NCBI GenBank assembly: GCA_026874595.1 | Contig: CM049320.1 | Location: 45,830,714-45,894,713, forward strand | Direction: 5' to 3' | Source of the DNA: Sipunculus nudus | Lineage: Eukaryota > Annelida > Sipuncula > Golfingiida > Sipunculidae | Length of the DNA: 64,000 nt | Part shown: positions 1-64,000 of the stretch, one piece after another | How the letters are laid out: each line of letters starts with the position of its first letter | Numbering within the stretch: the first letter of the stretch is position 1 | Notes under the pieces: generated by a model | Seen by the model: only the letters and a program-made list of their open reading frames with translations | The model's database searches: none | What the model was told of the DNA's origin: nothing | Position numbers and translations under genes: made by a program

Positions 1-238
1 ACTAGACATTTAGATTTCAGGTTATCTTTGGTTGATACTGAAAATAAAAGTTTTTTTTAAAAGCTTTTAAAAATTTAGATTTATGATTTAAGTTATTCAT
101 CATACCAGACAATGTTACAATTATGGACATTCTGTTCTCTGTGGCCATATAAAGACAACTGTACGTGGATTATAAATTATTGGTATCCCTACTCAACTTA
201 ATTCAAGAATTTGCCATCAATGCGATATATCTGTATTT

Positions 239-1702
239 GTTTTAGCCAAAACGAAGTTTTGCGGATACTATGTTTTTGACCGGGTTCCACCGCCTCCGCC
301 GCGTTCGTTTCCGGAGAACTCCTCTGAGACTACTGGACAGATTTTTCCAAAAACTTACTCAAATTATCGGGTCACATGTGAACTGGTGCCTAACCAAGTG
401 ACCTTGGCCTCTGACCTTTCGTCTCTGCCCAGCGTCCGTTTGTGCGTCTGTTTCCACACATAAACCCATATATCTCGGGAGCCGTTTGACCGATCCGGAA
501 AAAAATTTTACACAAATGTAGCCCTGGGATAGCTTTATAACATACACAACAGAAGGTGGCGCCACCTGCAACCATGTTTGCACAGTGTCCATCTGTTCAT
601 CTGCCTGGGGTTAAAATCACTCATATCCCTGCAGGGGTTTGACTAATTCACCTAAAATTGGCATGCGTGTACATCCTAGATAGCTTTCTGGATTTTATGA
701 CAGGTGGCGCCACCTACATTCACGTTAATGCTGCAGACATCCAAGCTCATATCTCGGGAACCGTTTGACCAATCAGGAAAAAAAATTTACACAAATGTAG
801 CCCTTGGATAGCTTTATAATATACACAACAAAAGGTGGTGCCACCTGCAACCATGTTTGCACAGTGTCCATTTGTTCATCTGCCTGGGGTTAAAATCACT
901 CATATCCCTGCAGTGGTTTGACTAATTCACCTAAAATTTGGCATGCGTGTACATCCTAGATAGCTTTCTTAATTTTATGACAGGTGGCGCCACCTACATT
1001 CACGTTAACACTGCAGACATCCAAGCTCATATCTCGGGAACCGTTTGACCAATCAGGAAAAAAAATTTACACAAATGTAGCCCTTGGATAGCTTTATAAC
1101 ATGCACAAAAATGGTGGCGCCACCTGCAGCCATTTTTGCACAGCGTCCATCTGTTTGTCTGCCTTGGGTGTAAAATCACTCATTTCTCTGCAGTGGTTTG
1201 ACCAAATTACCTGAAATTCAGCATGCTTATACATCCCACATAGCTTTCTTGATTTTATGACAGGTGGCGCCACCTACATTTACATTCACGCTGTAGACAT
1301 CCATGCTTATATCTCCCGACTCATTCAACCAATCAGGAAAATTTTTTTACACAAATATAGCCCTTGGATAGCTTTATAACATACACAAAAATGGTGGTGC
1401 CACCTGCAGTCATTTTTGCACAGCGTCCATCTGTTTGTCTGCTGTGGGATAAAATCACTCATATCTCTGCAGTGGTTTGACTTTTCCACATGAAATTTTG
1501 CTTGTGTATATATCTTGGATAGTTTCTCGTTCAAATAACAGGTGGCACCACCTACAATCATGTTTATGTGGCAGAGATCCATTCTAATATTTAACACATA
1601 TAACTCTATATCCCCTTGCCACTCAATCCATGCCTCACTTCACCCGTCCTTCTCTGATTTTGGCGGATACACGTAGTCGCTTGTCGACTACCCGTATTCT
1701 AG
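239..1702 (+). mobile_element. Family D Helentron-like element (copy D1), full length
   Basis: The 5' end is a foldback (GTTTTAGCCAAAAC, loop gaa, then GTTTTGCGGATAC and TATG). The 3' end has the complementary motif TTTTGGCGGATAC at 1658-1670, then the hairpin GTAGTCG(cttgt)CGACTAC at 1673-1691, then CTAG at 1699-1702 followed by TT. The flanks ctgtattt and tttaattttgc rejoin to the uninterrupted sequence seen near 38244-38260, with exactly two extra T residues. The interior is about four tandem units of roughly 279 bp. No transposase is visible, so the element is non-autonomous. Confidence 0.75.
540..1575 (+). repeat. Tandem array of about 279-bp units inside D1
   Basis: Four diverged head-to-tail units, visible from the spacing of the motif around GGTGGCGCCACC at 555, 834 (variant), 1113 and 1393 (variant). 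A second copy of the palindrome occurs in each unit (703, 983, 1263 and a variant near 1541). Open frames crossing this array on the minus strand are repeat shadows, not genes. Confidence 0.75.
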
Positions 1703-2331
1703 TTTAATTTTGCATTCAGTATGCATCTGTAATAATTTTACATATATTCCTGATTTCTTTTTTATAAAAAGTCAGCTGAAAAGCATTTTATATTGGGAAA
1801 ATAAATTTCAAAGTTATTTCAAGTAGGGACCACTACTGTGTTCAGATGGCAGCACTTGGTTTACCACTGGCAGATTGCTAGTGCCTTAATGTTGGCTTTT
1901 AGCCAAGATGATGTCAGCTCTATAAATAGTTTTGGCACAGTGCCAGGATTGGAAGAAGTTCAGCCAGGTATAGGTCAAGAGTTCACTCAGTGCAAATTTT
2001 GATGTATTGGACTGATATTTTGACCTGTCTATGCGTCTTTGATGGTATTCTCTTTTAAAAGACAAGTGGTGCCTACTACATTGACTTTTGCAGTGTATGG
2101 GCCAACTTATTTCTACAGAGGAATTTGATACATTAGCCTAAAATTGGGCATGTTTATACATATCGGATATCTTTATAGTGTACAAGACTGGTGGTGCCAC
2201 CTACCATAATTTTTGCACAGTGTATGTCCCTGCTTATTTCACAGGAGGGGTTTGACATATCAGTCTGACATTGGGCATATGTATATATCTCTTTGTTGTA
2301 TATAAGACTGATGGTGCCAGGTACAATCATT

Positions 2332-3441
2332 GTATCCGCCAAAACAGAATTTTGGGGATACTTTGTTTTCAGTTGGATGCTGACCCTGCTGCCATCGCCG
2401 CGTAGGTTTCCGGAGAACTCCTCCATAACCACTGGGCAGAATTTTTTAAAATTCAGAATTATGATCGGTCACATGTGAACTGCTGCGCCCTCATTTTTGG
2501 TAGACCTCTGACCTTTCCTCTCTGCCCAGCGTCCATTTGTGTCTGTTTCCACACATAAACCCACATATCTAGGGAACTGTTTGACCGATAAGGCTAAAGA
2601 TTTTGCACAAATGTAGCCCTTGGAAAGCTTTATAACAAACACTTAAAATGGTGGCGCCACCAGCAACCATTTTTGCACAGCGTCCATCTGTTCATCTGCC
2701 TTGGGATAAAATCACTCATATCTCGGCAGTGGTTTGACTTATCCACCTGAAAGTTTGCATGTGTATACATCCTGGACAGCTTTCTTGATTTTATAACAGG
2801 TGGCACCACCTACATTCAAATTTACTTTGCAGCCATCCAAGCTCATATCTCAGGAACCATTTGTCTGATTGGGCAAAAATTTTGCATGTTTATAGGTCTC
2901 ACATAGCTCTTTATCATACGCAAATCTGGTGGCGCCACCTGCAACATTTTTGCACAGCGACAGTCTGTTTGATTGCCGTGGGATAAAATCACTCATATCT
3001 CGCAGTGGTTTGACATATCTGCCTAAAATTTTGCAGGTTTATACATCTTGGCTAGCTTTCTGGATTTTGTGGCAGGTGGCGCCACCTACATTTATGTATA
3101 CACTACATTTAGGCTTATATCTCAGGACTGGTATGACATATCCCCCTGAAATTTTGGTTGTGTATAGATCTCACATATCTCTTAATCATACACAAAATTG
3201 GTGGCGCCACCTGCCACCATTTTTGCACAGCGTCCGTCTGTTTGTCTGCCGTGGGCTAAAATCACTCATATCTCAGTAGTGGTTTGACTTATCTGCCTAA
3301 AATTTTGCTTGTTTTTATATCTTGGACAGCTTTCTGGATTTTGTGGTAGGTGGCGCAACCTACATATACATTTCGGCTGCAGACATCCAGGCTATTATGC
3401 AACACACTTCACTCTATTTCCCCTTGCCACTCAATCCATGC
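2332..3441 (+). mobile_element. Family D element (copy D3), 3' truncated
   Basis: It begins GTATCCGCCAAAAC with a foldback partner ending GGGGATAC, and is inserted after acaatcat of a family C copy. It holds the same tandem interior as D1, with GGTGGCGCCACC at 2650, 2928, 3075 and 3200. Near 3441 it passes directly into family C sequence (gttgttctaagtgtttagtacttg). The terminal hairpin and CTAG seen in D1 and D2 are missing. Confidence 0.65.
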
Positions 3442-3707
3442 CCCATGTTGTTCTAAGTGTTTAGTACTTGCATTGTTCATATACATGTTACACATGTTCT
3501 TGAAAAGTAATGGTCCAGCATTGAAGCATTATACCTGGTGTAATCTCATTGCACAGGTTCGCATTAGGCCTGTAGGCCTTGTTATGGGGGTCATTGGTCA
3601 TCTGGATACTAACCCATAATATCTAAGGAATAGCAGGAGCTACCATTCCTAGATTTAATGCAATAATCTGTCACATATCAAATGTTGTGGGATTCAGCTT
3701 ATTTTTT

Positions 3708-4708
3708 ATGCCCCCGCCACAAAGTGGCTGGGGCATATAGTTTTACTCATGTCCGTCCTTCCGTCCTTCCGAAATGAAACAGTTGTACAGACTTTTTTTC
3801 GCAATGCCTGCAGATATTGGCCTGATTCTTGTTGTCAGGGCAGATAATGACCAGTTACAGATCGAGTTCATGTATCGTCCCGGTTGACCTATTTTTGACC
3901 GTTTTACGGCTCCTAAACTTAGAAAATTTCATGAAAAATAGAAATTTTCATGACAAATACACATGTACAGACTTTTTTTCGCAATGCCTGCAGATATTGG
4001 CCTGATTTTTGGTGTGTGGGCAGATAATTACCAGTTACAGATCGAGTTTGCGTTTCGTCCCAGTTGACCTACTTTTGACCGTTTTACGGCTCCTTAACTT
4101 AGAAAATTTCATGAAAGACAAAAATTTTTATGGAAAATGCACATGTATGGACTTTTTTTTCACAGTGCCTGCAGATACTGGCGTTTCGTCCCAGTTGACC
4201 TACTTTTGACCGTTTTACGGCTCCTTAACTTAGAAAATTTCATGAAAAATATAAATTTTCATGACTAATACACATGTACGGACTTTTTTTCACAATTTTC
4301 CATAACAAATGCATATGTACCAGCTTTTTTTCCTCAATGCCTGCAGATACCACCCTGATTTTTTATGTGTGAGCAGATACTGACAGTTGCAGATCGAGTT
4401 TGCGTTTCATCCCGGTTGACCTACTTTTCATTGTCTTACGGCTCCTAAACATAGAAAATTTCATGAAAGACATAAATTTTTATGAAAAACGCACATGTAT
4501 GGACTTTTTCCACAGTGCCTGCAGATACTGGCCTGATTTTTGGTGTGTTGCTTGATAATGACCCATGACAGATCGAGTTTGCATTTTGCCCTTGTTGACC
4601 TACTTTTGACCATATGACACCTCCTGAACTTAAAAATTTTTTCAAAATTTAACAAATGTTTCTAATTTGCCCCAGGCGGGGGCATTCGTGTCGTTCCGAC
4701 ACATCTAG
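3708..4708 (+). mobile_element. Family A Helentron-like element (copy A1)
   Basis: The element starts ATGCCCCCGCCAC, loop aaa, GTGGCTGGGGCAT, ATAG, which is a foldback. It ends with GGCGGGGGCAT at 4675-4685, the complement of the first 11 bases, then the hairpin GTGTCG(ttc)CGACAC at 4688-4702 and CTAG at 4705-4708, followed by TT. The surrounding sequence (cagcttatttttt / tgctatctgc) rejoins as in the uninterrupted copy near 30131. The interior is tandem repeats only. The architecture resembles the tandem-repeat-bearing elements described in bivalves and the HINE elements of insects. Confidence 0.75.
3785..4660 (+). repeat. 180-bp tandem repeat array inside A1
   Basis: Successive units start at about 3785, 3961 and 4141 with a near-identical motif (acttttttt, then tgcctgcagatattggcctga), giving a period of 180 bp. 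Later units are partly deleted and diverged. The same unit recurs in A2 near 40550-41770. Confidence 0.75.
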
Positions 4709-4936
4709 TTTGCTATCTGCATTTACATATATTTATATATGGAAAAAGCTGAAACACCTTTAAAAGTCTTCTTGTAAACAGTTGAGTCGAATTGTTCAAT
4801 ATTTTACAGAAATGATCCCTGAGGTAAGCCCTCTCAAGTTTGTTTAAATGGTTTGCAGTTGATAAAATTAAGTGGAGTTAAACAAATTTGAACAGTCATT
4901 TGGCCAAGTAAGCATACTGAAATAGTTTACTTGAAT

Positions 4937-6067
4937 AATAATAATTTAATAATAATTATAATTTAGTTTATAAAGCGTAAAATCCATGATGATACATGCT
5001 CTAAAACGCTATTACATAACTAGAATACAATCAGCAATCATTAAAAATACCATTGTAAGAATATGAAATTAAAGTCCAGTTGACTAAGATATTACATTCA
5101 GAAGCTTAGAGTATTAAATTAGACATATAAAAGTCAATAGTTCAATTATCTTCCATAATTCCACTAAAATGTTCAAATATTTCACTATCAATAGTATGAA
5201 ATATCGTACAAAATGACTAGGCATAAAAATATTCCATGAACAAATATGTTTTTAATTTACTTTTAAATTCTGAGAGACTGGTGGCTTCTCTTAGAGTATC
5301 TGGTAGGTCATTCCACAGTTTCTGGCCAACAACACTGAATGCCCGATTTTGTACACAGGACGGTTTGGTAAAAGGCACGACCAGTAAGATTTTAGCTGCT
5401 GACCGAAGGCTTCTTAATGGAGTATAACTGTGAATAAGCTCTTGAAGGTAAAGAGGAGCTAAATTATTTATTGCCTTATACACAAAAATTAACATTTTGA
5501 ATTTTACCCTTTGCACAACGGGCAGCCAATGCAGAGAATACAAAATTGGAGTAATATGATCTGATTTTGAAGCACCCTTAATAATCCTCGCCGCAGCTTT
5601 CTGTATACTTTGCAGTCGATTTGTTAATGATGAGGGAGTTCCACACAAGAGTGCATTGCAGTAATCTAATTTAGAAGTAATAAAGGAATGAACTATTTGC
5701 TCCAAAGACTCTCTGTTCACAAACTTTCTTATTTTACTAATATTACGAATATGTATATATGAAGCCTTGCAGACTGCCATTACATGGGCTTCCATAGATG
5801 CATGTGGATCAAAAATAACACCAATATTTCTTACTTTCAATGATGGTGTAATTTGATGAGAGCCAATGTGAAGTGTGGGTAAACCATTTTCTCTTAACAA
5901 ATGTTTATATGCAATTAATATTGCTTCTGTTTTTTCATCATTCATTTTCAATTGATGCTGGCTCATCCACTTTTGTACAGTTGAAACACATAATTCCATC
6001 TGGTGAATGGTACTGTCAAGTTCACCAGATTTGAATGCTACATATGACTGTGAATCATGTGCATAAA
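4937..6067 (-). mobile_element. 5'-truncated non-LTR retrotransposon (Jockey/CR1-like LINE)
   Basis: The element carries the C-terminal half of a LINE reverse transcriptase and a 3' end that runs into an AT-rich simple repeat (ATT/AATAAT type, plus-strand 4937-4970). It interrupts family C sequence. The flanks share the short word TGAAT (4932-4936 and 6068-6072), a plausible target-site duplication. Severe 5' truncation is typical of target-primed reverse transcription. Confidence 0.75.
5217..6067 (-). pseudogene. LINE reverse transcriptase, C-terminal half, catalytic motif mutated
   Basis: About 283 residues read without a stop to the natural C-terminus. The N-terminal edge carries the RT box C region as YAHDSQSY, where active families have YADD followed by a TQLY-like stretch, so one catalytic aspartate is replaced by histidine. 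Downstream is the typical LINE thumb and C-terminal region: SKLDYCNALLCG, then LHWLPVVQRVKFKMLIFVYK and a conserved tail around RAFSVVGQKLWNDLP. The reading frame continues upstream past 6067 only because the adjacent family C sequence happens to be open. The endonuclease and fingers are absent. This is a dead copy, and the Jockey/CR1-type assignment is by recognition of the tail. Confidence 0.85.
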
Positions 6068-6269
6068 TGAATGATTTTTGGCAGAATGATTGGACCCTTA
6101 ACAATGAAAGAACTGCATCTTTTATTATGCTAAATATTTTGATAAAAAGTTTATGAATATTTCAGCTTGAAAAAAAGAATTTTAGTCATTCAGTATGTGT
6201 AAACAGATTTGCCAACAGGCCAAGATTGTGTCTGTATATTTAAATAGGTTGAGAAACTGCTTACTGTTT

Positions 6270-6660
6270 AAGATTCAGCAATAGATCAAGAGTTCATTCA
6301 GTGCAGCCAGATATAGGTCAAGAGTTCATTCAGTGCAGCCAAGCACAAGGCATGTGATCCCCTCATGGGTGACATGTGAACACCTCATGGGCACCATGTG
6401 ATCACCTCATGGGTGTCATGCTCATCAGGGCTGCATGTGGAGCCAATCAGGAGCTTATGCAATGGTGTGGCTACTATTTCAGATTTGGCAACAGGTCAAA
6501 GGTCAGTCTGGATCTATTAATAGCTTTGGCAGACTGCCAGCTGTATCAGATTAGGCAACAGGTCAAGAGTTCACTCAGTGCAGCCAGGTACAGGTCAAAT
6601 GTTCACCCAGTCTAGCAAGGTGCAGGTCATGAGTTCACTCAGTGCAGTAGCCTGAGCCAG
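6270..6660 (+). repeat. Minisatellite block of family C (about 32-bp and 20-bp units)
   Basis: Imperfect repeats of a unit like caggtcaagagttcactcag followed by tgcagccaggta (about 32 bp), flanking a second set of about 20-bp units built on atgtgatcacctcatgggtg. The same two blocks recur in other C copies near 10070-10310, 12440-12540, 18470-18750, 32170-32680, 38510-38750 and 46390-46700. Confidence 0.7.
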
Positions 6661-7876
6661 CAAATTTGTCACAGTTCACTCGGGGCAATTGCTTTCTCAC
6701 CTAAGCCTGGTCAGCCCCATGCATCAGATTCAAAATGTTTGATGTATTGGCCTGATATTATGACCTGTCTATGTGTCTTTGATGGCTTTCTCATTCACAA
6801 GACAAGTGTCGCCACCTACAATGACTTTCGCACAGTGTGTCGCTTTGTGCCTGCTTATTTCTATAGAGGAATTTGATATATCATCCTGAAATTAGGCATA
6901 TTTATACCTATCGGATAGCTTTGTTGTATACAATACTGGTGGTGCTACCTACAATAATTTTTGCACTGCGTGTCCCTGCTCATTTCTAAGGAGGGGTTTG
7001 ATATGTCAGTCTGAAATTGGGCATATGTATATATCGCTGATAGCTTCTTTTTATACAAGACTGGTGGTGCCAGCTACAATCATTTTTAGCTCAGCTGACT
7101 AAGTCAACTGAGGTATAGGAATGGCGCTTTGTCCGTCTTCCGGCCGGCCGGCCGGGTGCCCAGCCGTCAATTAGCAGGGCACAAATTATAACGGCTGGTC
7201 CTAGAAACTTCTTAGTGAACATCCAGGGAGGTCAATAAAAAATCTCCTTCGAAACTGAAATTAGGTCACTGCGACCTATATCCTTTGAGCTATGGGACAT
7301 AGGTACCCCCCCAGAATAATAAAAAATTTGATACAATATCTCCAATATCTTGATAATTTATGCATGGTTTGTCATGAATCATGCCTAAAATATTGACCAT
7401 GACTAGTTTTGTCAGTTCCTGAAACGTGGTGGCGCCACCTGTAATTTTTCCTATTTTAACAAATATTTTTCTATTTATTTACTATAAAATTACAACAATC
7501 ATGTCTGTGATTACAACTGGTGTCCAAAAACCTGGTGTGTTTATTGATCACAAGTGGATGCCCTATACTAATCACCCTGTCTGTCTGTCTGTTTGTATAG
7601 CTGTCTGTCTGTCAATCCGTCCATCCACACAAATTTGTTCCCAAAAGAAAACTCCAGGTTGGATTGGCACATGGATTTCAAACTTGACTTACACATGGCC
7701 AACCACTAAAGCAAGAACCTATATAATTTTGGGGTCATGAGGTCAATGGTCAAGGTAACAAGACCCGTTTCTATAAAAGGAATGTGTATGCATTTGAAGC
7801 CAAACTTTTCATCACAAACCTTCCATCTTCAAAATATTGCTAACCTGCCACTAGAGGAAGATTCTGGTTGATTTTT

Positions 7877-7895
7877 GGGTCAAAGGTCAAGGTCA
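7877..7895 (+). promoter_or_regulatory. Possible nuclear-receptor composite site (DR1 plus adjacent half-site) in a B element
   Basis: GGGTCA, one base, AGGTCA, then AGGTCA directly adjacent. This matches the known DR1 arrangement bound by RXR/HNF4-type receptors, followed by a TCAAGGTCA extended half-site as used by ERR/FTZ-F1 receptors. Equivalent sites occur at 39695-39713 (perfect AGGTCA throughout), 39974-39992 and 47714-47732. Binding is inferred only from the motif. Confidence 0.35.
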
Positions 7896-8180
7896 AAGGG
7901 CCCATCCATTCACAAATTAGTTTATGGATGATAATTCTTCTTTGGATAGACAGACTGGCTTAAAATTTGATTTAATAATGACCAACCACATAAGTAAATT
8001 CATTTTGATTTTCAGGGTCCAGAGATCAAAGTTGAAGGTCACAGAGGCCACATCTGTAGATGCACTGTAAATCAAACTTTTCATCCTGAACTTTCCAACG
8101 TTCACACATGGCTTACTTGCCCAAAGTGAGGAAACCTGTAGAATTTGAGGTTATCTGGTCAGAGGTCAAGGTCACTTTTT

Positions 8181-10746
8181 AACGAACCTGTGAACTTATG
8201 CGATGGTGTGGCGTCGTCCGGCGTCCGGCGTCTGTACGTTAACCCATACTATCTTGAAAACGGCAAGAATTAGCATCACGAAATCTTATGCATAAAATTA
8301 GTCATCTAAAAAACTCTATCGGATTTTGCTTATTTTTTGGCTAACTGCACTTCTTTAGATTCTATAGGGAAAAAGCTAAAAAAGCTTAAAAAATCTTCTC
8401 CGAATCTGTTCAGCCAAATTGTCCAATATTTTACAGAAATGATTCCTGGAACAATCTCTCTCAAGTTTGTTCGAATGGTTTAAGTTTGGTGATTTTTGGC
8501 CGAGTTACAGGAAGTTGAACTTAGTCATCTGTCCAAAAAAGCATACTAAAATTACAATCTCAGAAATGGCTTGAGTTATCATCACCAAATTTTATGCCAA
8601 TGTTGGTCACATGAGTCATATCTGAAATTGAGGTATTGGTGGCGCCACCTGCATCGGCCTTTTTTGTAGGGAGGTCATCAGTGCCCTTATCATACTGACA
8701 GCTACAAATAACTTCTTCTCTGAAACAAAATGGCCAAATTGTTTAATATCGCACAGAAATGATTCTGGGGTAGTGCTTTCTGAAGTTTGTTCAAATGGTC
8801 TCAGTTCAGTGACTTTTGGCTAAGTTATGGGAAGCTGAATTTAGTCATATGCCATAACCGCCCATTTTAGCTAAGTGGCTACAAAAATCTTCTGCTCAAA
8901 AACCATTGGGCCAAATTCTTAAATCTGACAGATTAATTATCCTTAGATGTTGATAATTTAAGTTTGTTCAAATGGTCTCAGTTCAGTGACTTTTGGCTGA
9001 GTTATGGGAAGCTGAATTTAGTCATATGCCATAACAGCCCATGTAAGCTAAGTGGCTACAAAAATCTTCTTCTCAAAAACCACTCGGCCAAATTCTTAAA
9101 TCTCACACATTAATTATCCTTAGATGTTGATAATTCAAGTTTGTTCAAATGGTCTCAGTTCAGTGACTTTTGGCTAAGTTATGGGAAAGTGAATTTAGTC
9201 ATATGCCATAACAGCCCATATTAGCTAAGTGGCTACAAAAATCTTCTTCTCAAAAACCACTGGGCCAAATTCTTAAATCTCATACATTAATTATCCTTAG
9301 AAGTTGATAATTCAAGTTTGTTCACATGGTTTTGGTTCAATGATTTTTGGCTGAGTTATGGGAAGCTGAACTTTGCCATTTTGCTGTATTTTCCTATATG
9401 AGTTATAAACCTACAAAACGTTTTTCAACTGATGATACTGAGGCCAGTTTGTTTAATATTTTGCAAGAATAATTCCCTGAATCATTCTAATAATAATTGT
9501 CTTTTATGGTTCCAAAAAATGAATTTTGGCTGAATTATTAAGATTGAATTGAGTCATTTTACCATATATGTTAGCTGTGTGAAGCAGATACATCTAGCCT
9601 AGCACCAGTTTATCAGCATCCATTACATCATGCCTCTAGACGTTTAGATTTCAGAATATCTATGGAAAATATTGACAAGAATGTTTTTAAAAGCTTTTAA
9701 AAAATGTAGATTTATGATATTACATATCATCTGTACACTATTCATAATTTCTCAGGAATAGCAGGAGCTACCATCTCCAAATTTTATGCAATTATCAGTC
9801 ACATATCAAATGTTGATGGATTCAGCTTATTTTTGCTATCTGCATTTACTTAGATTTTACAGGGGAAAAGCTGAAAAAAACTTCTTCTTCTTGTAAAGAG
9901 TCCAGCCAAATTGTTCAATATTTTACAGAAATGATCCCAGAGGCGAGCCTTCTCAAGTTTGTTCAAATGGTTTGTGTTGGATAAATTTTTAGCAGAGTTA
10001 CATAACAGGCCAAGATTGTGTATGTTTCTTGAATAGGTTGAGAAACTGCCAACTGTTTCAGATTTGGCAACAAATCAAGAGTTCATTCAGTGCATCCAGA
10101 TTGAGGTCAAGAGTTCAATCAGTGCAAGCCAAGCACAAGGCATGTGATCACCTCATGGGCAGCATGTGATCATTTCATGGGTAGCATGTGATCACCTCAT
10201 GAGTATCATGTGATCACCTCATGTTCATTCAGTGCAGCCAGGTACAGGTCAAAAGTTCACTCAGTCTGGCAAGGTGCAGGTCAAGAGTTCACTCAGTGCA
10301 GTAGCCTGAGCCAGTAATTTGTCACAGTACACTCCGGGCAACAGCCTTTCTCACCTAAGCCTGGTCAGCCCCGTGCATCAGACTCAAGGTAAGTTTGATG
10401 TATTGGCCTGATATTCTGACCTGTCTATGTGTCTTTGATGGCTTTTTCATTCACAAGACAGGTGTTGCCATCTACAATGACTTTTGCAAAGTGTATGTGC
10501 CTGCTTAATTCTACGGAAGAATTTGATATATCAGCCTGAAATTGGGCATATTTATACATGTCAAATAGCTTTGTCGTATACAAGATTGGTGGTGCCACCT
10601 ACAATAATTTTTGTGTTGTGTGCACCCATGCCAAAATGTTTGGTACTTGCATTGTTCATATATATGAAAAGTAGTGGTTCAGCATTGAAGCCTTATACCT
10701 GGTGTATATCCATATGCACAGGTTCGCATTTGGCCTGTAGGCCTTG
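8181..10746 (+). mobile_element. Family C Helentron-like element (copy C1), full length, nested in B
   Basis: It starts AACGAACCTGTGAAC after gtcacttttt and ends GCACAGGTTCGCATT, hairpin GGCCTGTAGGCC at 10732-10743, then TTG, followed by ttaaaagattg. The empty site is preserved at 48019-48035 (gtcac, five T, aaaagattg). Insertion added the 2566-bp element plus exactly two T. The interior holds a 178-bp tandem block (8750-9350), GGTGGCGCCACC at 8638 and the minisatellite block near 10080. No open frame resembles a helicase or transposase, so it is non-autonomous. Confidence 0.8.
8750..9350 (+). repeat. Tandem block of about 178-bp units in C1
   Basis: The phrase tttagtcatatgccataac recurs at about 8840, 9017 and 9195, with the intervening text (ccactgggccaaattcttaaa, then ttaattatccttagatg) conserved. 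The period is about 178 bp over three units. Related units occur near 37560-37740, 43020-43170 and 44450-44650. Confidence 0.65.
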
Positions 10747-11092
10747 TTAAAAGATTGTTACAATAATCCTAATGCTGCAACTTCAAGGATATTAAGTTCT
10801 AAGATTGTTTGGTTACTAGGTCATTGGTTAAGGTCACAGGACTGTCATTCTGAAAAATTTCTTTCAAAATATCCTTACAGACAAATTCAACTGAGCGTTG
10901 AGACCCATGGGTCCCTAGTTGTGTTGTGTGCACCCATGCCAGAATTTCAGCAGTGATGTTTGTGTAATTGTTTCTTATTCAAAATGTTTAGTACCTGCAT
11001 TGTTCATATACATGAGAAGTCATGGTCCAGCATGGAAGCATTATAGATGGTGTTTCCCAATGCACAGGTTCGCATTAGGCCTGTAGGCCTTG

Positions 11093-11625
11093 TTCGAATT
11101 TTTATGATTTTTTTCTCTTTTCTCAGACCTGCAATGAAACTGTCATATGTTAACAGGGCACAAATCGTTTCCACTGGACCTGGAATCATCAAACTTAATA
11201 TCCAGGGAGGTCCATGAAAAATCTCCTTGAAAACCTGAAATTAGGTCTCTGTTACCCATATTCTCTGAGCTATAGGGCTCGTAAATACCCCCAAGAATAA
11301 TTAAAAATTTGATACAAACAAAAGCTCCAGTATCTAAATAATTAATGCCTTGATAGCCATGATTCTTGGGATATATTGATAATGGAGTGTTTCATCAGTT
11401 CCTGCAGACTGGTGGCACTACCTGTATTTGTTTCAAATTTTTACGTATTTTTCTTTCTATTTATGAGACCTTCAAATGAAGATGTCATCTGTCCAAAAGC
11501 CCACTGAAACCCATTTCTTAGAACTCTTCACAAAATTCATGATTTGTTTGCACTCTGGCAGTCATTTTGCTCATTGTTAAACATTCCTTGAATTCAGCTG
11601 AGCGTCATGGCCCATGGGCCACTAG
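11093..11625 (+). mobile_element. Family B 3' fragment
   Basis: B-type interior (gttaacagggcacaaatcg, ctgaaattaggtctctgttaccc, ctggtggcactacctgtat) ending at tcagctgagcgtcatg, the palindrome GGCCCATGGGCC and CTAG at 11622-11625. The 5' end is missing. It directly follows a C 3' end at 11092. Confidence 0.6.
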
Positions 11626-11860
11626 TGTAGCATGAAGACACCAAATGATGGTGGCAAGCAATATAATTTGTAAATTCTGTTAAGCCAAATAACGCCTCTT
11701 TCTTTAATTTTTGAAGCGCTTTTTAAGTGTGTCCCCACTGTTACCAAAACAGAGCTTATGAGATAATCTTTAAAGTTAAAAATAGTATTTACTCCTCCAC
11801 AACAATATATTCAGAAATATTCCCGGCAGTAAATGTCACATATCAGTATACAAAAGGTGG
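11626..11860. other. Short sequence unique within the window
   Basis: This stretch matches none of the four repeat families elsewhere in the window, and I see no open frame or RNA gene in it. It may be original intronic or intergenic DNA upstream of PPP1R7. Confidence 0.4.
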
Positions 11861-11879
11861 GAAACGCTTCAATACACTG

Positions 11880-13159
11880 TGTTGTTTTTTAAAAGCTTTT
11901 TAAAGAATTAGATTTATGGTTGAAAGTATTCATCATATCAGGCAATGCTACAGTCATGGATATTCAGACCTCTGTGGCTATATAAAGGAGGCTGTACATG
12001 GATTATAAATAATTGGTATCCATACTCAACTTAATTCTAGAATTTGCAATCAGTGAGATTTATCTGTATTATAATTTTGCATTCAGTATGCATCTGTAAT
12101 AATTTTTCATATATTCCTGATTTCTTTTTTTTTTAAGTCAGGGGGAAAGCATTTTGTTTTTGAAAAATTTATTTCAAAGTTATTTCAAGTAGGGACCACT
12201 TTTGTGTAAAGATGGCAGCACTTGGTTTACCATGGGCAGACTGCTTAGATTTGCCAGTGCCTGGATGTTTGCCATTAGCCAAGCTGATGTCAGCTGTATA
12301 AATAGCCATGCCACTAGACATTTAGATTTCAGGTCGGATAGCTTGGCAGACTGCCAACTATTTCAGATTTGGCAAAAGGCCAAAGGTCAGCCAGGATCTA
12401 TTTATAGCTTTGGCAGACTGCCAACTGTGTTAGATTATGCAACAGGTCAAAAGTTCACTCAGTGCAGCCAGGTACAGGTCAAAGTTCACTTAGTCTAGCC
12501 AGGTGCAGGTCAAGAGTTCACTCAGTGCAATAGCTTGAGCTATTTGTCACAGTTCACTTGGGACAACTGCCTTTCTCACCTAAGCCTGGTCAGCTAGTGC
12601 ATCAAACTCAAGGGAAGTTTGATGTATTGGCCTGATATGTTGACCTGTCTATGAGTCTTTGATGGCTTTCTCATTCACAAAGGAGGTGTTACCACCTACA
12701 ATGACTTTTGCACAGTGTATACTCCTGCTTATTTCTACCGAGGAATTTGATACATCAGCCTGAAATTGGGCATATTTATACATATTGGATAGCTTTATTG
12801 TGTACAAGACTGGTGTTTCCACCTACAAAAAATTTTGCACAGTGTATGTCCCTGCTTATTTTGCTGGCGGGGTTTCACATATCAGTCTGAAATTGGGCAT
12901 ATGTATATATATATATATATATATATCTTAGTTGTATAAAAGACCAGTGGTGCCAGCCACAATCATTTTTGTGTTGTGTGCACCCATGCCAGAATTTCAG
13001 CAGCGACGTTTGTGTAATTGTTTCTTGTTCAAAATGTTTAGTACTTGCATTGTTCATATACATATAACACACGTACTTGAAAAGTAATGATCCAGCATTG
13101 AAGCATTATACCTGGTGTATATCCCATTGCACAGGTTCGCATTAGGCCTGTAGGCCTTG
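11880..13159 (+). mobile_element. Family C copy, 5' truncated
   Basis: Collinear with the 3' half of other C copies from the ttttaaaagctttttaaag segment through the minisatellite to the terminal GCACAGGTTCGCATTA, hairpin GGCCTGTAGGCC and TTG at 13159. It contains two perfect TTGGC-N5-GCCAA palindromes (12343-12357 and 12410-12424) and a (TA)n run near 12903-12925. Confidence 0.65.
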
Positions 13160-14187
13160 TTATATTCAGACCACGAGCCTTGATTATGTTAGTGCAGGAT
13201 GAAAATCTGACAGTTTCAGCAGTCTTAACCATCATGTCACCCCCCCCCCCCCCCCGGAACGTTACTGTGTGACAGTGGCTAATAGTGGATAGTATTCAGG
13301 CTATTTCGCTTCAATAAATGTATATATAAACCTCCATTCAGTGTTCATATAATGGTCTTTGACAATTGCATGTACATGCAGAGAAGCATTTTGACACATA
13401 CAAGAAGGGTTTTGCATAACCACAATACAAAAGGAATGATTTGTTCAGGGAAACTTTCCTTTCCTGATAAATGCCTGCTTGTCCATGTGCAAAAGTTGTT
13501 TGTGACATATAGTTATTTTGTCCTGATCTCGAGCGTTAAATATATTAAAAATGACGTAATCTGGCAACATATTAACCTCGGTAGTTAATACTTTTTATTC
13601 TCGTCTCCATTAAAGCAGCTATGTCCTGATTTATTTTGCTACATGCAGCTGATTATCGCTACCCTCAGGCCACAGACAGAGTCTGAGTGCGGCCTTTCAG
13701 GGTGGTTTTGAGTATTTGGACCTTAGTGGGTGCTCCTTTGAGAGACCTTGCAAACTCAGGCTTTGGCTATAAATAGACATGTGGCGATAAATACAGGATT
13801 TACAGTAATGTTTGTACTAGGTTCAGAATGTTTAGTACTTGCATTGTACACGTCCATGTCACACATGTACTTGAAAAGTAATCAAGTACTTTTCAAATAA
13901 TGGTCAAGTACGTGATCATTGAAGCACTATATCTGATGCAATCCCATTGCACAAGTTCGCATTAGGCCTGTAGGCATTAGGCCTGTAGGCCTTTTTCACA
14001 GGATTGGGTGCCCTGTTCTGTGTATAGAGACAAAAACTGTTACATGTGTAATTAATATAGGTACACAAGCAACACCACATCGTATGGAACTAAGAGTAAG
14101 GAAGCTATGCAGGCAGGACAGACTTATTAACAATATTGCTCAATTAAGCCGCCCGGCAACCCATGAGTCCCATTTGTTATTTTGCAG
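13160..14187. other. Probable PPP1R7 intron, mostly unique, with a C 3' remnant
   Basis: It holds a C17-type homopolymer near 13238-13255 and a C 3' terminal remnant at 13806-13992 whose terminal hairpin is duplicated. Just before the exon there is a pyrimidine-rich acceptor ending tttgcag. No other exon is recognisable. An open frame at 13352-13588 has no recognisable homology and I do not call it a gene. Confidence 0.5.
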
Positions 14188-14274
14188 TTAAAGCTGACAA
14201 CTCTGGATCTGGCTGGTAACAGGATTGAGAGGATAGAAAACATTAGCCATCTGACAGAACTTGAGGAATTCTGG
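14188..14274 (+). CDS. PPP1R7: PPP1R7 (SDS22) penultimate coding exon
   Basis: This 87-bp, phase-0 exon encodes 29 residues (LTTLDLAGNRIERIENISHL in its middle), one leucine-rich repeat and the start of the next. It follows an acceptor (tttgcag) and ends at a consensus donor (gtaagt at 14275). The residues match the last SDS22-type repeats of protein phosphatase 1 regulatory subunit 7, whose vertebrate counterpart reads NRIKKIENISHLTELQEFW here. SDS22 binds the PP1 catalytic subunit through the concave face of its repeats and controls PP1 maturation and mitotic activity. Upstream exons should encode about 230-270 residues, and I cannot find them in the window. Confidence rests on the in-phase continuation into the exon at 21661. 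Confidence 0.93.
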
Positions 14275-14500
14275 GTAAGTATATACTCATATATATCACA
14301 GAAATAAGCTGTCTAAAATTTGTTTGATGGATCCAGTTGTGTGATTTTTTTGTGGAAGGAAGCTAAACTTGGCCAAGTAAGTATACTAATAGTAGAATCT
14401 CAGAAATGGCAGGAGTTTGCATCACCAAATTTTATGGAAATGTTGGTCATGTGACACAGATTTGAAATTGAGGTCTTGGTTGACCTCTATAAACCTTTTT

Positions 14501-17500
14501 AGTGAACCAGTGAGCTTCTGTGATGGTCCTGCGTCATGCAGCATCTGTACATTAACCCATACTATCTCTAAAATGGCAGGAGATAGCATCACCAAACTTT
14601 ATGCAAAAATCAGTTATCTAAAAAAATTATCAGATTTTTTTTTATTTTTTGGCTATCTGCATTTACTTAGATTTTAATAGGAAAAAGCTTAAAAACCTTT
14701 AAAAATTGAAACCAGCCAAATTGTTCAATATTTCACAGAAATAATTCCAGAAACAATCTCTCTCAAGTTTGTTTGAATTGTTCCAGTTCCATTTTGGCCA
14801 AGTTTCAGGAAGTTGAATTTAGTCATCTGTCCAAAAAAGCATACTAAAATTTCAATCTCAGAAACAGCTGGAGCTATCATCACCAAATTTTCTGCCAGTG
14901 TTGGTCACATGAGCCATATATGAAATTCAGGTATTGGTGGTCACCAGCATTGACCTTTTTTAGCTCAGCTGGCTATAAGTCATCTGAGCTATAGTCGTGG
15001 TCCATTGTCCGTCGTCCGTCCGTCCGTCTGTCTGTCTGTCCGTCTGTCTGTCCGTCTGGATGTCCATCAATAAGACTGGCACGTTTCGACACCGTTGGAC
15101 CTACGAATCTGACATTCGGCATACAGTTAGATGTCCCCAAAATCTTCTACCATGCCGAAAATTGGGTCAATAGGACTTCGTTCCTTCGAGATATTAAGGA
15201 AAAACCTCAATTTTTTATTAGAAATCTATTTTCCCACTTCAGGACTGCCTAATATCAAAACCACTCATTTGGTTTTCTTCATATTTACCATAAATATTCC
15301 TCTGTCTAGTTCCTATGTACATGCCAGATATTAAGTCAGTATTATATAATTTAAAAAAGTTATGGGTCCAAACATAATGGACTTTGTAAAAAAATCAGGA
15401 AGATATTTGGTCACTTAAGACCAAAAGTGTTAAAGGTAGGGACTTTTTTCCAGTAATACAACTTTAATTAATCAAAATTTAAATGTATACCAAAAATTAG
15501 AAAATCTGTTCAATTTTTTTTAAATATTGGCTAAAATATAAAATTGGTACCTTAAATTTTGCCCAACTGGCAACGGCACATTTTTTTCCTGTTAGTATTG
15601 TGGATTTAATTTTCACAGCATGTATACATAAGGGTTTAATCTGTTAAAATCTGAAAGCTGCAAAATTAGGCTAGTTATTGAATTTTTTGGAGGCTCTTGT
15701 TGTATTCCCTTACATTGTCAAGCAGTCCACTTTGATGACTGTAGGTCATTCAGTGCACATCTCTATGCTCCCCAGGCTGTTGGCATAATTTTAGATGTCC
15801 CCAAAATCTCCTACCAAACCGAAAATTGGGTCATTAGGACTTTTTTCCTTCGAGATATTAAGGAAAAAAACTCTGTTTTCCATAAAAAAAGCCATTGTTA
15901 CACTTCGAGGCTGCCTAATATAAGCCACTGATCTGTTTTTGATCGTATTTAGTATTCACATTCTTTCATACATTTTCTATGAACATACCAAAAATTAGGT
16001 CAGTATTGGGTATTATTTTGAAGTTATGGGCCAAAACATAATGCAGATTTTTAAAAAATCAGTAAATATATTTACTCACCTAACATGAGATTTGCTGAAC
16101 CTAGAGACTTTATTTTTTCAGGAATATAACTTTATTTAATCAAGATTCAATTGTTTACCCAAAATTAGATCTGAATTTTGCAAATTTTTCAAGTTATTAG
16201 CATAAATAAAAAATCAATACCTTAAATTTTGTCCAACTTTGGCACTGTTGATTTAATTTTCACAGCATATATACATAAGGATTTAATCTTTTAAAATCTG
16301 AAATTTCAAAGAAATTGATTGGAAAGAATAGCTTTTATTCATGTTTTCATACACCATGTCAAGTGTTGTTTACATCTAGCCCACCTAGTAGTACAGCCTT
16401 CACTTGCATTATGTAACCCACCCCAGGCAGCTTGCTTTGGGCCAGCTTGGCCACTACCAGCAGGCTTCCCCTCTGCCCTGCACCCCCCCCCCCCTGATGG
16501 TGCATAAACTAGATGAATATTCTTATTATTTTCTGTATTTGATTCATTCTTATTCTAGGCTATGCTACATTTTAGATTTTGTATTGTACCACCAGGGATA
16601 CAATGATTAAAGTGTACATTTAATTGTGTCCACAAAGTGGTGTATTGCTATGAAAGTGTGGATGTTCATGAGATAATAATTCCTTACTTCAGAAGAGTAA
16701 AAACTTCACCAGGTGTGAAATTGACTATTAATTCCAGTAATAAGTTAAAACTGGGATAGTAATTAGCACAATGATATTGTTTGTCCCTCATTCAACCAAC
16801 AGTGTGTATACTTTATTTGAAAAGATGTTTTATTTGATCAAATTTACTTTATCTTTTATTTTATTTTGGTGAATAAAATTAAGCATGTACTGAAAACTCC
16901 AATGTGCAAAACTTTTTAATAGTGATTCAAGGAATATTCTTGTAGATGCCATGTTGTGGCATTATTTTCTTTTAAATTCAGTTTAAACATTTATGATTTT
17001 AAAAATAATAAAATATATGTGTTTGCATAATATGACCCAATATGAGATACACTCTGGATATATGATGATTGCAACTTTTGCAACAATTCTAATATTTTAA
17101 CTTATAGTTTCAGTTTTTTTACTCTGTATATATAATGATTGCAACTTTTGCAACAATTCTAATATTTTAACATATATTTTCAGGTTTTTTAATAAAAATT
17201 TATAAAACCTGTAAATTCAGATAAAAACTTCTTAATGGAAAAAGTGGATATGCTTAAAAAAATAGGATTATATATAAACTTAAATGCATTATTCCCTTGA
17301 AAGTGAAATAAAGGTATTAGTCCATTCTGTCCACTTGCCTGTCCATCTGTAAATTTCATATGCATCACAGTATCTCAAAACTTTTACTGTTTTTTTTCTT
17401 TTTGCAATCATATATTTAGAACTATACTATAACGGAGTAGGAGGGCCCCTTTCCTCTTAGCTTTTCATATTCTAATATAAATGAAAAACATTACAATAGA

Positions 17501-20076
17501 ATATTTCTACATCCACCTTCGTGCTGCCCTCACTTTTCCCTTCTCCGAACCCCATCCCAAAGTCAGCCTCAGTAAGCAAGAACAAGATGAATCAGATATA
17601 TTCATACTTTAATATTTTGTATAACTATTCGTCCATAGGTACCTATGTACATGCCAGAAATCATGTCAATATTGTGTAATATGTAGACATAGTGGGCATC
17701 ACAATAATGTACCTTGTCAAGACTAAAGAGATATTGTGTCATACAGTCACAAATTCATAAATCACTTCATCAGCATAGTTAATCATAACATCATATCTGT
17801 CAAATTGAAAGCTTGCAGAATACCATACACTTTAGATCCTTCAACAAATAGCCTTATCATCATTCTACTACTGCTTATTACTGCTGTCATTGCATTCATA
17901 TTTGCTCAAATATATCACAATTTTCAACCCCTCCTAAATAAATAAAAAATAAACCACTATATTCGACACTATTAATCCATCAATCAGGTAATTTCATTTA
18001 TCATTTACTCACATATTACATTACATTCCTTTATAATAGCCCAACATGTCCATGATATTCATAAGCTTTATTGACTCGATATAGTATCACAGTGGAGAAA
18101 CATTTATAGTCCAATCTCGATCAGCTGAGCGCCGTGACCCATGGGTCCCTTGTTTGTATGGGGGTCATTGGTCATCTGTACATTAACCCATAATTTCTCA
18201 GAATAGCAGGAACTACCATCCCCAGATTTTATGCAATAATCTGTCATATATCAAATGTTGTGGGATTTAGCTTATTTATGAAAAAACTGCATCTTTTATT
18301 ATTCTAGATATTCTGATAAAAAAATTTATGAATATGTCAGCTTGAAAAATGCATTTTAGCCAAAGTCTTTCAGTATGTGTAAACAGATTTGCCAACAGGC
18401 TAAGATTGTGTCTGTATATTTAAATAGGTTAAGAAACTGCCAACTGTTTCAGGATTGGCAATAGATCAAGAGTTCATTCAGTGCAGCCAGATATAGGTCA
18501 AGAGTTCAGTCAGTGCAGCCAAGCACAAGGCATGTGATCCCCTCATGGGTGACATGTGAACACTTCATGGGTACCATGTGATCACCTCATGGGTGTCATG
18601 CCTCTCAGGGCTGCATGTGGAGCCAATCTATTTATAGCTTTGGCATACTGCCAACTGTATCAGATTAGACAACAGGTCAAGAGTTCACTCAGTGCAGCCA
18701 GGTACAGGTCAAAAGTTCAACCAGTCTAGCCAGGTGCAGGTCATGAGTTCATTACACCATGCCACTAAACATTTAGATTTCAGGTAATCTTTGGTTAATA
18801 CTGACAAGAATGCTTTTTAAAAGCTTTTAAAAAATTATATTTATGATTTAAGTTATTAATCATACCAGGCAATGTTACAATCATGGATATTTAGCTGTAC
18901 GTGGATTATAAATTATTGGTATTCCTACTCAACTTAATTCAAGAATTTGCCATCAATGAGATATATCTTTATTTTAATTTTGCATTCAGTATGCATCCAT
19001 AATAATTTTTACATATATTCCTGATTTCTTTTTTTTATGAAAAGTCAGCTGAAAAGCATTTTGTATTGGGAAAATAAAATTCAAAGTTATTTCAAGTAGG
19101 GAGCACTTCTGTGTACAGATGGCAGCACTTGGTTTACCATTGGCAGATTGCCAGTGCCTTGATGTTGGCGATAAGCCAAGATGATGTCAGCTCTATAAAT
19201 AGTTTTGGCACAGTGCAAGGATTGGAAGAAGTGGTTGCAGCCAGGTATGGGTCAAGAGTTCACTCAGTGCAGTAGCTGCATTCTATTCATAGCTTTGGCA
19301 GACTGCTCACTGCATCATATTTGGCACCAAAGTTCAGCCTGAATCTATTTATAGCTTTGGCAGACTGCAAACTGTGTCAGATTATGCAACAGGTCAAGAG
19401 TTCACTCAGTGCAGTAGCTTGAGGCAGCAAATTGTCACAGTTCACTCAGGGCAACTGCTTTCTCACCTTAGCCTTGCCAGCCCAGTGCATCAAACTCAAG
19501 GGAAGTTTGATGTATTGGCCTGATATTTTGATCTGTCTTTACGTCTTTGTTGGTTTTCTCATTTACAAGACAGGTGGTGCCACCAACAATGACTTTTGCA
19601 CAGTGTATGTGCCTGCTTATTTCTACATAGGAAATTGATATATCAGCCTAAAATTGGGCATATTTATACATATCGAATAGCTTTGTCGTATACAAGACTA
19701 GTGGTGCCACATACAATAATTTTTCGACAGTGTGTGTCCCTGCTTGTCTCTCAGGAGGGGTTTGATATATCAGTCTGAAATTGGGCATATGTATATATCT
19801 CTGATAGCTTCGTTGTATACAAGACTGGTTGTGCCAGCTACAATCAGTTTTGTGTTATGTGCACCGTTGCCAGGATTTCAACAGTGATGTTTGTGTAATT
19901 GTTTCTTATTCAAAATGTTTAGTACTTGCATTGTTCATATACAAGAGAAGTAATGGTCCAGAATAATGTTTAGTACTTGCATTGTTCATATACAAGAGAA
20001 GTAATGGTCCAGCATTGAAGCATTTTACCTGGTGTATTTCCCAATGCACAGGTACACATTAGGCCTGTCGGCCTTG
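14501..20076 (+). mobile_element. Family C element (copy C2) in the PPP1R7 intron, split by a B element
   Basis: The 5' end is AGTGAACCAGTGAGCTT after aaaccttttt. The 3' end is GCACAGGTACACATTA, hairpin GGCCTGTCGGCC and TTG at 20076. Removing the nested B (14962-18152) leaves about 2.39 kb, close to C1 and C4. It includes the minisatellite at 18470-18750. Together C2 and B make up about three quarters of the intron. Confidence 0.7.
14962..18152 (+). mobile_element. Family B element, long version (about 3.2 kb), nested in C2
   Basis: The 5' foldback is AGCTCAGCTGGCTATAAGTC, then ATCTGAGCTATAG, followed by a (CCGT/CTGT)n stretch at 15006-15060. The 3' end is tcagctgagcgccgt, palindrome GACCCATGGGTC and CTTG at 18149-18152. 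The flanks gacctttttt and tttgtatgggg rejoin as in intact C near 30006. The interior includes a block (16508-17500) that is nearly repeated at 26916-27860, and a poly-C run near 16480. No transposase frame is visible. Confidence 0.7.
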
Positions 20077-20459
20077 TTTTAAATATAAATACTGAGGTTT
20101 AGTTAGGAAAGTGCCAATTTCAAGCTTTTTGGACACTTTTTAAGAAGGGGAATGTTTTGAAATATCTACTCTATAAATTGCTTTAACAGAAAATTGCATC
20201 AAACCTAATAATGATGGGATCAAGCAAACCTTTGTTCAGGATTGGCCCCAGGACTACCAGTCATGATTGGATTCAGTCTTCATATGTGTGTGACCCATTA
20301 CTTACGAAAGAACCTTGACTTTGGTGTAAGAAGGTCAAAGATCAAGATCACATCTAGAGTTTATCTCAGTTTGGATTTCAGGTGATAAAATTCATGTTGA
20401 TAGTGTTAGGGCAGTATGTCATTCCATTCAGCTGAGTGTCATGACCCATGGGTCACCTG
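20077..20459 (+). mobile_element. Family B 3' fragment in the PPP1R7 intron
   Basis: Diverged sequence ending in the B terminus: ttcagctgagtgtcatg, palindrome GACCCATGGGTC variant and CCTG at 20456-20459, followed by ttttt and the next B element. The 5' end is missing. Confidence 0.5.
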
Positions 20460-20464
20460 TTTTT

Positions 20465-21560
20465 AGCTCAACTGACTGTAAGTCATCTGAGCTGTAGGAT
20501 TTGTCAGATATATATTCTGTGACCTATTGGAAAAAAAATATGAGCACCCTGATTGTCAGATGTGCACAAATGTTATATGATAGGCCTAGAATCTTCAAAC
20601 ACAACACTCATTAATGTCCTGAGCAAATCTCCTTAAAACCTGAAATTAGGTCATAGTGACATATATTCTGTGACCTACAGGTTGAAAACATGATTTTGAG
20701 CACCCTGACAGTCAGACAGGGCACAAATTGTATCCATTAGGCCTAGAATATTCTAATGTAATATTCTGTGAGGTCCAGGGAAAATTGCCTTTGCAACATG
20801 AAATTATGTCACCGTGACCTATATTCTGTGACATATATAGAAAAGGATGTTATATGAGCACCCTTAATGTCAGATGGGCAGAAATCATTTCTGTTAGGCC
20901 TAGATCTTCTAATGAAACTTCCCGGGATGTTCTGGGCAAATCTCCTTGGAATCCTGAAATCAGGTCATGGTGACCTATATTCTACAAGCTACTATCAAAC
21001 AACATTATTCTGGGCACCCAGACAGCAACACAGGGCACAAAACTTAACTGTTGGACCTAGAGCCTTCTATTATAAAATCTAGGAGGTTTCTTGGCAACTT
21101 AGTCTCCTTTAAATATTGGAATTAGGTCACTGTGACATATATTCTTTGGGCTATAGGAAAAAACATGTTTTTAGTACTGTGAAAGTAAGATGGGCACAAA
21201 TGGTAGCAGTTGGACCTAAAAACTTCTAATTTTATTAAGATCCAGGGAAGGCCCTGTAAATCTTCTTAGAAACCCTAAATAAGGTCACTGTGACCTAAAT
21301 CCTGTGAGAATTTAGCACCAGATGAGTTTAAATGGACACATTTTGGTGAAATCTTCTTGGAAACCCTAAATAAGGTCGCTGTATCCTACTTTCTAAGGCC
21401 TTTGGACAAAACACCTGATTTTGAGCACTCTGGAAGTAATTCTATCCATTTTTCAAGGTTCCTTAACAAATTATTTTCACCAAATCATAACATTGATAAT
21501 TAATACATGCATCACCTGCACATCAGCTTCAGCTGAGAGTCATGGCCCGTGGCCCATTTG
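20465..21560 (+). mobile_element. Family B element in the PPP1R7 intron
   Basis: It starts AGCTCAACTGACTGTAAGTC, then ATCTGAGCT, and ends ttcagctgagagtcatg, hairpin ggcccgtggccc and TTTG at 21560, just before TTC. The interior has several units containing gaaattaggtcactgtgacc and tgggcacaaat. It ends 100 bp upstream of the last PPP1R7 exon. Confidence 0.6.
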
Positions 21561-21660
21561 TTCACCAGACTTTTCCGTGTTGAAGGCTGACACTAAGATA
21601 TGCTGAAACTAAATCAAAATTATACATCAATGAGCTTGAATTCCTTGTTTTTTATTCCAG

Positions 21661-21858
21661 TTTAATGACAACCAACTTGCTACATGGGAAGATCTAGATA
21701 AGCTGACTCCATTGAAAAAGCTACAGACCATTTACTTGGAGCGAAACCCAATCTGGAGGGATGCTAAAGAGCTGCACCGTATTGATCCCAATTACAGGAG
21801 GAAAGTTAAACTGGCTTTACCCTGGATAAAACAAATTGATGCCACCTACTGCAGATAG
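21661..21858 (+). CDS. PPP1R7: PPP1R7 (SDS22) last coding exon with stop codon
   Basis: It follows a strong pyrimidine tract and acceptor (ttgttttttattccag). It opens in phase with the previous exon and reads 65 codons to TAG at 21856. The end of the last repeat (FNDNQLATWEDLDKL) leads into the LRR cap, with TIYLERNP, YRRKVKLALPWIKQIDATY and a short tail. These blocks match the C-terminus of PPP1R7, where vertebrates have VYLERNP and YRRKVMLALPSVRQIDATF. Between NP and DP-NYRRK this protein has 11 residues where I recall 3 in vertebrates, so there is a roughly 8-residue insertion. It also ends one residue earlier. The function is that of the whole protein: PP1 catalytic-subunit binding. Confidence 0.95.
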   Translation, partial: FNDNQLATWEDLDKLTPLKKLQTIYLERNPIWRDAKELHRIDPNYRRKVKLALPWIKQIDATYCR

Positions 21859-22225
21859 ACAACAACACAACAAATTGAACTGGATGACTGTTGGTTCTCA
21901 TTTCTTAAGAATAGAGCCTGAACACTTATTACTTAATTCAATGATTTTATTTTTCAGTGAAATGGATCATATGTTATGGGATTAACACATCAAACTGCAT
22001 GGAGTTGTCTGCAATAATTAAAGCCAGGTGTCTGGAGTTGAGCCTTTTATGTCCACCTGATATTTCCTTACAAATTCTTACCTGAATTTCTTGCAGATCC
22101 ATTTAGTTTTGGGAGAAAAAAAAAAGGCATAAAATGCAAAAAAGCATAATGTAAATTTATGATTTTTGGGGAAAGTGGTTACATATGTGACCCTTTCATT
22201 CAATAAATACTGTGGAAAAAGGTTT
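21859..22225 (+). other. PPP1R7: PPP1R7 3' UTR
   Basis: AT-rich sequence without repeat-family matches follows the stop codon. It ends near a canonical poly(A) signal. The exact cleavage site cannot be fixed from sequence alone. Confidence 0.6.
22202..22207 (+). terminator. Poly(A) signal AATAAA of PPP1R7
   Basis: AATAAA lies 344 bp after the stop, followed within 25 bases by GT- and T-rich sequence (tgtggaaaaaggtttcc, cttttttt). It is the only canonical signal in the presumed UTR. Confidence 0.6.
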
Positions 22226-23278
22226 CCAAACTATACTTTTTTTCAAAGTTTGTCCATTTTTGCCGTTAATTTGGATAATGCAGTATATTAAAATGTTTGT
22301 AACCTTCCTGGTTTTGCTGACAACCAGCAAGGGCCCTGCGCCTAGTTATAATGAGCTTCATTTAGGACAATTAAGCATGAGAGCAGGAGGCATTGTGTAA
22401 TCAGTTAGGATTTTATCAAGGGCCCTGTGTATTTGGCATTAGTTTTTAGCTCAGCTGACTATAAGTCATCTGAGCTATAGTCGTGGTCCTTAGTCCTTTG
22501 TCCGTCCAGCCGTTAGGCCCTCCGTCCAGTAACAGGGCACGTTTTGAAACTGTTAAACATACAAATCCAAAATTTTGCATACTGTTAGATGCAATTTTTA
22601 AAACAATTGGAAATATATTTACGCACCTAACATGAGAATTGCTGAAGCTGGAGACTTTTTTTCAGGAATATAACTTTATTTAATAAAGATAAAATTGTTT
22701 CTCCAAAATTATATCTGAATTTTGCAAATTTTTCAAGTTATTAGCATAAATAAAAAACAGACCTTAAATTTTGTCAAACTTTGGCAATGGCAAGTTTTTT
22801 CCCTGTAAGCACTGTTGATTTAATTTTCACAGCATATATACATGAGGATTCAATCTGTTAAAATCTGATATTTCAAAGGAATTGATTGAAAAATGTAGCT
22901 TTTATTTACATACACCATGTCAAGTGTTGTTTACATCTAGTCCATCTAGTAGTACAGCCTTCACTTGTGTTATGTAACCTTCCCCAGGCAGCTTGCCTTG
23001 GCTCAGCTTGGCCACTACTAGCAGGCTTCCCCTTTGCCCTGCACTCCCTGCTCACATCCCCCAGATGGTGCATTAAGGTCTAATCATCATCAAACAACCT
23101 TGGTTTAATTTAGCTTTAGAATTCATATTAATAATAATTTTAGACACAGTGATGTATATATATTTAGAATCCTCAGAATATTCTCTATCAGATGAGATAT
23201 ATTTAAAAAGTGTAACAGTGTCCACTTTGAAAATTTAAAACCTGAAATGATTTAAAATTATTTTTTTTAGCTCAGCTG

Positions 23279-25919
23279 ACTGAAAGTCATCTGAGCTATA
23301 GCGATCACTCTTTGTCTGTCGTCCGTCTGTCTGTCCGTTAACCAGGCACAAATCGTAACAGCTTGAACTGGAATCTTCTTACTTGACATCCTGGGAGGTC
23401 CATGAAAAATCTCCTTGGAAACCAGAAATTAGGTCTCTGTTACCAATATCCTTCGAGCTATGGGGCCCCAAAGTACCCCCAAGAAAAGTAAAAAATTTCA
23501 TACAAAAACTTCAATATCTCATTAACTACTTGAATGATGGTCATGATTTGTGGCATAACTATTGATCATGAGATGTGTCATCTGTTCCTGCAGACTGGTG
23601 GCGCCACCTGTATCGTTCGATTTTTTACGATTTTTTCCTCTATTTTTGAGACCTTTAAGGATGTTGTCATCTCTTATTAGCATGGCACAAATAGTAACGA
23701 CTGGACCTAGAATCTTCATTCTCAACACACTAGAAGACCTATGAAAAGTCTCCAAGGAAACCAGAAATTAGGTCTCTGTTACCCATATCCTTCGAGCTAT
23801 GGGGCCCCAAAGTACCCCCCCCCCCCAGAGTAGTCAAAAATTTCATACAAAAACTTCAATATCTCAATAACTACATCACTGATGGTCATGATTTTTGGCA
23901 TACATATTGATTATGAGATGTTCCATCAGTTCCTGCAGACTGGTGGCGCCACCTATGTTATCTATCAAGAGGGTACAAATTGCAACAACTGGACCTAGAA
24001 ACTTCATTCTTGTCATGCAAGGAGGCCCATGAAGAGTGCCTGTGGAAACTTGAAATTAGGTCTCTGTTACCCATATCCTTCAAGCTATAGGACTCTGAAG
24101 TATCCCTCAGAATAATGGACAATTTGATACAAAAGCTGAAGTATCTGAACAACTAATACGGAGATCATCATGATTCTTCGCTTGGTTATTGACCATTAAG
24201 TGTTTTTAGCTCAGCTGACTGTAAGTCATCTGAAGTATCCCTCAGAATAATGGACAATTTGATACAAAAGCTCAAGTATCTAAACAACTATTGCAGTGAT
24301 CACCATGATTCTTTGCATGGATATTGATCATGGAATGTGTCATCAGTTTCTGCAGTATGGTGGCGCCACCTGTATTTTTTTTATTTTTACGAATTTTTTT
24401 CTCTATTTTTGAGACCTCATAAGATGCGGTCATCTGTTAACATGGCACAAATCGTAACAACTGGACCTAGAATCTTCTCTCTTGACATGCTGAGAGGCCC
24501 ATGAAAAGTTTCCTTAAAAACTTGAAATTAGGTCTCTGTTACCCATAACCTCTGAGCTATGGGGCTCCGAAGTACCCCCCAGAATAATGTAAATTTGATA
24601 CAAAAGCTCAAGTATCTGAACAATTATTATATTGATCACCATGATTCTTTGCATGGATATTGATCATGAAATGTTTCATCAGTTTCTGCATTCTGGTGGC
24701 GCCACCTGTATTTTTTCAATTTTTAGCTCAGCTGACTGAAAGTCATCTGAGCTGTAGGGATCACCTTTTGTCCGTCGTCCGTCCAGCCATCCAGGCGTCT
24801 GTCTGTTAACAGGGCACAAATCGTAACCGCTAGACCGGGAATCTTCTTACTTGAAATCCTGGGAGGTCTATGGAAATTCTCCTTGTAAACCTGAAATTAG
24901 GTCACTGTGACCTATATTCTTCGAGCTATAGGGTTCTGAAGTACCCCCCAGAATAATGCAAAATTTAATACAAAAGCTCAAGTATCTGAACAACTAATGC
25001 ATTAATCACCATGATTCTTTGCATGGATATTGATCATGGAGTGTTTCATCAATTTCTGGAGATTGGTGGCGCCACCTATATTTTTTTTATTTTTTACGAT
25101 TTTTTTTCTCTACTTTTGTGATCTTTAAACATTTGGTCATCTGTAAACAGGGCACAAATCATAATGACTGGACCTAGAATCTTCTGTCCTCACCTCCAGG
25201 GAAGCCCATAAAAGGTCTAAATGGAAACCCAAAATAAGGTCCCTGTTACCCATATTCTGTGAGCTATGGGGCTCTGAAGTACCCCCCCAGAATAAAGATT
25301 TGGTCATATATTAACAGGGCACAAATCATAATGACAGGACCTAGAATCTTCTGTCCTCACCTCCTGGGAAGCCCATAAAAGGTCTACATGGAAACCTGAA
25401 ATAAGGTCCCTGTTACCCATATCCTTCATGCTCTGGGGCTCCGAAGTACTCCCCAGAATAAAGATTTGGTCATCTGTTAACAGAGCACAAATTATAATGA
25501 CTTGACCTAGAATCTCCTTTCTTGATATGCTGGGAGGCCCCTGAAAAGTCTCCTTGTGCACCTGAAATTACATCTCTGTTACCCATATCCTTCATCCTAT
25601 GCAGCTTTGAAATACCCCCCAGAATAAACATTTGGATTTGTTAACAGGGCACAAATCATAATAACTGGAGCTAGAATTTTATTTTTTGACATGCTGGGAG
25701 ACCCCTGAAAAGTCATCTTGTAAACCTTGAAAATAGGTGTCTGTTACCCATATCCTTCATGCTACAGAGCTCCATAGTACCCCAATGAATATTGGATGAT
25801 TTTATACAAAAGGTCAAGTTTGGAAAAAGTATTTCATTCAAATTTGACATTCAGATGATAAAATGACTTTTGTCAATGTCTTCCTGGTCAGCTGAGCGTC
25901 ATGACCCCTGGGTCACTTG
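23279..25919 (+). mobile_element. Family B array nested in the TTAA transposon
   Basis: B-type 5' foldbacks start at 23279, about 24208 and 24723. A B 3' end (gtcagctgagcgtcatg, hairpin gacccctgggtc, CTTG at 25916-25919) closes the block. In between are many units of roughly 335-350 bp carrying acaaatcgtaac, gaaattaggtctctgttaccc, and ggtggcgccacctgta (exact palindrome at 23597, 23942, 24359, 24695 and 25065). Homopolymer C runs occur near 23818. Confidence 0.65.
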
Positions 25920-26008
25920 TTAATTGGATATATCTCAAAATTGGCATAGGGTATGTATGTGGAAATAGTATCATTTGAAACTACATACAAATATCTCCAG
26001 GCGGTTTT

Positions 26009-26257
26009 TTATGTTATATATTTTGCCGCCGCTCTTCCTTTGCCGATCGCTCTCATAGCTAGGACTCTGGCGCAGTTCACTTCGCAAAATTTGTTAGCAA
26101 GCGACGTGGTGGTGTAACTTGGTGCCGCGTTCCTCTCACAAAATTCATTTGTGCAACGCAGTCCAATATTGCTGCACCACCCTCGGCATTTATCTACATC
26201 CTTAACCAACGACACAGGAACCTTGTGATCAGCAGTATGTGACTGTCTCTCGTTCAA
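26009..26257 (-). pseudogene. Fragment of a Mutator-like transposase domain
   Basis: An 82-codon open stretch contains two CxxC-like pairs and ends in FCEVNCARVLAMRAIGKGRA. This resembles the segment F-E-V-N-x-R-x-V-x-A-M-R-x-I-G-K-G found in the Mutator-like transposase domain proteins that are common in cnidarian and mollusc genomes. A zinc-ribbon-like cysteine region normally precedes it, as here. There is no ATG at the head of the frame, and two stops lie just upstream. Downstream, where the family continues into a helical region and catalytic core, the frame ends. Family assignment is from motif recognition only. Confidence 0.45.
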
Positions 26258-26746
26258 ATTTTATCTTCGCTCATTCTACTCTATTTTCTTCGACCCATGA
26301 CGTTCAGTGTATATTATAGAAGAATGAACGATGTATTTGGTAATGGTTTTGGCGATGTAATGATGGACCCTAAGAGAAAATATTATAGTGTATAACAGGG
26401 TCAATATAACAGAAATAACAATAGGTAAATTCATATTTCTGGGTATATTCTTGGTGCCAGGACCATTATTGGGTGACACTAACATATTTTAGGGCAGTGA
26501 CATAGACATTATTCGGCGACTGGAGGAGTACGATGTACAGTTTACTTCTGGGTTAGGCGTATAGGGGGGGGGGGGGCGTGTTTGTATTAATTAGTGCCAA
26601 TTAGTAAGTGCCTGTAATAAAGATAAGCTGTTTCCCGGCTGACTGACCGCGGCTTACCCACGCCTGTCAATCAACCATTTGCCTGATACCGCGAGCGCAT
26701 GGTTAACCAATAAGCAACTTACACGCTGCTAACTATCGCAGTTGAC

Positions 26747-26760
26747 ACCCCACGTGGGGT
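26747..26760. promoter_or_regulatory. 14-bp perfect palindrome with a CACGTG E-box
   Basis: ACCCCACGTGGGGT is a perfect palindrome centred on CACGTG, the bHLH-type (USF/MYC/CLOCK) core. It sits in a locally CpG-richer block (26630-26770) that also contains a CCAAT-like word (aaccaataag). The location inside a transposon makes a host promoter doubtful. Confidence 0.3.
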
Positions 26761-27915
26761 TGACATCTTAATTAAAATACTAATTTTTCTTATTGATACA
26801 ATATAACCCCAGGAACGTGTTTTTGTGAAAAGATAGATATAGCAAACATCTATAAAACCAGATGTTTTTCAGAAAAATGTAATTTTCATGATTTTTGACG
26901 ATGATTAGACCTTAACTAGATGAATGTTATAATTTTTGTATTTTATTCATTGTTATTCTTGGCTATGCTAAATTTTAGATTTTGTATTGTACCACCAGGG
27001 TTATAATGATTAAAGTGCACATTAAATTGTGTCCACAAAGTGGTGTAATGCTATGGAAGTCTTGATATTCATCAGATAAGTGATTCCTTACTTCAGAAGA
27101 GTTAAAACTTCACCAGGTGTGAAATTGAATATTAATTCCAGTAATAAATTTAAGCTGAGATAGTAATTAGCACGATGATATTTTTTGTCTTTCATTCAAC
27201 CAGTGTATATACTTTATTTGAAAAGATGATTTTATTTTATCAAATTTACTGAATCATTTATTTTATTTCGGTGAATAAAATTGAGCATGTACTGAAAACT
27301 CCAATGTGCAAAACTTTTCAGTAGTGTTTCAAGGGATAATCTTGAAGATGCCATGTTGTGGCATTATTTTCTTTTAAATTCAGTTGAAACCTTTGTGATT
27401 AAAAAATAATAAAATATATGTGTATGCATAGTATGACCAAATATGAGCTACACTCTGGATATATAATGATTGCAACTTAGAATTCTGATATTTTAATTTA
27501 TTTTCAGATTTTTTTATTACTAATTTATAAAACTTGTAAAAAAATGAATCAAATTAAAAATTATTAATGGAAAAAGTGGATATGCTAAAAAAATAGGCTT
27601 ATATATAAACATAAATGCATTATTCCCTTGAAAGTGAAATAAAGGTATTAATCCATTCTGTCCACTTGCCTGTCCATCTGTAAATTTTTCATATGCATCA
27701 CAGTATCTCGAAACTTTTACTGTTTTTCTTCATAACAGGCTTGTCAGAGTGTAAGTTTTGATATCATTTATTTAGAACTCTAATATAACCAAGTAGGAGG
27801 GCCCCTTTCCTCTTAGCTTCTCATATGCTTATATATATGAAAAACATCACAATAGAATATTTTGCATTTGTAAAAATTTAAATTCAGCTGAGCGCCGAGA
27901 CCCATGGGTCCCTTG

Positions 27916-28522
27916 TTGTTTCAGAATTGCTCAACAAGGTTTAGTGCTTGCACAAGCAAACAAACAAATTAAAACAGGCCGCAATATGTTCACGACAAAA
28001 GGTGGGTCAAGCTCTGTTTAACTTCAAAGCCTTAAAGCGATTGTCTGATTGACGAGGTAAAGGGTTCTCAGAGTGCAATGTTTTCACAGTTGTTTCTTCA
28101 GATCATCTTTAGTGCTGACAATTAACTTAGAATAAGCTATGTTTCCATAAGCGTGAATGTAAGAGCAAGCCAGAGGGAGGACGCAAATATGAGTCGGGAA
28201 CCAAATGCAGGGTGGATTTCTACATATGGGATGCTTGATTTCTAGTCTTTCCTGCCCAATTACAATACAGAAATTTGGGCAACAAGTCTGTTTGTTTGGT
28301 CTGAACATTGACATATCTGATCCTCTTGCGCAAGTGACATTTATGTGTAGGTCTGTTTGTGCTGGCCTGGTACCAGTCAGCATTTGTTTGAGTGGCGGAA
28401 GCAACTTTTGATCTTTGTACTTTCTTCATTGCCCCAGTTTGCTGGTTTTATATGTGACATGTAGTGTTATGTTGCTTTCATAGGTAACAAGTTTAAATTG
28501 TTTAAATAGAATCATTTATTTT
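27916..28522. other. Unique segment with two overlapping minus-strand open frames
   Basis: This stretch does not match the repeat families. On the minus strand an ATG-initiated frame of 69 codons (28220-28429, beginning MKKVQRSKVASATQTNADWY) overlaps another frame of about 100 codons (28084-28404) rich in cysteine. I recognise neither. Switching between the two frames could reflect a single-base frameshift in an old gene or transposon, or chance. Confidence 0.3.
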
Positions 28523-28687
28523 AGCTCAGCTGACTGTTAGTCAACAGAGCTATAGTGATTTGTCAGTGTCTGTCTGCCTGTCTGACTGGCATGTTTTGAC
28601 ACCATTGGACCCACGAATCTAAAATTTGGAATGCTGTTAGATACCCCCAAAATCTCCTAGCAAATCAAAAATTAGGTCACTGTGACC
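28523..28687 (+). mobile_element. Family B 5' fragment
   Basis: It starts AGCTCAGCTGACTGTTAGTC, then AACAGAGCTATAG, and runs through the usual tgtctgtctg stretch and ttttgacaccattggaccc. It ends abruptly at gtgaccagtggctgatac. Confidence 0.6.
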
Positions 28688-28800
28688 AGTGGCTGATACA
28701 GAGGGGGCGCACGACGCCCCCCCCCCCCCCCTCACGAGCTGTAACACCCCTCGTGTTATCTTATTTTTTTCCCCTTTTATTCATGATTAATATTCTTTTT
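28688..28800. mobile_element. Possible hAT-type terminus next to a C-tract
   Basis: The text cagtggctgatacagaggggg resembles the CAGTGGCGGATCC-type terminus of hAT elements and their MITEs. It is followed by a C14 tract at 28719-28732. No partner terminus (complement ending CCACTG) was found nearby, so this is at best a fragment. Confidence 0.25.
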
Positions 28801-28808
28801 GCATTTTT

Positions 28809-29525
28809 AGAGAACCTGTGAGCACACTAAAATTGAAATCTCAGAAATGGCTAGAGCTATCATCACCAAATTTTATGCCAATGTTTGTCACGTAAGTCAT
28901 ATCTGAAATTGAGGTATTGGTGGCTTCACCTACATTGGTCTGTTTTTTACAAGCAATAATGTAATTTTAGACTCTTCTAGCTTACACACTGTTTTATGAT
29001 AAAATTGTTAAGCTGATTGGTTTAAACTTTACAAGAATTATTCTATGGTAGGGTTCTGCCAGTTTTATAAAAATAGATTGGGTAAATGCAGCTTTATAAA
29101 AGCAGTGAAGCCAATTGAAAAAGGCTTTCTGTGTTTGAAAACAGATTTAACAACATGCTGAGTTTTAGCATCCAATTCAAGAGGTCACTGAATACAACCA
29201 GGTGGGGTCCAGACATCACCATGGCAACTGACCTGGCTCTGTCTGGTGTCTAGACAATGTGTCTAGCTGTCAAGACGCAGCGTCTAGACGCAGAATTCCC
29301 AGATTAGAACTATTGGAACAATATCTTTCAACTATTTGAAAAAACTTGGTTTGCATTTTTAGCAAATCTGTGAGCTTATGCTGTGGTGTGGCATTGTCCA
29401 TCGTCCATCGTGCATCATAGCTATCTCAAAAAGGGCAGGAGCTAGCATCCTCAAATTTTGGCAAAAAATTTGTAACCAAAAAAATTCTATCGGATTTTGC
29501 TTAATTGTCTGCTAACTGCTTTTTT
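28809..29525 (+). mobile_element. Family C 5' fragments, stacked
   Basis: Two C-like 5' ends, AGAGAACCTGTGAGC at 28809 and AGCAAATCTGTGAGCTTATG at 29361, each with some C interior, precede the complete copy that starts at 29526. The segment 29200-29330 contains gtctagac-type short repeats (gtctagacaatgtgtctag, then acgcagcgtctagacg). A closely similar arrangement occurs at 42180-42760. Confidence 0.5.
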
Positions 29526-32500
29526 AGCGAACCTGTGAGCTTGTGCGATGGTGTGGCGTCGTCCGGCGTCTGTTGTCCGTCGTCTGTACATTAAACCCAT
29601 ACCATCTTGAAAAGCGGCAAGAGTTAGCATTACAAATTTTTATGCAAAAAATTAGTCATCTAAAAAATTCTATTGGATTTTGCTTATTTTTTGGCTAACT
29701 GCATTTTCTTAGATTTTATAGGGAAAAAGCTTATAAACCTTTAAAAATCTTCTCCGAAACTGTTCAGCCAAATTGTCCAATATTTCATAATGATCCCTGG
29801 AACAGTCTCTCTCAAATTTGTTCAAATGTTTTAAGTTCTGTGATTTTTGGCCGAGTTACAGGAAATTGAACTTGGTCATCTGTCCAAAAAAGCATACTAA
29901 AATGACAATCTCAGAAACGGCCGGAGCTATCATCACCAAATTTTATGCCAGTGTTGGTCACATGAGTCATATATGAAATTCAGGTATTGGTGGCGCCACC
30001 TGCATTGACCTTTTTTTGTACGGGGTTCATTAGTCATCTGTACATTAACCCATAATTTCTCAGGAACAGCAGGAGTCACCATCCCAAGATTTTATGCAAT
30101 AATCTGTCGCATATCAAATGTTGTGGGATTCAGCTTATTTTTTGCTATCTGCATTTACTTAGACTTTATAGGGGAAAATCTGAAAAAAAAACTTTAAAAG
30201 TCTTCTTTTGAACAGTCCAGCCAAATTGTTCAATATTTTACAGAAATGATCCCAGAGGCAAGCCCTCTCAAGTTTGTTTTAATGGTTTGCATTTGTTGAA
30301 TTTTAGCGGAGTTACATGAATTTGAACTTAGTCATTTGGCCTAGTAAGCATTCTGACATAGTAATCTCAGAAATGACAGAAGCTAGCATTACCAAGTATT
30401 GTGCAAATGTTAGTCACATGACTCATATTTGAAGTTGCAGATTTAATGGTGCCACCTATATTGATCTGTTTTTTATGGGCAAAAACCTCATAATTTTAGC
30501 CTCTTTCAGCTTAAAATGTTTATGATGAAACTGTCAAGTTGAATCATTCAATATTTCAAAAGAATTTCTAGGACATGGTTTTTTCAATCATATCAGAATA
30601 GATTGAGTTTGTTGATTTTTGGTTGAGTCATGAAAAGCTTAAGTTGGTCTTATAGCCATTATTGTATCCAGCAAAACGAAGTTTTGCAGATACTATGTTT
30701 TTGACAGGGTTCCGCCACTGCCGCCTTCATTTCCGGAGAACTCCTCTGAGACTACTGGACAGAAACTTACACAAATTATCGGGTCACATGTGAACTGGTG
30801 CCTAACCAAGTGGCCTTGACCTCTGACCTTTCCTCTCTGCCCAGCGTCCATTTGTGCGTCTGTGCTCATATCTCAGGAAATGTTTGACCAATCAGGAAAA
30901 CAATTTTAGCCCTGGATAAATGACACAAATGTAGCCCCTGGATAGCTTTATAACATACACAAAAATGGTGGCGCCACCTGCAGCCATTTTTGCACAGCAT
31001 CCATCTGTTTGTCTGCCTTGGGTTAAAATCACTCGTATCTCTGCAGTGGTTTGACCAAATTACCTGAAATTCAGCATGCGTATACATCCCACATAGCTTT
31101 CTTGATTTTATGACAGGTGGCGCCACCTACATTCACGTTCACGCTGTAGACATCCATGCTTATATCTCCGGACTCGTTAGACCAATCAGGAAAAAAAATT
31201 TACACAAATGTAGCCCTTGGATAGCTTTATAACATACACGAAATTGGTGGCGCAAACTGCAGCCATTTTTTCACAGCGTCCATCTGTTTGTCTGCTTCAG
31301 GTTAAAATCACTCATATCTCTGCAGTGGTTTGACCAAATTACCTGTAATTCGGCATGCGTATACATCCTGGATAGCTTTCTTGATTTTATGACAGGTGGC
31401 GCCAGCTTCATTCACGTTCACACTGCAGAAGTTAATGCTTATATCTCCAGACTCGTTTGACCAATCAGGAAAAAAATTTACACAAATGTAGCCCTTGGAT
31501 AGCTTTATAACATACACTAAAATGGTGGCGCCACCTGCAGCCATTTTTGCACAGCGTCCATCTGTTTGTCTGCTGTGGGATAAAATCACTCATATCTCTG
31601 CAGTGGTTTGACTTTTCCATCTGAAATTTTGCATGTGTATACATCTTGGATAGTTTCTCGTTCAAATATCAGATGGCGCCACCTACAGTGATGTTTACGT
31701 GGCAGAGATCCATTCTAATATGTAACACATGTAACTCTATTTCCCCTTGCCACTCAATCCATGCTTAACTTCACCCATCCTAGTCTGATTTTGGTGGATA
31801 CACGTAGTCGCTTGTCAACTACCCGTATTCTAGTTATATCTATTTCAAACTGAGGACTGCAATAGTGTTCTTCTACAAAATTATTGTTTCAATTATTACT
31901 TCTGTAACATTGCACAAAATTATTCTTAGTTAGCCTTTGTTCAAGTTTACTTGAATGATTTTTGGCAAAATTATTTGACCTTTAACAATGAAAGGACTGC
32001 ATCTTTAATTATTCTAGATATTTTGATAAAAAGTTTATGAATAAGTCAGCTTGAAAACGGCATTTTAGCCAAAGGCTTTCAGTATGTGTAAACAGATTTA
32101 CCATCGGGCCAAGATTGTGTCTGCATCTATAAATAGGTTGAGAAACCGCCAACTGTTTCAGATTTGGCAACAGATCAAGAGTTCATTCAGTGCAGCCAGA
32201 TATAGGTCAAGAGTTCAATCAGTGCAGCCAAGGCATGTGATCACCTCATTTAAGACATGTGAACACCTCATGGTCACCTCATAGGTAGCATGTGACAACC
32301 TCATGAGTATCGTGATCACCTCATGGGTGTCATGCCCATCAGGGTTGCATTTGGAGCCAATCTGTGAGCTTATGCAATGGTGTGGCCACTATTTCAGATT
32401 TGTCAACAGGCCAAAGGTCAGTCTGGATCTATTTATAACCTTTGCAGACTGCCAACAGTATCAGATTAGGTAACAGGTCTGGTCAGGAGTTCACTCAGTG

Positions 32501-33171
32501 CAGTAGCTGCATTCTATTTATAACCTAGGCAGACTGCCGAATGCATCAGATTTGGCACCAAAGTTCAGCCTGGATCTATTTATAGCTTTATGCAACAGGT
32601 CAAGAGTTCACTTAGTGCAGCCAGATACAGGTCAAAAAGTTCACTCAGTCTAGCCAGGTGCAGGTCATGAGTTCAGTCAGTGCAGTAGTCTGAGCCGGCA
32701 CTTTGTCACAGTTCACTCGGGGCAACTGACTTTCTCACCTAAGCCAGGTGAGACCCATGCATCAGACTCAAGGTAAGTTTGATGTATTGGCCGGATATCT
32801 TGATCTGTCTATGTGTCTTTGATGGCTTTCTCGTTCACAAGACAGGTGTCGCCACCTACAATTACTTTTGCCCAGTGTATGTGCCTGCTTATTTCTACAG
32901 AGGAATTTGATATATCAGCCTGAAATTGGACATATTTATGCATATCGAATTGGGCATATGTATATATCTCTGATAGCTTCGTTGTATACAAGACTGGTCA
33001 TGCCAGCTGCAATCATTTTTTTGTTGTGTGCACCCATGCCAGAATATCAGCAGTGGTGTTTGTGTAATTGTTTCTTATTCAAAATGTTTAGTACTGCATT
33101 GTTCATATACATGAAAAGTAATGCCAGTGTATTTCCCAATGCACAGGTTCGCATAAGGCCTGTAGGCCTTG
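29526..33171 (+). mobile_element. Family C element (copy C3), with a nested D element
   Basis: It starts AGCGAACCTGTGAGCTTGTG after ttttt and ends GCACAGGTTCGCATAA, hairpin GGCCTGTAGGCC and TTG at 33171, then tt. Removing D2 (30664-31833) leaves about 2.48 kb, the normal C size. It contains GGTGGCGCCACC at 29989 and the minisatellite at 32170-32680. Confidence 0.75.
30664..31833 (+). mobile_element. Family D element (copy D2), full length
   Basis: The 5' foldback is GTATCCAGCAAAAC(gaa)GTTTTGCAGATAC followed by TATG. The 3' end is ttttggtggatac, acgtagtcg with its hairpin partner, cccgtatt and CTAG at 31830-31833. The flanks agccattatt and ttatatctatttc rejoin as in the uninterrupted copy at 46041-46065, again with two extra T. 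The interior holds tandem units with GGTGGCGCCACC at 30967, 31116 and 31524. Confidence 0.75.
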
Positions 33172-36100
33172 TTTATTACATATAAAAGTCCTGGTGACAA
33201 CGTTACAACTATGTTAAATGCATATTTTATATTGGTTCTAACTGAATGTCAACAGACATTAACACATGACAACTAATATAAAGTTAACACCACATATATG
33301 ATAATCGAAACAAAAAACTTGAATATTATGATGTCACAATATTTACGTCATAGTTGTAAGTCCAGGAGCTGGTGGCGCTAATTATGGGGTAATAATACTC
33401 CTACCTTTACATGATAAAGAGATGATCAAGAGATATCCTTAAGATCAAAGCATATATATATCTTATCATATATTATAATGATGTAAACTCATCTTGTAAA
33501 TAATGAGACGCAGAACAGAAGTAGTCTTTGCTTTTATTTTCCTCTCCTGAAAGGTGGCATCTGGTGGCCAGTCAGCGTCAAAATGTAATATTTTTCATAA
33601 CAATGATAGCGTGTGAATGTGTACCATGTGTCAGTACAGAAAAACATACCGGTTTAATAATTTTTAATGGAAAAAATACACGTTTCAATTCCGTTTTAAT
33701 ATCGGCTTCATGTTATTCGCAATTGGCCGCTATTGACCGTTATTGTGGCAATACCGGCCCAAAATCACAATGTTGTCTTTGGATTTACCCCACACCATGC
33801 ACCAGCACATCACTCTTCAAAGTGATGGGTTTTAACAAAATGTATCAATCTTGGCCCTGTCGAATCAGAGTGTCTACCACTCCCAGTCAAAGTATTCATG
33901 TGTTCATGTGCATGCAACGATATGCCATCTCCATAATAGGTGTGATCTGGCCTCATTTCTCCATTTCATATGGAGTATATAAAACTAGGGGTAACTACGG
34001 TCCCCAAAACTTGTATATTCCGAAGATATAAGGTGGACAAAAGTAACCACCGTATAAGATTTTATGGGCAGTATTTTCTTTGTGCCCTGTCTGGCCTCAC
34101 ATCTGTAACAGTATTTATTTAGAGCCCCGTCTGGCTGAAACATGCCCCCTCATTGGGCTAATTATTTCAACCACTGGTCTATTAATATATAGCGAGATTA
34201 ACTTGCACACTGTACCATCAGTTGTGGTAAATATTTGGACGGTATTATTTAGACCCGGATATGGGGTGAGATATAAAGACCATTGGTGAACAATTACAGC
34301 GAGATTCACTCGCACACTGTATCATCATCTGATCAGTGTTTAGATGTATATGCATCACCCTCGGGTAAGCTTTTCAAAAACAGTTTTTATTCTGTGCTCT
34401 GTTTGGCCTCATAATTTAGACGGTAAGCCCCGCATAGCCGAAACATGCCCTCTCACTTGGGTAAAATACTTAGACCATTGGTCAATTAAGCAACAAGATC
34501 CACTCGCACACTGTATCATCATCTGATCAGTGTAAATAGATAGCCTATATGCATTACCCTAAGGTAATGTTTTCATAAACAGTATTTTCATTAGCCCTGT
34601 TTAGCCTCAAAATTTAGACGGTATTCTAGGCCCTGCACGGCCGCCACATGCCCTCTCACTGGGCTGAAATATGAATTACGACTGACCAAGTAATAATAAT
34701 TGGGTAACAGCAAGATTTCTCGCTCATTGTAAGATCACCTTAATTAGATATATACAGGTGAACTTAAGCAAAGTAATACATAAAATAATACTGCCAGATT
34801 ATTCAACGACGGCACAGTAGTTTTAATCAGTTTCAGAAAAGTCTGCATGTAATATACAATACCGACATGACTTATTGAGGTAAAATAGTAAGCAGTGCTG
34901 CCCAAGAATATTACACAACAGACCTGTATCTGTAAATATGACATTCAAATTGGATATCAGGATTAGTTACCTATTCATTAGTTTATTTGAATAATGATAA
35001 TTTCTTTTTTTTTTTTAATCTGTTCATGGCATTTTCATTTTACTGTTTATATTTTTTAATACATCATTATTTTATCATCAACAATATCATCATTCTGATC
35101 ATAATCATTTTTAATTTCTTTTTTATTAAGCTCTACAGATTCATATTATGTGTAGTAGTTAACTTACTTTGTAGTTATCAGAGTTATACCACATCTTAAG
35201 CATTAAGTAACTCGAAACCACAGTGAAATATGTATTTATTGGTGACCAAAAAAAGGTTAAAACCAACGCAGCAATATATACATGGTTTGTTATTTATTTT
35301 AAATTATCGTTACTCTCAAATGCAAAATAGAGTGGACATGAACTTGAAGTCAGCTTATTGATTCATTTAATTTGTGTATTTATTCAACTTATTTAGTATT
35401 TTGGTGTCTTGCTCACCTATCGAAATTATAGATAGGATTTCACTGAAATTTACCTAATTAAACAAGTTAAGCTTCTTAATAAGCGATGTCATTTTAACTG
35501 GTGTGTTAAGTATGCACACTGGTCGAATTTATTTTAATTACTCACAATACTTATAATAGACAAATTTGTGCTGGTTGATGTTAGTCTGTAGTTGTAGATA
35601 TGATGACAGGTATTTTCTTATGCAAGCGGCGCCACCGTACCAGAAGTGCTCCAGGTGAAAAGTGGTACCCTGCCATAACTGAGAACTCTATACGCAATAT
35701 GCAAAACCTACATGGCAAGATGCTGACATAACAGACACAAATACTCGCCAGGCAAAAAATTGTTCACAGGCCAGAGAACAGGCTTTTAGAAGCAACTGGA
35801 GAAACTTTGCCACCATACGATGCTATGTGCCACCAAATATGTTCTATTTTTTTCGTTCGGATGGCATCTTTCGGATTAGGTGTGTATGCACCAACATAAA
35901 ATAAAGGATTTTATTTTTTTTCGTTCGTACAGCAAATTTTCGTTTGGACGTAAAATTCGTTCGGACGCATCTGGTGTGAAACCGCCTTTACTGATAAATA
36001 AATAAGATGACAGGCAGGTCCTGTGAAGATGGATGACTCTGACCACTGCATGGTGGTGATATGTGTTCAGGCCTTTGTGATGCAATAGCCTTTGGGCATG

Positions 36101-36524
36101 GCCATTTGGTTAAGCCATTAACATTAGACCCCAAATCTAAACCCCAGGTTTATAAGAACTAGAGGAACCAGAAACACAGCTGGTATCAAGCTGGTCGTTC
36201 CTTTGAATTACATGTGCACATGTTTTTGAAACCGCTATTTAAGGTAAATGAATTACAGCCTTGTTTTAAAAATAGCTTGTAAGTTAAATTTCTCTACATT
36301 AGAATCCCATTTGATTTAAACATAAGATTACACATTTTAGGGTTTATACAATACCATTCTAATTTTGGCAGAGTAGCATATAAGATGACTATCCAGTTTA
36401 GACCATAATCAAGTATTTAACTAATGTTTCTAACAAAGTACCTTCACAAGAAAAACCGTTAAGATATTGTCAAGTCTACAGTTCTGTCTATAAATGTTTT
36501 CAAAAAAGAAGCTATGTTATTTTT
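33172..36524. other. 3.35 kb stretch unique within the window, no confident gene
   Basis: It shows no match to families A-D. An open frame at 33528-34031 (+, 167 codons, no ATG at its head) has many cysteines and no recognisable domain. Its first in-frame ATG is well inside. A local tandem repeat occupies 34070-34735. Near 35980 a phrase ggcggtttcacac on the minus-strand reading, next to repeated cgttcgga words, may mark an unclassified small element. I call no gene here. Confidence 0.4.
34070..34735 (+). repeat. Diverged tandem repeat of about 200-bp units
   Basis: Three to four units share the phrases ctgtttggcctcataattta, acatgccctctcact, gaccattggtc, and actcgcacactgtatcatca followed by tctgatcagtg. 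Unit starts are about 34072, 34386 and 34583, with a partial unit near 34225. It is not found elsewhere in the window. Confidence 0.65.
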
Positions 36525-36913
36525 AGCTAAGCTGACTGTTAGTCAACTGAGGTATAGGAATGGCGCTTTGTCTGGCGTCCGTCCGGTCGTCCGTTAGCAG
36601 GGCACAAATCGTAACTGCTGGTCCTAGAATCTTCTAAGTTAACATCCAGGGAGGTTGATAAAAATCTCCTTGATAACCTGTAATTAGGTCACTGCGACCT
36701 ATATCCTTTGAGCTATTGGGCTTATAAATACCCCCCCCCCCCCCCCCGAATGATGAAAAATTGGATACAAAACCTGCAATATCTTGATAATTAATTAATG
36801 GATTGTCATGAAACATGCCTTTAATATTGACCATGACTAGTTTTGTCAGATCCCAAAATGTGGTTGCGCCAGCCGTATTTTTTCTTATTTTTACAAATAT
36901 TTTTCTGTTTTTT

Positions 36914-39303
36914 AACGAACCTGTGAGCTTATGCGATGGTGCTCTGTCGTGTGTCGTACGTCGTGCGGCGTCTGTACGTTAACCATAGCTATCTCAAAAA
37001 CGGCAGGAGCTAACTAGCATCACCAAATTTTTTGCAAATAATCAGTCATCCAAAAAACTATATCAGATTTTGTTTTGTTTTTTTTTCTAACTGCATTTTC
37101 TTGGATTTTATAGGGAAAAAGCTAAAAAAAGCTTTAAAAATCTTCTTCTCTGAAACTGTCCAGCCAAATATTTAACAGAAATGATCCCTGGAACAATCTT
37201 TCTCAAGTTTGTTTGAATGGTTCCAGTTCGGAGATTTGTGGTTGAGTTACAGGAGGTTGAACTTTGTTAACTGTGCAAAAAAGCATATTAAAATTTAAAT
37301 CTCAGAAACAGCTGGAGCTGTCATCACCAAATTTTATGCCAATGTTGGTCACATAGGTCATATCTGAAATTGAGGTATTGGTGGCGACACCTGCATTGGC
37401 CTTTTTTGTACGGGGTCATCAGTGCCTGTATCACACTGAGGGCTACAAAAAACTTCTTCTCTGAAACCATATGGCCAAAATGTTTAATATCGCACAGAAA
37501 TGATCCTATGGTAGTGCTTTCTGAAGTTTGTTCAAATGGTCTCAGTTCAGTGACTTTTGGCTAAGTTATGGGAAGCTGAATTTAGTCATATGCCATAACA
37601 GCCCATTTTAGCTCAGTGGCTACAAAGATCTTCTTCTCAAAAACCACTGGGCCAAATTCTTAAATCTCACACATTAATTATCCTTAGATGTTGATAATTC
37701 AAGTTTGTTCAAATGGTTTTGGTTCAGTGCTTTTTGGCTGAGTTACGGGAGCTGAACTTGGCCAGTTTGCTGCATCTTCCTATATGAGTTATAAACCTGC
37801 AAAACGTTTTTCGACTGATGCCACTGAAGCCAGTTTGTTAAATATTTTACAAGAATAATCCCTACAATTCTTATAATAATTGTCATTAATGGTTCCACAT
37901 GAATGAAATTTGGCTGAATTATGGAGCTTGAATTGAGTCATTTTACCATATATTTTAGCTGTGTGATGCTTTTACATCTAGCCTGGCACCAGTTTATCAG
38001 CATCTATTACATCATGCCACTAGACATTTAGATTTCAGGTTATCTTTGGTTAATTTTGACAAGAAAGTTTTTTTAAAAAGCTTTTAAAAAATTTAGATTT
38101 ATGATTTAAGTTATTCATCATACCAGGCAATGTTACAATCATGGATATTCAGTTCTCTGTGGCTATATAGAGACATATATAATTATACATTATTGGTATC
38201 CCTACTCAACTTAATTCAAGAATTTGCCATCAATGAGATATATCTGTATTTTAATTTTGCATTCAGTATGTATCCATAAAAATTTTACATATATTCCTGA
38301 TTTCTTTCTTATAAAAAGTCAGCTGAAAAGCATTTTGTATTGGGAAAATAAATTTCAAAGTTATTTCAGGTAGGGACCACTTTTGTGTTCAGATGGCAGC
38401 ACTTGGTTTACCATTGGCAGATTGCCAATGCCTTGATGTTGGCCATTAGCCAAGATGATGTCAGCTCTATAAATAGTTATGGCACAGTGCTAGGATTGGA
38501 AGAAGTGCAGCCAGGTATAGGTCAAGAGTTCACTCAGTGCAGTAGCTGCATTCTATTTATAGCTTTGGCAGACTGCTCATTGCATCATATTTGGCACCAA
38601 AGTTCAGCCTGAGTCTATTTATAGCTTTGGCAGACTGCCAACTGTGTCACATTATGCAACAGGTCAAGAGTTCACTCAGTGCAGCCAGGTACAGGTCAAA
38701 AGTTCACTCAGTCTTGCCAGGTGCAGGTCAAGAATTCATTCAGTGCAGTAGCTTGAGGCAGCAATTAATCACAGGTCACTAAGGGGCAACTGCCTTACTC
38801 ACCTAAGCCTTGTCAGCCCAGAGCATCAAACTCTGGGGAAGTTTGATGTATTGGACTTATATTTTGACCTGTCTATGTGTCTTTGATGGTATTCTCATTT
38901 ACAAGACAAGTGGTGCCAGCTACATTGACTTTTGCAGTGTATGTGACTGCTTATTTTTGTACAGAGGAATTTGATACATCAGCCTAAAATTGGGCATATT
39001 TATACATATCGGGTAGCTTTATAGTGTACAAGACTGGTGGCGCCACCTACAATAATTTTTGCACAGTGTATGTCCCTGCTTATTTCACAGGAGGGGTTTG
39101 ACATATCAGTCTGACATTGTTTTTGTGTTGTGTGCACCCATGCAGCAGTGATGTTTGTTTAATTGTTTCTTGTTCTAAGTGTTTAGTACTTGCATTGTTC
39201 ATATACATGTTACATTTGTTCTTGAAAAGTAATGGTCCAGCATTGAAGCATTATACCTGGTGTAATCTAATTGCACAGGTTCGCATTAGGCCTGTAGGCC
39301 ATT
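36914..39303 (+). mobile_element. Family C element (copy C4), full length
   Basis: It starts AACGAACCTGTGAGCTTATG and ends GCACAGGTTCGCATTA, hairpin GGCCTGTAGGCC, then ATT and a T run. The flanking B sequence (caaatatttttct / aactataaaatgcc) matches intact B near 47353-47385. The length is 2.39 kb. It contains the exact palindromes GGTGGCGCCACC at 39036 and TTGGC-N5-GCCAA at 38627-38641. Confidence 0.75.
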
Positions 39304-39694
39304 TTTTTTAACTATAAAATGCCAACAATCATGTCAGTTTCTTAGCTATGATTCCATCTAGTGTCCCAAAACCTGGTGTGTTTATTGATAACAAGTGGAT
39401 GCCCTATAGTTATCACCCTGTCTGTCTGTCTGTTGATCTGTCTGTCCATCCATCCATCCACACAAATTTGTTTCCACATGATAACTCCAGGTTGGATTGA
39501 CATATGAATTTCAGACACTACTTACACATGGCCCACCCCTAATGAAAGAACCTGTATGATTTTTGGGTCATTAGGTTCAAGGTCACAAGACTCACGTATT
39601 TAAAAAGATTATGGCTGCATTTTAAGCAAAGCTTTTCATCCCAATCTTTCAATCTTGCCAGTATAGGGAGAGCATAAATAAATTTGGGGTCACA

Positions 39695-39713
39695 AGGTCA
39701 AAGGTCAAGGTCA
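39695..39713 (+). promoter_or_regulatory. Perfect triple AGGTCA site in B element
   Basis: AGGTCA, A, AGGTCA, AGGTCA in one orientation: a perfect DR1 followed by a directly abutting half-site that also reads TCAAGGTCA. A second composite lies at 39974-39992. See the site at 7877 for the receptors that recognise such arrangements. Confidence 0.4.
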
Positions 39714-40300
39714 CAGGGGCCATCTGTTCACAAATTAGTTTCCAGATGATAACTCCAGTTTAGTCTGACATATTGGTTTCAAACTTAAATTATATATGGC
39801 TCACCACTAAAGTAAGAACCCTGTCGATTTAAGGGTCCAAAGGTCAAGGTCATAGGACCCATTTCTATAAAAGGATGTGTATGCATTTCAAGCCAAACTT
39901 TTCATCACAAACGTTCCATCTTCAAGATATCACTCTCCCTGTAGGGGAAAATTCTTTTCGATTTAGGGTCATAGGGTCAAAGGTCAAGGTCACAGGGCCC
40001 ATCCATTCACAAACTAGTTTATGGATAATAATTCTGCTTTGGCTAGACAGACTGGCTTCAAACTGGGTTTATTAATGACCCACCACTAAAGTAAAAAAAT
40101 TTTGATTTTCAGGGTTCTGAGGTCAAAGGTGAAGGTCAAAGGAGCCATATCTTTTAAATGATTGTGGATGCAATGTAAATCAAACTTTTCATTCCAAACT
40201 TTCCATCTTTCACACATGGCTCACTTGCCTTAAGTGGAAGAAATCTGTAGATTTTGAGGTTACCTGGTCAGAGGTCAAGGTCACGGGACCCGCATTTTTT

Positions 40301-43300
40301 AGCGAACTTGTGAGCTTATGCGATTGCGCAGCATCGTCCGTCCATCGTCAGCCATCCGCCGTCCAGGGCTGGCTTTCCCCCGTCCATGGCTGTAGTCAGA
40401 AACCGTCAGAGCTAGCAGCTCCAAATTACATGTAAGAATTAGTCACATGTGAAACTTGGTGCCCTTGAGCTTATTTTTATGCCCCCGCCACAAAGAGCCC
40501 GGGGCATATAGTTTTACCCATGTCCGTCCTTCCGTCATTCCGAAATAAAACAGTTGTACGGACTTTTTTTCGCCATGCCTGCAGATATTGGCCTGATTTT
40601 TAGTGTGTTGGCAGATAAGGACCAGTTACAGATCGAGTTCGCGTTTAGTCCCAGTTGACCTACTTTTGACCGTTTTACGGTTCCTTAACTTAGAAAATTT
40701 CATGAAAAATATAAATTTTCATGACAAATACACATGTACGGACTTTTTGTCTCATTGCCTGCAGATATTGGCCTGATTTTTGGTGTGTGGGCAGATAATG
40801 ACCAGTTACAGATTGAGTTCGCATTTTGTCCCAGTTGACCTGCTCTTGTACGTTTTACGGCTCCTTAACTTACAAAATTTCATGAAAAATATAAATTTTC
40901 ATGACAAATACACATGTACGGACTTTTTTTCGCAATGCCTGCAGATATTGGCCTGATTTTTGGTGTGTGGGCAGATATTGACCAGTTACAGATTGAGTTC
41001 GCGTTTCGTCCCAGTTGACTTACTTTTGACCGTTTTACAGCTCCTTAACATAGAAAATTTCATGAAAAATTTAAATTTTCATGACAAATACAAATGTACT
41101 GACTTTTTTTTGCAATTCCTGCAGATATTGGCCTGATTTTTAGTGTGTTGGCAGATAAGGACCAGTTACAGATCGAGTTCGCGTTTCGTCCCAGTTGACC
41201 TACTTTTGACCGTTTTATGGTGCTCTACCATAGAAAATTTAATAAAAAAGTGCACATGTACAGACTTTTTTTCACAATGCCTGCAGATACGGGGCTGATT
41301 TTTGGTGTGTAGGCAGATAATGACCAGTTACAGATCAAGTTCTTGTTTTGTCTCAGTTGACCTACTTTTGACCATTTGACTGCTCCTGAACATAGAAAGT
41401 TTCATGAAAAATAGAAGTTTTCATAACAAATGCATATGTACCGTCTTTTTTCCTCGATGCCTGCAGATACCACCCTGATTTTTTATGTGTGGGCAGATAA
41501 TGACAGTTACAGATCAAGTTCGCGTTTAATCTGGGTTGACCTACTTTTGATTGTTTTACGGCTCCTAAACATAGAAAATTTCATGAAAGACAGAAATTTT
41601 TATGGAAAATGCACATGTATGGACTTTTTTCACAATGCCTGCAGATACTGGCCTGATTTTTGGTGTGTTGATAATGATAATGACCCGTAACAGATCGAGT
41701 TTGCATTTTGCCCTTGTTGACCTACTTTTGACCATATGACACCTCCTGAACTTTTTTCAAAATTTAACAAATGTTTCTAATTTGCCCCAGGCAGGGGCAT
41801 TCGTGTCGTTCCGACACATCTAGTTTGGTATCTGCATTAATTTAGATTTTATAGAGAAAAAGCTGGAAAACCTTTAAAAATCTTCTTCTCTGAAACTGTC
41901 CAGCCAAATTGTCCAATATTTCACAGAAATGATCCCTGGAACAATCTCTCTCAAGTTTGTTCTAATGGTTCCAGTTTGAGTTTTGGCCTAGTTACTGGAG
42001 GTTAAACTTACTCATCTGTCAAAAAAAGCACACTAAAATTAAAATCTCAGAAACGGCTAGAGCTATAATCACCAAATTTTATACCAATGTTTGTCACATA
42101 TGTCATATCTGATTTTGAGGTATTGGTGGCGCCACTTACATTGATGTGTTTTTTACAAGCAAAAATGTAATTTTAAACTCTTCTTGCTTATACACTGATT
42201 TATGATGAAACTGTTATGCTGATTGGTTTAAACTTTACAAGAATTATTCTATGGTAGGTTTATGCCAGTTTTATAAGAATAGGTTGGGTAAATGCAGCTT
42301 TTAAAAAAGTAGTGTAGCCAATTAAAAAAGGCCTTCTGTGTTTGAAAACAGATTTGACAACACGGTGAGTTTCAGCAGCCAGGTCAAGAGGTCACTGAGT
42401 ACAACCAGGTGGGGTCCAGACATCACCATGGCAACTGACCTGGCTCTGTCTGGTGTCTAGACAATGTGTCTAGACGCCAAGACACAGCGTCTAGGCGTCT
42501 ATTAATACGCAGAATGTCCAGATTAGAAGTATTGGAACTGTATCTTTTAACTGTTTGAAAAAACTTGGTTTGCATTTTTAGCGAATCTGTGAGCTAATGC
42601 AATGGTGTTCTGTCGTTGATCTTCTGTCGTCCGGCATGCGTCATAGCTATCTCTAAAAGGGCAGGAACTAGCATCACCAATTTTTTTTTGCAAAAATTTT
42701 GTCATCTAAAAAATTCTATTGGATATTGCTTATTTCTTGGCTAACTGCATTTTTAGCGAACCTATGAGCTTATGCGTCGTGCGTCGTACGTTTTGCATCG
42801 TCTGTACGTTCACCATAGCTATCTCAAAAACAGCAATAGCTAGCATCATCAATTTTTTTGCAAATAATCAGTCATCTGAAAAACTCTATCGGATTTTGTT
42901 TACTTTTTTCTAACTGCATTGTCTTAGATTTTAAAGGGAAATGAGGGCTACAAAAAACTTCTTCTCAGAAACCATATGGCCAAAATGTTTAATATCGCAC
43001 AAAATGATCTTAGGATAGTGCTTTCTGAAGTTTGTTCAAATGGTCTCAGTTCAGTGACTTTTGACTTAGTTATGGAAAGCTGAATTTAATCATATGCCAT
43101 AACAGCCCATTTTAGCTCAGTGGCTACAAAGTCTCAAAAACCACTGGGCCAAATTCTTAAATCTCACACCGAGTTAAGGGAAAATGAACTTAGCCAGTTT
43201 GCTGTATCTCGGTCATAGCTATCTCTAAAAGGGCAGGAGCTAGCATCACCAATTTTTTTGCAAAAATTTTGTCATCTAAAAAATTCTATCAGATTTTAGT

Positions 43301-43650
43301 ATTTCTTGGCTAACTGCAGTTTGCTGTATCTTCCTATACGAGTTATAAACCTGCGAAACGTTCGACTGACGCCACTGAAGCCAGTTTGTAAAATATTTTA
43401 CAAGAATAATCCCCACAATAATTCTTATAATAATTGTCTTTAATGGTTTCACATGAATGATTTTTGGCTGAATTATGGATATTGAATTGAGTCATTTTAC
43501 CATATATGTTAGCTGTGTGATGCTGTTACATCTAGCCTGGCACCAGTTTATCAGCATCTATTACACCATGCCACTAGACATTTAGATTTCAGGTTATCTT
43601 TAGTTAATACTGACAAGAATGCTTTTAAAAGTTTTAATAAAATTATATTT
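40301..43650 (+). mobile_element. Family C material (copy C5), composite and 3' truncated, with nested A2
   Basis: It starts AGCGAACTTGTGAGCTTATG and is interrupted by A2 after 177 bp. It then continues with C interior, further C 5' ends at 42580 and 42755, and duplicated 178-bp-type units. It stops near 43650 (aaaattatattttgg) without the terminal hairpin. Several C fragments are probably stacked here, and internal boundaries are uncertain. Confidence 0.5.
40479..41823 (+). mobile_element. Family A Helentron-like element (copy A2)
   Basis: It starts ATGCCCCCGCCAC with foldback partner (GGGGCATATAG). It ends GGCAGGGGCAT at 41790-41800, then tcgtgtcgttccgacac (hairpin) and CTAG at 41820-41823, followed by TTTGGTATCTGC. 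The interior is about six to seven 180-bp units (starts near 40551, 40731, 40911, 41091 and 41255), one or more longer than in A1. Confidence 0.75.
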
Positions 43651-43818
43651 TGGATAATCTAAATAATCTAAATGCTGCAAGTTCAAGGATAATTAGTTCT
43701 CAGATTTTTTGGTCACAAGGATATTGGTTAAGGTCACAGGACCGTCATTCATAAAAAATTTCTTTAAAAATATCCTTATAGACAAATACAGCTGAGCGTC
43801 AATCCTATGGGTCCCTAG

Positions 43819-43975
43819 ATATTCAAGCGACACCTACGCATAATAAAAGGTTGCGCTGTTACTTTTATTTCGATATTATTATGCTAATTTAGAGCACGCC
43901 CTGTAGGTTTTTATATACAAATTATATAAAAAGTGATTACTTTTGCAAAGAAATAGCATTCATTATAAGGAGAAT
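43819..43975. other. Short unique spacer
   Basis: AT-rich sequence between a B 3' end and a C fragment. No gene or repeat-family match is seen. Confidence 0.4.
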
Positions 43976-46900
43976 GAGACTCGTCGTCTGTACGTTAACC
44001 CTAGCTAACTCAAAAACGGCAGCAGCTAGCATCACCAAATTTTTTTGCAAATAATCAGTCATCTGAAAAACTCTAATGGATTTTGTTTATTTTCTTTTTC
44101 TAACTGTATTTTCTTAGATTTTATAGGGAAAAGCTAAAATAAGGTTTTAAAATCTTCTTCTCTGAAAATGTCCAGCCAAATGTCCCATATTTCACAGAAA
44201 TGATCCCTGGAACAATTTCAGGTTATCTTTGGTTAATACTGACAAGAATGCTTTTAAAAGCTTTTAAAAAATTATATTTATGATTTAAGTTATTCATCAT
44301 ACCAGCCAATGTTACAAACATGAATTTTCAGCTCTGTTTGCCTTAAAAAACAACTGTACATGGATTATAAATTATTGGTATCACTACACAGAAATGATCC
44401 TCGGGTAATGCTTTCTGAAGTTTATTCAAATGGTCTCAGTTCAGTGACTTTTGGCTGAGTTATGGGAAGCTGAATTTAGTCATATGCCATAACAGCCCAT
44501 TTTTGCTCAGTTGCTACAAAGATCTTCTTCTCAAAATCCACTGGGCCAAATTCTTAAATCTCACACATTAATTATCCTTAGATGTTGATATTTCAAGTTT
44601 GTTCAAATGGTTTTGGTTCAGTGATTTTTGGCTGAGTTATTGGAAGCTTAACTTTGCCATTTTGCTTTATTTTCCCATATGAGTTATAAACCTGCAAAAC
44701 GTTTTTTGACTGACGCCACTGAGGCCAATTTTACAAGAATAATCCCCTGAATAATTCTTATAATAATTGTCTTTTATGGTTCCAAAGAATGAATTTTGGC
44801 TGATTAATAAAGATTGAATTGAGTCATTTTACCATATATATTAGCTGTGTGAAGCAGATACATCTAGCCTGGAACCAGTTTATCAGCATCCGAAACATAA
44901 TGCCTCTAGACATTTAGATTTCAGGTTATCTTTCGTTAATATTGACAAGAATTTTTTAAAACTTTTAAAAAATGAAGATTTATGATTTTAGATATTCCTC
45001 TTGCCAGGTAATGTTTACAAGCACAGGTATACGTTAACCCATACTATTTCGAAAACGACTGGAGCTAGCATCATGAATTTTAATGTAAAAAATTAGCAAT
45101 CTGAAAAAAATCTGCATTTTCTTAGATTTTACAGAGAAAAAGCTAAAAAAAAACCTTTAAAAATCTTCTCCTCTGAAACGATCAAGCCAATTTGTTCAAT
45201 ATTTCACAGAAATAATCTTTTATACCATCTCTCTCAAGTTTTTTCAAATGGTTCAAGTTCTGGGAATTTTGGCCGAATTACAGGAAGTTGAACCTAGTCA
45301 TCTGTCCAAAAAAGCATACTAAAATGACAATCTCAGAAACCGCCAGAGCTATCATCACCAAATTTTATGCCAGTGTTGGTCACCTGTGTCATATATGAAA
45401 TTCAGGTATTGGTGGCCCCACCTGCATTTACCTTTTTTTTATACAGGGGTCATTGGTCATCTGTATATCAACCCATAATTTCTCAGGAATTGCAGGAGCT
45501 ACCATCCCCAGATTTTATGCAATTATCTGTCACATATCAAATAATGTCGGACTCAGCTTATGTTTTTTGCTATCTGCATTTACTTAGATTTTATAGGGGA
45601 AAAGCTGAAAAACCTTTAAAAGTCTTCTTGCAAACGTTCCAGCCAAATTGTTCAATATTTTACAGAAATGATCCCAGAGGCAAGCACTCTCAAGTTTGTT
45701 CAAATGGTTTGCATTTGATGAATTTTAGTGGAGTTAAATGAATTTGAACGGTCATTTGGCCAAGTAAGCATACTGACATAGTTATCTCAGAAATGACAGA
45801 AGCTAGCATTACCAAGTATTGTGCAAATGTTGGTCACATGACTCATATTTGAAGTTGCAGATTTTAATGTGCCAACTACATTGACCTGTTTTTTTATGGG
45901 CAAAAACCTCATAATTTTAGCCTCTTTCAGCTAAAAATTTTTATGATGAAACTGTCAAGTTGAATCAATCAATTTTTCAAAAGAATTATCGTAGGACATG
46001 GTTTTTTCAATCATATCAGAAAAACTTAAGTTGGTCTTATGGCCATTATTATGTCTAACTCAAACTGAGGACTGCAAATTTGTTCTTCTACAAAATTATT
46101 GTTTCAATTATAACTTCTGTTACATGGCACAAAAATTATTCTTAGGTGGCCTTTGTTCAAGTTTACTTGAATGATTTTTGGCAGAATTATTAGACCTTTT
46201 ACAATGAAAGAACTGAATCTTTTATTTTTCTAGATATTATGATAAAAAGTTTATAAATATTTCAGCTTGAAAAAAAGCATTTTAGCCAAATTCTTTCAGT
46301 ATGTGTGAACAGATTTGCCAACAGGCCAAGATTGTGTCTGTATATTTACATAGGTTAAGAAACTGCCAACTGTTTCAGATTTGGCAATAGATCAAGAGTT
46401 CATTCAGTGCAGCCAGATATAGGTCAAGAGTTCAGTCAGTGCAGCCAAGCACAAGGCATGTGATCCCCTCATGGGTGACATGTGAACACCTCATGGGCAC
46501 CATGTGATCACCTCATGGGTGTCATGCCCCTCAGGGCTACATGTGGAGCCAATCTGTTTATAGCTTTGGCAGACTGCCAGCTGTATCAGATTAGGCAACA
46601 GGTCAAGAGTTCACTCAGTGCAGCCAGGTACAGGTCAAAAGTTCACCCAGTCTAGCCAGGTGCAGGTCATGAGTTCACTCAGTGCAGTAGCCTGAGCTAG
46701 CAAATTTGTCACAGTTCACTCGGGGCAATAGCCTTTCTCACCTAAGCGTGGTCAGCCCCATGCATCAGACTTAAGGTAAGTTTGATGTATTGGCCTAATA
46801 TTTTGACCTATCTATGTGTCTTTGATGGGTTTTTCGTTCACAAGACAGGTGTCACCACCTACAATGACATTTGCACAGTGTGTGTCCCTGCTTATTTCTC

Positions 46901-48374
46901 AGGAGGGGTTTGATATATCAGTCTGAACTTGGGCATATGTATATATCTCTGAAACCTTCTTGTATACAAGACTGGTGGTGCCAGCTCCAATCATTTTTAG
47001 CTCAGCTGACTGTAAGTCAACTGAGGTATAGGAATGGCGCTTTGTCCGTCGTCAGTCTGGACATCCGGCCATCCGTTAGCAGGGCACAAATAATAACAGC
47101 TGGTCATAGAAACTTCTTAGTGAACATTCCGGGTCAATTAAAAATTTCCTTGGAAACCTGAAATAAGGTCACTGCGACCTTTTTCGTTCGAGCTATGGGG
47201 CTTGAAAGTACCCCCCAGAATAGTAAAAAATTTGATACAAAACCTCCAATATCTTGATAATTAATGCATGGTTTGTCATGGATTTTGCCTTGAATATTGA
47301 CTATGACTAGTTTTGTCAGTTCCCGAAACGTGGTGGTTTTCCTATTTGAACAAATATTTTTCTATTTATTTAATATAAAATGACAACAATCATGTTGGTT
47401 TCTCAGCTGTCATTACATGTGGTGTCCCAAAACCTGGTGTGTTTATTGATCACAAGTGGATGCCCTTTACTAATCACCCTGTCTGTCAGTCTGTCTGTTT
47501 GTATGTCTGTCTCTCTGTCAATCTGTCCATCCACACAAATTAGTTTCCAGATGATAACTCCAGTTAAGTTTGATATATTGGTTTCAAACTTAACTTATAA
47601 ATGGCCCACCACTAAGAAATGTGTATGCATTTGAAGCCAAACTTTTCATCGCAAACCTTCCATCTACAAGATATTGCTAACCTGCCACTAGGGGAAGATT
47701 CTGTTTGATTTTTGGGTCAAAGGTCAAGGTCACAGGGCCCATCCATTCACAAATTAGTTTATGGATGATAATTCTGCTTTGGATAGACAGACTGGCTTCA
47801 AACTTGATTTAATAATGACCAACCACATATGTAAATTCATTTTGATTTTCAGGGTCCAGCTATCTAAGTTGAAGGTCACAGAAGCCACATCTTTAAAAAG
47901 ATTGTGGATGCACTGTAAATCAAATTTTTCATCCTGAACTTTCCAACATTCACACATGGCTTGCTTGCCCAAAGTGAGGAAATCTGTAGAATTTGAGGTT
48001 ATCTGGTCAGAGGTCAAGGTCACTTTTTAAAAGATTGTTACAATATTCCTAATGCTGCAGGTTCAAGGATATTAAGTTCTAAGATTTTTTGGTTACAAGG
48101 TCATTGGTTAAGATCACAGGACTGTCATTCTGAAAAATTTCTTTCAAAATATCCTTATAGACAAATTCAACTCAGTGTTGAGACCCATGGGTCCATAGTT
48201 GTGTTGTGTGCACCCATGCCAGAATTTCAGCAGTGATGTTTGTGTAATTATTTCTTATTCAAAATGTTTAGTACCTGCATTGTTCATATACATGAGAAGT
48301 CATGGTCCAGCATTGAAGCATTATACCTGGTGTATTTCCCAATACACAGGTTCGCATTAGGCCTGTAGGCCTTG
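43976..48374 (+). mobile_element. Family C composite ending at 48374, with nested B
   Basis: C-type sequence with rearranged blocks: the 5' interior restarts near 43983 and 45028. It runs on through the minisatellite at 46390-46700 and, after the nested B element (46999-48198), to the terminal GCATTAGGCCTGTAGGCC and TTG at 48374. The 46041-46060 segment preserves the empty site for D2. At least two C copies are probably merged here. Confidence 0.5.
46999..48198 (+). mobile_element. Family B element, compact 1.2 kb copy
   Basis: It starts AGCTCAGCTGACTGTAAGTC, then AACTGAGGTATAGG. It ends actcagtgttga, palindrome GACCCATGGGTC at 48182-48193, CATAG, then TT. It interrupts ccaatcattttt / gtgttgtgtgcaccc of family C with two extra T. 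The interior contains a tgtctgtctg run, a nuclear-receptor-like composite at 47714-47732 and the empty site of C1 at 48019-48035. It is the cleanest uninterrupted B in the window. Confidence 0.75.
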
Positions 48375-49642
48375 TTAATAAAAAAAAGCTGTAAAGCATT
48401 TTGTATTGGGAAAATTAATTTCAAAGTCATTTCAAGTAGGGCCACTTTTGTGAACAGATGGCAGCACTTGGTTTACCAAGTGGCGGATTGCCAGTGCCTT
48501 GATGTTGGCCATTAGCAAAGATGATGTCAGCTCTGTAAATAGTTTTGGCACAGAGGCAGGATTGAAAAAGTGCAGCCAGGTATAGGTCAAGAGTTCACTC
48601 AGTGCAGTAGCTGCATTCTGTTTATAGCTTTGGCAGACTGCTCACTGCATCAGATTTGGCGCCAAAGGTCAGTCTGGATCAATTTATAGCTTTGGAAGAC
48701 TGCCAACTGTGCCAGATTATGTACCAGATCAAGGTTCCCTCAGTGCAGCCAGGTACAGGTCAAAAGTTCTCTCAGTTTAGGCAGGTACAAGTCAAGAGTT
48801 CACTCAGTGCAGTAGCTTGAGGCAGCAATTTGTCACATTTCACTCGGGGGCAACTGCCTTACTCACCTAAGCCTCGTCAACTCAAGGGAAGTTTGATGTA
48901 TTGGCCTGATATTTTGACCTGTCTATGCATCTTTGATAGTATTCTCATTTACAAGACAGGTGGTGCCACCTACATTGACTTTTGCAGTGTATGCTCATGC
49001 TTATTTTCTACAGAGGAATTTGATACATCAGTCTAAAATTGGGCATTTTTATACATATCGGGTAGCTTTATCTTGTCAAGACTTGTGGCGCCACCTACAA
49101 TAATCTTTGCACAGTGTATGTCCCTGCTTATTTCGCAGGAAGGGTTAGACATATGAATATAAACTTATTTAATGTACATGGATCGTACAAATAGTTATTA
49201 TAACTAATCGCGTCACTCTTCATGGCTCAGGTGGTGGGGTTCGTTAGTCTGCAAGGGTGGAGGAAACCCAGAGAAAAAACCGGCCTTGGACCGGCAACCA
49301 CAATCCACTCTCATGGCCACGCCTGGAATCGAACCTGGGTCGCCAGCAGAGAGAGCAAAGCGTTTTACCACTCAGCTGTCCAGGCCCCTACGTCTGACAT
49401 TGGGCATATGTATTTATCTCTTTGTTGTTTACAAGACTGGTGGTGCCAGCTACAATCATGTTTTTTGTTGTGTGCACCCATGCCTATCACAGAATTGAGT
49501 AATTGTTTCTTGTTCAAAGTGTTTAGAACTTGCATTGTTCATATACATGTTTCACATGTTCTTGAAAATAATGGCCCAGCATTGAAGCATTATACCTGGT
49601 TTAATCCCATTGCACAGGTTTGCATTAGGCCTGTAGGTCTTG
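48375..49642 (+). mobile_element. Family C 3' part, interrupted by a tRNA-derived SINE
   Basis: It runs from the aaaagctgtaaagcattttg segment to the terminal GCACAGGTTTGCATTA, hairpin GGCCTGTAGGTC and TTG at 49642. A SINE in opposite orientation sits at about 49150-49392. The 5' part is missing because the preceding C copy was inserted or rearranged there. Confidence 0.6.
49150..49392 (-). mobile_element. tRNA-derived SINE
   Basis: Read on the minus strand, the head has an A-box-like ACAGCTGAGTGG (49368-49379) and a perfect B box GGTTCGATTCC (49325-49335) at tRNA-like spacing, preceded by GGGGCCTGG. The body contains ggtttcctccaccc, a phrase seen in several tRNA-derived SINE families. It ends in AT-rich sequence near 49150. 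It interrupts family C text (gacatat / gtctgacattgggc). The pol III boxes look intact, but transcription cannot be judged. Confidence 0.7.
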
Positions 49643-51384
49643 TTATGTTTTCTATATAACCTAGAGAGAACACACAATTCAAGTTTAACATTGAGGGATT
49701 TAATTTCAATTAAGGATTGAAGTAATTAGAAATATAATGATATTAAGGCTTTCATTTTATAGGAATGTTTAATTAATATAACTGGTTTATCCACAATGAA
49801 AATTGCCAAAAACCGTAGTATTCTCTGTAAATTGTACATATAAAGGTTCAATACTGTGTGATTACTTTACACCTACTAATGATTTTGAATTTAGAAGATG
49901 ATTATTGAAGCATACAATGTTCTATATAGTACAACTAATATATAATGCGATACCAATTTGTCTATGAGACATTCATTAAGACGAGATAGAGAACATACAG
50001 TCCTTGTCATAATAATAAGAAAAACTTTGTAGCTGCTTACTTAATGCTGGGGGAAATTGGGCTTGGGCAACATGCACTGGCATAATTTTAAAAAAGATAA
50101 AACATCACTGTTTTACTGGAATAAAATTTAAAGCCTAAACCTTTAAATCGGGACTGCATATTTTTATCTAAACTTATAAATGGGACAGAAAGATACTTAC
50201 CAAGCAAGGTAGAAAGACTGGTCTTGGGAATGGGTTGCTCTTCACCTGGGTAGCCGACACTGTCGTAAAACCAACCCCAAGGTGAAAAAGAAGCCATACC
50301 CTTGCCTCCCACAATGGACAGGCATAAGGGTCCACTGCTCAATGGAAAGAGGAGGAATTTCTTATTCATAGATTAATACAGGCTACAGAAGGCAGGGTAG
50401 AAACCCTGCTTTGTGATTTGTTTTGGGGCATCTCTATATTGACTGTCAATCATTGTTGATGCCCCACCCCTGGCCAACTGAGGTCCAGTTCAAAGGACAA
50501 AAATGTTAAAACGTAATGGTTCTCCTTGAAGGTTGTAAGATAACATGTAAGAACAATGGAACACTGGAGAAAATGGAATGACCTGTTAATAACTGACACC
50601 TGACTGTTAAGTGTGAATACCTATTTAAAGTAGCCATATGATAAAATAATAATACAATAATATGTGCTAAACTTATGACTTACCCTGTGCTAGAAATCCT
50701 TTTAACAACAACAGTGTTCTGTACAAGCGTGTCTGCGACGTGTGTGCACAGCTCGATACGGAGTAACTGCGTGTTACATGTGCACAAGACCAAGAGCTAA
50801 TGAGGAATGACTACTTCCGAGCAGGTAGTTAGTGACCAGTTATAGAATGCACGATAGTTGATAGCACAGAGTTACTTAGTATACAATAATACAGTTCTGG
50901 CTACCGCAAAGTTAAATAAAATGTGAAGATCTATTCAATTAAACCGTAAAATACTCGCCCACTAAAATAAATTCCGTCCCGGAAATAAATATACATATAC
51001 ATACATAGTATTCTGCATACTATACAAAATGGTATACAAACATGGTGTTCACATCAGTATCAGTTGTTACATTAGTCCGTAGTTTTCAAGAGGGGAATTC
51101 CTTCTAAAGAGATACACCATATGCTAGAACAACATAATGACAGCAAAAACAACATGCATGCATGACTGTCATACCATATGCTAGATCAACATTATGATAG
51201 TAAGAACCATATCACATCATAAATTACTAGCATATATAACATCGAAGTGATCACTTATCCTATACAATAATGATAATATACCACAAAAACTAGCTGCTGC
51301 GAACCAATTCAATAATGGCCGCAGTCAAGGTTGGTATTTCGGACGGAAAACTCTCTTTGGCTTGCATTAGTAAATGTGTATTTT
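49643..51384. other. Non-repetitive stretch, possible remnant of Gypsy LTR/UTR
   Basis: It shows no match to A-D. A minus-strand ATG frame of 93 codons (50088-50369) begins MNKKFLLFPLSSGPLCLSIV and is crossed by a strong donor-like word, ttggtaagtatc, at about 50190-50201. I do not recognise it. Because the Gypsy integrase ending near 51385 reads leftwards, part of 50500-51380 could be its untranslated region and LTR, but no second LTR copy is present to confirm that. Confidence 0.3.
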
Positions 51385-52960
51385 ATCTGTAAATTTAGTG
51401 GTGCTAATGTGTGATAAACTGTAATCTTCAGGTTTATATCTCTCAGGTGGCTTGCGATTCCTGAATGACCTACGAGGGGTCAGACATGGACGCTCAGGTT
51501 GACAGGTCGTAGTTCGAGCTCGAGGAATCGTTGGATCACATTTTATGCTTTCCGTTTAGTTGATGGGGTCGGGTTGTTCTTCATCAGTTTCTTCAGTCTT
51601 ACTTATTTCAGGTTCATGATGTTGATCTTCAGCCCTATCACTCACTTTGTCACTTTCAGGAAAGTTTTCGATAACATCAGGAATATTGGCATCTCCATCT
51701 CTTATCGGACTAGTTCCTTCAGTATTAGTTATGTTATCGTCAATTTCAGTGTCATTATTCTGAGTGTCAACGTTGTGTGGTACAAATTCTGATGCTGAAG
51801 GGTTTAGCTCTGTTTCTGTTAACATGAAATCTTCCTCTGATTCATCCTTGTATTCTGACTCACCAGAATCAGAATCTCTTTTAGTGACGATCCTTTTCTG
51901 GTGTTTCTTGGAGTCTGACTGATCACAAACAGGTAACAGTGGTATTGTCGCTAGCGAAAGCAGCATGTTTCTGCGCAAAGTCCTCTTTTGGCCTTTTCCA
52001 TCTTCTTTTCTAACAACGTAAACTGGGATCTCTTCATTCGGCTGTTCCTCCACGATGTAATCCTCTTTCTCCCAGTGATCCACCAGTTTGTGCCCCCATT
52101 TGAACGCGAAATTCTTTACCAAAACCCCAATCTCCTTGGTTTAATAGCGTTTCTCGGACATTCAAATCATATCGCTCTTTCGATCGATCTTTTAGCAGCT
52201 TTCTAAGATTCAGTACGGGCAATGTCATAAGCATACATCATCCTTTCCTGGAAATCACGTACAAACTCAGTTGGGCATAGTTCTTTTTCTTCTTTCTGAT
52301 ATATCCCTAGCGCTAAATCCACAGGTAGTCTATGGTGTCTGCCAAACAGGTAGAACGGCGATAATCTGGTACCTTTTTGCTTTTTGGCAATATAGGCGTG
52401 GACCAAACTCGGAACGTAGGATTTCCAATCGGCCTTTTGGTCTTCCGAAAGTGTACCAAGCATCTGCAGCAGAGTTCTATTAAAGCGCTCGCATATCCCA
52501 TTTCCTTTGGGATGATAAGGAGTGGTACGGCTCTTCATTATCCAAGCAATCTTGCAGAGGTTCCTAATGAGTGCGGATTCGAAATTCCGATCCTGGTCAC
52601 TGTAAATTCTAGTTGGGAAACAGTAATGTACTAAAAGATTATCAAAAAAGGCACGAGCAGTTGTGTAAGCAGTTTGGTTCTTTGTTGGGATGGCTTTGGC
52701 ATATCTTGTAAAATGATCCGTGATAACTAAAATGTTGAAAATTCTGCCTTTGACTCTTCCAAGGACAAATAATCTATACAGATGAGTTCCATGGGATAGG
52801 TTGATGTCGTTTTCCCGATGGATGCACATAACTTGGATCTTCATCTTAACATCCCTTGCCATCCTTAGCCTGAGAATCTGGAATGCACAAGGTCGATTAG
52901 GCGCTCATAGTCAAGGTGTCCACTATCATCATGGAGGCCTTTGACATCTAGGAAGTATAA
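51385..52960 (-). pseudogene. Ty3/Gypsy integrase (zinc-binding remnant, core, C-terminal domain), broken
   Basis: Reading leftwards, 52960-52862 keeps part of the HHCC zinc-binding domain (GLHDDSGHLDYERLIDLV), which ends in a stop and frameshift. The core follows with D in ITDHFTRYAKA, D in YSDQDRNFES and E in GNGICERFNRT. The last two are 35 residues apart, so the catalytic triad is complete. The frame is lost near 52203 and regained at 52122 with a Gypsy C-terminal domain (VKNFAFKWGHKLVDHWEKED), followed by an acidic tail. A further frameshift near 51545 precedes an RRSFRNRKPPERYKPED end. Integrase inserts retrotransposon cDNA; this copy cannot be translated whole. Confidence 0.85.
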
Positions 52961-53029
52961 ACTGATATCTAGTTTGGCCTGAAATGGTACAGCGACGGTA
53001 AAGAACATCATCTCTCAAACACAGTCGAT

Positions 53030-54880
53030 CCCACTCTTAAAAAAGTATCCTACAGTCTGGCAGCTTACAAACCTGCAAAGACGATAATAGCTGAACTTCA
53101 TAACGTAAGAGATGAAATCCCAGCGGCAGACCAAGCACCACCTACTAGTGAGTCTCAAGGCGACCCTTACATTGACCTTTCAGCAGCATGTTTGTCAGAT
53201 GATGAGAAGAAACGTGCAGAAGAGTTTTTCTCTCGATGGGACCTGTATTTTCAATCGGGGATGAGCAGCTTGGTCACACTGATACTGTTGTACATAGGAT
53301 TCGCCTTACTGATGACACGCCGTTTAAAGAACAAACAAGGCGTATTCCTCCTGCTATGTTCGAAGAAGTTAAGCAAGATTTGCGTGGTGTGCTTGATGCA
53401 GGCGTGATCTGTGAGTCTAAAAGTCCCTGGCTGTCCAACATAGTTTGCGCTCGGAAGAAAGATGGAGGTCTGTGCATCGACCACAGGAAGCTGAATGCGC
53501 GAACAAAGCTGGATGCTTATGCCTTATCACGGATCGACGAAACGTTAGACATACTAGCAAAGGCCAAGATCTTCTCCACGGTGGACTTACGCAGTGGATA
53601 TTAGCAAATCGATATAGCAGAGTAGGATAAGGAAAAGACCGCGTTCTCTGTTGATCGTCTTGGGTTCTACGAATATAACAGAATGGCGTTCGGTTTGACC
53701 AGTGCCACAGCGACATTTCAAAGATTAATGGAGAAATCCCTTAGTGATTCGAACTCAAAGGAGTGCTGCGTCTATCTAGATGACATTCTTGTATTTTCTT
53801 CAACGGTTGAAGAACACGAGCTGTCTAGATAAGGTATTCCAGCGCCTTCAGGATAACGGTCTGAAACTTAAGCCTCCCAAGTGTAGCTTCGAGAGGGAGA
53901 GCGTAAACTACCTTGGTCACGTCATATCTGCTGATGGTGTCCATACAGACCCGGACAAAATAGAAGCACTATACAAGTGGCCAGTCCCCAGAACGATCAA
54001 AGAGATTCGACAATACCTAGGCTTCACCGGTTACTACCGTACAAAAGTAATGCCAGTATTGCAAAACCCTTGACGACTCTCTTAAAGGGAATCGGCCGTG
54101 ATGAGGTAGGAAAATTCCAATCCACCCTACTAGAATGGAATTCCGCTGCTCAAGACGCCTTTGACAAACTGAATTGCTTGCTGTCGGAAACCAGCAGTGT
54201 TAGGCTATGCGGATTACAGTCTGCCATTTACTCTTCATACTGATGCATCTGCAGATGGTTTGGGGCCGGTCTTGTACCAGAACCGAAATAGAATTGACCG
54301 AGTGATCGCTTAAGCAAGCCATGGCTTGAATAAATCGGAAAGTACTTATGCATCTCTCAAGCTTGAATACCTGGCACTGAAGTGGGCGGTCTGTGAAAAG
54401 TTTCATGATTACCTCTACGGCAGACCATTTGAACTTTTCACGGAAAACAATCCACTGACATACTTACTGACCACCGCGAAGCTGGATGCAATTGGTCACC
54501 GATGGCTAGCATCGAATTCACCATCCACTACCGCTCAGGGAAGAAAAACGTCGACGCTGATGCCCTTTCCCGGATACCGAGATCGATCCAAATAAGTTCT
54601 CAATCCATGCAGGCAGTATTCCACAGTCATCAAACCCAAGTTCTCGCGGAATCAGTCTGTTTATCCCAGTCACCTGCTTTACCTAGCATGGATCCGGTGA
54701 CAGATGGTGAGATCTCCAATATCATCGATGGCCAATGGGCTAGATACCAGGCAGCTGATGACATCATTGTGCTTGGTTCTTTTCAGCGGGGGAGGAGGTC
54801 GATAGACGGTCCCACGACAAAAATTTTGGTACAGCCAGCAGGATTTACAAAATTCAGATGACAGAAAAAAACAAATGAAT
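53030..54880 (+). pseudogene. Ty3/Gypsy reverse transcriptase and RNase H, broken
   Basis: Opposite strand to the integrase next door. The RT begins in the SGDEQLGHTDTVVHRIRL region near 53240 after a frameshift. It shows KKDGGLCIDHRKLN, the first catalytic aspartate in STVDLRSGY, and YLDDILVF at 53773. Two TAG stops (53602, 53623) and frameshifts near 53815, 54050 and 54215 interrupt it. The connection region has NYLGHVISADGV and YLGFTGYYR. RNase H keeps FTLHTDASADGLG and KLEYLALKWAV, but TDNNPLT has become TENNPLT. It ends DADALSRIP and a linker at 54600-54870. Integrase does not follow on this strand. It is a dead copy. Confidence 0.88.
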
Positions 54881-55262
54881 GGTTTGTGAAGTCAAGGTGC
54901 AATTTTGCTAGGTGGCAGGCATTGTCATGAGAAGAAGAAAGACGATTTGCTGGATGTTTGCACAGCATAGCAACAACTTCCACGTAAACTGAAATGCATT
55001 CCTGATTGAAAGTGTGCAGCTGATGAGTTTGGTGTTTTTGGAAAAGGGTCCTTTCGGGATATTACCATGTTCACTTCATGTAGATAACAGCAGGATTACA
55101 AGGAGTGTCGCTGGCGATACAGCCCTAGAGAACGATTGCGGAAAGGTTTGGTATGGATTGTGAAGATTACAGGCGTAACCAGAAGTAATCATCAGTTTAT
55201 TACAAGTGACTTTGAGTGACATGTTTCATATTTCAAGTTAATCGTGTGCTCTTTTGTTTAAA
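54838..55262 (+). repeat. Left arm of a 420-bp inverted repeat
   Basis: About 80 percent identical by eye to the reverse complement of 57537-57962, from ccagcaggatttacaa through gaagtcaag, gcattgtcatgagaagaag, gatttgctggatgtttgca and gatgagtttggtg to ttttgtttaaac. It flanks the gag-integrase fragment on its left. The identity of the repeated unit is unknown. It could be the end of an undetermined transposon or two opposite copies of one repeat. Confidence 0.7.
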
Positions 55263-55390
55263 CAACTTGCACAGTGAAAAAAAATCAAATTTAGGGTTAC
55301 TGTGGAGTTAAAGGAAACCACATTGTGGGACTGGGTTAGTTGTTAGCTCAGGACTAGGTGCAGTCAGTCGTACAGTCGTTGCAAAACCCC

Positions 55391-56300
55391 TCAAGTAGGG
55401 ACCTCCCTACACCACCGGCTGCCGGCAACCAAGAGATGTTTACAGCAGACCACACCCCAACTCTGAAAATAGGACACCACATTATTTACAAGCTGATTGT
55501 GGAAGGTGAAATGGGTTCTGATGTTGACCTTTTGCAACTCTAGCTGGTCGACGTATGCTGCCTGGTCGACCAGGTGAGTCTGAGGGGGATTGTATTTCTT
55601 CTGGGGGTTCACGTGGTTCCACTTTCGGTGGATATTCCAGGATATCATCGGCTGATTGAGAGACATCTTAAACTCAAATTCCTCATCTGATTCTTCTGGT
55701 TCTTCATCCCCTTCTTCATCCTCTTCCTTTCCATTTCCCTCCTAAGGAACCAGTCATTCAGGTAATTTAGGATGATCTAGTTCTCCTCTTGGATCTACGA
55801 TTAACAGTTCCCGATTGATCCAACGTGTGGGCCCACCACTCATTGGTCTAATGTCATACAAATCTCTCTCTTTGAACTACCACCAAGGGCTTCTCGTAGA
55901 AATAGTTTGTCGCGAGGTAAAATGCGATCTTTTCAGTAATGCTCTGTCGCCAACCTCGGTGGGTGTAGCAAATGCTTTGTGGTCCCGTCGCTCTTTATCC
56001 ATGTGGATTGCATCTTACGTTTTATTCAGGACCACTGCATGTGCACGTTCTAGCCAATCAGCCTGCTTCTGGACGGAGTCATCCTGATACTCTGCATCGA
56101 CATTGTTGGTCAGGTGGTCTAAGGAGATTGTTGGCTGTCTCCCAAACATGAGAGTGTAGGACGCCACCATAGATACTCGGCGTTGTGTCGTATTATAGAG
56201 ACACACCAGGTGAGGCAGGAGTTCAGGTAATCTCTTTCTGTCTGTGATCTCAAGGGACTTGATTCGAGCACACAAGCCCTGATTGAACCTGTGTCACAAG
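55391..56300 (-). pseudogene. Ty3/Gypsy integrase C-terminal half, broken
   Basis: Read leftwards: the end of the core (PELLPHLVCLYNTTQRRVSM, SYTLMFGRQPTISLDHL), then a helix (YQDDSVQKQADWLERAHAVV), then the GPY/F-like C-terminal domain (VGDRALLKRSHF, LYDIRPMSGGPTRWINRELL) and an acidic tail (about 55680-55750). A stop near 56018 and another near 55878 interrupt it. The catalytic residues are absent because everything upstream was deleted. The sequence differs clearly from the integrase at 51385-52960, so it comes from another Gypsy lineage. Confidence 0.8.
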
Positions 56301-56338
56301 GTGAGAACCGACAGACTTCCCCAACCCTGATAGGAATT

Positions 56339-57310
56339 CTACCCTGGGCACCTGTGCGCGGCCCTCCAAGGATGTGCCAAGCCCCTTGGAGGGTATTCGT
56401 TTATGGCACAATATATGTTACTCCTGCTGCTTACAGAGCCTTTTGGAAGGGAAACTTGCCCGCCTTTAGCAGTACCACTTGTTTTGAACTTGTCTGGATG
56501 TAACCGCCAACAGGAATCTCTCAAATGTCCAGTTTTCCTGTAATGGGTACGAATGTTGACCCTATCCATAACCTTGTCAAGATTTGCACACCTTTTTTCC
56601 TGGTTGTCAACCAGCTTACTGACAGCAGCCTATGTTTCCCGTTGGGACTTAAGAATTTCCGACAGTACCGGGTATTGTGCAGGCACCGGTGGAGCAACTG
56701 GCTCAACACTGACTGGAACCTCTTGTAAATGTGCTTTGGACCTGGCGCCCCCAGCAGTGGGCACATACCAGAATATCTCCAAAGCTTTGTCTCTGAATAC
56801 CTCAAAGATCATACTACCATCCGCGAGATCTAGTTTGGTTAGCTCTTTCTTACTTTATCATCCCGGGCCCCCTAATGAATTGTTCGATCTCGCTCCTTTC
56901 TGCACAATTCTCACCATGCGCATATTAATGGTGTGCAGCGCTCGGGAGAAATCAAGGATTGACTCATCTTCTAGTTGAACCCTCGAATGTAATAAGGATC
57001 CTAGGCTCCTAACCATTTCCGGTGGAGCAAACCTTTTCTGGAGAGTCCAGACCACTTTCCCAGGGTCCTTACGATCCGATCCTGCAAATAAAAATGTTTC
57101 TTCTCGCGCCTTTCCTATCAGATGGTCAAAAAGAAAGGTCAATGCCTTCTCTTCCCCTGAAACTTTGAGCCTACTACAATAAAGATCAAGTTCGATCAAC
57201 TACTCAGGTACAGAAGGTTTCCCCTTCTCTGAAAATTTTGCTAAATTACTTATGTTGCTGGTCTGCCGCTTCAGTTTCTTGAAGACATCTGTAAGAGCAA
57301 CAGTGTTCTG
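56339..57310 (-). pseudogene. Ty3/Gypsy gag (capsid and zinc knuckle), broken
   Basis: The capsid part around 57199-56870 reads IELDLYCSRLKVSGEEKALT, a K-A-R-E-E-T helix and VWTLQKRFAPPEMVRSLGSL, with an in-frame stop just upstream at about 57200 and earlier gag residues to about 57310. After a frameshift, a proline-rich linker (56700-56760) leads to a nucleocapsid remnant near 56520, TGHLRDSCWRLHPDKF. In this CCHC knuckle the first two cysteines are replaced (arginine and tyrosine), so it cannot bind zinc normally. Gag forms the particle of the retrotransposon. Protease, RT and RNase H, expected next, are deleted. Confidence 0.8.
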
Positions 57311-57351
57311 CTATTCAGGGTCCGACAGGATTTACCAATCTTATGAAGTAA

Positions 57352-57460
57352 TTTATTACTGTAGGAATGTATGAATACAAAAAATTGTGCCCTGTTTACT
57401 GACAGCCGGACGGACGGACTAAGGGTTATAACTATAGCTCAGATGACCCTTAGCTGAGCA
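57352..57460 (-). mobile_element. Family B 5' fragment in reverse orientation
   Basis: The plus strand shows tatagctcagatgaccctta then gctgag, preceded by gacagccggacggacggacta: the complement of a B 5' foldback followed by its ccgtccgtcc stretch and aacagggcacaa. Only about 110 bp remains. Confidence 0.6.
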
Positions 57461-57536
57461 AACATCTAACCCAGACCCACAATGCGGTTTTTCTATAACT
57501 CCATAGTAATCCTAAATTTGTTTTAAACAAAACAAC

Positions 57537-57962
57537 CCTAGATAAATTTGAAAATGAAAAATATCATTCAAAGTAGCTGGCACTAACTACACTGATGATT
57601 ATTTCTAGTTACACCTGTTATCTTCACAGTCCATACAACAGCTGTTTCAGCTATCGTTCTCTAGGTCTGTGTCGCCAACAACACTCCTGGTAATTCTGCT
57701 GTCATCTTCATGATTTGACATGGTATCTCCCGAAAGGGCCCTTAAAAAACCCACCAAACTCATCTGCTACTCACTCTTATTTACAAATCCATTTAAGTTT
57801 CCGTTGAAGCTATTGCTATGCTCTGCAAACATCCAGCAAATCGTTTTTCTTCTTCTCATGACAATGCCAGCCACTTAGCAAATTAGCACCTTTTACTTGA
57901 CTTCACAAAATATTCATTTTTTTCTGTCATCTGAATATTGTAAATCCTGCTGGCTGCGCAAA
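57537..57962 (-). repeat. Right arm of the 420-bp inverted repeat
   Basis: Reverse complement partner of 54838-55262. Beyond it the two arms diverge, apart from a possible short extension (cacgacaaaaa beside the outer edge of both). Confidence 0.7.
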
Positions 57963-58954
57963 ACTTTTTGTCGTGACCCCAAGGTCACAGGTAATAGTAA
58001 TGTTTAACACAAATTTATTTCGATACTCGGATTACATTCCCTCAATTTCTATTTCAGTTAAGGAATATACCTACTCATGATTTACTAAGCAGACATTTAT
58101 TCAGAACACTTTGTTCATTCGAAACTTTCATGATGTGACCATGACCTCATGTTAATATGGTACATTGACAATTTTTATACCGTTGGCATAAAGTAAACGG
58201 TTCTCAAAGCATACATTATTTTATGTCTATACTTATATAGACTTACGGGTATATATGTGTCACCCAATCGGTGTATTGTACGAGTACTACGGCTGCCCAT
58301 TTCATGAAAATGGCAGTGACAATTATAGGTTTTAAAAACTCAATACGGGGGGGGGTATATATCTTAAACTAATTTTGAATTAAAATAAATACTGGAAACA
58401 ATATACATTATTTCTAAAACTTTTCAAAACCTAACACGTTTATAAAAAAGTTGTCCTTACCCTGATAACCTTCCCACGCCTGCGAGTCATGCACCCCCAC
58501 CCTTGAAGATTAATTTACACCACTGCATATACCTTTGCACAATATGTGAAACTGTCCAGTTCATGAACTCGGCTTTTCCATTTTAAAAACTTTTAATCTC
58601 TATGGTTATTTTGTGTCCATTCTTTTGTTAAAGCAATAGAACGTAAGACACAGCCGCTTCCGCCGTTGACTGCTGTACACGTGTACTAACCCCGAAGCAG
58701 TAGAAAGTACCTTGCTTTGTTGCGGAAATCATCCGACAAGCCCACATTAAAACTGCCCATTTCGGTGAATAGAAGTTCTTTGGTATCATAATACATCCTT
58801 CACAATGAGAGATGTATAGAAAATGTCGCAGACAGGAGACAACGGCTTTAGTAGTCAGACCACTATGTGTAAGTAAATTGAATGAACGGGGCCAGGTTGT
58901 TTTGGTCGATATTCAAACTATAAAGGATCGAAGTTACCGCTTCATTTCCATTAT
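57963..58954. other. Non-repetitive stretch with a possible first exon
   Basis: No match to the repeat families; a G9 run occurs at 58347-58355. Near 58822 a plus-strand ATG opens MSQTGDNGFSSQTTM and runs into a consensus donor (gtaagta) at about 58867. That would suit a short first coding exon, but the downstream exon is not visible and chance is possible. Confidence 0.25.
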
Positions 58955-59460
58955 ATGGAATACTTGACCAAATTTCATGACATCCGTCCTCTGAAGACCA
59001 AAACAGCATCTGAGCTTGCCTATGAACTTTTTCTTATCTTCTAAGACTTAGGTGCTCCACACACATTCTACAGTCCGATAACGGGAAAGAATTTACAGCC
59101 CAGATCATCCATGAACGTTCTTCACCGTGACCTGAATTGGTGCTTGTCAACGGATGGCCAAGACATAGCCAAAACCAAGGCTCGGTTGTGAGAAGTAATG
59201 GGGATCTAAAGCTTAAGCTTATGGCATGGTTGCGTGTTATATCTTCGCCAGTGGAGCTATGGAGTTCGGTTTGTCCAGTGACTATCATTAAGCAATACAG
59301 ATGCCTCGTTACCAAACTCTCACCGGCAACAAACCCTCTTGTTGCCTCCGATGACATCTACTAGAGCAGTTCTTGAACAAAATTTTTAGTTCTGTCGAAG
59401 AAGAAGAACTTGAAAGACTAATGCAAAATAACACTGCATTTTCCTCCTCAGACAGCCCCC
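58955..59460 (+). pseudogene. KRBA2-like (KRAB-A/Ginger-type) integrase fragment
   Basis: The plus-strand reading begins MEYLTKFHDIRPLKTKTASE and continues ELAYELFLIF, an in-frame TAA, DLGAPHTF, then after a frameshift SDNGKEFTAQIIHE. A stop follows, then ELVLVNGWPRHSQNQGSVVR and SNGDLKLKLMAWLR. This matches the integrase core of KRAB-A domain-containing protein 2-like genes, which are domesticated or mobile integrases common in animals. The catalytic aspartate in SDNG is kept. The catalytic glutamate, normally in GSVERSN, is valine. Beyond 59250 the frame is lost, with only a weak match to about 59460. It is inactive. Confidence 0.78.
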
Positions 59461-60003
59461 CTCGAACTCGAGAATCTCAAGGAGAATCTTGTGAAAACAT
59501 CTAGAGAACTTGCCACCATCTGCGGCACCATTCTCATCAGAAGACCTGCAATCTTACTACCTTGAACCTTTATCTTTACACTAAAGAAGATCAAAAACGA
59601 TTGCTCTGAGCTACTCGTTGGTGAGCATACGGTAAAACCACCAGTCTGTGTTTGCAGTCTTGGTAAACACATGGACTCCCATTCCACCATGGAGTAACAT
59701 GAAAATACTGTATGCAGGGCAGCCTATATAGAGCTTTTCAATATAAACAGGCCCAGTTGCTACTTTGACAAATTGACGCTAAAGGTACTGATACATGCGT
59801 TTCTCTCAAGCAAACCTGATAAAACAACGCCCTCTTATTCGGTTATCCAAGTTTTCTGCTTCAGAGGCTGCAGAGGCTATAGAACTGTGCTGCAAGGATT
59901 CTGAGTGGCAGTCGTAAACAGGATGTTACGGAACCTAATATAAACAGATCACGTATGCGTGATGAACACATATTTTGTAATGGAGATAAAAAAAATCAGA
60001 TTC
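59461..60003. other. No recognisable feature between integrase fragment and LTR
   Basis: Open frames here are short and unrecognised. It may hold the decayed C-terminus of the KRBA2-like protein on the plus strand up to about 59695. The five bases next to the LTR are gattc. Confidence 0.4.
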
Positions 60004-60689
60004 TGTAACACTAGGCAGCGGGAAATGTCAAGGGGAATGAATAAAGAAGTCAGTGGTTTTTTGTTAACAAATAACTATAATTTATTCCTTAAACAACCCT
60101 AACAATACAATACACTAAATCAATACAATTATACAGTGAAACAGCAGTATAGCAACAAGTCAATACAATCACACAGAAAGATAATGGTACAATACCTGGT
60201 TACCAACAGTGTCACCAAAATAAGTCCTTTGAATGTAAGCTCTCGGAGAATGACAGTCCAGTGGAAAGTTCTTGCAACAACACAGAAAGTAAACTAAAGT
60301 CCAAATGTATAAAATCCAGGAAAGTTCTTGAAAAATCTATAATTGCCACATTCGTCGGATAAGGTCCTGACACATGCTTCTGCGTCCGCTGGAATCTGCT
60401 CTGCTGTCTGCCTCCTGGTTCTAAAAAACAGCACTTTATATACCTTCACACCCTAAGCCGGGAACCTTCTACTTCTCGAACAGTCTAAAAGGACCCTACT
60501 CCATAGTAAACACGCGTTTCAGGAATTCTCTAGAAAGACATAGCCGTGTGTCTACACATACAGGCTAATCACGTGACCCACGACCAAGCTTGAAAACTCA
60601 AGGCCGACATTACAACGAGAGTTCAACCAGTATGGAATGTAACAACAACACGAGTTACGCCCGTGTCACATAATATAGCACCTGTAACA
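60004..60689 (-). repeat. 3' LTR of the Gmr1-like Gypsy element
   Basis: The 686-bp unit starts TGTTACAGG and ends GTGTTACA on the minus strand, so it has TG...CA ends within a 7-bp inverted repeat. It abuts a polypurine tract on its 5' side. It contains a TATA box (GTATATAAAG, about 60434-60443) and, further on, AATAAA (60081-60086), the order expected for U3-R-U5. The partner LTR would lie beyond the right edge of the window. Confidence 0.8.
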
Positions 60690-60700
60690 CTCCCCCTCCT
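60690..60700 (-). other. Polypurine tract
   Basis: AGGAGGGGGAG on the minus strand, directly before the TG of the LTR. This is the normal position of the primer for plus-strand DNA synthesis. Confidence 0.8.
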
Positions 60701-60824
60701 GTAAGAAAAAAGAAAGTTTTCACGGAAAACTTTCTTTTTGCGATCACAGTCACTAAAATTTTTACAACATCTCAAAATCATCTTATCTACAACATTACAT
60801 AAACATCTTGTTACACCATTTCAT

Positions 60825-61499
60825 AAACATCTCGATAAGCAATCAGCAAGTACATTGTCTTTCCCTTTAATGTGTATGATATCAAGATTGTAATTCGTAA
60901 GAACAAACTCCATCTCCCACTTGCCAGAATCCTTTTAGCAAGTCAAACTTGGAGACATATCTGGAGCTACTGACTCTATCAATACAATCATCGATCCTCG
61001 GAATGGGGAACGTGTCAGTCTTGGTGACAGAGTTCAGTTTTCGATAATCTGTGCACATACGGTAACTTCCATCAGGTTTTGGCACAAGAATACATGGTGA
61101 ACTCCAGTTACTGTTACTAGGTTCAGTAAAATCATTGTCCAGCAAATATTGAATCTCATCCTGTAGATACGTTTGCTTTTCTGGATTCAGTCTATATGGG
61201 TGTTGCTTGACTGCGCTTGCCTCGCCATTATCGACGTCATGGCACAACATGTTAGTTCGCGTTGGAATGTCACCAAACAAATGTTCATAATTACGCAGCA
61301 GGTTCTTGAGGTCTTGTTGTTCTTGTGCGGTAAGGTGTGACAGTTTGGTATCCAGGTTTTTAAGCACGTCTGAGTTTTTTAATGGTATGTCTACATCACA
61401 CGTACAATCAGTATCTACTTTAACTGGGTCAGGGTCAGTGTTTACACAATTAACAGCAGTAACATTTTGTACAACATCTGATGTCCTATTTCTATCCTA
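60825..61499 (-). pseudogene. Gypsy reverse transcriptase N-terminus joined to RNase H tail by deletion
   Basis: Downstream of integrase on the same strand: a linker, then HLTAQEQQDLKNLLRNYEHL, VKQHPYRLNPEKQTYLQDEI, WSSPCILVPKPDGSYRMC and the first catalytic motif KFDLLKGFWQ. Directly after this the frame shifts into KWEMEFVLTNYNLDIIHIKG, KDNVLADCLSR, the C-terminal end of RNase H. The palm motif YxDD and most of RNase H are therefore missing through a deletion at about 60930. A TAG at 61497-61499 separates it from integrase. It is inactive. Confidence 0.85.
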
Positions 61500-62660
61500 A
61501 TATGGTTTCAACATGTTAACATGGCACAGTTGTTTCTTCTTACCTCTATCTGGTGTCAACAGTATGTAATTTAAATCACTGAATTTCTTGTCAACAATGT
61601 ATGGACCAAAATACCTAGCTTGCAGAGGTCTGCCAGGGATAGGAAGTAAGGCAAGGACCTTTTCAGCAGGCTCAAACGTCCTGCTTACAGTGTGTTTGTC
61701 ATACTTTGTTTTCATTCCACTTTGTGCAGATCTTAGATTTGACTTTGCAATCTCACAAGCATTGTGTTGTTTAGTGCGAAAGTCTGTGAAACACTGCATC
61801 AAACTAAGAGAATCAGGATTTTCACACAAGAATTTTTCTTTAAGCAGTTTCAATCGACCTCTAACGGAGTGTCCAAAAACTAGTTCAAAGGGACTAAAAC
61901 CCAAGAACTCTTGAAAGGATTCTCTGACAGCAAACAGCAATAGGTGGATTCCTTCATCCCAGTCTTTCTGTGTGTCATAGCAATAAGTTCTGATCATGTT
62001 TTTTAATGTCTGGTGAAAACGCTCGAGGGCGCCCTGACTTATAGGATGGTATGGCGAAGAGCTGTACTGTTTTATACCTAGCCCAAGCATAACTTGTTGG
62101 AATAAACCAGACATAAAATTAGACCCTTGGTCAGACTGGATGGATTTTGGTAATCCAAAAGTTGTAAAAAAAACTTGGTCAGAGCTTTGACAACACTTTT
62201 GACATTAATTTTGCGCAATTGTGTTGCCTCAGGGAACCTGGTAGATGCGCACATAATTGTCAGCAAGTATTCATGTCCAGATTTCGTTTTGGGCAGTGGT
62301 CCAACACAATCAACAATAATCCTACTGAATGGTTCCTCAAAAGCAGGAATAGGCCTAAGTGGGGCCTTAGGAGGATTCTGATTGGGCTTGCCTACCATCT
62401 AGCATGTATGGCATGATTTACAATATTGTACATCTTTCCTGAGGTTAGGCCAATAGAAGTGTGTATTAACTTTCTGATAAGTTTTATTTATACCTAAATG
62501 GCCAGGCAAAGGTGCCTCATGTGCCATGCTTAGAATTTCATTGCATAAGCTTTTTGGCATTACTATTTGATGTTTGATGGCCCACTCATCATCAGCGCAT
62601 ACATCAGGTGGTCGCCATTTACGCATAAGCACTCCATTTTTGACATAGAAACAAACTGGG
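61500..62660 (-). pseudogene. Gypsy integrase located upstream of RT (Gmr1-like order), broken
   Basis: The zinc-binding domain at about 62530-62405 (HEAPLPGHLGINKTYQKV, then YCKSCHTC) is followed by a TAG at 62399. The core has the first aspartate in IIVDCVGPLPK, the second in SIQSDQGSNF (in another frame after a T8 run near 62165) and the glutamate in SQGALERFHQT. The D-to-E spacing is 35 residues, so all three catalytic residues survive. The C-terminal domain reads AEKVLALLPIPGRPLQARYF and GPYIVDKKFSDLNYIL, and ends HVNMLKPY. Integrase precedes RT here; in ordinary Gypsy elements it follows RNase H. Confidence 0.88.
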
Positions 62661-62959
62661 TTCTGTGACAGCTCTTCTTTATAAACTGCCCTGGGAAACA
62701 AACATGAAATATCAGGGTCCTTATGCTGTTCCGCGATAAGTTCTGATCTTGAGAATGCTGCATCCTGTACGGGCGAGTCATTAGACGTGTCACTAGTGAC
62801 TCCCAGAGTGTTATTATCTGGACCATTATCCTCCTGTGTGTTTTTCTTGGCCAGAGATCTAGTTATAGCACATGAAGGATACAAACCAGGAATTTCCTGA
62901 CTTTCCGGATCAGTGTCCTGATCAAGTGACGGCTTTTCTGTCACTCTTGGTACAGGCTG

Positions 62960-63260
62960 TACTTTATCACCTGCAACATCATTGCCTAGTAGCAACTGAA
63001 TTCCCTTAAAGGGTAAAGTAGTTCTTATGCCCACAGTTATATTCCCAGAAATCAAATCTGACTTTAAATTGATACTGTGAAGCGGAACTGAAGTGTGCCT
63101 GTCTGAAAACACACCATTAACAAGTGCATGTGTACCAGTAAATGACCTATTAAAAAATGGCAAAGTGTTTACTAACATGAGAGTCTGGCCTGAACCAGTG
63201 TCCCTCACAATTCTAATAGGGGTAGAATCTGAAACATCATTTGAAAGTGATACAAAACCA
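62960..63260 (-). pseudogene. Retropepsin-like aspartic protease of the Gmr1-like element
   Basis: It begins with the active-site segment IRIVRDTGSGQTLMLVNTLP, in which DTG supplies the catalytic aspartate. It continues with VPLHSINLKSDLISG and VGIRTTLPFKGIQLLLGNDV, the second hydrophobic-hydrophobic-G motif of retropepsins, ending near KVQP. It is open throughout and stays in frame with the linker and integrase zinc-binding region down to 62402. The protease would cut Gag-Pol. Confidence 0.8.
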
Positions 63261-64000
63261 TCATGTATGAATGGAATGGCTCAAATAACTCCATTTCAGA
63301 GTCAGGAGAGGAATCTACTACCTCAACCTCATCAAACAAAGAACTGACATTGAAGGTGTCGGTCATAAACTCTGTTTCAGAGTCATCTAAGGAATCTACA
63401 TCCTTACCAAACTCCTCATGGGAGTCAACAGAGGAAATTTCCTCAGCAGAAACAAACTTCTGTTTGTCATAAGAGGTCCTGGCCTCATTTGAAATACTCT
63501 CGCAAGAGTCATAAAGGGCCTAGCCTTATTTAGAGAATACTCCTCGCAGGAGTCTTGAAAGGACCTAGCCTTATTTAATTCCTCGCAGGAATCAACTGAG
63601 GTTTTTACCCCCCCCCCCCCCCCCCAATCTACGGATTCTTCTTTGGATTTAGACGGCACTTCGGCCTCCGTAGCATCAAACTCTTTATTTGAGTCAACAA
63701 AGGAGTTGTACCCCTTATTTACACGAAAAGAGCCTGGCTCTTGTACTATGCTATGCATAGATTTTGAAACAAAACCAGAAGGTTTGCTATTTGGCTTATT
63801 CGCAAGTTTCCAGCAGTCAGATATTAGATGACCTTCCTTCTTGCAGTAATTACAGATTTTCTTTGAAAATTACTGGTCTTTGTTGGACTTAGACACAGTG
63901 GATGTGGACTGAAATGTAGCAATGGACTTTGCTGAACTATCAGGTCTACTAGTACTGGGTGACTGCGCTTTAAACTTCTTTTGACCACACTGATTTACAT
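63261..64000 (-). pseudogene. Gag nucleocapsid and repetitive spacer of the Gmr1-like element, partial
   Basis: A CCHC zinc knuckle, ICNYCKKEGHLISDCWKLA (CX2CX4HX4C, all ligands present), lies at about 63805-63865, with an in-frame TAA three codons upstream of it. Between knuckle and protease is a low-complexity acidic spacer (63261-63760) with degenerate repeats built on DSCEE and LNKAR, disrupted by a C19-type run (63608-63626) and frameshifts. The capsid part of gag extends past the right edge of the window. Confidence 0.7.

Follow-up and report, generated by a model that had tools for sequence, protein, structure and literature searches.

How four families of repeats with unlike bodies come to share one arrangement of ends is the question raised by a 64,000-nucleotide stretch of the Sipunculus nudus genome (G000:C15:45830714-45894713; the window, by which we mean this whole stretch at its full length), in which self-similarity is strong from the start to ~49 kb and slight beyond. 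A preliminary description had claimed that families A, B, C and D end in a common layout despite unrelated-looking bodies, had inferred that one or a few Helentron-type Rep-helicases mobilise them all, and had named the system the best candidate in the window for an undescribed one. In the window, all four families begin with a terminal motif whose complement stands close to the 3' end and is followed there by a short hairpin, CTAG, CTTG or TTG, and T, and the subTIR feature (the 5' motif together with a complementary motif ahead of the 3' end) is present in four of four. The A 3' structures lie at 4675 and 41790 and the A 5' motifs at 3708 and 40479. Family B has 3' structures at 10887, 11594, 18121, 20428, 21529, 25888, 27884 and 43788, several of them degenerate, and 5' motifs in ten places on the + strand, while family C has ten 3' structures, the last of which, at 49613, falls just past the range of 239-48374 covered by the preliminary description, and about nine 5' counterparts. 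The D 3' structures are at 1662 and 31793 and its 5' motifs at 2332 and 30664, with a degenerate one near 239-245.

These structures are not confined to the window. Searching the 1.43-Gb genome at ≤3 mismatches gave 4,822 matches to the 3' pattern of A, 37,485 to that of B, 11,860 to that of C and 10,050 to that of D (the B and C patterns end before the final CTAG/CTTG/TTG), and 0 for the reversed pattern of each family under the same conditions; an exact 27-mer of C was matched 4,214 times and its reverse 0 times. Thousands of matches against none for reversed patterns indicate that the end structures are not due to chance. The claim of a single terminal layout therefore stands, with all 3' structures and their 5' counterparts present as written.

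The limits of the elements were examined through unoccupied sites, using an automated search for places where the sequence to the left of a 5' end continues into that to the right of a 3' end; rows joining the ends of different elements, or B ends among themselves, were left out. Such sites were found for eight elements (two of A, three of B, two of C and one of D), all on the + strand. Both A elements are HINEs with a 180-bp array and both ends: element 1 (3708-4708; empty sites at 45566 and 30143) sits in a C body and element 2 (40479-41823; empty site at 9832-9834) in a C-like body. The first B element (7088-10918; empty sites at 19851 and 12935-13000) lies within a C body and itself contains a nested C element (8182-10746; empty site at 48027-48029). 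Of the other B elements, that at 14962-18152 has 5' and 3' ends and an empty site at 30015-30016, and that at 23269-25919, which contains a 166-bp array and two additional internal 5' ends (24208 and 24725), has its empty site in locus L018. The second C element (36915-39303) has an empty site at 7474-7480, and D element 3 (30664-31833), complete at both ends, has one at 46049-46050. The remaining D elements, also on the + strand, are less well delimited: element 1 (239-1702) contains a two-half 280-bp array and has a degenerate 5' end and hence an approximate start, a 3' end at 1662-1702 composed of GGCGGATAC, the hairpin and CTAG, and unoccupied counterparts of similar sequence at 38220-38275 and 18940-19000, while element 2 (2331-3445, right limit approximate) has its 5' end, is truncated, and shows no 3' terminus in the window. 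Outside the window, an A element splits the B Helentron L055, whose near-twin E6 lacks the interruption.

At the empty sites of all four families, insertion took place in a T-run or TT, with no duplication other than of Ts, whose number varies; a variable number of Ts at insertion has been described for Helentrons (PMC4067079). The boundaries of all four families are real and do not lie elsewhere than the preliminary description had placed them. It was also observed that both window A elements (3708 and 40479) and one coding A copy (L056, see below) are inserted at T-runs of one kind within C bodies, which may reflect independent hits or co-amplified composites.

To compare the ends as structures, one copy of each family was folded and scored as z against shuffled sequences. 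A 3' hairpin is present in four of four families, as the preliminary description had it; however, while its z was -2.59 in A and -2.28 in D, it was -0.33 in the folded B copy (25888) and -0.75 in the folded C copy (10717), which are no more stable than shuffles. An additional common part, absent from the preliminary description, lies at the other end, where the 5' motif of A, B and D pairs with an adjoining downstream inverted repeat to form a hairpin of 6-7 bp, a mismatch or bulge, 5-6 bp and a loop of 3-5 nt (z of -4.79, -3.60 and -5.56, respectively, for one copy each). The A and B hairpins have an identical dot-bracket structure, (((((((.(((((...))))).))))))), despite unlike sequences, and no 5' inverted-repeat hairpin appeared on folding one copy of C (z of +1.32). 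Since the 5' motif of A, B and D is complementary both to the adjoining repeat and to the 3' end, two pairings are open to it, one local and one with the 3' end.

The likeness to Helentrons and HINEs, including DINE-1, that had been proposed holds feature by feature against the published accounts of HINE/DINE-1 and of Cg_HINE, as far as these accounts were available (PMC4067079, PMC7492417), and the same comparison removes the claim to an undescribed system. HINE, DINE-1 and Helentrons have subTIRs, in some cases a 5' inverted repeat, a 3' stem-loop and TT insertion (Thomas, Vadnagara and Pritham 2014, PMC4067079); HINEs are there described as deletion derivatives of elements coding for Rep, helicase and endonuclease, the protein set of Helentrons, with tandem repeats in some copies. 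The subTIRs, 3' stem-loop, T targets and tandem repeats are as in families A-D, whereas the element sequences here differ, as judged without the sequence set of that paper, and the coding partners of 12-16 kb reported below themselves carry repeats. Cg_HINE of Crassostrea gigas consists of a 5' subTIR with an inverted repeat, a GTCC/GTCY microsatellite, a satellite-like array of mostly 140-180 bp, and then a 3' subTIR and a palindrome, and occupies oligo-T sites (PMC7492417); an inverted repeat beside the 5' subTIR is thus a known HINE part, and the likeness of Cg_HINE to the families here is drawn from its description. According to the available part of the same article, none of ten autonomous elements in Repbase could be related to the oyster elements, so that Cg_HINE is without a related autonomous element, whereas here partners were found for two of four families.

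Other Helitron groups resemble the four families less closely. Helitron2 and FoHeli elements share asymmetric terminal inverted repeats with A-D, and FoHeli1 and 2 have hairpins at both ends, but the latter two have ATTTT as their terminus and TNAT|T as their insertion site, while FoHeli3-5 end in CTCCTGT; joined-end circles are on record for a Fusarium Helitron, and the accessible portion of that article makes no mention of a FoHeli endonuclease (PMC5148889). Canonical Helitron1 elements, as treated in the same portion, have a 3' hairpin, and CTAG would fit their CTRR, yet the combination of 5' TC, 3' CTRR and A/T insertion is not found in the families here, which lack the 5' TC, include CTTG outside CTRR, insert in T-runs rather than at A/T and are accompanied by an endonuclease. 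The kind of element is therefore known, and what is new here are the coding partners and a palindrome, GGTGGCGCCACC. No report of such coding partners in molluscs is apparent in the open-licence literature, as far as its texts were accessible, and Repbase may already include coding elements of this sort.

The preliminary description had proposed a search for these termini in the flanks of Rep, helicase and endonuclease genes, and this search recovered coding elements with A ends and with B ends. Two coding A copies were delimited. Copy 1 (C3:41778497-41766495, - strand; 12,003 bp by coordinates) runs from an A 5' end through a Rep match to an A 3' end, and copy 2 (C5:20300944-20313327, + strand; 12,384 bp by coordinates) likewise has A ends with a Rep match inside; the sequence read covers each copy apart from 3.5 kb with Rep and helicase and, in copy 2, ~1.4 kb more. 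Their 3' regions are 98.65% identical over 889 bp, a likeness that ends at CTAGTTT (L015/L027), and their flanks differ, 5' side included. In copy 1 the A 5' end lies ~7.4 kb upstream of Rep, with no A or B 3' end between the two in the stretches read. Both copies contain 180-bp arrays, and their 5' 1.2-1.3 kb show 81-82% identity over most of the length to window A element 2, while window A element 1 reaches only 77%. The Rep match inside the element is to PF14214, a frame upstream of Rep contains DUF6570, and an endonuclease fragment matches Exo_endo_phos (PF03372) with 36.5 bits, above the cut-off, so that the set of Rep, PIF1-type helicase and endonuclease is represented in part in A, by its Rep and endonuclease members. 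A stop within the endonuclease match of copy 1 and another within the Rep match of copy 2 are signs of decay, and neither copy seems fully intact. Behind close relatives of the A endonuclease, A 3' termini were found in four of six cases, two of them degenerate.

The complete set is present in a coding element with B ends. E5 (L009/L059; C17:35640361-35625479, - strand; 14,883 bp, read end to end) encodes a frame of 2,342 aa (P0001) that comprises, in order, a Herpes_teg_N-like domain, 21-aa repeats, DUF6570, Helitron_like_N (PF14214), PIF1 (PF05970) and Exo_endo_phos (PF03372, 20.5 bits against a cut-off of 24.5); an SDH motif apparently out of frame is a sign of decay. A second copy (L020; C5:42923483-42907358, - strand; 16,126 bp by coordinates) was read except for ~11.5 kb of its middle, which includes Rep and helicase. 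The likeness between coding B elements begins in the Ts before AGCTCAG and ends in the Ts after CTTG, and homology stops at the terminus in several comparisons of B copies (in the Ts after CTTG for E5/L029 and L019/L020, and at CTAGTT for L022/L026). In E5 the B 5' end lies ~9.7 kb upstream of Rep, with no A or B 3' end between them in the stretches read; a B 5' motif at E5:788 had been considered as the end of the element and was dropped, as weak homology with E4 continues past it; the element starts farther upstream. A search of the 11.4 kb preceding Rep in the E6-type B element did not reveal a 5' end. Over 1.17 kb, the 5' regions of the coding B elements match the window at 24.2-25.4 kb with identities of 93.4% and 94.8% (93.35% for 24232-25402 against one of them), and the 3' ends of B in the window correspond to different coding loci: the terminus at 18121-18152 (+ strand), which belongs to the element at 14962-18152, is of the GCCGTGACCCATGGGTCCCTTG type found in E6/L013, that at 11594-11625 (+ strand) is of the GGCCCATGGGCC-CTAG type of L022/L026, and that at 25888 is of the TCATGACCC...CTTG type and matches the E5 group.

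Several features of the coding B elements deserve mention in their own right. Tandem repeats and DUF6570 occur in the Helentron frames of both L009 (P0001) and L053, with the Herpes_teg_N-like N-terminal domain in P0001. Additional B 5' ends in the interior, with no 3' end to match them, occur in E5 (which has B 5' ends at 1331 and 2055), in L080/L079 and in the HINE at 23269-25919, and those in coding elements follow on a 337-bp repeat. D elements are found inside E5 and near the B Helentrons L034 and L008, and their presence within B Helentrons implies that some D movement took place later than B insertion.

The Helentron reading thus holds for A and B, each of which has its separate Helentrons. 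To what extent it extends to C and D was approached through a survey of the coding loci. With 150 of 195 candidates scored, the genome contains at least 143 matches to Helitron_like_N (PF14214), and 72 3' segments (158,300 bp) were searched, taken from 46 Rep loci and 26 further Rep or endonuclease loci, none of the latter chosen for its ends; 19 of these 26 had been retrieved with the A endonuclease as query and 7 were from both the Rep and the endonuclease lists. At a uniform ≤3 mismatches on the sense strand, 30 of the 72 segments have a B 3' end (2.1 expected), a count that stands for fewer independent events since E6/L013 and L081/L082 are duplicates of each other, and four have an A 3' end (0.27 expected), which is not a random draw given the 19 loci from the A-endonuclease search with its six close relatives. 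On the opposite strand a B 3' end occurs in two loci of 72, and looser, script-specific settings place A 3' ends in 6 segments, B in 32 and neither in 34. A D 3' end was found in 0 of 72 (0.56 expected at ≤3 mismatches) and a C 3' end in one (0.66 expected), which is at chance level, the sole case, L069, lying behind a B end. A and B termini accompany Rep or endonuclease genes; no coding partner of C or D was found among these 72 segments, which sample part of the Rep loci. A second Rep group, comprising 11 of the first 46 loci, has none of the four ends in its 3' segments (L001-L006, L016, L017, L023, L025, L031, L038, L043 and L052 are loci of this group), and the Rep clade that includes E1-E3, which have long tandem arrays behind the gene, has other ends.

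The bodies of the families, described as unrelated, are so only in part. Family B is otherwise unlike C and D, but B, C and D have in common the 12-bp palindrome GGTGGCGCCACC, which occurs 37 times in the window at ≤1 mismatch, 21 times exactly, with 0.05 expected (the first at 555-566, unstranded; range 555-49095). It is usually followed by TR. C bodies, the D array and the 337-bp B repeats all contain it, as do the 5' regions of coding B Helentrons (three sites in E5, one with a mismatch, and four in L020); it is absent from the window A elements and from the coding A element's upstream region. Neither the 166-bp B array nor the 177-bp C array has it, and a single D unit, near 31246, no longer carries it. 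Genome-wide, GGTGGCGCCACCTRC has 70,981 exact matches against 1 reversed, AGGTGGCGCCACCT has 41,727 sites against 0 reversed and TGGTGGCGCCACCT has 67,294 against 2 reversed, the last two amounting to about 109,000 exact 14-base copies. Around the palindrome little else is alike: flank identity of B to C or D is 0.23-0.30, with nothing else clearly in common, and the two halves of the D repeat, which share the palindrome, have flanks alike at only 37 of 90 positions, while C and D have partly common flanks (consensus 0.43 and 0.57). Between families, then, the palindrome stands at about 0.9-1.0 and the flanks mostly near background. Conservation within families was set aside as a sign of constraint, because sites were picked by their match to the palindrome and assigned by hand, and because 8 of the 16 imperfect window copies are transitions at the central CG. 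The palindrome may be a binding site under constraint or a relic of a common ancestral repeat. A more specific proposal, that it acts in cis as a conserved site for the spread of Helentrons, putatively bound by a Helentron or host protein, through which unlike families use a common machinery and which became a very common word of the genome, seems to us quite improbable. A search of literature text by sequence words gave matches that seem unrelated by title, repeat sequences being rarely printed.

Taken together, these data make it very probable that the four families are HINEs, that is, non-autonomous tandem-repeat Helentron elements moved by a rolling-circle Rep-helicase-endonuclease. That a single such enzyme mobilises all four might be expected from the identical layout and T-run target and from the palindrome common to B, C and D, but the idea is contradicted for A and B, which have their own coding Helentrons with endonucleases of 29-36% identity, and B ends are themselves carried by several lineages (E5 and E6, for example, have 68% DNA identity); we therefore regard it as highly unlikely. 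What remains of the earlier proposal of one or a few Rep-helicases is that Helentron-type elements with A and B ends do exist. A narrower version, in which C and D have no remaining Helentron of their own and rely on B-type machinery acting in trans, would account for the lack of a partner among the 72 segments, for the link of GGTGGCGCCACC to B and for the 10,000 or more copies of each family; their terminal motifs are unlike those of B, however, and the Rep loci were sampled in part (150 of 195 candidates scored), so that we consider it rather doubtful.

Readings outside the Helentrons fare worse. Elements of this kind were formerly called MITEs (PMC4067079, in the part available), and their short complementary terminal motifs could suggest derivation from a DDE transposon, yet inverted repeats at the very ends and a target-site duplication were not found: the empty sites show no such duplication, the complement lies inside the 3' end, and Rep matches fall within A and B ends, which contradicts this origin for A and B and leaves it with hardly any probability. 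Nor does it seem credible that the termini are mere satellite or segmental-duplication junctions; the window is indeed rich in tandem arrays and local duplications, but thousands of fixed-end copies across the genome and precise empty sites contradict such an explanation.

For the Helentron reading, which we prefer, a route of movement can be outlined. Rep would recognise the 5' motif or hairpin and, by analogy with what is generally known of Helitrons, would nick at the junction of the 5' T and the element, after which the helicase would displace the strand; transfer would end at the 3' complement, the hairpin and CTAG or CTTG, and the released strand would then enter a T-run. C and D may be moved likewise, by extinct, rare or unsampled Helentrons, or in trans. 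The 5' regions of the coding A and B elements already contain the repeats of the short elements, and the A and B HINEs accordingly look like internal deletions in which the 5' region would have been kept along with the final portion of the 3' end. As the window B 3' ends match several B lineages, the B HINEs appear to descend in this way from several related Helentrons.

Oysters have abundant HINEs that carry satellite-like repeats, none of which, in the published account as available, has been linked to a coding element (PMC7492417). Here, coding Helentrons that share their ends were identified for two families, and the repeats reside within the coding element itself, which suggests that inheritance as part of a Helentron is one way for arrays to spread, besides capture by short derivatives. 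Families A and B also provide defined pairs of ends with which the rolling-circle mechanism of Helentrons can be tested.
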